Positions 1 to 64,000 of a stretch of 64,000 bases of DNA are shown here, piece after piece. Location of the stretch: NCBI RefSeq assembly GCF_032854445.1, contig NC_088302.1:49322046-49386045 (forward strand), read 5' to 3'. How positions within the stretch are numbered: position 1 is the stretch's first letter; each line of letters starts with the position of its first letter. Both the position numbers and the translations under genes were made by a program. The stretch is from Liolophura sinensis (lineage: Eukaryota > Mollusca > Polyplacophora > Chitonida > Chitonidae). Under the pieces are notes generated by a model. That model did not search any database. It worked only from the letters and a program-made list of their open reading frames with translations, and was not told where the DNA came from.

Positions 1-973
1 ATGACGTCATGTATTCGTTTTTACGCATTGCGCCATTTTCAACCAATGTAGGTCACGATCTTGATAAGAGGCCTCGCTTTAACATGGATGAGACGTAAGA
101 CGGCTGGAGGGTAATACTAACCCTCCAGCCTGTGCGTGTTGTCTCAAGAAACTAGGTCAAGCACCTAATAAAGGGAGACAACCTACTCGGTTATCTAATA
201 CATAAAATGCCCATGTTATAACTCGCTACGCTTTAACATGGGGAGATAGGGATTTAACCTGGATCGCTTGGATCAGCTGGAGGGTAATACTATACCTGAC
301 GGTATAGTATTCTGCTGAGCCAATTAATTAGAGTCAGGTGTTAATTAGTGCTCTGATGAGCTTGTTTGTGCTGAGTCTAAACTAAGTCCCTAATTCTTTC
401 TTTCTTTGTTCTTCAAATTGCATATTGCTCGCCTTTTCTGCTTTGTATTGGTTTGTGACCGTAAGTAAAATATTCGCTTGTAACTGGTTCTCTCTTCTGT
501 CTGATTGGTGATTGGTTGATGTGTTTGTGTGTATGGATGTGGGGCTGACCGGATTGAACTGGGTGTGGCTTCATTGACTTTGATTGACAGGCCCCAATTA
601 AAAACGAAAGGCTAATTGGCTAACACGTGACTCATTTGTACAACAAACATGTCTGAACTTGTATTGACACTGTTGAATCGTTGTTGTTGTAAACGCAAAA
701 TTCGCTTATCGGTTATCTTCCTGTATGACGTCATGTATTCGTTTTTACGCATTGCGCCATTTTCAACCAATGTAGGTCACGATCTTGATAAGAGGCCTCG
801 CTTTAACATGGATGAGACGTAAGACGGCTGGAGGGTAATACTAACCCTCCAGCCTGTGTGTGTTGTCTCAAGAAACTAGGTCAAGTGCCTAATAAAGGGA
901 GACAACCTACTCGGTTATCTAATACATAAAATGCCCATGTTATAACTCGCTACGCTTTAACATGGGGAGATAG
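1..973. repeat. Direct repeat of 249 bp, period about 725 bp
   Basis: Bases 1-249 recur at 725-973 with only three substitutions, so the duplication is recent or homogenised. The first copy touches the window edge, so the array may continue to the left. Each copy holds a perfect 11-bp stem with a 7-base loop (102-130; second copy about 826-854). The segment between the copies has another perfect 11-bp stem with a TGAC loop (286-311). The arrangement fits a satellite with a 725-bp monomer or two terminal repeats around about 475 bp of internal sequence. No coding sequence is visible. Confidence 0.85.
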
Positions 974-2020
974 TGGTTTCTGAATAACTATGACGTTACC
1001 CGAGGCAATGACTTCTTGGTGTCAAAACAAGGCTTATGGAGTTAACATCCCATTCTGTATAACGCAATGAAGTACATGTATGTTCAATTCCGTAAAAACA
1101 TGGGCCAATGTGTACACTGAATAATCAAGCTAAGAACATACCACAATCAGAGAATAATCGGCCAAAACTATCAACTAGTCAGTTCAAAGGCAAATCATTC
1201 AGTCGGTTACTTAAAAGACTAATCATTTAATTAGTTAATCGATGGACGAAAATATCGATTGGCGAAAATTAATGTGTTTGTTTTTTAATGTGTCGACCAG
1301 TACTTTTCAACGAACGACCTTTCTGTCAATAACACGTTTAATCCCCCCACCAAATAAACACGCTCTTTGACTTGGTCACAATTGCACAGGCTCTCCTTAC
1401 CCATAATATCTACATCAAAAAGTTAAATGTAGTATTCATAAACACAGTTCTATCTATGTTACAGATTGCTTTATACAAATCACAAAATGTCCTGTCGCTA
1501 AAAGGGGAATTTGTAGCCCCAAAACTGTTGTTAAAATCCTCATTCGTTTCAGTCCTTAGCTCCTCATGGTTTTATTGGATAAGAAATTATGTAACTTTTC
1601 TTAGAAATTATTGTATAACAGTCTCTTTGACTGGACAACACAGGGCGTCTGGTGTTGTTACTGGTACAATAAGAACTGTTTTTTTTGTATGTTTGTGGTT
1701 ACAATTGATTGCTTTATCAATGTATAGATCACCTATCTGTGGTATATATTAATTACCTTTTTTATACCAAAGGCAAATAACGCTATATTATATTGAGGAT
1801 AATTGGTTGAATAAATCCACTTTGAAAAGAAAAAAAGTTATCACTTCCACCACCAGGAAATTTTATACGGAAATTTTGAACTACGCTGACGTCAATCGGG
1901 TCACACAAGAACCTTGCTTCAACCTTTATGTCTTGTAATATTGTTTACACTAGCATTCTTTATCTAAAGTATGCAAAACATGTGAAACAATTTTATTGAA
2001 GGATGTTGACTAAATACTGC
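974..2020. other. Intergenic stretch, no convincing gene
   Basis: AT-rich sequence with no domain-bearing reading frame. A 126-codon open stretch at 1372-1752 begins at a TTG, is rich in hydrophobic residues and matches nothing I recognise. About 65 bases around 991-1056 resemble 45705-45770 (shared blocks such as GAGGCAATGA and a following TTAACAT), which suggests an old interspersed repeat. Confidence 0.5.
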
Positions 2021-2135
2021 CGGATGGTCGTGGGTTTCCCCCGGGCTGTGCACGGTTTCCTCTCACCATAATGCTGGCCGCTGTCGTATAGTGAAATATT
2101 CTTTACGGCTTAAAACACCAATCAAATAAATAAAT
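2021..2135 (+). mobile_element. SINE 3' fragment (common family)
   Basis: The body and tail of the commonest SINE in this window: a GGTCGTGGGTTTCCC block, a CATAATGCTGGCCG block, then GTGAAATATTCTT and a tail ending in AATCAAATAAATAAA. The tRNA-like head is missing. Confidence 0.8.
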
Positions 2136-2181
2136 ACTGCGGCCCGAGGACACAAGTGATGAGGCTGACCTTGCACAGGCT

Positions 2182-2573
2182 TCAAATGTCAAGCAACCGG
2201 CCCGGATAGCACAGTTGTTAGAGCGTCCGCTTCGGGACCGATAGATCCAGGATCAATCCTTGATCAAGTCACACCTAAGACTTTAAAAGAGGAAGTTGTA
2301 ACTTCCTCGCTTGACGTTCAGCATGAAGGGGATAGTGCAACGACTGGTTGACCCGTATCAGTATAATGGCTCGGGCGGGGGCGGCTTACTTGCCTTAGGT
2401 AAGTCGTCTCAGTGCAGCACACTAAATAAAAGAGCGGTGGAAATCCGTCCTGCAACAAGGAGGCACATTACACATACATGCACCTTAAGGATTCCTTCGT
2501 CGTCATATGACTGAGAAATTGTTGAGTACGACGTTAAACCCCAAGCACTCACGCACTCACTCAAATGTCAAGC
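2182..2573 (+). mobile_element. Full-length tRNA-derived SINE with 13-bp target-site duplication
   Basis: The element occupies 2195-2560 between identical copies of TCAAATGTCAAGC (2182-2194 and 2561-2573). Its head has tRNA-like promoter boxes: a box A around TAGCACAGTTGTTAGAGCG and a box B around GGATCAATCC. The middle is conserved with the copy at 44044-44374 (CCCGTATCAGTATAA, AAAGAGCGGTGGAAA, GAGGCACATTACA). The 3' part reads TTGTTGAGTACGACGTTAAACCCCAA and resembles the conserved domain of the animal MetaSINE group. That family name is from memory and needs an alignment. The intact duplication implies a fairly young insertion. Confidence 0.88.
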
Positions 2574-2950
2574 TTGTCTAGTGACAAACCATTATTTATT
2601 GATTAAATCAGCTCAATATCAGTGTTTGATTAATTAATTTATTGATTTGTTCACATATAGCTGCTTTTACAGTGGACCGTCATTTAGGTAAAATTGTTAA
2701 TCGATTCCATGACCGACATCCAATACGCTAACTGGGGACTATGTAAGGTATGCTCTAATTACAATAAGCATTTATTTGCTCATTTATAAATCACTCAGAA
2801 TCCTTAAATTGATTTGCTCATCAATCCTCTTCAATGACAAAAAAAAAATAGTAATTTAAAATATTGACGTCGAGTCACTAAATACACGGTCAACTTCCGC
2901 ACGATCGCGCTTACGCCTTCTACAGTCCTCAGCTTGGCTGAGAGATAAGC

Positions 2951-5946
2951 CTACTCGTAGTGCAAACAACCGTCACAAACTGTAGCTGCTCCTTCAAATC
3001 TGTCCAGGTAAGCATTGTACAAATGGCACACCCTGATTCTGGCCGCAAACGCCACCGAATAACAGCCGCAATTTCTACCGCACTGTTGGAAACATTCCAG
3101 GAGAGTGGAGACGTATTTGACGCTCAGCATGACGTTGTCCCAGTGTATCAAATCCTGTGACACCGCTCTCCAAGTTCTAGACAACGATGTGGCTACAACA
3201 GATATATTTGTCTATATTATTTATTGATTCATATTCAAAATGGCGGCCAGTTTTATGGCTGGTTGAAACCATACAACTTACAGCACCAGGGCCGGTCTCT
3301 AACATTCACATCATCCTACACATTTTATTTTCTCCCGAAACAGCCTTCGTCACTAGTGAGTACCAGTTACATGACTGCGCCATTTATAGAAGAGGGAGAA
3401 AGGGCAGTGTGTCCTGGCTTGTTTATTTATCATCTACACAAGGATTTTGTTTTCCTGCTGTGGACATATGGTAAAACATTTCAAATCTTTCACCTGACAT
3501 ACATACCGCCTGGAGTTTTCTCACAGATAAAGTAGCTGTCGTGGTCAGTTGCGTCATTTAGGGTAAAATTTGTATTCCCTGTCCAAACACCTTGTACTAT
3601 CTGAATGATGTCTTCCTTGTCACGGTTGTTCGGCTCACCCTGTGTCCACAGACTCTGCATTATGGTCGAGTCATCCTCCCAAAGAAAAACGCCATCTGAT
3701 GGAATTCATGCAAATAAAGCACCATTGAGTTTACCAGACGAATGTATTTTATGGAGCGTAACTGTGGTGCACTTAACCGAGAAAAAGTCAGGAAGATTGA
3801 GTGCTGTTCACCAGTTTCAGCATCAAGTAAAGGCCACAAGGATACGTAGGAAGCTTGAAGGCCACCACGAACGTTAAGTCAAAATTTCCTTAAGAATAGT
3901 AGCAAAATGAGTGCAATTTTAATTTTGTCATATCCTAGGCCCATGTCTTTGACTTTGTGACCTGGTCATTGTCGTCAGATTATCTACACGTAACAAAGGA
4001 CAAATATTTAAGGTAACATTGCTGACTTTTAAAGTCTTAAGTAGGGCGTTACACACCAGTGACAGAAGTAAATAAATTTATGGCGGCCTTTTCAGTTTTG
4101 TTCTATTTTTTTTCTTGTTGCAGACGTCGAAATTTATATCTCAATTTGAATTCTTAAAAATGTTGTTCCCGACTTGGTTGTTGATAACTCTAGGTCTATT
4201 GTACATATAGTTGCTCTACCACTCAAAGCATTTCAAATGTGAAATCCGTATTCACATATGAGACAAGGAAGAAAGTTATCCAAGATTTCGATGAGTGATT
4301 ACCTTTTTTCAGGTCACTGCCTCCAATCCATAGACTCTGGTTGATAAATTCTTTCTGTAGTAGATTATCCAGGAATGCCAGTTCCAGCTTAGTTTCAATC
4401 TTTGTCAAGTGACTTCCCATCTCCCTACACGCACAACCAGCCTCTGTGTACCAAAGTTTGGTGGAGGAAATATGGTAATAACTTCCGGTGAAGGGAAAGT
4501 ACTCCCAGCATTGAAGAGGCTAAACAAGGGCAGACATGTTTTATAGTAAAATTACGAAAATCCTGGATAAAGATTTCAGAAGTATCGTCGTCTCAGTCAA
4601 ATATACACGGTAGGGTATAGACAGCAACAAACCAACGTACCACTGGAGAGGAAGACAGCATGAGCTGGGCTGGAACTCGCAGCGATCGCATTGTTGAGAG
4701 GTTCCTGAGTGAATACGCTGCTCTAGCACCCAAACCATTAGTCCAAGAAGGCTCAAGCAAACCAAATACCTTTCTAAGCTTGTTGGATATCTTGACCTGT
4801 ATATATTCACTTGAATAAACAGTTGTATAACTCACGAGCTAGCTTATCAGTATATACTCAACCAAACACCTACTTTCTAAATGTGTTAACCTGCAACCAG
4901 TGAAACATCATTGTTTTAAACTCTGGACAAGACCTTTTGGATGTATGTACTGTATTTATTTAGTTATCCGGTCAATAGTTGTATCTAATTCCACGTAACC
5001 CAATCCTATAGGCAAGTATAAAGACGACAAGTTTTATTCATTTCCTGCTGGATCTGGACAAAAATACTTTGAGTTTACATGTAATTTGAGTTTCGCGCCT
5101 GTAACACGAGCAAGTTCTTCCTGAAGTCATCGCAAAATTATGATGGCTTTCCTCTTGTGTGTTACTGATACTTTAAAGGAAACAGGATGAAGTGGGTTTT
5201 TGATCAAACCAAATACAAAGAAACTACCGATGCCAGTCAAAAGCTGCGGTCTAAAAATAAATAACGAGTAGAGCACCATTCCCAACAGCAACATGCAAAA
5301 ATGACAGCAATTAACACCTTCCTCTCACACAGCTTCTCAATTTGGCTAAAAGGCAAACAAATGTGAACTCAAGGCAAGCACGGGGACGCCTGTGTCCAGT
5401 AATTGCATATTGGCATAACCACCTATACTTTCCCACACTAATTTAATCAATCTTATCATCCAGATCTGAGATGTGTTGGCAAATCCTTCCATTTTTCTTA
5501 TAACACCACCACTGAAGGTGAGCAAGTGACACAACATGGCCACTGATTACTAGTTAATTATCTGACTTGAAAGTACACCATCAGCAAAGAAGACTCTAGT
5601 TCATAAAGCACATACTTGGAAGATCTGTAATTACAATTAGAAATTCAGAAGTATTGATATTAATCAGCTCTAGATTTTCCCAAAAGGCTGATTTGAAAAA
5701 AACTTTAACAGAAGGTATAACGCTAACTTTGTGAACGGAAGTACGTGTAGTTTTGAAAGCAATGTTCTGAAGAGCAACAATACCAAAACTGTTAAATTTA
5801 CTATCGCTTTGAAAGATTAGAACTAAGAATTTGATTTCATAAATAAACATTTTCATTCTTTAAATGACATATAAAAAACACACACGTACCTTCGAGAGCC
5901 AGAGTAAAAGAACAATTAGTGGCACGAGAAATCCAGGGTACACCAT
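2951..5946 (-). CDS. Secreted C-type lectin with PAN/apple-like C-terminus, 4 exons
   Basis: The four coding exons (minus strand) are 5890-5946, 4303-4519, 3507-3695 and 2951-3192. Their phases (0, 1, 1) join to 705 bp, or 234 residues plus a TAG stop. Residues 1-19 form a hydrophobic signal peptide. Residues about 20-154 are a C-type lectin domain: MGSHLTKIET, WIGGSDL, a GEPNN sugar-binding motif (111-115), LND where WND is usual (137-139), and ICEK. Residues 155-234 contain seven cysteines in a PAN/apple-like spacing around ECFQQCGRNCGCYSVAF. The protein is therefore probably secreted and binds carbohydrate, as in molluscan immune or mucosal lectins; that role is inferred. The cysteine normally present in EDC and the one after WND are both absent, as is the usual cysteine in SCY. 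Donors are GTACGT, GTAATC and GTATGT. UTRs are unknown and an extra exon in the first intron is not excluded. Confidence 0.85.
4631..4740 (-). mobile_element. SINE head fragment in lectin gene intron
   Basis: Minus-strand remnant of the common SINE, lying in the first intron of the lectin gene. It retains the box-B region and the AGCATGAGCTGG block, is diverged, and has lost its tail. Confidence 0.6.
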
Positions 5947-6119
5947 TCTCAAAAACAGCACTGAAACGAATGTGGATAAAGACACTCCTGACGGTTGTAA
6001 AGATAAATACTGGTAGTTTATTCCCAGTACTCGGCGTGTTTAACAGCGAATGTTGTACGTGTATACAATTTATCTGTTTAATTTATCTGTTTAATTACAT
6101 AGCCAGTGAGATACAATAA

Positions 6120-6519
6120 ATCGATAGAAAAACTTGTTCTGCCAATCAGCCGTTGATGTAACAATGTGTACTTTAACAATGTGGTCTTAGGTTATCATCT
6201 ATTATTTATAAGGCGTTCAATACTAGTACTTACAGAATGTTTTACAACTGACATTGACCGGTGTTCAAACAACATTGACCGGTATTGAATAGATTGTCAA
6301 CCAAAACCAGTAACAAAAAAGATGATGTACTACTTTCAATTACGATGAACTTCGAGGGATGTCTAGATCCACTTGTATTGAAAAAGCACGATGCTTCTGT
6401 TTAATAACAAGTGCATCAACAGTAAGGCCACATGCATACACGTGCCTAACTATGAAACATTTTTAACCCAGTTTACTCTTCTGGCAGGTTAGGAGGCGGT
6501 TTGCCAGTGGGTTTGGCAG
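6120..6519. other. Upstream region of lectin gene, nothing recognised
   Basis: This is the 5' flank of the minus-strand lectin gene and would hold its promoter. No clear TATA box, repeat or coding segment can be assigned. Two short ACATTGACCGGT blocks occur at about 6250-6285. Confidence 0.4.
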
Positions 6520-7975
6520 AAAGTTTGTAAAATGCTTTCTCAGGGTGTTTCATACGGTGTTACTCCGGAGGTTGTTAAGAGTTTTGTCAGGAGGCCTGTC
6601 AAGTGGTTTTTCGCAGGGTTTGTCAGCTTGTCAGGGTGTTTGTCAGTAAGTTTGTCAGATTGCCAAGAGGCTTGCCAGGATGTTTGTCATTGGGTTAGGA
6701 GATTTGTCAAGAAACTTCACAAATTGTCAGAATGTTTGTATCGATCTTTGTCAAGAGGTTTATCAGGCCTTGTGAGGGAATGTCTTAGTGGGTCTGTTAG
6801 GAGGTGTGTCTGGATGTCTGTCCGGATGCTTATCAGGTTGTCTAACAGGATGTTTTTCAGGATGTCTGTCATGTCGTTTGTCGGAATGTTTGTCAGAAAG
6901 TCTGTCAGGATGTTTGTCAGGGATTGTGTCAAATTGTCAGAAGGCTTTTCGGAAGGTCTGTCAGGATATCTGTCAGGATGCTTATCAGGATGTCGGTCAG
7001 ACAGTTTGTTAGGATATTTATCATAATGTTTGTCAGGATGTTTTTCAGGGTATTTACCAGGAATGTTTGTCACAATGTCTGCCAGGATGTCTGAAAGGAT
7101 GTTTGTCAGAATGTTTATCAGGATGTTTGTCAGAATGTTTGTCAGGATGTTTGTTAGGGTGTTTGTCGGGATGTTTGTCAGATTATCAGAAGGTTTTGTT
7201 TTTTCTGATTTCTGTCAAGATGTTTCTCAGGGCTTGTTTGCGGAGAAGGCTTTTTCCGACCGTCCAGATTTTTGCCGGAATGTCAAGAAGTTTCTCAGAA
7301 GGTTTGCCAGGAAGCTTCATAGAAAGTCGAAATGTTTGTCAGGATATTTGTGAATAGGTCTGTAAGGATGAGAAAATTTATCAGTGGGTGTGTCACGAGA
7401 TGTGTGCGGATTTATATCACAGGGTTGTCAAGGGGTATGTCAGAATAAGCGGTTTTTAGGATTTTTTTAAAGGTTTTGTTTCAGGAAAATTTTCCTCAGA
7501 TTTATTTGATTGTCAAAATGCTTTTTAGGAGGCTGGTTTGTCTGGGCTTATCGAAACCTATTGTAGGGGACTGGTCAGGTTGCCAGGAGGCTTATCACGG
7601 GGGTTATCAGGGGTTTGTTAGGGGGCTTGTCAGGGGACTTGTCAGGGGGCTTGTCAGAAGGTTTGCCAGATTGTCAAGAAGCTTCTCAGAGGGTGTGTCA
7701 GGAGCCTCACCAGAAGGTTTATCTGACTGCTCGCAGGTTTGTCGGGTTGTTTGGCAGGAGGCTGGTGAGGACGTTGGTTATAAGGCTTTTGAGGAGGCTT
7801 TTATGAAGGTTTGTCATAAAGCTTGTAGGGAGGCATGTGTGAAGGTTCGTCATACGGGTTTGGGAAGACTGAGAAGGTTGAATCTAAGGTCTTTCAGGAC
7901 GCTGAGGTGAAGGTTTGTCATAGAGATTTGGAGGGGGTTTGTATGAAGGTTTTTCATAGGGCGTTTCAGGAGACT
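6520..7975. repeat. Degenerate 12-bp minisatellite, about 1.4 kb
   Basis: The plus strand is built from variants of TTTGTCAGGATG, most regular at 6840-7180 and looser on both sides. The period is a multiple of three, so long stop-free stretches appear in several frames of both strands, with apparent proteins made of Gly-Cys-Leu-Ser or Asp-Lys-His-Pro repeats. These are by-products of the repeat. It lies between the 5' end of the lectin gene and the 3' end of LRRC74 copy A. Confidence 0.85.
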
Positions 7976-7985
7976 GGTAAAATAA

Positions 7986-8120
7986 ATAGTAAATATTTAT
8001 TTCATTGCTGTTTTACGCCGTACTTCAAAATGGCGGCCAGCATTATGGTGGGAGGAAACCCACGACCATCCGCAGGTTGCAGGCAGACCTTTCCACGTAC
8101 AGCCAGAAAGCAAATGCATA
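7986..8120 (-). mobile_element. SINE 3' part, minus strand
   Basis: Reverse-oriented body and tail of the common SINE (GTTTTACGCCGTACTT, CCAGCATTATGGTGGGAGG, ACCATCCGCAGGTTGC). The head is missing. Confidence 0.75.
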
Positions 8121-8129
8121 AATAAATCA

Positions 8130-8920
8130 AATAAGTATTTACAAACAAAGAATAGAAACCAAGAGAATGCTTACGACTACTGTCGCTTGGTGCGAGATGA
8201 CTTAAATGGCCAGGAATACATTTAAAAATGTTTGACTCCAGTCATAAAGTTTTTAGCCACTTTTTCCTCGGAGTGTCGGAGTGTCCATCCAGTAATTAAA
8301 ATACATGTGTCAAAATGATCTGTATTCCACACTCCATGTATCTACACATAATGTATTTGTCTATTTATTTGATTGGTGTTTATGTAATATTCATTAATTG
8401 TTCTCTTATATCACTACACTCGTCGGGACTTATGGGAGGAATAGCTCAGAATGCCAACAGTAAAGCATAGCGTTTCACCAGGTAAATGAACCAATCTCCT
8501 AATTTGAAGTGAAGAGCCGGTTTCGAAATCACACTCACCTCCAATGGTCAAGTGCCTGACAGTTGCATTGTGCCAGCTCTTTATATCAGCCATCATATAA
8601 GACTGGTGAAGGCAATGTGAGTTAGCCAATTCATTGAGAAATGATATCTATTATTTTGCTCGCGACAAGCAATACGTTAACTATTATGGGCCATAGCGAC
8701 TCTGTCGTCTGGTGTTAGCGGCTTTTCTAAGATAAATCATTTACAAGTAATTTCTATCAATATATACTGATAAACATATTGGAATGTTTAATAAAAAGTT
8801 TGATAATAACAGCCACGTTATATCAAGGAGGTTTGTTCCATTCCATAGGAAACAAACAAAACCGAATTCAATATTTGAAGAATTTATTTGGAATAATGGA
8901 TTACTGGTCAGAGTGCAACT
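8130..8920. other. Intergenic, no gene recognised
   Basis: Only short unrelated open stretches on both strands, without a recognisable domain or supporting splice sites. No strong repeat was seen. Confidence 0.45.
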
Positions 8921-9390
8921 AATGCTGATATCCATTCCCACATCAACGGAACTTACAAATAATGTTGGCAATCAAATCAAAGGAAATGGGTCCTATAACT
9001 AATGTTTACAAGGCAATGAGCCCTACAAATAATGTTGACAATCAAATCAAAGAGAATGAATCTTAAAACTAATGCTGACATTCATATCCAAGGCAATGGG
9101 TTTAACAATTAATACTGATGATCAAATCCAGGGGAATGATTCTCACAACTAATGTTGTGAATCAAATCCAACGGATTGATACTCACACCTACATGTGATG
9201 CTGACAATCAAACCCGAGGAAAAGGATCTTACAAATAATGCTGTCAATCAAACCCAAGGAAAGGGGTCTTACAAATAATTCTGACAATCAAACCCAAGAA
9301 AAGATATCTTACAAATAATGCTCACAATCAAACCCCAGGGAAGGAATCTTACAAATAATGCTGACAATCAAATCCAAATTAATTAGTCTT
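8921..9390. repeat. 40-bp minisatellite, about 11 copies
   Basis: The unit is roughly AATGCTGACAATCAAACCCA followed by about 20 bases ending in TCTTACAAAT. Right-hand copies are more alike than left-hand ones, and one copy has lost about 10 bases. The array ends about 290 bp beyond the stop codon of LRRC74 copy A, so it may fall in that gene's 3' UTR. Confidence 0.85.
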
Positions 9391-9680
9391 TTGCATTAAC
9401 CTAGATTACTTCCCTACAATTTGATACAGGAAAAATATCCAAGTGGGATATTTACGTATTACGTTACTTTGGTCACGCTGTGCGGCATATTGTGAGCGTG
9501 ACGAGTGTGACTTCACGATGGCTAGCCCATATAAGTCATATATAAAATTGCAGCACTCAGCATGTTTTACTTCGCGTAACGAATAATATGTGACGTGGAG
9601 ATGGTACTTCACCACAGTACCGGTATCTCATTCATTGGTTTCTTATAGCTAGCACATATTTAACACCAATCTATTGTGTG

Positions 9681-12600
9681 TCATTTTCCTAAAGATGATT
9701 GTTGAAACGCGGAAGTTGCCTTAAACACAAGTCGGATGGTATTGCCCGAACGGTGTTTGTTAAACAGCTGGCGAAGACTGTCGGCAATTTCCAGCAGATC
9801 TTCTTGAGACTCTTCCTCAAAATCTTTGTCCATTGGCTCGCTTTCCAGCTTGTTAGCCTCGTCAAAGTTCGAGGTCACATCTGAGATTTCAGCAAGCGTT
9901 GGCATGACACTGAATTCTCCCTTTAATTTGCCAACCTTTGTCTTTGTAGAAGAGCTTTTCCTCGGCGATGAAATGCTTGCTGTTCTTGCGGTCACAGCTT
10001 CCTTCACCAGACCTTGCAGTTTTATGTACGGTTGATCGGCCCCCGAATCATCCGATCCGGGATTCAAAATCTTTTTCTCCTTTAACTTGTGCATTAGGGC
10101 GCTGACTTTGCGTTTGATTTGTCTGTGACCTTCACCAAGCTCCCTGACATAATGGAAAATGGTTTCGGTATGAGTACATATAAAGTATTTAAGAAAGAAT
10201 GGCTGCATTCACTGCGTATACGCTGTAAAAACTGCAGTAAATAAGGAAATGTCCATTGTTATTTCTATTCCAACACATCACCAGTTCACATTTTAACCAA
10301 TTTTCAGGATTTAATCCTTTTCTGTTTTCAAACTGGTACCTATTCACCTGTTTATTCTGAATATACTTCTCTTGGGTCTCATCGCTCCATAGAAGAGTCC
10401 ACTTTAAACAACCACAGGTCGATTTGTAGAGAACTAACTAGAATACCGCAAACGCGCGTGATGAGTTTCAGATATTCACTAAAGTAAGTCTTCGCGCGAA
10501 GACTTCAGTTGAGACTTTTGAGATGTTCAAGCAAAACTAAGAACAGAACGACAGACGTCAATCATGAACGGAAGCTTTAGCAAATATGGTAATATATATG
10601 GCTAGAGGTGTAGACCTTTGCATGGTCATTTGGAATAACTGGTTAACACAGCTAGCTATAGTTATATAAATGCGCATCTCATTTACCTGACCACCCACCA
10701 CCATCACTCAACCCACCAACCCTCGCCTTCACCCACCACCCTCACCCCCACACATCCACCCGTTTACATACACCTCACTCCGAGTCAGGAGGGAACTTGT
10801 ATAAGTTACTTACACAAAGTCAACTTTTCCATCGGAATTGAGGTCAAGCCTCTTCAACAAGATATCCAGGCCATGCTCTGTCATCGGAATATTAACAGCC
10901 TGTTTAACAAATTAAATTTAAAGTGTACACACATACGAGAACAAAAAAAATGTTCATTTTCCATTTTTGTAAACATTTTTGGAAAAGACAAATACTCTTG
11001 ACAAGTACTAAAAAGTATGTTCCTATTCATATTCCTGATTTTTTTTAGTCAAGCAACCCTACATATCGCTCTGTCTGCATGTCGCTCTATCTCCCGGTCG
11101 GTCCATAAGTCGGTCCGTTGACTTGACTGCGTTTGTTTAAATATGCATTATATCAGCCAGTTTTTGCATTTGATTGTAATTGAGATTTTCCAAACAAGGA
11201 TATGACATGAGTTGTATTTTTTAATAAAACTTTTTGGCAGTTTGGGCCACAGGGCATTTTTCTGTTACTAAACAACTCTCTTCTCACTGTGAATGTATAG
11301 TCAGTTGTATATCTACATAATAATGGTGCAGTAAAATTAGAACATTTTCTTATGTTTTCCAGGCATGCAGAATGGTGTAGGCCTATAGAGTAAAAAGATG
11401 GATTCTAGTACACATCAAGGTGTTGTAAAGTCACAGTCAAATAAATGTATACATGCTTACATGGTAATGCAATTCCGCAAGCCAAAAGAAAATCTTGTAT
11501 TTGTATTGTAATGTAATCTATTTGCAATGTACTTTTTGTCGTAAAATACTGTCAGCAGCAAAATATGTGTATATATATACAGACATTTAAGTAATGATGT
11601 GTTTAGCTATATGCCAGAAACAAAACACGTGTCAATTTTGTTCCCATTTTTATAATCGATTGGTTCTCAAGTCAGTGACTTCACGAACAATTTAAGCAAT
11701 CTGACTTGCAACGTGACTACGCCAAACAATCAGACATCAAGGAATCGCGAGCGTCTGGACACGATAACCCGTAACTCTGACTCGCTTGGAGGCCAATATT
11801 TACTAGACTCTATGCATAAATAACCATTTCGCTCGGTTGACTATGGCTGGAGTCGTTTTTTCGGCTGCATCAGAATGTCAGGATGTTTGACAGGAACCCT
11901 GAGAGGTGCGGAGGTTATCTTGGAGCGTCCCTTAGCCAGACCACCGCTTTATAAATAACTGTAGTGTGGTGTAACATATTGACCAATAAATGAATAAATA
12001 AACTTATAAGTAAACAAGTTGTTCAATTCATTGCTCGAGTTAAGCTGAGCTGTTACAAAGTAAAATTACTACTTTTCACAAAACACTACACTACAATGAA
12101 GTGCTCTTGAATACTGCGAAAACTACCGAATAAATAAATGAATGATCTCTTTATGTATTTGGTTGTTGTTCAACGCCATATCCTCAAGAAATTTTCACTA
12201 ACACTGTCGTCATTTGCATGGGTGAAGGAAACCAGCGTACCCGGGGTAAACCTCTAACCTTTAGCAAGCTTCCGACCAAGTATCTCACCTATGACACATA
12301 TGACAAACGGCCACACGCGTTCCGTCGATCGCTTATTGTCACAAAGGGGCAGTGAAAGCGAGGAAATATGCAAGTTCCCTGTCCAAGAATAAATAAACGA
12401 ACGAAAGAATAATTTGAAAAGTAAACAAATACCAAGAAGCCATCCCTGAATTCTTGTCTCGTCAGGTTGTCGTCCTTATTCACATCAAAACTGCGAAAGA
12501 CGTCAATCAATCGTAGATTGTCTTCTTTCATGTAATGGTATAAAATCATCAGTGGGTCGAAATGTTTGAAGTCATTTCCATGGGGCTCTTTGCGTATGTC

Positions 12601-13107
12601 ATTCACCCGGAAGAGCATTCCGTGTTGCACGGACAGGGTGCGAGAGCCCTGTATCTCGGTCATAAGATCATGGAACTTGTTATCAACCGGCACATCCTAC
12701 AACATGAAAAGTGTTATTGTGATGGCACCACTGCTACAAAGAAAATTTGCATGAAAGATGTCATGCAAGCCAAACACCCTTGTTAATTTTAAATACTGCA
12801 ATGTATTCAAGTTTTATAAACTGCAGATATAGGAAATATAATTATTTTATTAACAGTTATAGCTTCACAGAATCGATGATAACGCCCGCCTTAAAAATAA
12901 AAGTCCCCCGTGGAGGAGAACTTAACGTGCTAACGCAACGCAAAGCCTCTCGCCAACGCGGATGTGCTAGTTCCCTCTCAAAGTCCTGCGTGAGGAAGTC
13001 TGCTAGCAACCCATAGGTTGTACCGGATTATCAACGCCTTTCACCAGTTTTCTCTCGCCGTCGTATGAGTGAAATATTCTTGAGTCTGGCGTAAAACACC
13101 AATGACA

Positions 13108-13138
<31 letters not shown>

Positions 13139-16100
13139 GCCTTGTATAACACAAATACCTCCACCTCAACCCGACTTTGACATATTAAATTATCTATATT
13201 AAATTTAATCCATTTCCTAACACACGGTATTGCATATGCAGTAGGGGGTATATATTATGATTGTATGAAGGCGCACCGTGATGTCCAACTCAGTTATTCC
13301 GCTGGACTGTAAATCTTTCAACTTCTCCAGCAGATACATTGCCCCGTCTGTCGTCATAGGATTCAGCCCTAACCTCAACACCCGTAACGACTCGTTTTTG
13401 ACCACTCCATCGGTCAGTTTTTCTAAAGCACTGATGTCAATACGGTTACATGCCAAACTTAATTCCACCAAAGTCTGGTTGTTCGCAAGAGTGTGGGCCA
13501 TTGCTTCACATCCCTCCAAGCCGAATCCGTTCCAGGAAAGATCAACTTTTTCCAGCCGAGAATTATTCTAAGAGAAAAGACAAGAAAGGTGATAACGAAA
13601 ATAATTGAAAACTAGTAACATTTACAGTTTAAAGCCATTCCGCTTTAAGGTGAAATCAAAGACAACAGAAACCAAACCCATTGACTGATTATTGATTGAT
13701 CGATTAACTTTAACGGTTATAGTTTTAAGGGTGAAGAAAACCGGAGTATCCATGGTGAAAAACTTGCTTGGACATACATTACTTCAGTGGAGATTTCTAC
13801 TGGATGTTGTATTTAAAAGACAGATGCATTCCCACTACCTGTGTTCTCATCATTTAGCGAGACATCAACACCGGAACGATATCCACTTTATCGCCTTTCC
13901 CATTCTAACATTACCTCAGTTCACGCAGATCAGGCGGTGTGTCATCTGATGGACAGTTGGTAATATACATAAAAAGCTGCTGTGTTACTTGAAACAGGCA
14001 TTGTGCCTCTGCAATCAACACCAAGTGTGCATGCATTCTCATAGATATTAACGCCATCTTCAGAAGCCTGACAAGCAGGGTACTTCCCCACTTTACGACA
14101 AACCGACTTAAACAGTATCGCTTGCTACTTTATGCTCCTCTTGGATAAGATACCCTTCAGTTATCCTTCTTACATATTCTTCACAATACACCTACACAGT
14201 ACATTGCATACGAACCTCAATACCTTCGGCAACAGCAATTGCTCCTTTCATACGTAGGTGGTTCCACTTTAGATTTAGCTCTGTGAGGCTGACATTGTCG
14301 CCTAAATAGGACAAAAGAAAAAATAACGGTTTTTGAAGCACACCATACATTCACCCGGAATTCCAAGGTACAATGAGTCGCTTCATATAACGTGCTTCTG
14401 CGGTCGCTGTGAGTTCAAGTCCAACTCATGCTGGCTTCCTCTCCGACCGTGCTTCAGCGCGTGCAAATACTACAATAAGCTCACGATGTAAGCCTAAAGT
14501 AAATCAATTGCTTTGGGCAACTATTGCTTCAACAAAGTCTTAACTAAGTTGACACTTGTAACAATCTCATGCAGCAAGTCACATTTTGAACAGCTCTTCC
14601 AGGACAAATTGGCGAAGTGGGTAACGAAGTATATGTATGGCAGACATGTTTGTTACAAGTATATCAACAAAGTCATGCTGTTAGTAACATTTAGTTTAAC
14701 TCGTTCGGGCCAGTATGCCGATATGACTTGCGAATAAAGTCACCCATAAGTAACTGTTGTGGGCAAGTATGTGGACAAGGCGTGATGAGTAAGTCAGCTA
14801 TTGTGGGCAAGTATGTGGACATAGCTTGAGGAGTAAGTCAGCTATTGTGGGCAAGTATGTGGACATGGCTTGAGGAGTAAGTCATCTATTGTGGGCAAGT
14901 ATGTGGACATAGCTTGAGGTAAGTCAACTGTTGTGGGCAAGTATGTGGAAATGGCTTGAGGAGTAAGTCAGCTATTGTGGGCAAGTACGTGGACATGGCT
15001 TGAGGAGTAAGTCATCTATTGTGGGCAAGTATGTGGACATAGCTTGAGGTAAGTCAACTGTTGTGGGCAAGTATGTGGACATGGCTTGAGGAGTAAGTCA
15101 GCTATTGTGGGCAAGTATGTAGACATGGCTTGAGGAGTAAGCCAGCTGTTGTAGGCAAGTATGTGGACATGGCTTGAGGAGTAAGTCAGCTATTGTGGGC
15201 AAGTATGTGGACATGGCTTGAGGAGTAAGTCAACTGTTGTAGGCAAGTATGTGGATATGGCTTGAGGAGTAAGTTAACTGTTGTAGGCAAGTATGTGGAC
15301 ATAGCTTGAGGTAAGTCAACTGTTGTGGGCAAGTATGTGAACATGGCTTGAAGGGTAAGTTAACCGTTGTGGGCAAGTATGTGGACATAGCTTGAAGAGT
15401 AAGTCAACTGTTGTGGGCAAGTATGTGAACATGGCTTGAAGAGTAAGTTAATTGTTGTGGGCAAGTATGTGGACATGGCTTGAGGAGTAAGTTAATTGTT
15501 GTGGGCAAGTATGTGGACATAGCTTGAGGAGTAAGTCAACTGTTGTAGGCAAGTATGTGGACATGACTTGAAGAGTAAGTTAACCGTTGTAAGCAAGTAT
15601 GTGGACATGACTTGAAGAGTAAGTTAACCGTTGTAAGCAAGTATGTGGACATGACTTGAAGAGTAAGTTAACCGTTGTAAACAAGTATGTGGACATAGCT
15701 TGAGGAGTAAGTCAACTGTTGTGGGCAAGTATGTGGACATAGCTTGAGGAGTAAGTCAACTGTTGTGGGCAAGTATGTGGACATGGCTTAGAGAGTAAGT
15801 TAACCGTTGTAAGCAAGTATGTGGACATGATTTGAAGAGTAAGTTAACCGTTGTAGGCAAGTATGTAAGTCAACTGTTGTAGGCAAGTATGTGGCCATGG
15901 CTTGAGGAGAGAGTCAACTGTAAGACGAAATGACTCATGAATGACATATGTTTGAAACATGTAAGTTGATTTTATTGTAAACTTGACACGTTTGGATCAA
16001 CAATTAAATTACAACACTTTTTCTTTAGCAACCACTGGTATAAATTAGAGTGTGGACTGTAAAACTCACCTATCGCAGGCCCTAGGATTTGACCTCCATC

Positions 16101-19100
16101 ACTGCCCAACTTGTTATAGCTTAAATCTAGCGTTTGGAGATAATCGTTGTTCTGGAATCAAATGGACAGCATTTGTTCAGAAATCACGTCATTGACAGAA
16201 TTCATAGTGGTTAATATTAAACATTGAAAATTCAAGCGAAAACATTTCACAAAGGATATAGGGTCGTTTTCTTAAAAAAAAAACTATACAACACTATAAA
16301 ATACAATAAACATCAGACATATTCGGCAAAACGTTGGCAAATTCTAAACAATAAAATGGTTTCACATGGATATGCGTAGAGTATAATGTGCTGCTCTAAA
16401 AAAAATCATCAAACGAGATTCAGAAATAGCATGTGAACAAATTACCAACTTTAGCTTTCGAACTGTCAGCTTTACAAGTGTATCATTTATAAATACATTC
16501 CTGTAGCAGTTAAATAAATGCGTCCTCGTGTTTGTAGTAAAAAAAAATATGTTTAGTAACCGAAGAGGAATGTTTATTAAAATAAACATGATAATGGGGT
16601 GGATACTTTCGACAAACTCAAATATACTATTTTAAAACAAACACATATGTATAATTTACATGTACTGTTTAAACACATTTACATCTTTATCGGCCTTTTT
16701 CACTTAATAACACAAAATTATGTTTACGAAACTATCACCTCATTAGTATGTAAACATTTCACTTCAGTTACTAAACATATTAAATTATTATTAAGCACAA
16801 GGACGCGTTTATTAACCGTCACAGAAATTTTTTGTATGAACAAGACTATGAACAATTTATTTTAGAGTGTAGCAATAGCCTTGATGCTTATTCAAGCATT
16901 GCGGCGTGGATACCAATTTGCTTTCACACAGTGCTGGTAATGAAATTTTTTGCTGGTATAATTCCATTTCAACCTGGATTGTCTGCACATGTAAATGTTG
17001 AATGAGCCATGTCTTCCACTTACAGCGATGATATCAGCAAGGAATGGTGCGTGACCGATGTCGAATTCATTACCTGTGAATAGCAATATTATGGATTACC
17101 TAAAAATTACCATAATGAATAATTTGACTAAACGTTAGTTTCTTGTTCTGTATACGAAAGGGTGGTGTAAAACTACAATGACGGAAACAGGCATACATGA
17201 AACCTGATTTAATAACTTAATAAGTAGATCTAAATAACTTCACTTGACAGTATCGAAATATATATGCCTTATGTGGATACAAGTACGTATTCTGTAACTC
17301 TATTCATAGGCGAGATCACCGTCGTATCAGTGAAATATTCTTAAAAGAAAAGACGACACTAGATCAAATGGACATATACATCGATAAAATATCCCACATG
17401 AAGTCTAAAAAGTAAACCTTTTTATTCTTGTGATTTTGCACAACTTAGATATCGTAAACTATACTAGTGCTCAAAAGAAAGTATACACCAAAACAAATAC
17501 ATAAAAATCGCGCAAAGTAAAAAATTGAGAAATTATCCATGATGAGCCCTATTACCCGTGTAAACGCCGATCCATCCAGGGAACAAACTGGCCCAACAAA
17601 GCAAGATTTGCCTAAACTTAGCATAAAATCGAAAAATGGCCCTTCCACGTGTAACACGACATGAACGTGCATTTTGGCGGTATAAATGAGTCGACGGGAA
17701 ACGTTAGGAACACAGTCGTCAGAAAAACACCAGAGATATGCCACGTTTGAGCCAAGTTGAGAGAGAGAGAGAGCTGTAGGCATGGCCCAGCAAGGAGCGA
17801 CCAACGCCGCCATTGCCAGAACCTTTGGTTGCACAAGAGCAACTATCGTCAGACTTATGCAGCGACTCCGGCAGACAGGCGTTACATCCGACAAGCCTAG
17901 GAGCGGTCGACCACGCGTCACCACCCCCGCTGAAGATCGACACATCCGGACCATTCACCTCCGCAATCGGAACGTAACGGCAACGTCAACGGCGGCGACG
18001 GCACTAGGGCACCCGATTAGTCGACACACAGTCTACCGTCGACTACGTCAACACGGTATTAGGGCACGTCGACCGTATTGTGGAGTTTATCTGACGCCTC
18101 AAAATCAACGTCGTCGGCTGATATGGGCCAGGCGCGTTCTACGCCTGGCAGAGGCGTGAGTGGGCACGGGTAATGTTCTCCGACGAGAGCAGGTTTTGCG
18201 TGTACAAAAATGACGGTCGGGCTAGGGTATACAGGCGTGTAGGGGAACGTTTGGTGCCAAATTGCGTTCAGCAAGTTCGAGCGTTTGGAGGTGGTAGTGT
18301 GATGGTGTGGGGAGGCATCTGCGGCGATCTGAAGACGAGGCTGGTGGTGATTCATGGGAACCTCAATGCTCGCAGATACACGGATGAAGTTTTACGACCG
18401 GTTGTAGTGCCATTCATCCACCAACAGCAAAGAGGAATTTTGTACCAGCATGATAATGCAAGACCTCATACTGCAAGATTGACGAACAACTTACTACAGA
18501 ACGCCAACATCGATCTCTTACCATGGCCGGCATGTTCACCCGACCTCAATCCAATTGAGCACTTGTGGGACCACCTGGGCAGACAAGTCAGAAGACTGCC
18601 AGTGCCACCTGTGACCGTTCAACAGCTGGAAGAGTGTCTCCAATAAGAATGGCAACAAATCACACCTAACGTCATTCGACGCCTGACGTCATCAATGCGG
18701 CGACGTGTTGTGGCCTGCATCAATGCCAATGGAGGCCACACTCGCTACTGAGCATGATTTGAATGACATTTCCAGAGGGAAAAATGCTTCATTTGAATTT
18801 TGCAAATGTGTAAATGTTCTGTTGACACCACATCTCTTTGACTGACCATCAAACCAAACCTTCACCATTTAATGAACTGTATGTATGGACGTTTCAGGTG
18901 AAATGGAATATTCTTATGGAATTAAAAATAATTTCAAATATATTTCTTTCCGTTTTTATTTGATGTCTGATCAAACAACTGTATACTTTCTTTTGAGCAC
19001 TAGTTTATATTTAGCAAACCAAGCACACTTAGAATACAAAAGCGCCGACATGTTATCATTTATAACCAATGGGTTACAGGTTGTTTCTATAATCCGATAA

Positions 19101-22100
19101 TGCAACTGGTTCTGTTTACAACACCAGAACCCTGCGTTACCTGTTAAGCATTTGGATGTGGAGTTGGTGTAACGCTGCATCTGGGCAAGTACACATAGGC
19201 CTACACACAAAATGAAACTAAATAAATTATTTTTTTTTGTCTTTTAAGTGAATATGTTTAAACCTCAGCTTAGTCTTACTTGAGAGATTCAGCACTCTTA
19301 ACGAGTTGCTTGCTTTGATTACAGCTGACAGCACCTTTAGACCATTCTTTCCAGGATTGGTTGACGACAAATTCTGAAGATAAAAAGACACAGCGAAATG
19401 TATTTCGCTTTTATGTGGCAGTCCAAGCCGGTGTTCACACTTATCGATCAGAAGAGCATGCAGTAATAATCATACCTTCCTTCAAATTTAATACAGAATA
19501 GCGTCATCAACAATCGTTAAATTATCCGATTAGCCGATGTACAGTTTGGTTGATTTTGATGAGTATTATGGTTATTTTTAATCAATGTGTCTGTACCTAT
19601 ATAAGTTCACCAATAAAACAACTTAGAAAACATGCGGTCATGGATATAATTCCTGACAATTCTTGTTCAAACTCAACAGCCAAATCGCCATGAATATGAT
19701 TCTTCATCATATGCAAGACATTATAGATTTTATTGAATTTATTTTCTTTTTTTTCAAATGCCAAACACATAACAGTGTTAAGTTAATTTAAATATCATTA
19801 ATTACATTCTGTACTTACTATTTCTGTCAGGAAAGAATTTTCTTTCAACACTTGGGCCACGTGACTCGATCCGGTTGGTCCCAATTGGTTGCCAGAGAAA
19901 TCGAGTGTCTGAGCAATGATGTTTTTCTGAAATAAGCGAGATTTTGGGGAATGTAAGTCGTCTGGCAAATAGACTGCTGTCCATCATTCTAAACATAAAC
20001 GCTCTGGAAGAATGACAAAGCCTACATGGGTTTCCAGATAATATATCGCTATTTAAGACAGTGAAAGTTTAGTACAGGCGTAGCAGCTTGGCCCAGGCTG
20101 CTACTAAGAAAACCACAACAAGATTGGTTAATTAAAAAAGGCAATTTCAGTGAACTGACGGTTTACTTGCTTACACACTAATCTCCATGCGATCACCTTA
20201 GGCCTTACTTTAGCCTAAGCCCTACACAAACATGGTATTTACATGCACAGTGCATACCCTTTTCAAGGTGGTCAACTAGGGGAGGAGTATTTATTTATTT
20301 ATTTATTTATTTAATTGGTGTTTTTCGCCGTACTCAAGAATATTTTACTTATACGACGGCGGCCAACATTATAGTAGCAGGAAACTCACGACCGTCCGCA
20401 GCCTGCTGGAAGACCTCCCGCGTAAGGCCGGAGAGGAATCCAGCATAAGCTGGACTGCATTGTCGAGAGACCCCTGGGTCATTACGCTGCGCTAGCGCTC
20501 TAACCAACTGAGCCACGGAAGACCCCGAGGGGAGAAGTAGGTAAATTAAATATTCAGCGATAACTGATAACTTCTCTTGGTCGAAATGAACGCGTGTAAC
20601 ACACTGGTGACGTAAAAAGCTCACATATGTATTACGTCACATATGTCACAAATGTCAGGAGAAAAATAGGCAGATCGCACATTGTATATATCATATACAA
20701 TATATACACACATACATATACACATACTAAAACTCAACAAATTTTTTTAAAAATCTTGGAATGCATTATTTGCAATAATTTCTCTGCAGTGTCTGTTGCA
20801 TTTCTAACAGGTCACCATTCAACGCTCAGGTGAACAAAGAAATGACTCACAGCTGGGCACCGAACAATTTATTCTGTGGATATCCCTTAAAAGAGACTAC
20901 CGGGTCACGTGATCCGTGATACTTGGTCATTGACGTCAAAGTCTGAATGCTACATGTAAAATGTAAACAAGCCTTTTACGATGTGTGTATTATCTGATTG
21001 TTACAGATGTGGCCCATCAGTTTGTAACATGTGTTTTCAACTTCCGGTGTATAATTTTTCCACGTAAGGTTATTTATTTATTTATTTATTTATTCGTCTA
21101 TTTATTTCTCTTAAGTTTAACGTTATGTATGTTTTTGGTATGTATTCATTCGGATGTCGATGAATCGCGACTTTATGTAATACTTGCAGCGTTGTGTAAA
21201 GAACTAGCAACATGTGAAGTGTTACCTCACATCTAACTTAGTAAAGTACGCCTTGAGTTAATACGCTTGTATACATGTAGCTATGGCACGCTCAGTAGTG
21301 ACTGACCTCCAGAACAGAGTTGTTCTTACCACCAATACCACAGCGATAGCTTTCACTTCCTTGGGGATGAGCAGTTTGTTCCTCAGATTCACATTCGTGG
21401 TGTTGGCGGCCATTTGGCGGGCAAAGCTCTCCACCGGTGTGAGGCGTAGATCTCTGCAGGCTGCCTCGTACACTTTCCGATAGTTTAATGTGGGGTCCAT
21501 CTCTTCTGCAACTTCCTCATCTATAATGAACGCAAATATTTTTCAGTGACGAATTGTTTCAGTGTGATAATGTGATTTATGTGGAACGTGACATTTTGTT
21601 TAAATCTTGTCTTCAGTCTCTCTTTATTTTTACAGTTCATGGAAATATGCATGGCAAACGTTTAACTGTAAACATCTCCTACTTTATGTGTAATTATGAA
21701 CAATAAAAAAATTGTTGAAGTTTGAGTGCTGGTACAAATTTATTCTATATCACTGAGATTCAATTTTATTTTGTATCACAAATTTTGCGCTATGTCTTTG
21801 AGATACAGTTTTATCTTTTATCTTGTCTATTGCGTATATATCGGATGGGCATACAAAAATGGACCGTACTTTGACACTCATCATGATATTCTACCTTGTT
21901 TTACTTGAAAAGGTGACAAATTCCTTGTCCACCGCAGAAAAAACCATCTTGATTCAGCAAAACGTGTATGCCTATCTGGCAGAACGGTTTCTTTAACACT
22001 AAAGGCAGACATTTTTTCCAAACACTTGATTGACACGTGTCACACAGGTGCAGAGCGCTCTCTACTCATAACACCCGACAGGTCGTGCAGTGTGTGTCAC

Positions 22101-23555
22101 CGGCACGTGCGTTTTTAAGCCAATGTTTTCATTTTAACCCTGTGTACAGACTACTCAAGCTATGACCTTGAAAGCTGGTATGTTAACAAAATCATGCCAT
22201 ATAAATATCTAAAGTTTGAAAGGGTTTGAACAAGGGATAATGGAGCAATGCAGCATCGAAAGTACGGCCCATTTTTATGCCCACCCGATATATCAGCTTA
22301 AATTACATAATATGATGAATTTATGTGGGAATGACTTAAAGCATTTATTATACTTTCGGCTGGGTTTTTACGTCTAAAAGATAAATACAGTAAGTCCAGA
22401 TCAGTAAGGGCATTTCTCTCTTTACCATAAACATCACTTAGCTCTGACCCGTGCAATGCTGTTAAATGCAACTACAAATCTAATCCCCCAGGCCCTTTTA
22501 TAAATCGTTTTTAACGAGAAGCTGTTTTGTACAGAAGAATCCATGAAAGGAAAACTGTTTCCAAACAAAAAAGTCTCATTTCTTTACCCTTGCCCTTTTG
22601 ACATATTGCGATCAGTGCTCCCTGTTGGGATTTCTGCCGTTGAAGAGCGTGTTTCCATTCAGAAATATGAGACTTTCACACTGGTTACAGTTGTGAATCA
22701 TATTTCAAACCATACAAATTATTTGTAAACAAACATTAGTTGCGTAGTCCTTCATGTTATACAGTCAAATTCCTTTTCATTATTTTAGCTGAAATTGGTT
22801 GTACAATAACAATAAGCTGATACCATTATGATCACGGTGCTTGGTTGGGGGTGGGGGGAGGGGTGGGGAGGGGCGGTACGGGGTAAAATGCTACAATTTA
22901 AGCATTTACGTGAAAAGTTAGATTCACTGGAAATCATGTGTAAACTATCAAACTATCGTCACTGCTTGATTTATTTATTTACCTATTTTTGATTGATGTT
23001 TTACGCTATACTCAAGAACACTTCACTTATACGACGGCGGGCAGCATTTTGATGGGAGAGAAACCGGTATGCCCGGTGAAATTTCACTGCTCTGAATTTA
23101 CTGTCAGTACTGCAGTCTTTTATATATAAACATATCTTCAATACTAACGTTACTTCAACAATGTGGGCGGCAAATAAAATAATACCAAAGTGTGCGTGGG
23201 ATCAATACTCACCGTCGGACCATTTGTCAAAGTCATACTCCTCTTCAGGGGAATCGCTGGCACTGAAAATCGGCGTTTGCGGGAGCGAAGGTGACGTACA
23301 TTTAGGTGGAGATTTGGACTCCCATCCATGTCGACGAGGCACATGCACATTTTTCTTAAGGTCTTGTACAGGAGATTTCGACGGTCGGTATTTCTCTGGT
23401 GCAGATTTACATCTTTCACTCTGGTCTTTTGTCGTTCTCTCTAGCGGTTTGCGCTCACCCATTCCTCGTCTGTATCGAGGTCCACTTTGAATACTTGACA
23501 TGGGCCGCCATGTTGTCTTTACTGGGGGATGTCGACTCTTGGAATTTGAATCCAT
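9681..23555 (-). CDS. LRRC74A-like leucine-rich repeat/EF-hand protein, tandem copy A (11 coding exons)
   Basis: The coding exons are 23213-23555, 21330-21520, 19819-19926, 19280-19373, 17024-17073, 16070-16151, 14216-14301, 13277-13567, 12433-12696, 10814-10899 and 9681-10143. They join in frame to 685 residues, starting at the ATG at 23555. Residues 1-178 comprise a basic N-terminus, an acidic PEEEYDFD patch at the end of exon 1, and a helical segment. Residues 179-415 are ribonuclease-inhibitor-type leucine-rich repeats with LxLSxN and LNLKWNHLR motifs. Two EF-hand loops follow, at about 486-497 (DVNKDDNLTRQE) and 522-533 (DLNSDGKVDFVE, split by the last intron). The charged tail is longer than in B or C. 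The order of segments matches vertebrate LRRC74A as I recall it. A cytoplasmic calcium-responsive scaffold is an inference. The donor at 14215 (GTTCGT) is weak. Exon 13277-13567 is split in B and C. An upstream non-coding exon is possible. Confidence 0.9.
10685..10785. repeat. C-rich low-complexity tract
   Basis: About 100 bases of CACC/CCA-rich sequence (ACCCACCACCATCACTCAACC and similar) in the last-but-one intron region of copy A. G is very scarce on this strand. Confidence 0.7.
11830..12262. mobile_element. Diverged SINE-like remnants in intron of copy A
   Basis: Two old fragments lie in the intron between exons 10814-10899 and 12433-12696. One, on the plus strand, ends in CCAATAAATGAATAAATAAA (about 11990-12001). 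The other, on the minus strand (about 12128-12262), has CAACGCCATATCCTCAAGAAA and a GAAGGAAACCAGCGTACCC block. Both are too diverged for firm family assignment. Confidence 0.4.
13040..13139 (+). mobile_element. SINE tail with (AAAT)n extension
   Basis: The tail of the common SINE (GTCGTATGAGTGAAATATTC, GTAAAACACCAATGACATAAA) running into about nine AAAT units. It is intronic in copy A. Confidence 0.75.
14398..14460 (+). mobile_element. Short SINE head fragment
   Basis: GCGGTCGCTGTGAGTTCAAG plus CATGCTGGCTTCCTCTCC, i.e. box B and the start of the SINE body only, intronic in copy A. Confidence 0.6.
14735..15925. repeat. 44-bp minisatellite, about 27 copies, in intron of copy A
   Basis: The unit is AAGTCAGCTATTGTGGGCAA then GTATGTGGACATAGCTTGAG then GAGT. 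Some units lack four to five bases in the GAGGAGTAAG part. Variants (GTCAACTG, GTTAACCG, AAGCAAG) occur in blocks, which suggests local duplication. It fills most of the intron between exons 14216-14301 and 16070-16151. Confidence 0.95.
17460..19007 (+). mobile_element. Tc1-type DNA transposon in intron of LRRC74 copy A
   Basis: The element spans about 17462-19005 with a TA at each border. The terminal inverted repeats include a perfect 24-bp match (17463-17486 and 18981-19004; the right end reads GTATACTTTCTTTTGAGCAC and on). It encloses a single transposase gene on the plus strand, opposite to the host gene, in the intron between exons 17024-17073 and 19280-19373. The perfect 24-bp inverted repeats next to a broken transposase suggest insertion not long ago, with later decay of the coding part. 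Confidence 0.93.
17738..18751 (+). pseudogene. Broken DD34E Tc1-type transposase
   Basis: The first part has a paired helix-turn-helix DNA-binding region (AAIARTFGCTRATIVRLMQR) and a GRPR linker. The catalytic part has the first Asp in SDES, the second in DNARPH and the Glu in PDLNPIEHLWD, with 34 residues between the last two acids. Three lesions are visible. A GA-dinucleotide run at about 17759-17773 throws the true start (ATG 17738) out of frame. A one-base shift lies near 18150, just before the first catalytic Asp. An in-frame TAA at 18644-18646 cuts about 35 residues before the final TGA. The gene cannot make an intact transposase. Confidence 0.9.
20278..20539 (-). mobile_element. Full-length SINE with target-site duplication
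   Basis: The minus-strand element at 20290-20527 is flanked by AGGGGAGGAGTA and AGGGGAGAAGTA (one mismatch). It includes the tail, body, box B, and the head reading CCGTGGCTCAGTTGGTTAGA on its own strand. Intronic in copy A. Confidence 0.85.
21836..22293. mobile_element. Non-autonomous DNA transposon with about 38-bp terminal inverted repeats
   Basis: The left end ATATATCGGATGGGCATACA continues through AAAATGGACCGTACTTT. It mirrors the right end AAAGTACGGCCCATTTTTAT followed by GCCCACCCGATATAT. The interior shares blocks with 40831-41410 (CTACCTTGTTTTAC, GTACAGACTACTCAAG, TATGACCTTGAAA, AACAAAATCAT), so both are copies of one family. This copy has lost nearly all transposase sequence. It lies in the first coding intron of copy A. 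Confidence 0.8.
22845..22880 (+). repeat. G-rich tract, G-quadruplex candidate
   Basis: GGTTGGGGGTGGGGGGAGGG continues with GTGGGGAGGGGCGG. At least four runs of four or more G separated by single bases can form a quadruplex. Because gene A is on the other strand, its pre-mRNA would carry the C-rich version. Confidence 0.7.
22972..23080 (-). mobile_element. SINE 3' fragment, minus strand
   Basis: Tail and part of the body (TTTACGCTATACTCAAGAAC, ATACGACGGCGGGCAGCATT). Intronic, just downstream of coding exon 1 of copy A. Confidence 0.75.
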
Positions 23556-24495
23556 TTGACTCAATGCATTTCTCGTGCTTTTCTCTCAGAACTTTAAGTT
23601 TTAATCACCATGATACTTTCTCCAGTCTGTAGTTAATAAGCACATCCACACTTTCTCTTGATGCTGCTCATAGCAAAGCTCCCTCTTTCAAGACCAATTA
23701 TGTATGTCCTATACCAAACTGCTTTGATTCGCAAGAATTTTTAACAGTAGAGCATATCCGTCCCACGGTAAACGCTTCCCAGCAGTTCTGCCCAAAGTTA
23801 ACCCATGTAACCACATAGTGTTACTGTTCGATATTGCTGAACAAGTCCACTCTCTCTGTCTGTGATATGGCAAGCAAACCAGAATCATGTACGTGCACCA
23901 TAGCACAAATCTAAATCCAGGATTATAAAAATCGGTTTTGAATAATACAAAGTTTTACATGGCTACCGTAGTACACGAAGGATTAGTAATAAAGTAATTG
24001 TGTGGCGATTAGGATCGCCTCACCACGCGGACTTAAGCGGCACACCTATTACAATGTCTTGTCTAGCCATTTACATTTATTAATAATGAGAATATGACCT
24101 GAGTTATTTGCATGTCTACTCTGATGTCAGGGGAAAGGTGATGTCAGCTTAGACCCCATACCGTTTTCTCAAACTCAGCGGATAGCGCACAGTTCTGTTT
24201 CTCAGTGAGCTTTTGGTTTGGATTATCAAGGATTTACCGCTACAGAACAGATGGTTGTTAAGTTAATTATAAATCCTTCAGCTTTGGGATCTACCAAACA
24301 ATTCAGTAATCTTACAAAGACGTCATTCGCTTATACATTTAAAAAGGTTTGTTCCATTTAGGTACAAAGTATTTAAACCCCTTTTTTACCAGACTTTCTC
24401 TAGTTTTTATCAGTGTTCGAAAATTGTGATATATTTCTTGAAAGAACAAAGGGCAGTGCATGTTGTCATGTCAAACACATAAGTGGAAAAGATTT
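23556..24495. other. 5' flank of LRRC74 copy A
   Basis: The reading frame of exon 1 is open a little above the ATG at 23555 and then stops, so the start is well placed unless an upstream exon is spliced in. No promoter element can be assigned with confidence. Confidence 0.4.
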
Positions 24496-24901
24496 TTTTC
24501 AGGTCGGCGGCCGTAAGTGGGAAGGTCTGCCAGCAACCTGCCGATGGTCGTGGGTTTTCCCCGGGCTCTGCCCGGTTTCCTCCCACAATAATGCTGGCCG
24601 CCGTCGTATAAGTGAAATATTCTTGAGTACGGCGTAAAACATCAATCAAATAAATAAATAAATAATTTTCAGGTCGGACTTTCGTGGAGACTGATCAATG
24701 CGGCCGTTGTTAGTTCAAATCCAGCTCATGCTCGCTTCCGTTGCATGATCATAAGTGGGAAATTTTGTCGGCAACTAGGGGATGGTCGTAGGTTTCTTCC
24801 AAGGCTCGGCCCTGTTTCCTTCTAGCATAATGTTGGTCGCTCCCGTATCACTGAAATATTTTTCTAAGGCGTAAAAGAACAATCAAATCATAGAAATAAA
24901 T
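24496..24901 (+). mobile_element. Younger SINE inserted into the head of an older SINE
   Basis: A 5'-truncated common SINE (24508-24665) is bounded by the 12-bp duplication TTTTCAGGTCGG (24496-24507, 24666-24677). Directly downstream, 24678-24901 is a strongly diverged copy of the same family (head GATCAATGCGGCCGTTGT, body CATAATGTTGGTCGC, tail AAGAACAATCAAAT). Confidence 0.85.
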
Positions 24902-25529
24902 ATTTTCAGATAACTGACAGAATTAAATTATTAATATATAGCGCATAAAGCATAAAGACCTTAAAACATTTAGGTAAATGCGCACATTGTGTTCACAAAA
25001 CATGAATTTTTCGGTGGCTTCTGTCAGGATATTATCAATATTTTTGTAAAGGTGTGGGCCTTTTTTCAGTACACAGCTTTGTATAGCTCCGGAACAATGC
25101 TCTCTTTTGTAAGCGCTGTGTAAATATGCAAACGCCTGGAGAAATTTGCATGCTTGCAGTCAATACATCCGTGATTTTACAATTTAATTTCATTAAGTGA
25201 TGTTGCAATTATTATTTATTATTACAGTAATAAAGTATACGGGACTATGGAAAATATTGCCGTTCACGTTGTCAGTTTTACAAAAGTAAATTACGATAAT
25301 TCAGAAAAAAGTTAACCTGACAAGAAATTCGACTTTGGATTAATCACAGTTTATCACTGCTAACAGCATTGAATAGTTGAACTAATTACGACTGCTTACG
25401 CTGGTAGAACCTTTACAAATGAAGTAACCTATGTATTGCGAAGGTACGAAATGCCTATAGCTTGAGACACTATGTTTTCACGAACTTTTAGCATCAAATC
25501 TATTCCCGGTCACACAGTCAGGCCCCGGT

Positions 25530-25665
25530 AGAGACCCACGACCGTCCGCACATTGCTGGACGACCTTCCCACGTACGACAGGAGAGGGAGACAGCATAAG
25601 CTGGACTTGAACTCACAGCCAAAGCATCGTTGAGAAACTCCCGGATCAGTGCCTCACCCATGGTG
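25530..25665 (-). mobile_element. SINE head and body fragment, minus strand
   Basis: ACCCACGACCGTCCGCACAT through AGCATAAGCTGGACTTGAAC to the box-A region. The 3' tail is missing. Confidence 0.75.
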
Positions 25666-26071
25666 ACCTCCCACGTTGTTTTATAAATATGTCAGTGAAG
25701 TTTCTTGATTTGCATGGACGAGCGATCCCTTTGGATGTGACGATAGGGAGGAGTGTTAGTCCCCTGAGATACAAGGTGGACGTGGGAAAATCCCCAAAGA
25801 ACAGTACAAAACAAAGTATTAACGAACGCTTTTTTACAACGTACTCGGTGCTGTGACGCTTGGCTTGCACAGACGTCAAAGTGAGAGTGGCATTTATTTT
25901 CACCACCTTTTTAACCAGTTGGAAAGTCATCTGATTTTGGTACATTGCTTTCATTAAATGGACGGACAAAGTGAATCCTTTTAGGTAACTACTAAACCCG
26001 TATGTAGTCCAAATAATGGCAGAAACATGTGAAATTTGATCTAAATACCATGCAACTCATGTATTATTTTA

Positions 26072-26303
26072 ATGGGCCTCCGTGGGCAAGGCGGTTAGCG
26101 GACCAGCGTGGCGCAGTGACCCAGGAGTCTGTCAGCTGTGAGTGCAATTCCAGTTCATGCTGGCTTCCTCTCCGGCTGCACGTGGGAAAGTCTGGCAGAA
26201 ACTCGCGGTTGGGCGTGGCTTTCTTTCCATCATAAAGCTGGCCGCCGTCGTATAAATGAAAAATTCATGAGTACGGTGTAGACCCACAATCAAATAAATA
26301 AGT
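26072..26303 (+). mobile_element. Full-length diverged SINE
   Basis: The head GGGCCTCCGTGGGCAAGGCG, box B GTGAGTGCAATTCC, the body, and the tail CACAATCAAATAAATAA are all present in order but worn. It lies between genes A and B. Confidence 0.8.
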
Positions 26304-28008
26304 TTTTGAAACAAATGTACATATCAAAGTTAGGAAATTTTTCAAAGAAAATAAATCATGTTGCATGGGTAAATTAATCATTTTCTTACGTTTTCGAAAT
26401 TGTGTTTTATTTAAAAAGATAGGTTAATTTTTGGCAATTTTTTGATTTCAGTGAAAGCTAACCCAAACGTTCGCCCTCTTACAGATTACACTACTTTACA
26501 GTATTTATTCCTTCTCGTATATCCAGAAGAAAAATATTTTCTAGAATGCTAGAAAGTACTATGTTATTATAACATAATATTCCGAATTTCTTCAACATAA
26601 TATCCGGTGAGTGTAATGCAATCTTTATGTTGAATTAATAGAACCTGTGTGCTATAATCCACGGAATAATCTACTGCAAAACAACAAAATACATTTTAAC
26701 GTCACTCAGACAACGGACTTTTTCTTAACAAGAAGAGATTTTTTTAGGTATAAACACTAATTGTACAAGCATTTTGTATCACGGCTTATTTGGATTCTTT
26801 CTTTAATAAAACCACAGAACATCGACACCCGGGCTTCAAGCGGGGTTCGTTCAAAACACATACTAACAACACAGCCGACACTAAGAGCCATAACAGTCGA
26901 GAACAACTAATACATAGCACACCAGAACAAAAATTATTCTTTTTCATTTTATGACTTTATTATAAATACGCCCACATATTAACTCAATCAGCCAGTCATA
27001 TTTGATGTTCATTTATATGTGTACTTATTATAAATTATCCTCATTAACACTCAGTTGGGTGGCGTAAGACGACTGTGGTCATTAGAGAGATACATCTGAA
27101 AACATACAAAGGGGACTATAAAGCCAAATGTACACAACTGCCTAAATCGTGCACCAGTATTATAAGTAACTATTTTATATCCTGAGCTCTTCTATTTCAG
27201 GCGCACTTCCACCAAAGATGATTATCCGTATTCTTAACATTTGTTATAATCTCATATACGATACTGTGAAACCCAAAGATCAAGTTTATGAGCAAGGCTT
27301 CTAACGACTTTACACATATACATGCCAGTTTTGGTCGTCAAATTCTACAAGGTAATTTTTTAATTTCCTGGCTGATACCTTACGTCATGTAAGAACGCCT
27401 TATGTCACTTGCCATTAAGGGATTGTCGATATAGACAGCACCGCGGCTGTTGTTTTTGAAGTAAAAATTAAGCTTATAGCGAACGATCGAAAAGAACTGA
27501 TAAATACACACAGCAATGAAAAACATTGCACAAAGGGGCATAAGCTGATAGCACGCTAGGTTTCTCAGGTAAATGGTAAGGTATGGTTTACTGACGAATG
27601 AAATAAATGACGGTGTGATAAACATAAATATATCCAGGTGTTTCATGTGGGATCGATTAAGCTGACAATAGACGTGAGCGTACAAATTTGAGCATTCCAT
27701 GCGTCTGATTCATTTCAAGTGATGTAAGCTACGTAGGCTACTCTTTGCTGAGGAGCGGACAGATTCCATCTGTCCATCGTCGTAAAATATCCATTGAGTT
27801 TAAAGTCAGTATACACAAATGCACAACAGTTCCATGTACAACCAGACTCTCCCAAACGATGACCCTCGAGGCACCCTTCTTTATGTGTCAACCAAAATTG
27901 CGTTAGGATGATGGCTATTTCCAATGTGAAGCCCACTTCTGCCTTGTTTTCCCTTACACATACTGTTACAGACGTGCCTCCATTTTAGCACAGAGACGCC
28001 GATAGAGT
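26304..28008. other. 3' flank of LRRC74 copy B
   Basis: About 1.7 kb of AT-rich sequence beyond the stop codon of copy B (28009). Open stretches at 27380-27700 and 27715-27936 on the minus strand match nothing recognisable and may lie in the 3' UTR. Minus-strand AATAAA sites exist (for example about 26955) but none can be singled out. Confidence 0.4.
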
Positions 28009-31000
28009 TCACAGTTCAACGCCTTCCTCATTGACTTTCTTCTCTGCCTCTCTTTCTTTCTTTCGTTGTATCCTTTTCTGTTTTGCTATCTCCTCCTTCT
28101 TCATCTTTAACCTCAGCTGTTTTCGTTTATACGCCCTCTCACCTTCGATCAACTCCCTGTTCCCAGAAATACAACATTCAAAACGCTTAATAACTATATT
28201 TCTTTAAAGAGTATAGTGGGAAGGTCTGTCAGCAACCTGCGGATGGTGGTGGGTTTCCCCCGGGCTGTGCCCGGTTTCCTCCCACCATAATGCTGGCCGC
28301 CGTCGTATAAACGAAATATTCTTGAGTACGGCGTAAAACACCAATCAAATAAATAAATAAATTAAAGAGTATATCCCCTAGAAGAATTGTTGCCACAAAT
28401 GCATCCTTCATTCATGTATGTGTTAACACTAGTTTTTCGGCAGACAATGCTATGTTTTCCTAAAAGAATATCTGGACGTCAAAGAAGACATTTGTGTGAC
28501 ACTACTGAGGCGTTTGTAACGCAAATATCTGTAATAAAGCATCGGCTTTCAAATCTCAGCCAACGCATAGGTGTATACAACTTTCACACGATATTCGGAT
28601 TTTATACGAATTACGTTAGTTCTAGATTGTAAAGGGTTTATCTCCTCTGACGTAATCTTTTCACTTGTCTGCAAAAGGGTCGAAAAGATGGGTTAAACCT
28701 CTGTGCTCTGGTGTAAAGGTTAACGTGCATTGAGGGGGACAACGCTTTACAGGTATATCACAACGGTCTACATTGCTCTATACATTTAGGATTTCTGTGA
28801 CCATATAGATCAAGAATATCTTGGTACACACACTAAAAAAGAAAAAAAAAATTCCCTGAGGATCGTAAAATATCAAAGTGGCATATCCATTAATATAGAC
28901 AGTCGGATTTCAACGGACTTACACACATAGAGAAGTAAATCTTCTTCTCGGGACACACGAGAGAGGTGAAACAATAACCATACAGGGTTTGTGATACAAC
29001 ATTGAGATAAATGTTTTGATCAACTTACTCAAAAATATGAACAGATCATATGAGTCATGAAAGACCCGACTTGTTTTTCGACTAACCAAGTGAGTCAACA
29101 ATATAACCAGATGAGTTTCATAACTAGATGAGTTTCAGTTTCCTGAGTTAAATACCTTAATCGTATAACTCAAATTTCATTTGATCCAAACTCCAATAGT
29201 AAGGGACAACAGTCTTTCCCCAAACACATGACCGAACACGGGCTTTGATGCTATCAATTGTCTAATTCACTTAAATAATGTTCACAACATTTAGATATCA
29301 GTGTGGAAGTTGTGGAGATAAACATAGGAGAGTAGTTACGCCAAAAATGTCAAGAATAATTACTAACACAAAGCAAATAATATTCACACCAAAGTGTTCT
29401 AAGTAAAAAACAATGATGGAGAAAGTGAATGCAAACACAGAAAGGAGCGTACATACATTAGTTAAGTGCTGACGCTCATTTAGATAAGCTATACTTACCA
29501 TTCTGTAGCATCACGAGCTCCCTAATGACAAGGTTAAGTTAGAAAGACAACTACATTACAGACATTAGTAACCCAAGCAGCATTAACCTAAGCATGGGCA
29601 AAATACATCTCAAATTTAACTGATACATGACCTATAATTTTTTGCAACGCATTTCCGTGGAATTTGCCATAAAGTACGTTGTAGTAAATCAATGAAAACA
29701 GCTATTTTTGATCTGTTTATGATCTGGCTGAATTCAAGTTGAAATGCATTAATTATTTTTTAAAACCAGAGTAATCAATTACCAAATCTGTTTTTACAAA
29801 AGGGCTATATTTTAGATTTTCTAAGGTGTAAGAAACACTGGTTAACAAAAGACTCCAGTTAAAAAAAGCAATAGAATCCTGGGTCCGTATTTATCAAACG
29901 TCTTTATACTTAAGTCAAAAATTCAAACACAGCTACAATTAAAATGGTTTCCTCTTTTAAGTTTAAAATTTGTACATTAATTCTTTACTGCAAAGCTATG
30001 TACAAACCACAAGTTGAGTTTTTTCCAGTTCTGAGTTTGGCATTTTGAAGATTGCAAGTTATGACTTAATTTCTTTCACAAACACGAATTCTGTACCGAA
30101 GTGTGACTTAGGCCTCCTCTGCGGTGACGCCTAGAAAATGTTCAGTTAATACCACCATCTCACCTACATATTAGCGATCTAGTACCGCTACACCTACATA
30201 AATGATAAGTTACGACTGACGTCTTGCTCTACTTACGAGAAGTCCACCTCCCCATCTTTATCTTTATCCAATCTATCGATCAGTCGTTCTATCTGGTCTT
30301 CAGTCAGCGGAACATTCACACTCTGTAATACATATTAACTGTTTTATATATATGTTTTATATTTGTTAACATGATGCTCTACTGATGGTTTGGTGCTGTT
30401 GACAACGATGTTTCTTTAACGATTTCTGGCCTTGGACTGTGAATTTGTGCATAAAGCAAGACCCTGCTGGTAGACTCAGCATCCCCGAGGCCTGGTCCCT
30501 GCTGGTAGACTCAGCACCCCCGAGGCCTGGTCCCTGCTGGTAGACTCAGCATCCCCGAGGCCTGGTCCCTGCTGGTAGACTCAGCATCCCCGAGGCCTGG
30601 TCCCTGCTGGTAGACTCAGCATCCCCAAGGCCTGGTCCCTGCTGGTAGACTAAGCATCCCCGAGGCCTTGTCCCTTTGCATTGTTTTAATGTGATTGTAT
30701 TTTACATGTGATCACATCACGGCATTCTGAGTAATCCCAGCACAGTGACGTCCAATAAATTGAAATCAACATCACTGAATTTTGTTTCCACCTAATTCTG
30801 CTTAAGTCATAGTGCTAGAGGGCATGTAATTTACTACTATGTGTGCATTTACCTGAAATGAGGTAAACTGACAACAGACCAAATTTCACTTATGACCATT
30901 TGCCAGCTATCACAGTGCCGTTACTATGTAGATTTTTCTCTTTTAGCTGCACGGCTTAATTATATTTTATTAGTGTTTTCAGGTCAAACATTTGTTTTTT

Positions 31001-34000
31001 TTATATGCATGCCCCTCACGACAGCAGCAACTTGAAAATGTTTTTGATTAGAAAAGGTTCTCAAGTCGGCTGTTGCAAACAGCGCAGGTCAATCAAGAAG
31101 TTCACTGATTTTAACGAAAATAATGAATGAAAACCGCCGGTAAGGAGAATCAGAAAAACGCACTGAGATAATGACGTCTTACTACATTAGACGTTTACCA
31201 ACTTTGTTTCTGGTTATAGCTTCTGTAAAAAAAAACAACACGAGACATCCTTAATATAAACCGTAGACTCTTGTTAAAATGGAATATACAGCTAATGAAT
31301 TGGAATAACTACCAAAAGCCCTTCTCGGAACTCCTTGTGATTAACGGATCTACTTCCGTCCCTGTCCAGAGATGTGAAAAGGTCAATGATCCGCAGTCCT
31401 TCCCTGTTCATGTACTCAAAGAGCAGCTTGATGGGGTCCATGCCTGAGATACCCTTCCCGTCACGATACACAATGTCCGAGTTCCTGATGGCAGCTCCAG
31501 TTATAACCTTCAAGGGCATTTTCTCTTGTACTGTCTTCAGTACTTCCTCAAATTCTTTGTCGACCAGTATGTCCTGTGTACATACAAATCAATTATATGT
31601 TTGGAGATACATTGTTATCACTCCTCTCCTTTTCATCTATCTATATTGTTGCTTTACTAAATAATATTTACGGGATAATATCCGAAAGAAACAACTACGT
31701 CTCGTCAGATACCAAACTTTCCGACAAAACGCTCTAGGGGATGTTTAAATCGGAATATACGGATTTCATTGTAATCCAAAGTGCCGTGATTAGCTGTACA
31801 TCTGTCAGAAAGGCTTTTATGAAATTATGGCCTAAAGGGTCGGAACATTACCGTGACGCTTTACTGTGCAAATTTACAGCCGGTTACTTACCATTAAATC
31901 CAAAGTTTCTAAAACAGTTTTCTTGGTTACGCTTTACTGTGCAAATTTACAGCCGGTTACTTACCATTAAATCCAAAGTTTCTAAAACAGTTTTCTTGGA
32001 TTTTTCCAGAGCTCTTAGTATTACCACACACACATCTGGCGTAACCGGATTTTGGCCCAGCTGTATGACAAAAATAGAGAAAAACAAATTTGAAGAAATT
32101 TGTAAAGGTCTTCGTCCGTTTAAAATTATACAGTCATTCAAAAGTTTGTACAACGACGTGTTATGAAGGTAGGCGCGTGTACTGGCCTGTACGATAATGT
32201 ATACAAGTTTTTATGTTATCATGAGAACGACTTACATATGTTGTCGTGATTGGCCTGCATCACGTTTCTCAACAAACGAAGTCTTCAAATAAACCCCGCC
32301 TCCGTACATGATACTAGTAGAAACATCATTTAGATATTGAACGGGTCTGTGAGTTCGACAGACCTTATATTAATCAGACTAAACATGTGAAAATGCGTGG
32401 TGTTCATCTGTAACGCCAATTATCCAACTACTTCCACCTCTGCAGGATATCTGGAACGCCAGTCATCCTGCTAAACTGCTAAAAGATAGCCTGTTAATTT
32501 GAAAATAAATCTGTTAATATGAAAATAAACCTGAAAACAAATCTGCCGAGTTGAAAAATAATCTGTTACTCAGAAATAACCAATTTGTTCATTTACCCCC
32601 ACTTATACAAATGGCAGATTATACGCATAGATTCAAAAAAGCAAGCAATCCTTCTGTGTATTCTCACTCACCCGCAAAACCCTAAGGCCTCCATTGTGCT
32701 GGACTCCATTCACCAGCGGGCCTATGCCATTCATATCTATTCGATTGGATGAAATGTCCAGCTCTCTAAGTGTGTCGTTAATGCGAAGAGATTTCTGTAA
32801 AGAAATGCAACCGTCCGTACCAAACCCGTTCCACGCCACGTTCAAAACTCTCAAACCTTCGTTTTTCTAAAGAAGAAAAGGGCAACATTGTTAAAACTGA
32901 TGCACAGATAAAAGTGGTTTAATTTGTCAACACTTTGCTACTACGTTAATAAAGCTTGTTCTCCACCTGGGGCAAGAATAGCGCCCAAAGTTCTTGCCCT
33001 GAAGCAAAGCTGTTTTGACAGCCATCACCGTTGACGTCACTACATCAAACTACGTACTTTCCGGACTCAACGCTGGGAGATTGCGAAAACTGTAGTTTAA
33101 AGCTGTTTTACGTTCCAAGAAGAAAGCTGTTAAGACTTTTTGTACATTTACATATTTGGCCAAGTTATATAAGCCATATTCAGGAATTAAAACGAAATGT
33201 TGGTGTATAATTTGACATATCCTTTCTTGTTTTCCTTTGATTTTATCTTATACATTAATTACATTATTATATATTAATATACCCCCAAACTTAATTATTT
33301 ACCTGTAAACAGCTTGCGATGGCAACAGCCCCCTTCCCTCTCAAATGATTCCAGCTTATATCAAGTGTTGCCAATGTGTTGTTCTTAACTGAAAATCCAA
33401 ATTAGCAGCAGATACCAATTGATGTAAAGGTATGTCTTATATTCTTACACCTGCTAAGACGAAAGTAGGCCAATCAAACATTGTAATACGCAAGAAAAGA
33501 CCAGGAATGTTTCAATAATTAATGGAGCAATTGTTACCTGATGCCTTCTTATCAGCTGGAAATTTTCACATGCCCCAAGGAAGAGAAATATTTTGGTTTT
33601 AGCATTAGCAAGCGTACAGGACATTATACTCACTTAAGGCTTTCCCGAGATAAATCCCTCCTTCCTCTCCAAATTTGTTATGACTAGCCTTCAGTTCGGT
33701 AAGGCAAGTATTAGTCTGTATAAACGGAAAGTGGTGAACGCAAAATGATGTCAAGTTGAGAACTGTAGTTTTGTTTGTAAGCAACACCAATGGTCTAGAA
33801 TTTAGTGGGAAATTTTGTCAAAATAATTTATTATTGTAGAAAGCTCATTTTCTTTTTTTTTTGCGGGGCGGGGGGGGGGGGTACCACAGAGCAGTTAAGG
33901 GAAGACATGGCGATTTATTTTCACAAATCAGAAACAAAGATGCACGCTCATCTCTCGCACTTTTCGCTCTCCATTTTAATTGTACTCAGGGGGCCTTCGT

Positions 34001-37000
34001 GACTCAGGTGGTTAGCGCGCTAGCGAAGCATAATGACCCAGAATCCTCTCACCAATGCTGTCGCTGTGAGTTCAAGTCCAGCTCATGCTGGCTTCCTCTC
34101 CGGTCGTACGTGAGCAGGTGACCCAGCCACCTGCGGATGGTCGTGGGTTTCCCTCGTGCTCTGCCCGGTTTCCTTCCACCATAATGCTGGCTGCCGTCGT
34201 ATAAGTGAAATATTCTTGAGTACAGCATAAAACACCAATCAAATAAATAAATGAATAATTTTACTCATACGATCAATAACATTAGCTCGGCGGGCAAGGA
34301 TTTTTGCATGTAAAGGAAAACTTCTGTAGAGCTGAGGAAACATTGTGTGCATTTAGATGATAAATGACGGTAGGGGACATGTGTCTTGAAGTGAACACCC
34401 AGTTTTGAGGCTATGACTGCACCTCTAGTATGTCCTGTATTTGGCGAGCACTGTGATCATTAAGCTCATTTCCTGAAAAACAAAACGACAACATTTGGTC
34501 AGAGTTAATTTATTCCAGGTCTGAGGGATTCTGCAAAACACATCAGTTTTTCATGCAAGATTTAAATACTGATTTTATTCATTTGCCCAGAACATTCCTT
34601 GCATTTTTTCATCATCACTGAAAACTGTTGAAAACTTTGTATGAATCCGTGTTAATTTCGTATTATATATACTCCCGTAGTTCTTTGTGGTTTGTGTTGA
34701 GCTTTGTTTCGGGAGTTGGCCTTGCGACTGTTGACCTGGGACGCAAAGTTTCGTTGACGCATGGTATGCGAATGTCTGAACAGCTGATCGGGTCTTGACC
34801 ATATAGATCGGGTTCTCAAATCAAGGTCTTGCTTTAAGGCCGCGTCATTAAGTCATGAGGTTTGTAAGGGTCGCGCATTTCTCTGTAATTTACCCGATGT
34901 TCTTCCTCCCAAAACGGTACACCCTTATCAATTAGAAATAGTTCTAAATATGGCGTTAAACCCTAATCAAATAAATAAACGCGAAGAGATTTCTGCACCC
35001 GCCTGTACCACACCCATTCCATTCCACGTTCAAACTCTTAAACCTTTGTCTTTTAAACAAGAAAAAGACAGCATTCTTAACCCTGATGTATACAAAAAAG
35101 TGGGTTAGTTTGTCAACACTTCGCTAATACATTCGTAAAGCTTTTCTCAATTCTGGGATCAGAATTGCGCCCCACCCCCACCCCCATTCTCGCCCCCAAA
35201 CTAAGTTGTTTTGACAGCTATCAACGTGGACGTTTCTCTGGATATTTTCCTGGGATGAATTGGATATCTGAGTAAGATGAAACTTGATTTTTAGCCGATT
35301 GTATTTCACCTGTATATTCAAAAGTTTTGAATTCTGATCAGCTGGACAAGATGTCCACATTGACTATAATAACAAACGGGTAATGTACTCACCGGATATG
35401 TCCAGCCTGGTAATAAACTGATGTTGACACACAACTTCTTTTATTGCACACATCCCATGTGAACCAATCTGATTCCCAGCGACGCCCTGAAGAGAATACA
35501 CTTCATTGTTTCACAGTGTATGAATGCTGAATGGAGGGGGGTGGGGTGGGTTGAGGGGGGGGGGGGGTGAACTTTGGCGGCATGAACTCGTCCTGCCTCA
35601 AGCGGACACATTATCTGTACACACAGCTAATGACTATTCGTCGTAATGAACTGAACAATGGTTAAGTACGTCTGAAGACTCAATACCCTTTGTAGTTCCC
35701 TCATCTCCGCTTTTAATATCAAAAGTGAAGGTTGAGATTCATCGAATGGATGACGATTGTGTGATTAAATGAATTGAGGATAAAATTCAGCATGGAACAA
35801 AAATGTGCATTGTTTCCCAAGCTTCAAAAATATAACATTTGTAATTTGGAACTAAATAAAGCTTTTATCTCAAGTAGAAAACATATAGGGGTTCAATACA
35901 TGAAATCAGGTGTAGTATAAACCTGAATGTAATGTTTTCCAATACCATTTGATAGGTTGCAGTTAGTATTAAGAGGGGTAAATTTGGGGAATGATAAACA
36001 CAAATCATTAGAGGAGATTTCAAAGCTTTATTACTCTCATAGTTTGAAGAATAACTATATAGTACTGCTTAGTATCTATATGGTACATCACTGGTTTTTG
36101 TTTGAAATCGCAAAATCATCTGTAATCTGTAAATTTAAAACCCATCGTTGTAACTTTAGATCTTCAGATAAAATGGCTTTTCTTCTGCACTTTTTGTCCT
36201 TTTACTATATTTTTATTTTATATTTCTTCTCGGTTTATGATGACCTACCACTTATCACCTTTGGTTTAAAAATGAATTATCGAATAAATGAACCATAATC
36301 TCACCAAATCCGTTATCGTGTTGTTATCACTTAACATTTCTGCCACACATTTTACCCCATCGGGACCTATGCCGTTATCTTCCAAATCCAATTTCTGCAC
36401 GTTTATATTGTCCTGTAAATAAACCAACACATCTGGAGTGCAGTTTTATTATTATCGCCTATTATTTACATCATAAATAAAAATGACATCTCGCTGTCGT
36501 TAATCTTAACAGTGCTTTGAAAATAACCCATGGGGTCATAACAATATCACGTTCACATTAGTGAAAGTTTTTCAGCACACAATTTAAAGGGAGTATTGCA
36601 AAGTAAAATAAGCGTGGTTGAACTTACTGGATATCATTGTACTTACCACGAGTGCCACAGCAATGGCCCTTGCTCCTGTCGGCCCCAGACCATGGCTTTT
36701 CATTGTAATTTCCGATTTTAGAAGTCTCTGGGCAAAGTACGAGGCTGGGGTAATACCAAGATGACGACAGGTTGCCACGTAAAGTTCCGCGGCCTTTTCT
36801 GTTTCTTTCTGTAATTTTGTTTTAAACACGGACCCGGGTGGGACTGTAACACGTGTAGAATACGTGTAGAATATTTGTTTTATGTCACCCGACATGTAAT
36901 AACGTCTTAAGCTTGTGTAATGTTAAAAAGGGGTAAAGGTTTTATCTGAAAAATATATTATTGGTTGTTAGAGACTGAACGCTAGACGGCTATTTTACCA

Positions 37001-37570
37001 ACATTCAAAGTATTTCCATAAATCACATCTTAACCTGCCTTACAAATGTATGATAGCAACTGAACATTCAGTTATTTCATAAAATGGAAACAAAGCAAAA
37101 ACAATAGATCTATTGAGATGATAATCCTTACCATCGGCCATGATGTCGTATCCAGTAAAGGTAAATTCTCGTCCCAGTCCATCTGTCTGAAGATTATTGA
37201 AGTTCTTTGATGCAGGACAACTGGATGGACTTGCCGTCTTTGTTTCCTTCTCTCTGTCATGAACCAGTGATAACAACTGTATATCGCTTACGATCTCTTC
37301 CACATCGTGTTCTCTAAGGGTTTTAGGTTTCTCCGGAACTCGCATCATGGACGCTGTTCGACTTAAAAATAAGGTAGCTTTTCTATTTCCCAAGCCTAAC
37401 TCGACACTGGTTTGTGTGGTGGATTTTTTCAGTCCATGTTGTCTGTTCTTTGAAGTTTTATTTTGATTCCCATCTATTCCGACGTCATTATTTTCCTCAA
37501 TAATAGCAGAACTCATTCCGCCGTCTTCATGGGCCGTATCGGGAACGTCTATTGATGGTTTGATGGCGCC
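28009..37570 (-). CDS. LRRC74A-like leucine-rich repeat/EF-hand protein, tandem copy B (12 coding exons)
   Basis: The coding exons are 37132-37570 (start ATG probably 37516), 36647-36843, 36305-36412, 35393-35486, 34423-34472, 33634-33715, 33303-33388, 32672-32866, 31965-32060, 31313-31573, 30237-30322 and 28009-28156. From 37516 they give 595 residues. The N-terminus is Ser/Thr-rich and low-complexity. HGLGPTGARAIAVALV opens the leucine-rich region (about 195-431), which has motifs LDLEDNGIG, LDISWNHLRGKGA and LNVAWNGFG. EF-hand loops lie at about 501-512 (DRDGSRSVNHKE) and 537-548 (DKDKDGEVDFSE, ending in the last exon). The C-terminus is a lysine/glutamate-rich helix ending GVEL. The first exon begins at a good acceptor, so an additional upstream exon is possible. 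The donor after 34423 (GTGCAG) is weak, but the exon length of 50 bp matches A and C. Confidence 0.88.
28204..28373 (+). mobile_element. 5'-truncated SINE with 12-bp target-site duplication in last intron of copy B
   Basis: Element 28216-28361 between two copies of TTAAAGAGTATA (28204-28215 and 28362-28373). Its body and tail are nearly consensus, so it is young. It sits only 60 bases upstream (in transcript order) of the final coding exon. Confidence 0.9.
29499..29521 (-). other. Candidate alternative 23-bp microexon of copy B
   Basis: It is preceded by a good acceptor (TTGTCATTAG) and followed by a near-perfect donor (GTAAGTAT). It reads GELVMLQN-like in the same phase as the true last exon, which begins ELIEGER. 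It would also supply the twelfth-position Glu of the second EF-hand. Splicing it before 28156 would bring a stop after two more residues. It may be alternative, cryptic or a relic. Confidence 0.4.
30461..30672. repeat. 35-bp GC-rich minisatellite, 6 copies, in intron of copy B
   Basis: The unit is CTGCTGGTAGACTCAGCATC then CCCGAGGCCTGGTCC. Copies differ by one or two bases. It is clearly more GC-rich than its surroundings. Confidence 0.95.
31856..32001. repeat. 73-bp tandem duplication spanning an exon end and its splice donor in copy B
   Basis: 31856-31928 and 31929-32001 are essentially identical. The unit contains the last bases of exon 31965-32060 (minus strand) plus the donor GTAAGTAACC, so two equal donors lie 73 bp apart. 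Use of the first keeps the frame, whereas use of the second reads into a stop soon after the exon (V-S-N-R-L-stop). Confidence 0.93.
32783..33037. repeat. Source segment of an internal duplication in copy B
   Basis: Contains the first 84 bases of exon 32672-32866 and about 170 bases of the preceding intron (transcript order). A diverged second copy is at 34981-35232. Confidence 0.8.
33866..33882 (+). repeat. Poly-G run
   Basis: GCGGGGCGGGGGGGGGGGTA within an intron of copy B. Similar runs occur at about 35535-35568, 39726-39738 and 49539-49557, and are likely to be length-variable. Confidence 0.7.
33988..34256 (+). mobile_element. Full-length SINE in intron of copy B
   Basis: Head GGGCCTTCGTGACTCAGGTG, box B GTGAGTTCAAGTCC, body, and tail CACCAATCAAATAAATAAAT. 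It lies between exons 33634-33715 and 34423-34472. Confidence 0.88.
34850..34980 (+). mobile_element. Worn SINE tail abutting the relic exon
   Basis: Ends ATGGCGTTAAACCCTAATCA then AATAAATAAAC, directly before the duplicated exon fragment at 34981. Its insertion may have removed the rest of that fragment. Confidence 0.55.
34981..35232 (-). pseudogene. Relic partial copy of an LRR exon inside an intron of copy B
   Basis: Aligned with 32783-33037, it shares GCGAAGAGATTTCTG, CACGTTCAAA and the downstream intron blocks TTTGTCAACACTT and TTTTGACAGC. The exon portion has small deletions and an in-frame stop after the equivalent of LRV, and its acceptor is degraded. It cannot be spliced as a normal LRR exon. 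Confidence 0.75.
35535..35569 (+). repeat. G-rich tract, G-quadruplex candidate
   Basis: Runs of 4-6 G separated by T or TT, then a run of about 13 G, in the intron upstream of exon 35393-35486 in copy B. Confidence 0.65.
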
Positions 37571-40021
37571 CTGAAATATTTCCAATATAAATCGGCATAT
37601 AATCCAGGTTTTGTTTGACACAGCGTAGAATCCAGATTATGATTTAAAGCCCGTTTGGACAAAAAAGATGAAGCACATAAATTTATTTTGAGTACTGTTC
37701 GGGTATTTATTCTTGGTGCAGTGAAAGAAATGTGTGAAAATGAATATTTTACCTAAAGACATTTCCCTTTTCATTTCTTTCTACAAAAAAGAAATGCCTG
37801 TAAACCTTCGAGAGCGATTGGTGGTTTGCTTTGCGTGCTATCTACTGAACGCTGTAGTAACATACATCTTATAGGCATTTGACCATTGCTTTCTGGTTCA
37901 CATTTTGTGAGGTATATAGTAACAAGTAATCTATTATTGTCCTTGGTCAGTTTTTCTTTTCAGAGTCAGTTTTTTACTTATTTGACCAGCAATATATGCC
38001 TGTATATCCCTAGATTTATGCATCATAATTTATGTCAGTTAATGGACTTATAGTGCATTTTAAAACGGAATGAAAATCAGGCAGAGAATGGTATAGAGTA
38101 CAGAACAATATTTGGGTTTTTAGTAGGCTAGTGAATAGCTCCTAATTAGTCGATTTTTACGCAGCTGATGGACCCTTCACTAATAATGTCGCGTGTTCGA
38201 ATTCATCTCTCAGTAGGCTCATCAGGTAGTTTTATTATGTATCTGCCCAGTTTTCTCCACTCATGAACGTGACTATGGTCAAATAGTAAAGCATTATAAA
38301 ATATAGCCCGCTAAATGAATACGAAAAACATATCAGACTTGGCCTAAAGCCAGAAGACGGTGAAAGTGTCCTGTACTCCATTGTGAAACGTTAAGAAACT
38401 ATCGGTATAACATGAACATAGACAATTATCTCGTGCCAAGTCATCGTCATGGTTGACTTTAGTTTGACCCGAATCAAGTGAGACCCATCGAAATATTTGC
38501 ACAACATGAGGACAGCTCCGATTTACACTAATGCTGCGACAAGAGTTAAAATTCCAAAGGTGAGTCAGCGATCGTTATGACAAACAAGATCCGCGCATTG
38601 ATCAGGGCTAGGGAGGATTTCACCTGTAAACTTGGTACAAATACAGGGTACTGTCATTTGAGCGGTCTTCACGACTATAGCCGCACTGAGCTGTACGCAA
38701 ACGTGATCGATCAAAATCCCGTTATGCTGTATAACAGGTCAGTCGTTTATATATGTAAAAAGTGAGTCAACATCTCTCCTTAACAAAACTGCTATTAAAT
38801 CAGTTTGCAGGGATATCTTTTATTATTCATAACTTGACTTGTATTTAGATTACTTGGTCGTTGTGAAATTACCTATAGTCTTTATATTTCAGTATGTGCG
38901 GAGGTTTATATTGTCTCACCCATGTACGTACACGAACTTAAAGTGTGGCAAAACTACGCTGGCATATACCATCATGCGAGTGAATTGCTGGCGTTTCTTA
39001 CTATCGTATTTGCAGTAAATGCTGTCACAAAACGCACCATGTCCTAATTCTTAAGTCACCTTTCCTCCGTCTATAACTTACTTTATTCAACGAAAAATAA
39101 TTTAGCAATAGCAAGTTTTGGGATGTAAATTTCTCAACTGCTCAGCATTACAATATAAAACATTTTTGTATACAAAGTTTACATTTTTTGCTGTATAATA
39201 TTCAGTGAGAAGATGACATATATGCTTTCATATGTATGAAACTTCGTTCGATCTGTAAATATGTAGTTATAATTAGTGCAGAAATTCCCTGACAAGTCAC
39301 GATATCTACATACCATTTGTTGATCCATAGCGAAATACTTTGCAAACTGCTTTTCGTAGCAGCCGAATCATTCCTTGTCGATGGCTGCAGATTTCATCGG
39401 ATCGCCGGATTATCGTCTCTCCCTGTTAATCCAGGTAGAATTACACAGGTCAATAGGTTTATAGCTACTAAGTGTACAACGTCGTTGCCGGGTCTTGTCG
39501 GGATCGACAAAAACCGCCATTCTGGCCATTCTGCTCCGCAGTGCTGTAATGATTAATGCGCTGAAGGCCCAACCTTTGTGTGTCTCAGTGTATATCTTTA
39601 CAGGCTGTATGTAGTGCATTATGTGGACATGTTCGGAGCGGTCATTCGAATGAGATTAATCTGTGAATGTTGCGAGGCATGTGTGTCGACCGAACACAAA
39701 ACAGAACTTTCTTTGGACTTTGAGGAGGGGGGGGGGGTGCGTTGTACTTAACAATTCATTTATTATTGATATCATACAACTACATACACTAAAAAAGTAA
39801 GGGATATTGCGTTGATATTTCTGGAAGAGTTAGGCTGTGTTCACACCGTGTTGTAACACTAGTAACTGTTAAAACACAACAATGCCGCTTGTATGCGCTT
39901 CTTGTATGACAGGCACGAAAATCTGGGATATTACAAAATTTAGCATTTAAACTTGTTAGTCAGTTTCCCTACCAGTGCGTACGATGACCCACAAACAGCA
40001 TTTTGTTTAAGCTTTATAACG
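37571..40021. other. 5' flank of copy B, no gene recognised
   Basis: This should contain the promoter and possibly an upstream first exon of copy B. I could not pick one out. No convincing domain was found on either strand. A poly-G run occurs at about 39726-39738. Confidence 0.4.
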
Positions 40022-40375
40022 TTTTCTGTGGTTCACCCAGGTAAAAAGGTTTTCACTTGGGTAAAAAGTATTCCACCGAGATGAAAAATCTAGTCCTCAT
40101 TTCCACGACCTTGGGCTGAAGATGAGAGGGAACAGGCTTAATCAAGCGTTTTTTTAACAGTAAGCAAACGGTCTGTTGATCTTGCCTGATAAATCGACGC
40201 CTTACATAGGCAACATCAATCGAGACCGAGCTCTCCGGAATCCATTGAGTTTTCAGCAGAATTAAAATTGTCTCCACCTGGGTAAACCGTTTTAACCCAG
40301 CCAGAACCCAGGTTTATCATTCACGTGAAAACGTTTTAACCCAGGTTAGGGCTATAATGTGGAAACCACAGAAAA
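40022..40375. mobile_element. Putative MITE with inverted ends
   Basis: Outer ends TTTTCTGTGGTT (40022-40033) and AACCACAGAAAA (40364-40375) are perfect inverted repeats. Inside them, CACCCAGGTAAAAAGGTTTT is mirrored with mismatches by GAAAACGTTTTAACCCAGG. There is no coding potential, as expected for a non-autonomous element. Confidence 0.65.
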
Positions 40376-40830
40376 ATTACAAACCTCAGAAAAAACATAT
40401 ATGTAGTCTATAGGCCACATTGCATGGCAAATAAGTTATAGTTTGTCTTCTGGCGGAATGTAACGGCCTCAAGAATTATAAGCGCCTTGTTTGGAATATT
40501 CAGTTGATAAATCTTGGCCCTTGGAGAGATGTTCTCCAATGACTCGCCTCTATAGCTCATTGGGCTAAACGGCAGACTTGAAGTAATGATGAAATGACGT
40601 GATACAGATCAGGAATCAAGATGTTACACTCTGCAGCATCAGTGAATGTGTAACTGTTACATGCTTGTGTTAAATGTTAACTCCAAATGCTTGTTTTTCG
40701 AGAAGAAGGCTTCAGTGTCTCAGCGGACGAACAATACAAATAATGTGAGTGAGACAGAGTGAGAGAGAATCTTACAACGTCCAAATCCGAATGGAATATT
40801 CTGGCTTCCAAAGCCCAGTCAGTCCACGTG

Positions 40831-41410
40831 TATCTCGAGTGGGTATAAAAAATGGGCCGAAACCCTCTTACGTCAGCTTCTAAAAATTTACACACTCAAA
40901 AGCCATTATGTCCTAAGTATACAGGCCAAATTTCAATTTCATCCTTTAAGATTTCTGTCCATGGGACCTAAATCAAAATAAAGTCCAAAAAACATGTTCT
41001 GGAGATTTCGAAATGTTGTTCTACCTTGTTTTACATGAAAAGGTGATCAATCGGTCCTCCATCTTCTCGGTAGACGGCGCGCAATCGTTTTTTCCATGAG
41101 CCCCGAATCTCCTCAAGTTTAATTTTTTTCCAGCAGTCCTTGATGCGTGCTTTTACTTCATCCTCAGTGAATTTTCCGTACGACCCCCATAGGTCCCTGA
41201 AGGGTGATGCAATGTGAGTCACCGGAACGTGCGTTTTTTCATTTTAACCCTATGTACAGACTACTCAAGTTATGACCTTGAAAATTGTTCGGTATATTAA
41301 CAAAATCATACCATTTGAATGTGTAAAGTTTAAATGAGTTTGAAAAAAGGATAATGGAGTAATGTAACATCAAAGTACGGCCCATTTTTTGTGCCCACCC
41401 CTTATATATA
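40831..41410 (-). mobile_element. Deleted DNA transposon, same family as 21836-22293
   Basis: The left end has GAGTGGGTATAAAAAATGGG and the right end has CCCATTTTTTGTGCCCACCC, forming inverted repeats. The right-hand third is closely similar to the copy at 22100-22293. It keeps the 3' end of a transposase gene (41031-41222), giving direct evidence that the family descends from a coding element. Confidence 0.75.
41031..41222 (-). pseudogene. C-terminal fragment of a transposase (probably Tc1/mariner superfamily)
   Basis: About 63 residues ending in a stop, with WKKRLRAVYREDGGPIDHLF. A helical segment followed by Gly-Gly and a His-Leu-Phe end is typical of Tc1/mariner transposase C-termini. 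The catalytic part is absent. The superfamily assignment rests on this short stretch only. Confidence 0.5.
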
Positions 41411-41789
41411 ATCCACAGTTAAGATGAATTCCTCAATCTACGGATGATGGCGGTTTATTTCCCAACTACCTGTGAATGTGTAATTTATCAGGACGGGCGG
41501 GATGACAGTAGCGTTCGTGATGCCGAGATGTCGATGCATGTTTCCTCAGAAATATATACAAAGTCACTTTCAGGGTAAACTGGAATGAAATGTATCCAAT
41601 AGCGGAAAGAGAAAATAAGCGATGCAAGCTCCAAAATAATGTCTCCAAAAGCTAGTAAATGGCGAAATACAAGCTCAAAACATGCTGCGTACAGAAAATG
41701 GAGGATAAATGATGAATGACGAATAGCGTGAAAGCCGATATCTCCAAACCCATGCACCAAAATCCTTCACAGTGATTGACAATAAACAT

Positions 41790-41985
41790 GACTGATCCCA
41801 AATGGACTTGAGTAAATAACTGCTCACAAGTGGACTTGAGTAAATAACTGATCCCAAATGGGCTTGAGTAAATAACTGATCCTAAATGGACTTGAGTAAA
41901 TAAATGATCCCAAATGGACTTGAGTAAATAACTGATCCCAAATGGACTTGAGTAAATAACTGCTCACAAGTGGACTTGAATGAAT
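41790..41985. repeat. 28-bp minisatellite, 7 copies
   Basis: The unit is AACTGATCCCAAATGGACTT then GAGTAAAT. Two copies carry GCTCACAAG in place of GATCCCAAA, spaced so as to suggest a larger duplicated block. Confidence 0.92.
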
Positions 41986-42951
41986 GACTCCGTCGCTCTT
42001 ATTTATAGACTAACGTAAAAGAACATTTTGGATGGTTTGATTGTAAACATGTTTACAACACTGATACATATTTCCAGAATGTATAGCCTATGTGCAATGA
42101 CACTAAACTCAATGCCTCGAGAACTTTGGACTGAATTAAAGTGCAGGCTATTACGTAAACAATTGTCAAAATGTAGATCACACAGTGACTGAGGAAGAAA
42201 CAAAAAAATGCAATACAATATTTAAAGACGGGGTTATTATTATTGGACCCTTGAGAATTCTCGTGTCAGAAGCATTACTGTACTCTTACATCCGTGCTAG
42301 AAGAGTTGTTGTAGTGAGAGAAACCCTTCTAGGCTAGACACCCACGGTGAATATGTAGGCCCACGTGAACATGACGATCTACACAACCCCACAGAATATA
42401 ATTTGGGGAATTTTTCCTTTTTCAGGTGTAGCATTATTTCGAAAATGAGAGATTTACCGTATTATTTTCAAAACACACCTTCAAACAATGCGCCTGTTCG
42501 GATTAAATGGAATTGTAAATTCTGTGTTACTTTAACATTTATTGCACAGATTTATTTTCTTTTTGAGTGCAGATGTTAGATAACGGGTGGATAAATTTGA
42601 TAACTATGATACTGAAAGTTGTACGTTGGACGACCTTGTCAGTGAGGGATCCCGCAAAGCTTTGTTCCATAAAAAGTTGACCTGTTTGAGAAAACGAGGC
42701 TGTCATGATTTGAAGAAAGATTTGCCAACAGCCAATCAGAACGTTACCTCGGAAGGAATGGCAGTTGTGTCTACTTGACCTGTATGTCAATGTCAATCGG
42801 ATCAAACGTCGGGACCATATTTTAGGTACATGGAACAGGTATAGCTCGCCGACAAAATATATACATACTCCATCCATTACCCGGTCATGCTATTTAAAAG
42901 TATGAATCAGAAAATGTGTTCTAACTGCATTTTCTTTGCAATATTATATGA

Positions 42952-43530
42952 ATGTCCAACGTAGCGACCTGTTTACTTATAATGCAATATATCACTGACA
43001 AGTATTATGTGAACAACTGCCGTCAGCTTCTAAATTTAGCTTGCCACTGTTTACATATGCTGAGTTCAGGGCCTGCTATTTGCCTCTGCCTTAGAATGTT
43101 CCAGAATACTCTCAGTTCGGGGCCTGTTTGTTTACAACAAGTGATCAAGAATTTTCTTATTCTAGAAAATTCCACCAGTCTATATAAGGCCTATGAAAGC
43201 AGGTCAAAGGAGGAGAAAGAAGAATTATTGAGAGTTTTGGATGCTTTCGCTGTGTATTACTTTAGTAGGCCTTTTGTGCTGAATTTTGGTGTCTTTATGG
43301 CCTCTGGCTTTGTTATCTCATATCTCCACCGAGCACTTGTTCAGTCTGAACTTGTATATTTAATTTGTGCTCTTGTGTACATAGTGCTTATTAGTACACG
43401 GACCCTGTCTGTGGAATTTTGTGTATATTTCGTCATACACTCAGTTATACTGTGGATTTTCCCTCTTATGAATATTGCCTCTTGTGCATTTTTTAAGCAT
43501 TGTGGAGTATATGCGTCCGTTTGGACTTGA
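42952..43530 (+). CDS. Hypothetical intronless 192-residue protein, possibly membrane-bound
   Basis: An ATG-initiated open frame of 192 codons, unusually long for sequence this AT-rich. The first half includes two similar stretches (LSSGPAICLCLRMFQN and LSSGPVCLQQ) and a charged helix (SRSKEEKEELLRVLDAF). The second half has about three hydrophobic segments (around residues 110-130, 132-150 and 152-180) separated by short loops. A TATATA lies about 95 bases upstream (about 42858), and AATAAA signals follow at 43664 and 43679. These would fit a small single-exon transcription unit on the strand opposite to the main genes. I do not recognise the family, and it could be a transposon-derived or chance ORF. 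Confidence 0.35.
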   Translation: MSNVATCLLIMQYITDKYYVNNCRQLLNLACHCLHMLSSGPAICLCLRMFQNTLSSGPVCLQQVIKNFLILENSTSLYKAYESRSKEEKEELLRVLDAFAVYYFSRPFVLNFGVFMASGFVISYLHRALVQSELVYLICALVYIVLISTRTLSVEFCVYFVIHSVILWIFPLMNIASCAFFKHCGVYASVWT

Positions 43531-43855
43531 CACCGTTGTATGTGTAAGTACTTTAGTATTTGTATAGATACTGCTATCCGTTCTTGTTAAACTTAAGTAC
43601 TTTAGTATTTGTATAAGTCTTGTTATCTGTTCTTGTATAAGTCTTGTTATCTGTTCTTGTTCTAATAAATTGTTGAAAAATAAAATCTGCTGGTTTGTGT
43701 TACTTTTTTGTGCGGCTAAACTGTATTTCGAACAAGCCATCTCTTTATAATACAGACAGTTTGGGTCGTAACACAAGTCAATATGTTGATGTAATATGGG
43801 CGATAAAAGAAGACAGGCTATACCACATAGATAACATTAGTTCAGACATTTTGCT

Positions 43856-45080
43856 CGTAATCGATGTATAACAGTAGTGCAGCCTTTTCGCGCTTATTTG
43901 ATAACTGTAGTTCAAACTTTTCGCGCATACTTCATCTATAACTGTAGTTCAGTCTTTTCTTGCGTATTTGATGTTTAACTGTAGGTCAGACTTTTCACTT
44001 GCAACTGATGTTTCACTATAGTCCAGACTTTTCATTCGCAATTCGCAAACAGTTGGTAGAGCGTCCGCCTCGGAAGGCGGTAGAACCAGGGTCATTCCTG
44101 GGGTTGGGTCACACCTAAGGCCTTGAAAGAGGAAGTTGTAAGCTCTCTTGTCATTCATTATGTATGCGAAGACTGATTGACCCGTATCAGTATAACTCGC
44201 GCCGGACGGCTTACTTGCCTTCTCTGTGAAGCAGCTTTCGATAAAAGAGCGGTGGAAACCCGTCCTGCAACAACGAGGCACATTACATGCACCTAAAGGA
44301 CTCCTTCATAGGCATATGACAGAAAAGTTGTTAAGTACGACCTTAAGCCCCAATCACCCACTCACTCACTTTTTATTCGCAATTGATGTTTAACTGCAGC
44401 TGAGACTTTTCAATCGGAATTGATGTTTAACAGTAGTTCAGACTTTTCACCCTCAATCGATATTTAATTGTAGTTCAGAATTTTCACCCGCAATTGATGT
44501 TTAACTGTAGTTCAGAATTTTCACTCGCAACTGATGTTTAACTGTAGTTTAGACCTTTCACTCGCAATATATGTTTAACTGTAGTTTAGACCTTTCTCTC
44601 TCAATAAATGTTTAACTGTAGTTCAGAATTTTCACTCACAACTGATGTTTAACTGTAGTTAAGGCCTTTCTCTCGCAATAGATGTTTAACTGTAGTTCAG
44701 AATTTTCATTCGCAACTGATGTTTAACTGTAGTTTAGACCTTTCACTCGCAATTGATGTTGAACTGTAGTTTAGACCTTTCCCTCGCAATAGATGTTTAA
44801 CTGTAGTATAGACCTTTCTCTCGCAATAGATGTTTAACTGTAGTTCAGAATTTTCACTCGCAACTGATGTTTAGCTGTAGTTCAGAATTTTCACTCGCAA
44901 TAGATGTTTAACAGTAGTTCAGAATTTTCACTCGCAACTGATGTTTAACTGTAGTTCAGAATTTTCACTCACAACTGATGTTGAACTGTAGTTTAGACTT
45001 TTCACTTGCAACTGATGTTTAACTCTGGTGCAGGTTTTTGGACGCACTTGATGTAAACTTTTTGTTTGTAGCTGATGTAA
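43856..45080. repeat. 37-bp minisatellite, split by a SINE
   Basis: The unit is TTCACTCGCAACTGATGTTT then AACTGTAGTTCAGAATT, best preserved at 44500-44990. The outer copies (43860-44033 and 45000-45080) are diverged. A SINE interrupts it at 44044-44374. Confidence 0.93.
44034..44384 (+). mobile_element. SINE inserted in the 37-bp minisatellite, 10-bp target-site duplication
   Basis: Element 44044-44374 between copies of ATTCGCAATT (44034-44043, 44375-44384), a sequence that belongs to the minisatellite unit. It is the same family as 2195-2560: head AGTTGGTAGAGCGTCCGCCT, middle CCCGTATCAGTATAA, 3' part TTGTTAAGTACGACCTTAAG then CCCCAATCA. Confidence 0.9.
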
Positions 45081-45927
45081 AACTGTAATACAGGGATCTA
45101 TCCCTTCCCACCTTACTCATACATTTAGGTCGTATCTCAGAGTATAGTCAGCTTCTTTCAACTTGTCTTTATATCCTTTTACCTATATCCATCTACCTTT
45201 ATAATCAGTTATAGTCGATACAAAAATTATTGTTCGTCAGTGACACTTAACTTTACAAGCTGTACACATTGATGTGCACGACGTCCATATTATTGCAAAT
45301 AAAATACAGTTAGAATATTTTTTTCTAATTCACAATGTTAAACTCCATAAGCTTGCTTTCCACAAGAAGAGTTCATTGCCTCAATTGTTGTCATAATTAT
45401 TTAAGGACAAATGGCATACTTGACAATGGGGCTGGAGAGATATTTGTTTTACAATGGACTACGCTTTATTTTTGTAACAGAATTTAACAACATTGAATCC
45501 TGAAGACATACTGCCGAGACATTGTATAGCTGTAGGGGATAAATTACATTTACAAAAGTTATAGTACATTACAGTCTGACATCAATGTCAAATGTGGCAG
45601 TAGGTGTCAGTGGGTCACAATTTCGGTAACTGGTGTCTCTCTGTGGAAACATACTGGACTCCACCCATTGTGAAGTATGGCCTGGTTAACAATTAATTCA
45701 TAATTTTGACGTCAAGGGAGGCAATGAGTTCTGGGTGCCGAAAAAAGCCTATGGATGTTTAACATTAGGAATTTAAACAAATATTCTAACCGCTTTTTTG
45801 GCAATAATGTGAACGTCCTACATATAAATGTGTGCTTGTCGTGATACGTGTCACTGACGAAAGGAGATTTTGATAGAAAGCATGAGTGATTTCGCAGAAA
45901 CATGAACATATGCTACAAGTTAAAATA
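45081..45927. other. Intergenic, no gene recognised
   Basis: AT-rich sequence without a supported reading frame. About 45705-45770 resembles 991-1056 and may be a fragment of a shared interspersed repeat. Confidence 0.4.
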
Positions 45928-46176
45928 TTTGATTGATTTCATTGATCGGTGTTTTACGACGTACTCAAGAATATTTCACTTATACGACGGCCAGCATTAT
46001 GGTGGGAGGAAACCGGACAGAGCCCGAGGGAAACACACGGCCATCCGCAGGTGGCTGGCAAACCTTCCCACGTATTGCCGGAGAGGAAGCCATCATGAGC
46101 TGGACTTGAACTCACAGCGACCGCATTGGCCCCTAAGTCATTATTCTGCGTTAGCGCGCCAACCAACTGTGCCATA
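45928..46176 (-). mobile_element. Full-length SINE, minus strand
   Basis: Tail, body and head in order (CGGTGTTTTACGACGTACTC, CCAGCATTATGGTGGGAGG, CTTGAACTCACAGCGACCGC, GCGCGCCAACCAACTG). It lies at the 3' edge of the Penelope-like remnant. Confidence 0.88.
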
Positions 46177-46239
46177 TAATTTCATATTTCGTTAGTATAA
46201 GTCTAGAGTTCTCTATTACTATGTCAATCCGAGGTCAAG

Positions 46240-47047
46240 ATATTTCATATTCAATAGTTTCGTGAGTAAACAAGTCAACCCTCAGAGAGAATTTCTTCAA
46301 ATGGTAGAATGGTATATAGTGAAGTGATGGCATAGGTTGTGAGTAGAATGTTCATTGAAAAGTAAGTTTTCTCAATATCCTTTATGAACTGGGTAGTATC
46401 CGATATATACATGGACTGTAGATTCACGATATGCAGTCGGAAGTAGTCGAGATGTCTGCCCAGTTTCTTAGTAGGTGATTACATTGCGATATAACGAGTC
46501 TTCCCGGAATATAATATCCCATACCTTGCAGGGTAAACAAGGGTCCAGTACTAACAGCTCTGAATTCAGTTTGTGAATTTTAGGTAGGAGGTAGAGCGTA
46601 AAGATTTTTTAATATGCCAGAATTTTTAACCTTACAGTGTTAAGAGCTATCTTGTGACTTGCCTTTCCACCTATGCTTCCGCTATCTTCATGACATAGGC
46701 CATCATGAGTTGAGAATAGGCCTCGTTTATATTGGACGATTAGTCCACAGTAACAGTTTAGTTTTGTTCTTACCAGCTTTAGTGACGATGGTATCAGGGT
46801 CATTTTTCAGTCGATTTAGCGACAGAACCTCTCTTATAGTGAGATTACGATATCTGGTCCATTTTAAACTGGATTTAAAGTTTTGCAGATCTGCCTGCCT
46901 TAACCTACGTTTAAAATATCCGTGATCTCTCCGTATGAAGAAGCCAGTTGACACATTCGCTGTATATGAAGATCTCAGTCCTTTGGCTAATAGGAACAGG
47001 TCGGCGGCCCTTAGAGACAAACGTGAGAAACTTTTAACGAATGGCAT
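46240..47047 (-). pseudogene. Penelope-like reverse transcriptase remnant
   Basis: Read 5' to 3' on the minus strand, three frame-shifted pieces appear in the order expected for a Penelope-like element. First comes an N-terminal piece with LNRLKNDPDTIVTKAGKN (about 46750-46830). Next is YLLPKIHKLN (about 46565-46600), the KIHK motif typical of this group. Last is a piece with FIKDIEKT and LLTTYAITSLYTILPFEEIL (about 46281-46400), matching the first catalytic motif, although the usual FD is YA here. Stops and shifts separate them. The later YVDD motif and the C-terminal endonuclease are not seen. The element is long dead. Confidence 0.75.
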
Positions 47048-48054
47048 GTTTCTTCAGTTTGGACTGTAGATCTTCTCCTTGGTGTGGCTTTTAAACCGCA
47101 TGTGCTTAGTGCACCAGCTAGATGTTTTAGATTTGTAGGTATCCCTTGCCATACTTCCATGTACTACGTCCTTCCGTTAGGTAGGTCTGTTAGATGAATG
47201 CGATAAGGACTGGACGTTAAAGAAGAATCAAGAAAATAAAGAAACAAATAAATAAACTTTTTGTGATATTTAGGGCTTTCGTTTACACAACGGCTTAGAG
47301 GTGGATGAAGATGTCAATTCGGCCAACACAAAGACGAAGAAGACACATTTGACACATTTGAGTTGTTCTCAGTTAATTGCAAAGTGGAACAAAAGCCACC
47401 GAAAACATTTGTTAAAGATGTCCATATTGGTACGTGACGGAAATGTGTTGCAGTATCGAAATTAATTATTACTTTTCGGCTGTTTGAACGTCATACTCAA
47501 GAAAGTTTCATTTTACATGGAATTAAAACAATTCATAAGGTGATGTCAGCGGAATAGATATCAAAGGATGATATATATTAACATAAGTGAAACTAAATGG
47601 TGATGTGACGGTGTAAGTTTCTCCTATAATACGTGACGTTGTGAAGATGAAGAAAATGTGGAGATTTACAAAAGGTTTAGGCACTCTGATCAATTGGAAA
47701 CTTGCACGAATTGCGCCAAACATAACTATTCAATTAAATCAGCAAGCATTTAATTAAAACAAGATGATTTATAAAAACAATATAGATCCACATATTCCAA
47801 AACTTCAAAATGAGCGACAGAAAAATGGAATAATGTTGTAATCAGCCTGCACAGTCAACCACTGAGCTGTTCATACCAACGTTGTGTTCCACATATCAAT
47901 GTAAATGAATTGTTAGCAAGCTGAAGCATTATTCAAAATCCATTTTGAATCCAGTTTTTAGTTTAGTCGCAACGAACCACGGAAGAAGCCTTATCTTCCT
48001 GGCAAACACAAGGAATGTCTGAGTGTTACTACAGACTGATGTAATCCCCGGAGT
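47048..48054. other. Intergenic, 3' side of LRRC74 copy C
   Basis: Possible upstream leftovers of the Penelope-like element to about 47200, a short A-rich tail at 47220-47260 and a weak minus-strand SINE trace near 47480. No gene is supported. Confidence 0.4.
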
Positions 48055-48510
48055 GTCTAGAACATGTTCCCTCAAGACTGATCCCTTTATGTGGATATTG
48101 AGATCGCGTTTCTTCAATCGCGATCTCTTTCCCTGTATGTTTAGAACGTGTTCCCTAAGGAAATAATCTCTTCACCCAGATGTTGAAAAAGTGTTCCCAC
48201 AAGATTAACCGCTTTCCTTTGATGTTGAGAACGTGTTCCATTAGGGCTGATCCCTTCTCTTGGGTTTTGAGAACGTTTTTCATTGGGACGGATTCCTTTC
48301 CGGGACTGATCCCTTCCATTGGATGCTGAGAACGCGTTCCCTTAGGACTGATCATTTCCCTTGGGTATTGAGAACGTGTTCCCTTAGGACTGATCCCTTC
48401 CCATGGGTGTTGAGAACGTGTTCCCTCGGGACTGATTTTTTCCCTTGAGTGTTGACAACGTTTTCCATCAGGATTGATCCCTTCCTTTGGGTGTTAAGAA
48501 CGTTTTGCTA
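48055..48510. repeat. 42-bp minisatellite, about 11 copies, just past the copy C stop codon
   Basis: The unit is TGAGAACGTGTTCCCTTAGG then ACTGATCCCTTCCCTTGGGTGT. It begins about 50 bp beyond the TAA of copy C and so probably lies in its 3' UTR. A period of 42 is a multiple of three, which explains the stop-free stretches on both strands. These are not taken as genes. Confidence 0.92.
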
Positions 48511-48559
48511 CAGTATGTCTTCTACTGGTCTCTGTTTAACGTATTCAGACACTAGCAGC

Positions 48560-51500
48560 TTATATTTTGCTGTTTGATTCGTCGATGTGTTCTTCAACCG
48601 ACTTAGCATTTTCAGCATGTTTCATGGTCTCTTCCACTGCCTCCGCAAGACCCTTTATGCCCCCACTCTGAAATGTTTGAGAATACACTGTCGTGTCCAC
48701 ATAGTTGGGGTTTGCTTTCTGTGCAGCCTTACGATTCAGTAGATCACGGTGAACGCGTCGTTCACCGTCAATCAGTTCACTGTGAAGATAGAACGTCAGC
48801 GATTATATATTAAACCATGACAAATTTGCAACAAGTTTTTGAAGCACATTCATTTGCTGTCAAACAGCGGAGATGAAGTCATTAGAAACTTGCTATGCTC
48901 CTAAAACATAACAAGATGAGCACGACGAGCATCAGTAGATGAAAACACAATGCTTAGAAAAAATTTAAATTAGTAACAATAATACATTGGCGAAATATAT
49001 TCTTAGCTTATCTTGTCATATACTTTTGTGCAGGCAACCAAACAACAACAATGTCCGTGTGGGCATGATTGGTGGCTGTATCAGTTAAAGTTCTATATTA
49101 TGTACAGTGTACGTCTAGTTAATTCTTACCTTAGATCAATGGCCCCGTCTCGGTTGGTGTCTAGGTACTTCATGATCATGTCCATAGCTGAGCTACTTAC
49201 AGGAACGCCGTGTTTCTTTGAAAAGATAAACATAAGTAGTAAAACATGTTTATGTCTAATATTATCCCGTGACCATCTACCTACCATGACGTCGGGGAAT
49301 CTGTTCGCTGGAGATAGAATGACTGGCGGATAGATTAAATATCCATAAGAACTTATCGATGACATAACAATATGATCAGAAAATTCCTCCTAAAATACCA
49401 GCAAAACAGATAAAGCAAATGAGTACCAAACACGCGAGCCAACACTTGTTTTAGTTCAATTTAAGTTAATTTATTTTTTACAAAAATCATTATGTGAAGC
49501 ATTGTTCAGACAACAATCTGTTATTTTTTTCTGGTACTGGCGGAGGGGGGGGGGGGCGTATTTAAAAAATGAATGATTCAAATTGAAAAATTACATCAAG
49601 TTAAGGAAATGATGTCAGAACTCACATCTAATGCTTTTCGAATTTCGGTCCGGCTCAGGTCGAAGCTGTCGTCTTTGTCCATTTGTACTAACATGTCAAT
49701 ACACCTGAGGTTTTGTTTCAGGAGGTACAGCAGACGCACGGGGTCCACGTTGATGACATCGGGACCGTCATTGCTCTCATCCATCAATTGAGACCACTTG
49801 TCGCGGTGTATCGGCAAGGATTTGTCATATAGCACTGTAATGTCCCTCTTACTCCGCAGGTTGTCCAACAGCTGTTCAAATTCAGTGTCCACAACAAGAC
49901 CCTACAATGCAAAAATGTTGATGGCAAAGATTAGTGGTCGCTTGCACAAAGTGATCGTAGCTTAAGTTGATTTAACCACCACAGCAACACAAGCTTCTCA
50001 CACATGCGGTCAATGTAGTTACGTTCAACTTACTCTGTACTCTGTGAGAAAACGGCACTATTCCTACAGAAACGATATGTCATAATGAATACTTGGCTGC
50101 ATGTATTCAGTATATGTCATAATGAATACTTGGCTGCATGTATTCAGTATATGTCATAATGAATACTTGGCTGCATGTATTCAGTATCCACACTAAGACT
50201 CTGCAACGCAAAAGTGACGATGGTAAAGCCTAGGCTTAAACAAACTGTATTTGATAATGAATAGTTGCGTAGATTCAGTATCGACTACAAATTTTGAAAC
50301 GCAAAATGACGATTGTATAGGTTAGACCTATACAAACGATATTCGGTGATAAATAGTTGCATGGAATAGAATGCCCTGCATTCTTAAAGGGTTTGTTAAA
50401 GTACTTGCATACTTACCGATAAGTCGAGCAATGTCAATGCCATGGTTTTACACTTAGCAATGAGTGTGAGGAGCGGACAAGTGTAATACACGGGTATAGG
50501 ATTATAGCCGAGCTGAAAGTAAACATACAAAAAGTGTCATCCTCGGAAAGGCCATAGATATGTAATGGGTACTGCCTTAGCCACGGATATATGCCAATGA
50601 AAGTACATGTTATTTAATTAATATATGTCTAAGGCACGTTACATGCATGTGCATTTTAACCTGCTTTCTTTAAACTAGCCAAATGTAAATCTCATGTGCG
50701 TTTTGATTGCTAGGGACATTTTACTGTAAATTTTTTTCCGGAATTCCGGAATCTCAATTTCGTGCGTGTTTTGCGTGGAGAACCCGGGAATCTTTTTAGA
50801 GCAGTAGACTTCAAAGCTAGATGTCGATTACATTCTCAAAAGCTCTTGTGTGGCGTAGCAAATTTGTGCTTTAAATTTGTTTTTTCTTCCATCTGTGATT
50901 GTAGAAAGAGCAGATACAGCGAATTCATACGTTTTATATGAATGTATAATACGTGTTATAACGAATACTCTTGATTAATATTGAAGCAGTCACCTTGAGT
51001 GTAAGTAAGGTTTTGTTCTTCAGCATGTCCGACATGAAGTTGAACAGAGCCGGGGGATGGATTCTGTTGTTGGAAAGGTCCAGCTCCAAAAGCGTGCTGT
51101 TATGAAGCAAGGCGTGCCCCATGGCTAGGCTTCCCTCATACCCGAACCCATTCCAGGCGGCGTTAAACACCCTCAGGTTAGTATTCACCTAGAAATCAAA
51201 ATAAAAACGTCACCGTAATGTTTTTTAAGTTTGGAAACTGACAAAAATACGGCTTGATTTATGAACTTATGTTGATTTAGAAATACTATTTCCTCCCGTC
51301 TGGACTGACAAATCACGTACAGATTTCCCCATAGTAGCTCTGTTATAGGTTGCCCAAACCTAAAGACAGTCACTGATTCGCCATTTTTATGTAAATCACC
51401 TTTGCCTTCATTTAGTTTGCATAGCTCATATGGCAGGGATACACTATCCATGATACTGCCAGTGCTCTTAAAGATAGGTTTGTGTACTTTATCATAGGTA

Positions 51501-54500
51501 AGAACACAAAGCTGGAGGCTGGAGTTTCTGTCCTAAAATCAACATTTCTTTTCATTTTTTTCACCGAAAATCAGCAATTGTTGTTTCCCTGTTCATTATA
51601 TTTAAATCTACCTCAAAACTATTTAACCAAAAAAAATGAGAAATTTTGCGACAATTTCATTCTTAAGGCGTGTGACCAGCTCAAAAGCACATAATCATTT
51701 GAGTGCAAGAAGAGCTTCCCTATAGTGGTGTAGAAGCACGTTAGTTGGACTTTGATCACTTACGCTGACACCGTTTGATAAGGCAACAGCACCTGGGCCA
51801 CGGATATGGTTCCAACTGACATCAAGTATATCCAAGTTATCGTTCTCTCCTGCATCACAAGAAAATGACATATAGATATGTGTCGTAGATAGTAAGGATA
51901 TGGCGTAAACATATATTTCGAAAGGCATTATATTAAAACACACAGACAAGCCTAGACAAATGAAAAAAAGAACATACCGGTAACACGTTAATAGGTACAA
52001 GCCAAAATACCAATAATCAACTAAACAAACATTCGGGTTAATGATATTTTATGCGCCGTATGTATACTTGGGGTTGAACGTCGTACGTTTAACGTCGCAA
52101 TTTTTCAATCATATGACGACGAGCAGTCATCCGATGTGTGTGGATATATTGTGTCTTCTTGTAAAAGGGCGAGCCCATGCCGCCAAAGTGCTTCCGTCAC
52201 TGAAATGCCGAAGCACCCAGTCACATTATACTGACGTCAGCCCAACCAGTCCTGTTTTTTTTTCGCGCCAACCTCACAGTGCTCAACATCAAGCGAGGCA
52301 GCAGCAAGCACTACTTTAAAAATTGTTTAGTATGACCCTATAGGTGTTTGATCTCAAGTCTCCCGACTTCTGAAAGCTATGTGAGTTTAATAGCGCAAAT
52401 TATAATATTCATAAATATAATACGTACGTGTCCGAGCGGCCGAAAATGACCAATATAAGCTTACCTAAAGCTTTTGCTATCATGATTGGCCCGTGCTCCT
52501 GGAGCTCGTTTCTTGCCAGACACAATTCCTGCAGACTTGAATTGTTCTGAAATACAAAAATGTAAAACATCTGTTCAGTACTATATTTATTTATTTGACT
52601 AGTGTTTTACACCGTGGTGAACATCTGACTTGTATAACGGTGGTCAGGTTTATGAGTGGACAAACACGGAGTACTCGGGCTAAACAACCACCTTTCAAAA
52701 GGTTACCTGGTAAACCTGACTCAAAGCCACAGACCAAACAACGACAATAAGATAGATAGCGTCAATGTGCATGAGCAAAATGGGCCATACGTGGTATAAA
52801 CAGAAGCGCATGGTCATATGCTACATTAAGGACTTGGACAAAGGCCAAGTATTCAGCCCAGGTCTAATTTGCAGCTGTCTAACTTATTGGATTCGAGATC
52901 TTGATCTCATTGGCAACAGTCACAGCGAGTCGCCGCTCCATCCGTCCGAGCCAGTGATAACACAGTTCAGTATTACGATATGTGTTAGCAGTATTATACA
53001 TAAAGAGTCTTCCCGTCTCTCTCTATTTTTCACAAACGTCGTCTTGACTGATCTAGGTTAGACCACTAACCATCGACCAATGCAGTCGTGAGTTCGAATC
53101 CGGCTTCCAACTGATCAGCTTAGACTTAAAATCAGTAGATCTGTCAGGTGTCTGCGTGCTGTGATAAAACCACTCCAGATGCCATGAGAAACATGGGATC
53201 TGAGCTTGGTGAGAGATTTAACACGTTTTTACTGAAAACCACTGGGAGGAACCATGTAAGCGCATGTCCAAGTATTGTAAGATTTACTGTGATGTAAGCC
53301 AAGAATTTTGCAGTAAATATTTGGAGGTCTGATTCTTTGTCTATCTATAAAACCATGACTGGTCACTGTTCAGTGTGTTCCTCCCAATACACCTGACCTC
53401 AGTCATGTAATAGGAGTAGAATTTTAGTCACAAAAACACAAATAGAACATAATCGTTCAAACGGGAAAAGGTTACATGTAGTTTCAGCTATGTGTAGGGA
53501 AGAGCTTACCTGTATAATGTTGGAGATTGATTTTCCATCGTCATCGGTGATTTTATTACCTGTACAAACGGAAGAAAAATGATTCTGTTATTTTGTAATA
53601 TAAGCCATCATATTCTTATATCTGTTTAATTAATTTTAAAAAAAACAGGGTTAAAGTTCATGTTAGCGTACAGTGAAGAGATACGTCACCATGGCATATG
53701 CGCTTGGCGTAACATTCCGACGGCTTTGTAAGGTGAGCCTCATGCATTGAAAACAATACCTACACTGACTATACTTTATACAAAAGTAGGAGACATTCCA
53801 GTTACTTTTGATGTGCCTGAAAATACGATTGTATCAATGTAACTGAATGAGACATACATTTTGACTTTTGGCAGGGGTTTTGCATGACAGGAAAATAAAT
53901 CTCGTTGGGGTGCAATTAGAAATTCGCACTGGAACTTGTCAGCCTGTAGTCATATATTTGACGCAAAATCACATTTAAAACTTGTCATTTTATCATTTTC
54001 CACTAACATTGCAATATTGAGATATTTGGCGTCTTGTGATGATAAGCGTCACTGGCAAGACAGGACGTGTTGGTACGTACAGTGATACTGTGATTTTGAA
54101 CATTACACCGTCAGACAATTAATGGTGGTGGCAAATACACGTCAGTTTTAGAGAGCTACTGTGTGAGAGTGAGGCACTTGTACTATATGTAATCGGCTAT
54201 ATCCATGGAACTTCCCTTCATCACATTACTTAAAGACGTCGATGACATGAAGAAAAAATCGTCGTTAGTGCCATGAGGAAAAATCGTCTCCGGATTAGAG
54301 TGATTTTTTCGGAAGAATCCGGATTCACGCTTGTCAGTGACTGCAATGACGACGAAATGGGTGGCGCATAGGGTCAATGTTCGACAGCAGTCATTTTCAG
54401 GGGGCGTCATTGATGGTGTGGAATGGGATCACTATCTTTACATGTTATGTAGGTCCTATTGACACTTGAATGACCAGCTCTAGTAGAATCTCTCCATTTC

Positions 54501-57500
54501 TGCATCCTCTTGTGAGTGGGTTTGTCTTACAAGATGACAGTGTTAGAGAACATACTCACCGTTACTACCTACTTTCAACAAGAATTCATTACAATTTCAC
54601 CATGACCAGAACTAAAGTTCGCCCAAGGTTCACTGGTCCTACATGTCTGAGATATGGTTTGTAACATTAGCATCGACATTAGCAATAACTGCCACATTGA
54701 GTGTTTCATAATGAAAATAAGCTTCGACCAATTTGTGAATGGCTTGCGAATAGAGGACGATTCACGCGATATTCACGACTTGGTTAGTGTCGTGTTGAAC
54801 TCTCTTCGGGTCATTTTCCGCTCGCCACTTCATAGCTATGACGGACTTACCTTCACCTAAGACCGCATTTTTTGAGTGTTATTGATAAACTATTTATCTA
54901 CTAAAAGATATCGAATATTAATAGCTAGAGCTCAATTCTAAAAAAAAACTTTTATCAGTATTTTTCTTCACTACAATATTATTAAAATCTTCAACTTTTA
55001 ATATCTTCATTAAGTTTGACAGGTGCATTTATTTATAACGTCGAAATGTACAAACTGGCGGTCATTTCTTGCTTTTTTGCGGATTAAAGTGAAGTGAGAT
55101 CCTTAGTTCTGAATCACTCACCTGAAAGATCGAGTTTAAAGAGTTTTAGGTTCCTGTTGCTAATTATGTGGTGTGAGAGAATAGCCAGGGCTTGACCATT
55201 AATATTGTTGTCCGCCAACACCTGTAACATAACAGCAAAGATATTTTTGCAAAATACCCGAGAGAAACTTGAGTGAATTAGTGCTTTCACTACATGTACA
55301 AATGAAAAAATGAAACGTATTAAAACAGCCACAGTCCGTTTTAAACAGCTACATCGGTTCTAAGAGAATCGTGACTTAATTTTCAAAATAACGAAGAAAA
55401 TTGATTGATTTCTTGATTAATTGATTGATTGCTTAGTGATTGGTGTCGTGCTTTAAGTTTTTTTCACTGATATAAGGGCCACCGGAAGTATCGTCTAGGA
55501 AATCGGAGTGCCCAGTGTCTACCTCCGCCATTTGCCAGATACGTAAAAAACGTCTTAACGCTACCCACGCCGACACGGCGTGAAATGGATTCGATCCTGC
55601 GACCTTCAGGTCCTTGGTCTGATAGCCACATCGAGTCAGCGTTTTAATTATCTTCGTCAATAACATAGACGAAGACGTACGAGGTGGACATCGCGGCACA
55701 GTTCAAAGCGATTTACCGGACTCACCAGATTTACGATCCATCTGTTCTTCCGCAGAAGCTGAGTAAGATAAGATATCCCTCTCGTCTCTAGACCATTGCC
55801 GGATAAATCCAGAGAGATTACGTTGTCCATATGCTTCAATATCAAACCATCGATGCAAGAGAATTTTTTTATATGTTCACTGTATATTAAAATTCAGTCA
55901 AGCATGTACATACACTCAAAGGAAACGAAGCTCCTCGTAATGACAGTTAAGAAGTTTTAAAGTTATGAGTAGTGCAATATATGAAAAGAAGCCAATGGTA
56001 TCCGTAAGAAGCAACCAAAGTTCACAGGAAAACACTGAAAAATACTTTAATGATTTACACTACACAAATATTAAGCGGACTATGTTATATTTTAAACGGT
56101 GCTATGAATGGTGGATATTTGTCTCAAAATTGTCATTTGTACAATAAGCTTTTTTAGCACTTTCAGCTTGAGAACTGACAGGCAACTCACCACTAAACAT
56201 GCACAGATGGCTTTGAAGGCTTTCCTGGTGAAGCCTACGTCTTTCAAAGTGATAATGTCATCACCAATCTGATCCAAGAACCTCGCTAAAGGCAGGACGT
56301 TTTCCCGTTCGCACGCCTTGCGATAGTACCCTTTGATGACGTCTGATTGTTTTAGGTTTCTAGGCACGAGGGACCAAGCCGGCTTGCGATCATCTGGAGA
56401 AAGAAACAGGTGCATCAGTAAAATATCTGACCCGGAGTCTAAGTCAAAGGGAATTCTGAATAAAACCACAGATTTCAAATACACATGCACAAATCTGCCA
56501 ATTAATCTAGAGCCCTGGATGTACATGTACACGGTACGACACGTCAACTGAACCGAAACGGGTTCCTGGGCATTGTTATTGATTAAGGCATAATGTTTCA
56601 CCTAGTAGAAGAAATGTTCAGAAAGTCAGAAAACAGTTCTGGCTGTGTAATACTGACAGCTCATTTCTTATTAACTTTTTGTGTGAGAAAATATTTAATT
56701 TTTGGAATTTGCAAAAAGTTCAATGTAGACTTGTATATAAAAATTTAACGCCAACCCCAAACTTTTTGTCACTTTACTGGAAATACTGCTTTACTGCAGT
56801 ATCTCTCTGAGATGTGCAGGAAGAAAAATATATTTTGTCATTTAGGCACCTTTGGGACCTTTAGGTAATTGGAACCGAATCTGTTGTTCATTTTTGTCCT
56901 TGTGGTCAAACTGATGACTTAATATTCATGAGTTGCTAGAAAACAATGCTCAATCCAGCTTGGTTTGGAGCCGCCATTGCGGGGAAATCAATTAAGAAAT
57001 TGTATGAAAATCCAACATGAAAGCATATTTAACTGTGTGGAATTAATTATTGACACACTGGTTAAAAATCATTGACTGAGTAGACTATTATACCAAACTT
57101 GGGTTCAGGCAACAGGGCAAGCTTTAAAAGTCGATATCCTTCATTCTCTCAAAATGCACGTCGCCAACTGGAACATTCACCACCCGTGTAACATCCCAAT
57201 GCCATTGGCTTAGACGTCCAGGTAATTAGAAGTCCCTGGGAAACAAATTAGCCTTAAGAGCGAAAATGACAACAGAAAGATGGCTCACCTTCGTCTTGGT
57301 CAAAATCATAGTCATCTTCTGGATTGAAGTCGGACAATCTCTGATCATTGATACGTGGTGATACTTTCGCCGAGTTCTCCTTTATCCGTGGAAGTATGAA
57401 GAACTCCGAGACTTTCTCACTGCGGAAGTCGGGCACGTTACCAGCAAGAGCTGAAGAGCTACTTCCCTTTATTGACGGAAAGATGACAGGGTCTGACAAC

Positions 57501-57535
57501 ACGGCAAAGTCAGTTTGAGGCCTCGGCGTTGACAT
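48560..57535 (-). CDS. LRRC74A-like leucine-rich repeat/EF-hand protein, tandem copy C (12 coding exons)
   Basis: The coding exons are 57289-57535, 56191-56393, 55726-55833, 55122-55221, 53510-53559, 52465-52546, 51764-51849, 50994-51188, 50417-50512, 49626-49901, 49130-49215 and 48560-48779. They join to 582 residues from the ATG at 57535 to a TAA. The N-terminal exon ends in an acidic PEDDYDFD patch like that of copy A. RNLKQSDVIKGYYRKACERE lies in a helical linker. The leucine-rich region covers about 151-389 (LDLSGNGLETRG, LDVSWNHIRGPGA, FNAAWNGFGYEG). EF-hand loops are at about 464-475 (DKDDSFDLSRTE) and 500-511 (DTNRDGAIDLSE, split by the last intron). The tail ends VEEHIDESNSKI. All donors begin GT and the phases agree with A and B. 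Role inferred only: a calcium-sensing LRR adaptor in the cytoplasm. Confidence 0.9.
50076..50188. repeat. 37-bp tandem repeat, 3 exact copies, in intron of copy C
   Basis: The unit is TATGTCATAATGAATACTTG then GCTGCATGTATTCAGTA. Looser relatives (ATGAATAGTTGCGTAGATTC, AACGCAAAATGACGATTGTA) continue to about 50360, suggesting an older, longer-period array. Confidence 0.88.
52061..52375 (-). mobile_element. Second-type SINE, minus strand, in intron of copy C
   Basis: Shares its body with the outer element at 61557-62110 (ATGCCGCCAAAGTGCT, CAGTCACATTATACTGACG, GCGAGGCAGCAGC). Its 3' part is the reverse complement of an ACGTTCAACCCCAAG type end. The tRNA-like head is worn. Confidence 0.65.
52586..52720 (-). 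mobile_element. Strongly diverged SINE body in intron of copy C
   Basis: TTTATTTGACTAGTGTTTTA then CACCGTG, and CTTGTATAACGGTGGTCAGG, resemble the common SINE in reverse orientation. The call is tentative. Confidence 0.4.
55396..55660 (-). mobile_element. tRNA-derived SINE, distinct head, in intron of copy C
   Basis: On the minus strand a box-B-like GGATCGAATCCATTTC follows CCTGAAGGTCGCA. The far end carries GCACGACACCAATCACTAAG and an AATCAATCAATCAA tail. The body differs from the other SINEs here. Confidence 0.6.
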
Positions 57536-57796
57536 CGTGGAAAACCTGGCCTTACAAACAATACAGATCTTTTGAAATGAGCACAAAAAGGCTGTTGCTA
57601 GGACTTGACTTATACGTCAGCTTAAAAATGAATGAGAATCTTTTTATTTCCGTTTTTGGCACAAAATTTGACTGATGCTTCACTCCGCCGGGCGCTTGAA
57701 TTCTGTGATAAGATATAGTTGCTTTTTTTTATGTGATTGGTGTTTCACGACGCCCGGTGCATGTGGTGAGATACAGTTCCTTTCTTGTAATTTGGT

Positions 57797-58080
57797 CGGC
57801 CTCCGTGGCTCAGTTGGTTAGCACGCTAGCGCAGCATAATGACCGAGGAGCCTCTCATCAATATGATCGCTGTGAGTTCAAGTCCAGCTCATGCTGGCTT
57901 CCTCTCCGGCCGTACATGGAAAAGTTTGTGAGCAGACTGCGGATGGTGGTGCGTTTCCCCAGGGCTGTGCCCAGTTTCCTCCCACCATAATGCTGGCCGC
58001 CGTCGTATAAGTGAAATATTCTTGAGTACGGGGTCAAAAAAACAATCAAATAAACAAATAAATAGTAAGATATAGTTGCT
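57797..58080 (+). mobile_element. Full-length SINE upstream of copy C
   Basis: Head CGGCCTCCGTGGCTCAGTTG, box B GTGAGTTCAAGTCC, body, and tail AACAATCAAATAAACAAATA. The flanks GAGATACAGTTCCTTTCTTG and AAGATATAGTTGCTTTCTTG look like a worn target duplication. A third similar block occurs at 57708-57727, so an earlier small insertion is likely. Confidence 0.88.
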
Positions 58081-59995
58081 TTCTTGACATTATATATATA
58101 CTTGCTGCAGCGAAAAGAATAGGCAGTAAATTATTACCATTGTTAAGGTTTTCTAATATGAATCGTGTGTGGTGAAAATAGGTAAAGCTTCTATGTGCTC
58201 ATGTATAGAATTTTACAAACATATATGTTTGGTGGTTTTCAACATCAACTGAACACAATTTTGTTTTCTCAAGCTAAATCTTATGTGAGAAATGAACATA
58301 TTATTTTTTCCTTTAAATTCCTAAAAGAATGTTTTGACAAGAGTCTCAGTTTCACTTTAACGAATAACATTACCTGAGATGCATGATTTTAAACGTAGCT
58401 TTCACAGTGTGGTGTATCAGAAAAGAAGGGTGGACACAATTAAAATGCTCCATTTGCACATGCGTTTTTACGTTAAAATAAACACATTTCGGTAACAACT
58501 TCCTAAGTTTTACAGAAAACCCGGAGATCATCGGGCGTGAAAAAGTACACACTACAATGAAACAATATAGGCTCATACTTAAATCGTTCATTTATGACTC
58601 AGTGGACGGTGAGCACTTGTACTTCACAAGTCATTTCATCGAAATGACCTCAATGTTAGTTAGAACCCTGTTATTCTCAGGTCGCGACATTTAAAATGCT
58701 CCATTTGCACATGCGTTTTTACGTTAAAATAAACACATTTCGGTAACAATTTTGAATGTGTTTGTAAGAGTTCAAGCGTTCACAAACCCGCCAAATTAGG
58801 TGCCTGCTGTCCATATAACAGAAACATCACAAATCTGTTTGCTTGCCTACCTTATGAGTGTGTCCACGAGTGACATATTGGTCTATCCATTCCGGTTTCC
58901 AGCAATTGAATCAAACCGAACCTAAAGGTTTGTCAAACGCGTTGCATAATGAAAATAATCCATGAATTATTGGTACGTTAAGAGAATAACAACACGAACT
59001 TTTTTTATCCTAGGGGAGAGGATAAGAATTAAGTTGAGCTGCTTGAGTCAGGACATGATTATGAGCGCGTAAGCTGGATAACGAAACGATAAGCCGGATT
59101 AACTGTACACCTGAACTGTGTACGGTTATATATATGTCGTCAAGGACACACACAACAACGGAACCCTACATATACCTATACTGGCCTTTTCACAATAAAT
59201 CCAAAAGTATGGAATATATCCTTGCAGCCATGTAGGAAATGTAATTCAGGCTCTCGCTGTATAAGAAAGCTTATTGCTCATTTGAAGGGGATATTCTCTC
59301 TGCGCATGTACATAAGATTAGTTCTATATGATTAAGTGATCACCAAGTTCAAATTTGTCAGTACAGTACAACACCATGCCAATACACTGTTGCCATTTTG
59401 TATAATCTTTCTGTTTTTAAGATGGGTGTTCAAACCATGATCAGATCTCACCTCAACATCTCTGTGTTATATACTTGTGTACCATGTTTCGCATTGCTAA
59501 ACATTTCTGTTATTATTTTTTTACAATGTGAAATTATATTCAATAATACTAACTGTGTATACAACGCATTCATTTTTTCAACAATGTACTTCACACCTAC
59601 TCATTTCCCTCCCGGCGAAATATAAAGAGATTCTCAGGTGTCTCAGAATGGATTATCATATTCACTCATAACTGGTGTGTTTTCTGTATTTTTATTTTAG
59701 TAAAACTTAAAGGAAGTGGTTTTCAAACACTTGTAAAACATGGGTAGGAAACAGCCAGTCTTGAAGTTGAGGCTGTTAAGTTTTAAAGACCTGCTGGAGA
59801 GCTTTTTTCCCTCAGGTCTGGTAGATTGGTTGCTAGTCTTTAACAGTTTCATATTGTATCTGATGGTCCTGGATCTCTCTGGGGTAACCGGACAAGGTTA
59901 TTGGTGTATTTAGTCCGGATATTTAGTGTGCGAAATGGTGACTCATTTTACCAATGTTGGACAGTATGATTACTACCTGTGAAATCAGTCAGTGG
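58081..59995. other. Intergenic, with a 58-bp direct repeat
   Basis: TAAAATGCTCCATTTGCACA onward (58 bases) is repeated exactly at 58441-58498 and 58692-58749. No gene is supported. Short open stretches such as 59398-59625 lack any recognisable domain. Confidence 0.5.
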
Positions 59996-60264
59996 GGACC
60001 TCCGTGGCTCAGTTGGTTAGCGCACTAACGCAGCGTAATGGCACAGGAGCCTCTCACCAATGCGGTCGCTGCGAGTTCAAGTCCAGCTCATGCTGGCTTC
60101 CTCTCCGGCCGTACGTGGGAAGGTTTGTGAGCAACCTGCGGATGGTCGTGGGTTTCCCTCGGGCTGTGCCAGGTTTCCACCCACCATAATACTGGTCGCC
60201 GTCGTATAAGTGAAATATTCTTGAGTGCGGCGTAAGGCCCAATCAGATAAATAAACAAATAAAT
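59996..60264 (+). mobile_element. Full-length SINE
   Basis: Head GACCTCCGTGGCTCAGTTGG, box B GCGAGTTCAAGTCC, body CATAATACTGGTCGCCGTCG, tail AATCAGATAAATAAACAAAT. It abuts the Penelope-like remnant at 60450-61215. Confidence 0.88.
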
Positions 60265-60449
60265 TAGTGAGTGATAGCTCTGGCGCGGTTGTTAATGATT
60301 TGAGTGATGTTTTCCTCAAGGCACTGTTGCTTGTAGTTGTTGAAGTGAGTGAGCATAGTGCCGGGTTGGTAGGGCATAACTGAAGGCTCATCTGGTTAGA
60401 GTGAGGAGAATGCCTGTTTTGGTGAAGGTGGTATTCTGGTAGCATACAT

Positions 60450-61215
60450 AATGGCCTGATGGTGGGTCATCGACTTGTCAAAAGGCGCTTCAAATGTATC
60501 ATCAGTATACCTGTGTCATCTTACGGGGCTGACTCGTGATGACGTGAGAACCTTCTCTTCGATATTTGACATGTATACTTTAGTAATAGGGGAAACTTTG
60601 GAACTGCTCCTAAAGCTGGCCGCTCCATGTAAAAGTATGTAGAGGTGATGTAGGTTCGTAGTCCGGGTAGGATTGCTGCTGTTGAAGCTGGAAGGATCCT
60701 GTATTTTCAGACGGATGATGTGTTAGGCGTCTTCCGTTGGGACGTCTGTGAATTCGTCTACTTCATCACAACATGATGAGCTACAGTTTTAGCCTTCTGG
60801 CAGGTCGGTGGAGTCTTTGGCAAAGCAGCTGACAATTTTTTCGAGAGGGCATAGAAGTTAAAACAGATGCTGGGCTAGTTGGTAGTGAGCAGTGTCTCTG
60901 GAACAGATGAAAATTCTCGCCTTGATCGGATCTTTATGTATTTTTATCGTAGTTCTAGCCTGTGGAGGTTGCCGATAGAAAGTTGATAGTTTTGTTGTAA
61001 AGTTTTTAGAATATTTCATTGTTCTGTACGATTTGTTCAGCATTGTCTTGAGTTCGCGACCGTATCTTGCAGTGCGGTCTATCATGGGGTCCGTCATCAT
61101 TACGCTTTGAAGTCCGTGTTGATCCAGCAACACGGTGGTTTTCCTTTGTCTGCTAGGGCGATGCTTATACATTGTCTGCTGGGAAAATGGTAATAAATCA
61201 CTGCAAAGCAACCTA
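60450..61215 (-). pseudogene. Second Penelope-like reverse transcriptase remnant
   Basis: The minus strand shows TTVLLDQHGLQSVM, then TIKIHKDPIKARIFICSRDT and YQLAQHLF (about 60858-60960), which match the KIHK region and the following Y-N-L-A-K block of Penelope-like enzymes. About 150 codons later, in a frame interrupted by stops, is RYTDDTFEAPFD (about 60483-60514), the catalytic YxDD motif. The spacing is as expected. It is diverged from the 46240-47047 remnant, and the two preserve different parts of the gene. Confidence 0.7.
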
Positions 61216-61389
61216 TATATACCTGTTCACCCAGCAGACAAGGACACAACCAACCTCTTCTGTCGAGCCTTCACACCTAGAATGATAGCTCAAACCATGC
61301 AGGTTTGTACTATAATTATTCTTGGTTTGTAGTTATTTTTTCTTGACCTTGACTGATTATGTATAGTTCAGTGAATCATGTCTGTAACC

Positions 61390-61429
61390 ATTGACTTTAT
61401 TATGGCCTTTGCAACCTAATAAAGTCAAT
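61390..61429. other. Perfect 13-bp inverted repeat (hairpin)
   Basis: ATTGACTTTATTA (61390-61402), a 14-base loop, then TAATAAAGTCAAT (61417-61429). It lies on the 5' side of the Penelope-like remnant. It could be a structural element of that transposon, but no link is shown. Confidence 0.7.
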
Positions 61430-61556
61430 TGTTGTCCATTACCAATGTGTTGTTCCTTTACGATTGCAGCTCCTAAATGCCAATCAAAGATGTGATTAGT
61501 TCAAACTGATAACACTGTGGCGCTTTCGATTCCTTTAACCAAAAAACAATGAATGA

Positions 61557-62110
61557 AATGGTTGGGGTTTAACGTCGTACTCAACAATTTTTCAGTCATA
61601 TGACGGCGAGGAGTCATTAGATGTGTGTAGATATACTGTGTGTTCTTATGGCAGGCCGAATCCATGCCGCCAAAGTGCTGACGCCACTGAAGTATCCTAC
61701 CGAAGACACCAGGCATTAGACCCCACCAAGTCACATTATACTAACACTGTGGCAACCAATCCTGTCTCATTGCTTTAACCTTTCGGTGCTGAGCGCAAAA
61801 CGAGGCAACAACAAATACCATTTTTAAAGTCATTGGTATCACCCAACCAGGATCCCGGGTCTCTCGACTTGGATTTATTTGTTATTTATTTGATTGGTGT
61901 TTTACGCCGTACTCAGGAATATTTCACTTATACGACGGCCAGCATTATGGTGGGAGGAAGCCGGGCACAGCCCGGAGGAAACCTACGACCGTCCGCAGGT
62001 TGCTGAAGGCCTTTCAACGTACGGCCGAGAGGAAGCCAGCATAAAATGAACTTAAACTCACTCTCGACTTGGAGGCGGACGCTCTAGCCATTCGACCACC
62101 GAAGCGGTCT
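61557..62110 (-). mobile_element. SINE inserted inside another SINE
   Basis: The outer element (61557-61873 and 62061-62110, minus strand) has a GTTGGGGTTTAACGTCGTAC 3' end and a tRNA-like head CGGACGCTCTAGCC. It is cut by a 5'-truncated common SINE (61874-62060, minus strand). The 13-bp sequence CTCTCGACTTGGA occurs on both sides (61861-61873, 62061-62073) and is the target-site duplication. The outer element is therefore older. Confidence 0.92.
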
Positions 62111-62667
62111 TTAACCAATAAAGTATTAGAATACAGTTACCACAGGATGGAATGCGTCAAAATAGGGTTGCTTTTAAAACCAAAACCTGAACACTCTACA
62201 TGTACATATATGAAATAATTGGGAATAGGCAATAGGTAACCAATCAGCTTTAATGTTGTAAACACCAAAATACCAATGCTGTGTTTATTTATTCAATTTT
62301 GTTTGATGTCATTAAAACAAATTAGTCGAGGATATTCTCATGTTTTTCTTAGTAGTTTCTTACACAATAGACTTCTGTTAGTCGGATTGACAATACCAAA
62401 CTAAAAGAATTTATATTTACATGTCTGAGCATAGTGGAAATGATGCTCACGGTATACAAACAATTGCATTTCATGTGTAGATTTTTTTTCACTTGCTTGA
62501 ATATATAACGTACTAAGAATAGTTCGGGGTGTGGGCCATGACCATGTTTTACAATTGCTCAGAAGGACACACGACGTCATGAATCAAAGTGGCCTTGAAC
62601 AGATAATTTGTTTGATCTCACCACTCTCACCTTGTGACAACTACTATTTCACATATTCTGTCCTAAT
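62111..62667. other. Intergenic, nothing recognised
   Basis: AT-rich sequence without a supported coding frame or clear repeat. Confidence 0.4.
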
Positions 62668-62852
62668 GAGATCTAGTTCAGCTCATACTGTCTTCCTATC
62701 CCATCATACGCAGGGAGGTCTGCCAACAAAGTGCGGGATGGCTTTGGGTTTCCCTAGGGATCTACCCATTTTCGTCCCACCACAGTGATAGTTGCCGTTG
62801 TATAAGTGAAATATTTCCGTACTGTGTAAACCAACAACCCAGTAAGTAAATA
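62668..62852 (+). mobile_element. Diverged SINE
   Basis: CAGCTCATACTGTCTTCCTA, GGAGGTCTGCCAAC, GTTGTATAAGTGAAATATTT, then a degenerate tail ending AAGTAAATAAA. The order is preserved but there are many changes. Confidence 0.7.
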
Positions 62853-63748
62853 AAATGCTCAGAATAAGGGTTCTACGTCCATTTGCTCAGCCTAACGTTC
62901 GTTGAAGACCATGTCTTCCAACAATATGCCATGCTCACCTGTAGGTCACACCTGAGTAAAGTTCATCAGTAATTTGACAAGGGTCAGTAGTACATACATC
63001 TGACACTCTGCTTTCCTCCACCTATAGATCTCCCTCCTTAATGTATGAGCCAACTTACTGATTACGGCGTTAAAACAACAATTAAGACAATCTACGAGCA
63101 AGAAATCCCGAGGAAGCGTCCAAAATCGTGGGTAATTATGAGTCTTTCAAAAGTCGATAAATTAGTTTTGATAAGACAAATCTCTTGGGTTATAATCAGA
63201 ATTGACGACGATGGTAGCGAATAGCGGAGATCGCAGGTAGTCATAGCTCTAGCATGACTAGGCCTTAAAATGCTCCTGTGACGTCATAGAGACGCCATAA
63301 CGAGTAAAAGTTTTCAGCGCTGAGCACATAACTGTAACATGTATGTTAAGGTGTTCGCCGGAACAAAAGCGCACCGCGCAATCGCTTATGAAAGAACCTG
63401 AAAGATCATAAATTTATCCCAAAACAACATTTCAGAGCTTGCGCATAAACGCCTTTACATTTATACCCTTCATATATCACTTCATATAATTAAATTACAG
63501 TTTCAAATTAAAATACAACATATTTCATGTCATGCGTTATTACATTAATTATCATAAAGTTGTTGTCGTCATTTCTGGTCTGTATGTATCGCTTTATATT
63601 CATCGTTAACTATTTTCCGTGAATATATTACGTTATTGTTTACTTAAAGAATGACAAAAGGGTCCATACAAGGACTGTAAAGAGATATGCTGTGATGCAG
63701 AGTCCGTTTGAGTTGTAGATGGTTGTGTTATACACATCTGCACTGGGC
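62853..63748. other. Intergenic, nothing recognised
   Basis: No supported gene or repeat. Confidence 0.4.
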
Positions 63749-64000
63749 ATAGGGACGGTTACCAAACGTCCAATGTCCCGCCAACCATTTGACTCACATC
63801 GGCTTGCAGGAGGATCTCATACGTTCAAAGTAACGCCAACCATTTGACTCACATCACCTTGCAGGAGGGTCCCATACGTTAAAGCAATGCCGACTATTTG
63901 ACTCACATCAACTTGCAGGAGGATCCATCCGTTCAAAATAACGCCAACCAACTGACCCATGCCAGCTTAGAGGCTGTTCCTATACGTCCAATGTCCTGCC
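63749..64000. repeat. Tandem repeat of about 55 bp at the window edge
   Basis: At least four units with GCCAACCATTTGACTCACAT then CACCTTGCAGGAGGGTCCCA then TACGTTCAAAGTAAC. The array runs to the end of the window and probably continues. Confidence 0.88.

Follow-up and report, generated by a model that had tools for sequence, protein, structure and literature searches.

Three genes, A, B, and C, lie head to tail on the minus strand of the window, by which we mean the whole 64,000-nt stretch of DNA that was analyzed (C8:49322046-49386045). Assembled exon by exon, all three models are complete, extending from the start codon of C, which begins at 57535 (minus), to the stop codon of A, which ends at 9681 (minus), and they bear out the original prediction of three tandem genes on one strand. 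The genes and their coding exons are as follows.

9681..23555, minus: gene A, 11 coding exons, 685 aa, comprising an N-tail, an LRR domain, an EF-hand pair, and a C-tail
23213..23555, minus: A exon 1, start codon, YDFD motif at its end
21330..21520, minus: A exon 2, N-cap, YxxAC
19819..19926, minus: A exon 3, 108 bp, LRR
19280..19373, minus: A exon 4, 94 bp, LRR
17024..17073, minus: A exon 5, 50 bp, LRR
16070..16151, minus: A exon 6, 82 bp, LRR
14216..14301, minus: A exon 7, 86 bp, LRR
13277..13567, minus: A exon 8, 291 bp, fused counterpart of B/C exons 8 and 9
12433..12696, minus: A exon 9, C-cap and EF-hand 1 (DVNKDDNLTRQE)
10814..10899, minus: A exon 10, 86 bp, EF-hand 2 (loop DLNSDGKVDFVE, with next exon)
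9681..10143, minus: A exon 11, C-tail and stop

28009..37516, minus: gene B, 12 coding exons, 595 aa
37132..37516, minus: B exon 1, start codon
36647..36843, minus: B exon 2, N-cap
36305..36412, minus: B exon 3, 108 bp
35393..35486, minus: B exon 4, 94 bp
34423..34472, minus: B exon 5, 50 bp
33634..33715, minus: B exon 6, 82 bp
33303..33388, minus: B exon 7, 86 bp
32672..32866, minus: B exon 8, 195 bp
31965..32060, minus: B exon 9, 96 bp
31313..31573, minus: B exon 10, C-cap and EF-hand 1 (DRDGSRSVNHKE)
30237..30322, minus: B exon 11, 86 bp, EF-hand 2 (DKDKDGEVDFSE, with next exon)
28009..28156, minus: B exon 12, basic C-tail and stop

48560..57535, minus: gene C, 12 coding exons, 582 aa
57289..57535, minus: C exon 1, start codon, YDFD motif at its end
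56191..56393, minus: C exon 2, N-cap
55726..55833, minus: C exon 3, 108 bp
55122..55221, minus: C exon 4, 100 bp
53510..53559, minus: C exon 5, 50 bp
52465..52546, minus: C exon 6, 82 bp
51764..51849, minus: C exon 7, 86 bp
50994..51188, minus: C exon 8, 195 bp
50417..50512, minus: C exon 9, 96 bp
49626..49901, minus: C exon 10, C-cap and EF-hand 1 (DKDDSFDLSRTE)
49130..49215, minus: C exon 11, 86 bp, EF-hand 2 (DTNRDGAIDLSE, with next exon)
48560..48779, minus: C exon 12, C-tail and stop

All 32 introns of the three genes carry GT-AG boundaries, and none of the three reading frames, which together encode 1,862 residues, contains a stop; when the coding sequences of A, B, and C are shuffled, they hold an average of 32 to 39 stops each. 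Against this open coding capacity and these canonical introns, the view that A, B, and C are untranscribed or decayed copies is barely credible, even though their introns hold tandem repeats and a transposase. A, B, and C are real, intact genes of a little-studied family.

The exon sizes are as predicted, with exons 3, 5, 6, and 7 (108, 50, 82, and 86 bp) and the EF2 exon (86 bp) being the same in all three genes; exon 4 is 94 bp in A and B and 100 bp in C. The claim that intron phase is shared at every junction holds for the 10 of 10 junctions common to A, B, and C (phases 1, 0, 0, 1, 0, 1, 0, 0, 0, and 2), but an eleventh junction (phase 0, within the LRR domain) is present in B and C and absent from A, where a single exon 8 of 291 bp corresponds to exons 8 and 9 (195 and 96 bp) of the other two. 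Because candidate exons 8 and 9 are apart at all 15 other loci with this exon plan (exon 8 being apparently split at the locus on C10), the intron between them was most likely lost in A.

Several repeats and one mobile element were noted in the window.

6792-7181: about 33 copies of a 12-bp unit; each strand has long open frames here
14747-15866: A intron 6, about 26 copies of a 44-bp unit
17761-18646, plus: Tc1/mariner-type transposase (HTH_Tnp_Tc3_2 and DDE_3) in A intron 4, in two overlapping frames and hence broken
31856-31999: perfect 73-bp tandem duplication, spanning B exon 9 at its 3' end together with the donor site
44368-45024: interval separating B from C, about 18 copies of a 37-bp unit
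28229-28411, 34049-34264, 57858-58130, and others: dispersed repeat translating as ..FHLYDGGQHYGGRKPG.., also present at other loci

Relationship to LRRC74

In phmmer searches, which covered PDB sequences, the first-ranked match was in every case chain Km of 9FQR, whether the query was the core of A (E 1.8e-46), B (E 4.1e-65), C (E 1.7e-38), a profile of A-C (E 1.5e-85), or a five-member profile (E 2.8e-104, over the N-cap, LRR, and EF1), and the second-ranked match was much weaker each time. Axonemal LRRC34 chains were among the ten best matches of the five-member profile. The alignment with chain Km is continuous for B (146-518) and for the profiles, falls into two stretches for A, and for C alone covers the N-cap and LRR only.

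The search label of chain Km is Tubulin alpha-3 chain, yet its sequence is that of an LRR protein. The 9FQR structure represents the 96-nm repeat of the bovine sperm doublet, and in its report LRRC74A is newly assigned to the N-DRC distal lobe (PMC11779644). Because chain Km has an LRR sequence and that report places LRRC74A in the N-DRC, we infer that chain Km is LRRC74A. Judged by sequence similarity, A, B, and C belong to the LRRC74 family, which is already known; among PDB sequences, no different LRR family provided the best match. The description of the genes as LRRC74A-like is thus right as to family and does not extend to orthology: pairing with the bovine chain is rejected for both A (p 0.009) and C (p 0.011), and for B, where the pairing is not rejected (p 0.167), the tree does not group the two.

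Family size and age of the array

A search of the 609-Mb genome, in which A, B, C, and the bovine stretch served as queries, located the exon plan, mostly complete, at 16 loci on five contigs. Exons of the loci other than A-C came from a homology scan limited to lengths near those of A-C, so that the shared lengths at these loci are partly built in. The loci are distributed as follows.

C8, window: A, B, and C
C8:49387-49394 kb, minus: D, directly beyond the window end
C8:17.22-17.28 Mb: P, Q, R, and S
C6: five loci
C10, C7, and C1: one locus each

Since D adjoins the window, the tandem array has at least four members. The 16 loci do not include weaker matches at C6:24.715, C3:14.436, C5:10.820, C7:14.083, and C1:10.824 Mb. 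Two single-exon LRR frames, of 476 aa (L019, C6:24.090 Mb) and 765 aa (L020, C7:50.006 Mb), match the LRRs of the family; the exon plan was not seen in either, and both were rejected as exon-plan members and left out of the tree.

Some loci have local duplications of their own. The member on C10 (L015/L016, C10:35223378-35230560) contains five exon-4-like copies in tandem and seven exon-7-like copies spaced at about 105 bp, together with repeats of the start of exon 10 that remain open. On C8, two copies (L029 and L030, 17474757-17479251 and 17483821-17488327) are 99.1% identical over 4.5 kb. In each there is an open exon 2 that closely resembles the one in S, although the exon in S itself runs out of frame; these two copies yielded no further family exon.

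The members of the family are highly divergent. LRR-core identity among the 17 alignment rows ranges from 29 to 45%, and A, B, and C resemble one another (A-B, 36%; A-C, 33%; B-C, 34%) no more closely than they resemble the cow chain (A, 36%; B, 36%; C, 30%). In the six pairings of A-D, compared over the 232 codons of equal-length exons only, the difference is 0.68 to 0.74 at third codon positions, 0.47 to 0.59 at first positions, and 0.31 to 0.39 at second positions, showing that A-D are coding and under purifying selection. Third positions are near saturation, and the duplications are therefore old.

With the EF region added, three pairs are well supported in the tree, A+P (97/93), C+D (100/99), and R+S (99/97); the deeper forks are not well supported, and branches are long. 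A clade of A+B+C is rejected both with the LRR core (p 0.0158) and with the EF region included (p 0.0002), and a clade of A+B+C+D, at p 0.063 with the LRR core alone, is rejected when the EF region is added (p 0.006). The rows of this tree include S with a truncated exon 2, C1 without exon 2, C6c, C6d, C6e, and C1 without an EF region, and C10 with an exon 8 joined from two open stretches; masking the residues at two split codons (13 rows) left the result unchanged.

Nor are array members simply each other's closest relatives: A pairs with P, which lies 32 Mb away on the same chromosome. Because the sister of A lies in this second cluster, we infer that an old mixed cluster was later split. 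A local triplication that was recent, specific to the lineage, and followed by divergence of the termini alone would account for three tandem genes on one strand with one exon plan, but it is extremely improbable in view of the low core identity, the near-saturated third positions, the rejected A+B+C clade, and the distance between A and P. The proposal of an expanded family is correct insofar as the family is large in this genome, and fails as a private triplication; the array is both older and larger than was originally held. As to the lineage itself, one lophotrochozoan miRNA pattern had a single, exact match, which fits, whereas two molluscan patterns had no match, so that these patterns do not show the animal to be a mollusc. 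A, B, and C are most likely functional, anciently diverged paralogues that form, with D, a tandem array of four or more.

The termini had been considered unrelated, and the sole site of divergence. In exon-by-exon comparisons of A, B, and C, 35 of 36 score at least 2.9 standard deviations above composition shuffles, the sole exception being exon 1 of B and C (z 1.2). That the termini are unrelated is only true in part: the acidic YDFD motif ends exon 1 in both A and C (and occurs also in the open frame preceding S), and an E-L-x-x-G-x-R stretch opens the last exon in all three genes. The tails vary in length and composition. With core identity at only 33 to 36%, A, B, and C have diverged beyond their termini as well. 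As two-thirds of the core differs too, the differences between the tails give no particular hint of partner switching, which does not follow from them.

The EF-hand pair

In all six EF loops of A, B, and C, position 1 is D and position 12 is E, in agreement with the predicted acidic residues, and all six lie in helix-loop-helix pairs with oxygen ligands at positions 3, 5, and 9. The Pfam EF-hand_7 pair is present in 3/3 genes, and the C-terminal pieces of all three exceed the curated cutoff. Across the family, D1 and E12 occur in 22 of the 22 loops located in 12 genes (12/12 EF1 and 10/10 EF2; degenerate or missing loops do not enter this count), as against a mean frequency of 0.50 for the commonest residue in the alignment. 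Since D1 and E12 are kept in family genes beyond the array, these acidic EF loops are a trait of the family and not of A-D alone.

Both loops with D1 and E12 are present at 10 of the 16 loci. The locus C7a has EF1, and the final residue of its EF2 was not located; C6a has EF1 and a degenerate EF2; C6e has a degenerate EF1, and its EF2 was not found. C6c, C6d, and C1 yielded no EF-hand in the stretches examined. In bovine chain Km, the aligned EF1 loop (NPSGEMMMPVGE) is degenerate, in line with the original view of vertebrate LRRC74A, and no EF2 aligned within the last 38 residues. Loss of EF-hands seems to have happened several times, a direction read from a tree without an outgroup.

From these conserved ligands, the EF pair of A-C probably binds Ca2+. 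That the pair is instead a structural relic, without Ca2+ binding at physiological levels, we consider unlikely: the degenerate and missing loops are what a relic would leave, as is the want of glycine at loop position 6 of EF1 in 11 of 12 genes (1/12 have it), but EF2 has this glycine in 10/10 genes and canonical residues at all ligand positions in 9/10 (the exception being D, with K at position 3), and side-chain ligands are kept while other loop positions vary freely. Because most EF1 loops do not have the glycine, the affinity of EF1 may be low. No description of an EF pair in LRRC74 was found in the literature examined, from sources available in part and in a search that was not exhaustive.

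Possible ciliary function and known relatives

The predicted protein plan comprises a disordered N-tail, a ribonuclease inhibitor-type (RI-type) LRR solenoid of one-repeat exons, an EF pair fused to the C-cap, and a charged C-tail. Like the bovine chain in sperm, the solenoid would dock on a partner in the axoneme, belonging to the nexin-dynein regulatory complex or to a comparable ciliary assembly. Binding of Ca2+ to the EF pair, in which EF2 is canonical and EF1 lacks the loop glycine, would change the contact of the C-cap or C-tail, and this change could allow calcium to alter ciliary or flagellar beating, with separate paralogues perhaps serving separate cilia, cell types, or doublets. As a whole, this explanation of A, B, and C as ciliary or sperm LRR scaffolds with a calcium-sensing EF pair, which we prefer to the others, seems to us evenly balanced between right and wrong. 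By analogy with the bovine chain, we lean toward a ciliary or sperm place for the three proteins, whereas a coupling of calcium binding to that place is doubtful. The bovine relative is axonemal despite its lost EF1 loop, and calcium would thus not be needed for docking.

Records from other species bear on this place. In the Yesso scallop, an LRRC74B-like gene is a male-gonad hub together with a testis-specific kinase and a stabilizer of axonemal microtubules (paralogue unspecified; PMC6708199), and in the annelid Urechis, LRRC74A is the top hub gene of a module correlated with telotroch cilia (paralogue unspecified; PMC10380512). In Chlamydomonas, an axonemal protein that combines IQ with LRR domains shows weak relatedness to LRRC74A (PMC11151096). 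X-box (RFX site) matches near the genes are not enriched (2 versus 2.8 expected, and 1 versus 1.4).

The three genes might instead encode non-ciliary LRR adaptors with another cytoplasmic job (ribonuclease inhibitor-like or immune scaffolding), only the fold and the EF pair being kept, and we view this as possible though less than likely. Ribonuclease inhibitor and NLR proteins, through their RI-type LRRs, match too, more weakly, and neither A nor C is a one-to-one counterpart of the axonemal bovine chain; in the surfclam, LRRC74A transcripts respond to heat, which fits any cell-biological role. However, the N-cap, the exon plan, and the C-cap/EF region are common to the axonemal chain and absent from ribonuclease inhibitor, and the LRRC34 chains among the ten best profile matches are likewise axonemal.

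If A, B, and C are ciliary scaffolds, they would bear on the long-standing question of how calcium affects the ciliary waveform. The placement of LRRC74A in the sperm N-DRC is recent, and the protein is little known; an LRR scaffold joined to an EF pair whose ligands are kept across ancient paralogues offers a direct way to ask if the inter-doublet link senses calcium. It is conceivable, if quite improbable, that ancestral LRRC74 was a calcium sensor in that link, with a many-gene EF set kept here and with mammals having kept the scaffold and lost the EF1 site. Similarly speculative is the corollary that one intact-EF gene serves each cilium type or doublet.

Among known systems, bovine chain Km shares with A-C, over 370 residues, the N-cap (YxxAC..VxPxSYF), an RI-type LRR solenoid, the C-cap, and an EF1-like helix-loop-helix, and differs in the loop of its EF1 and in having no aligned EF2; A and C are paralogous to it. 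The axonemal proteins LRRC34 and DRC5/TCTE1 are likewise ciliary and have RI-type LRRs, but they match far more weakly, and no EF pair aligned. Ribonuclease inhibitor has the same LRR repeat type but neither the N-cap nor an EF pair, and its match is also weaker. Residues 492-551 of B match the C-terminal half of calmodulins; unlike calmodulin, A-C have one EF pair only, and it is fused to an LRR solenoid.
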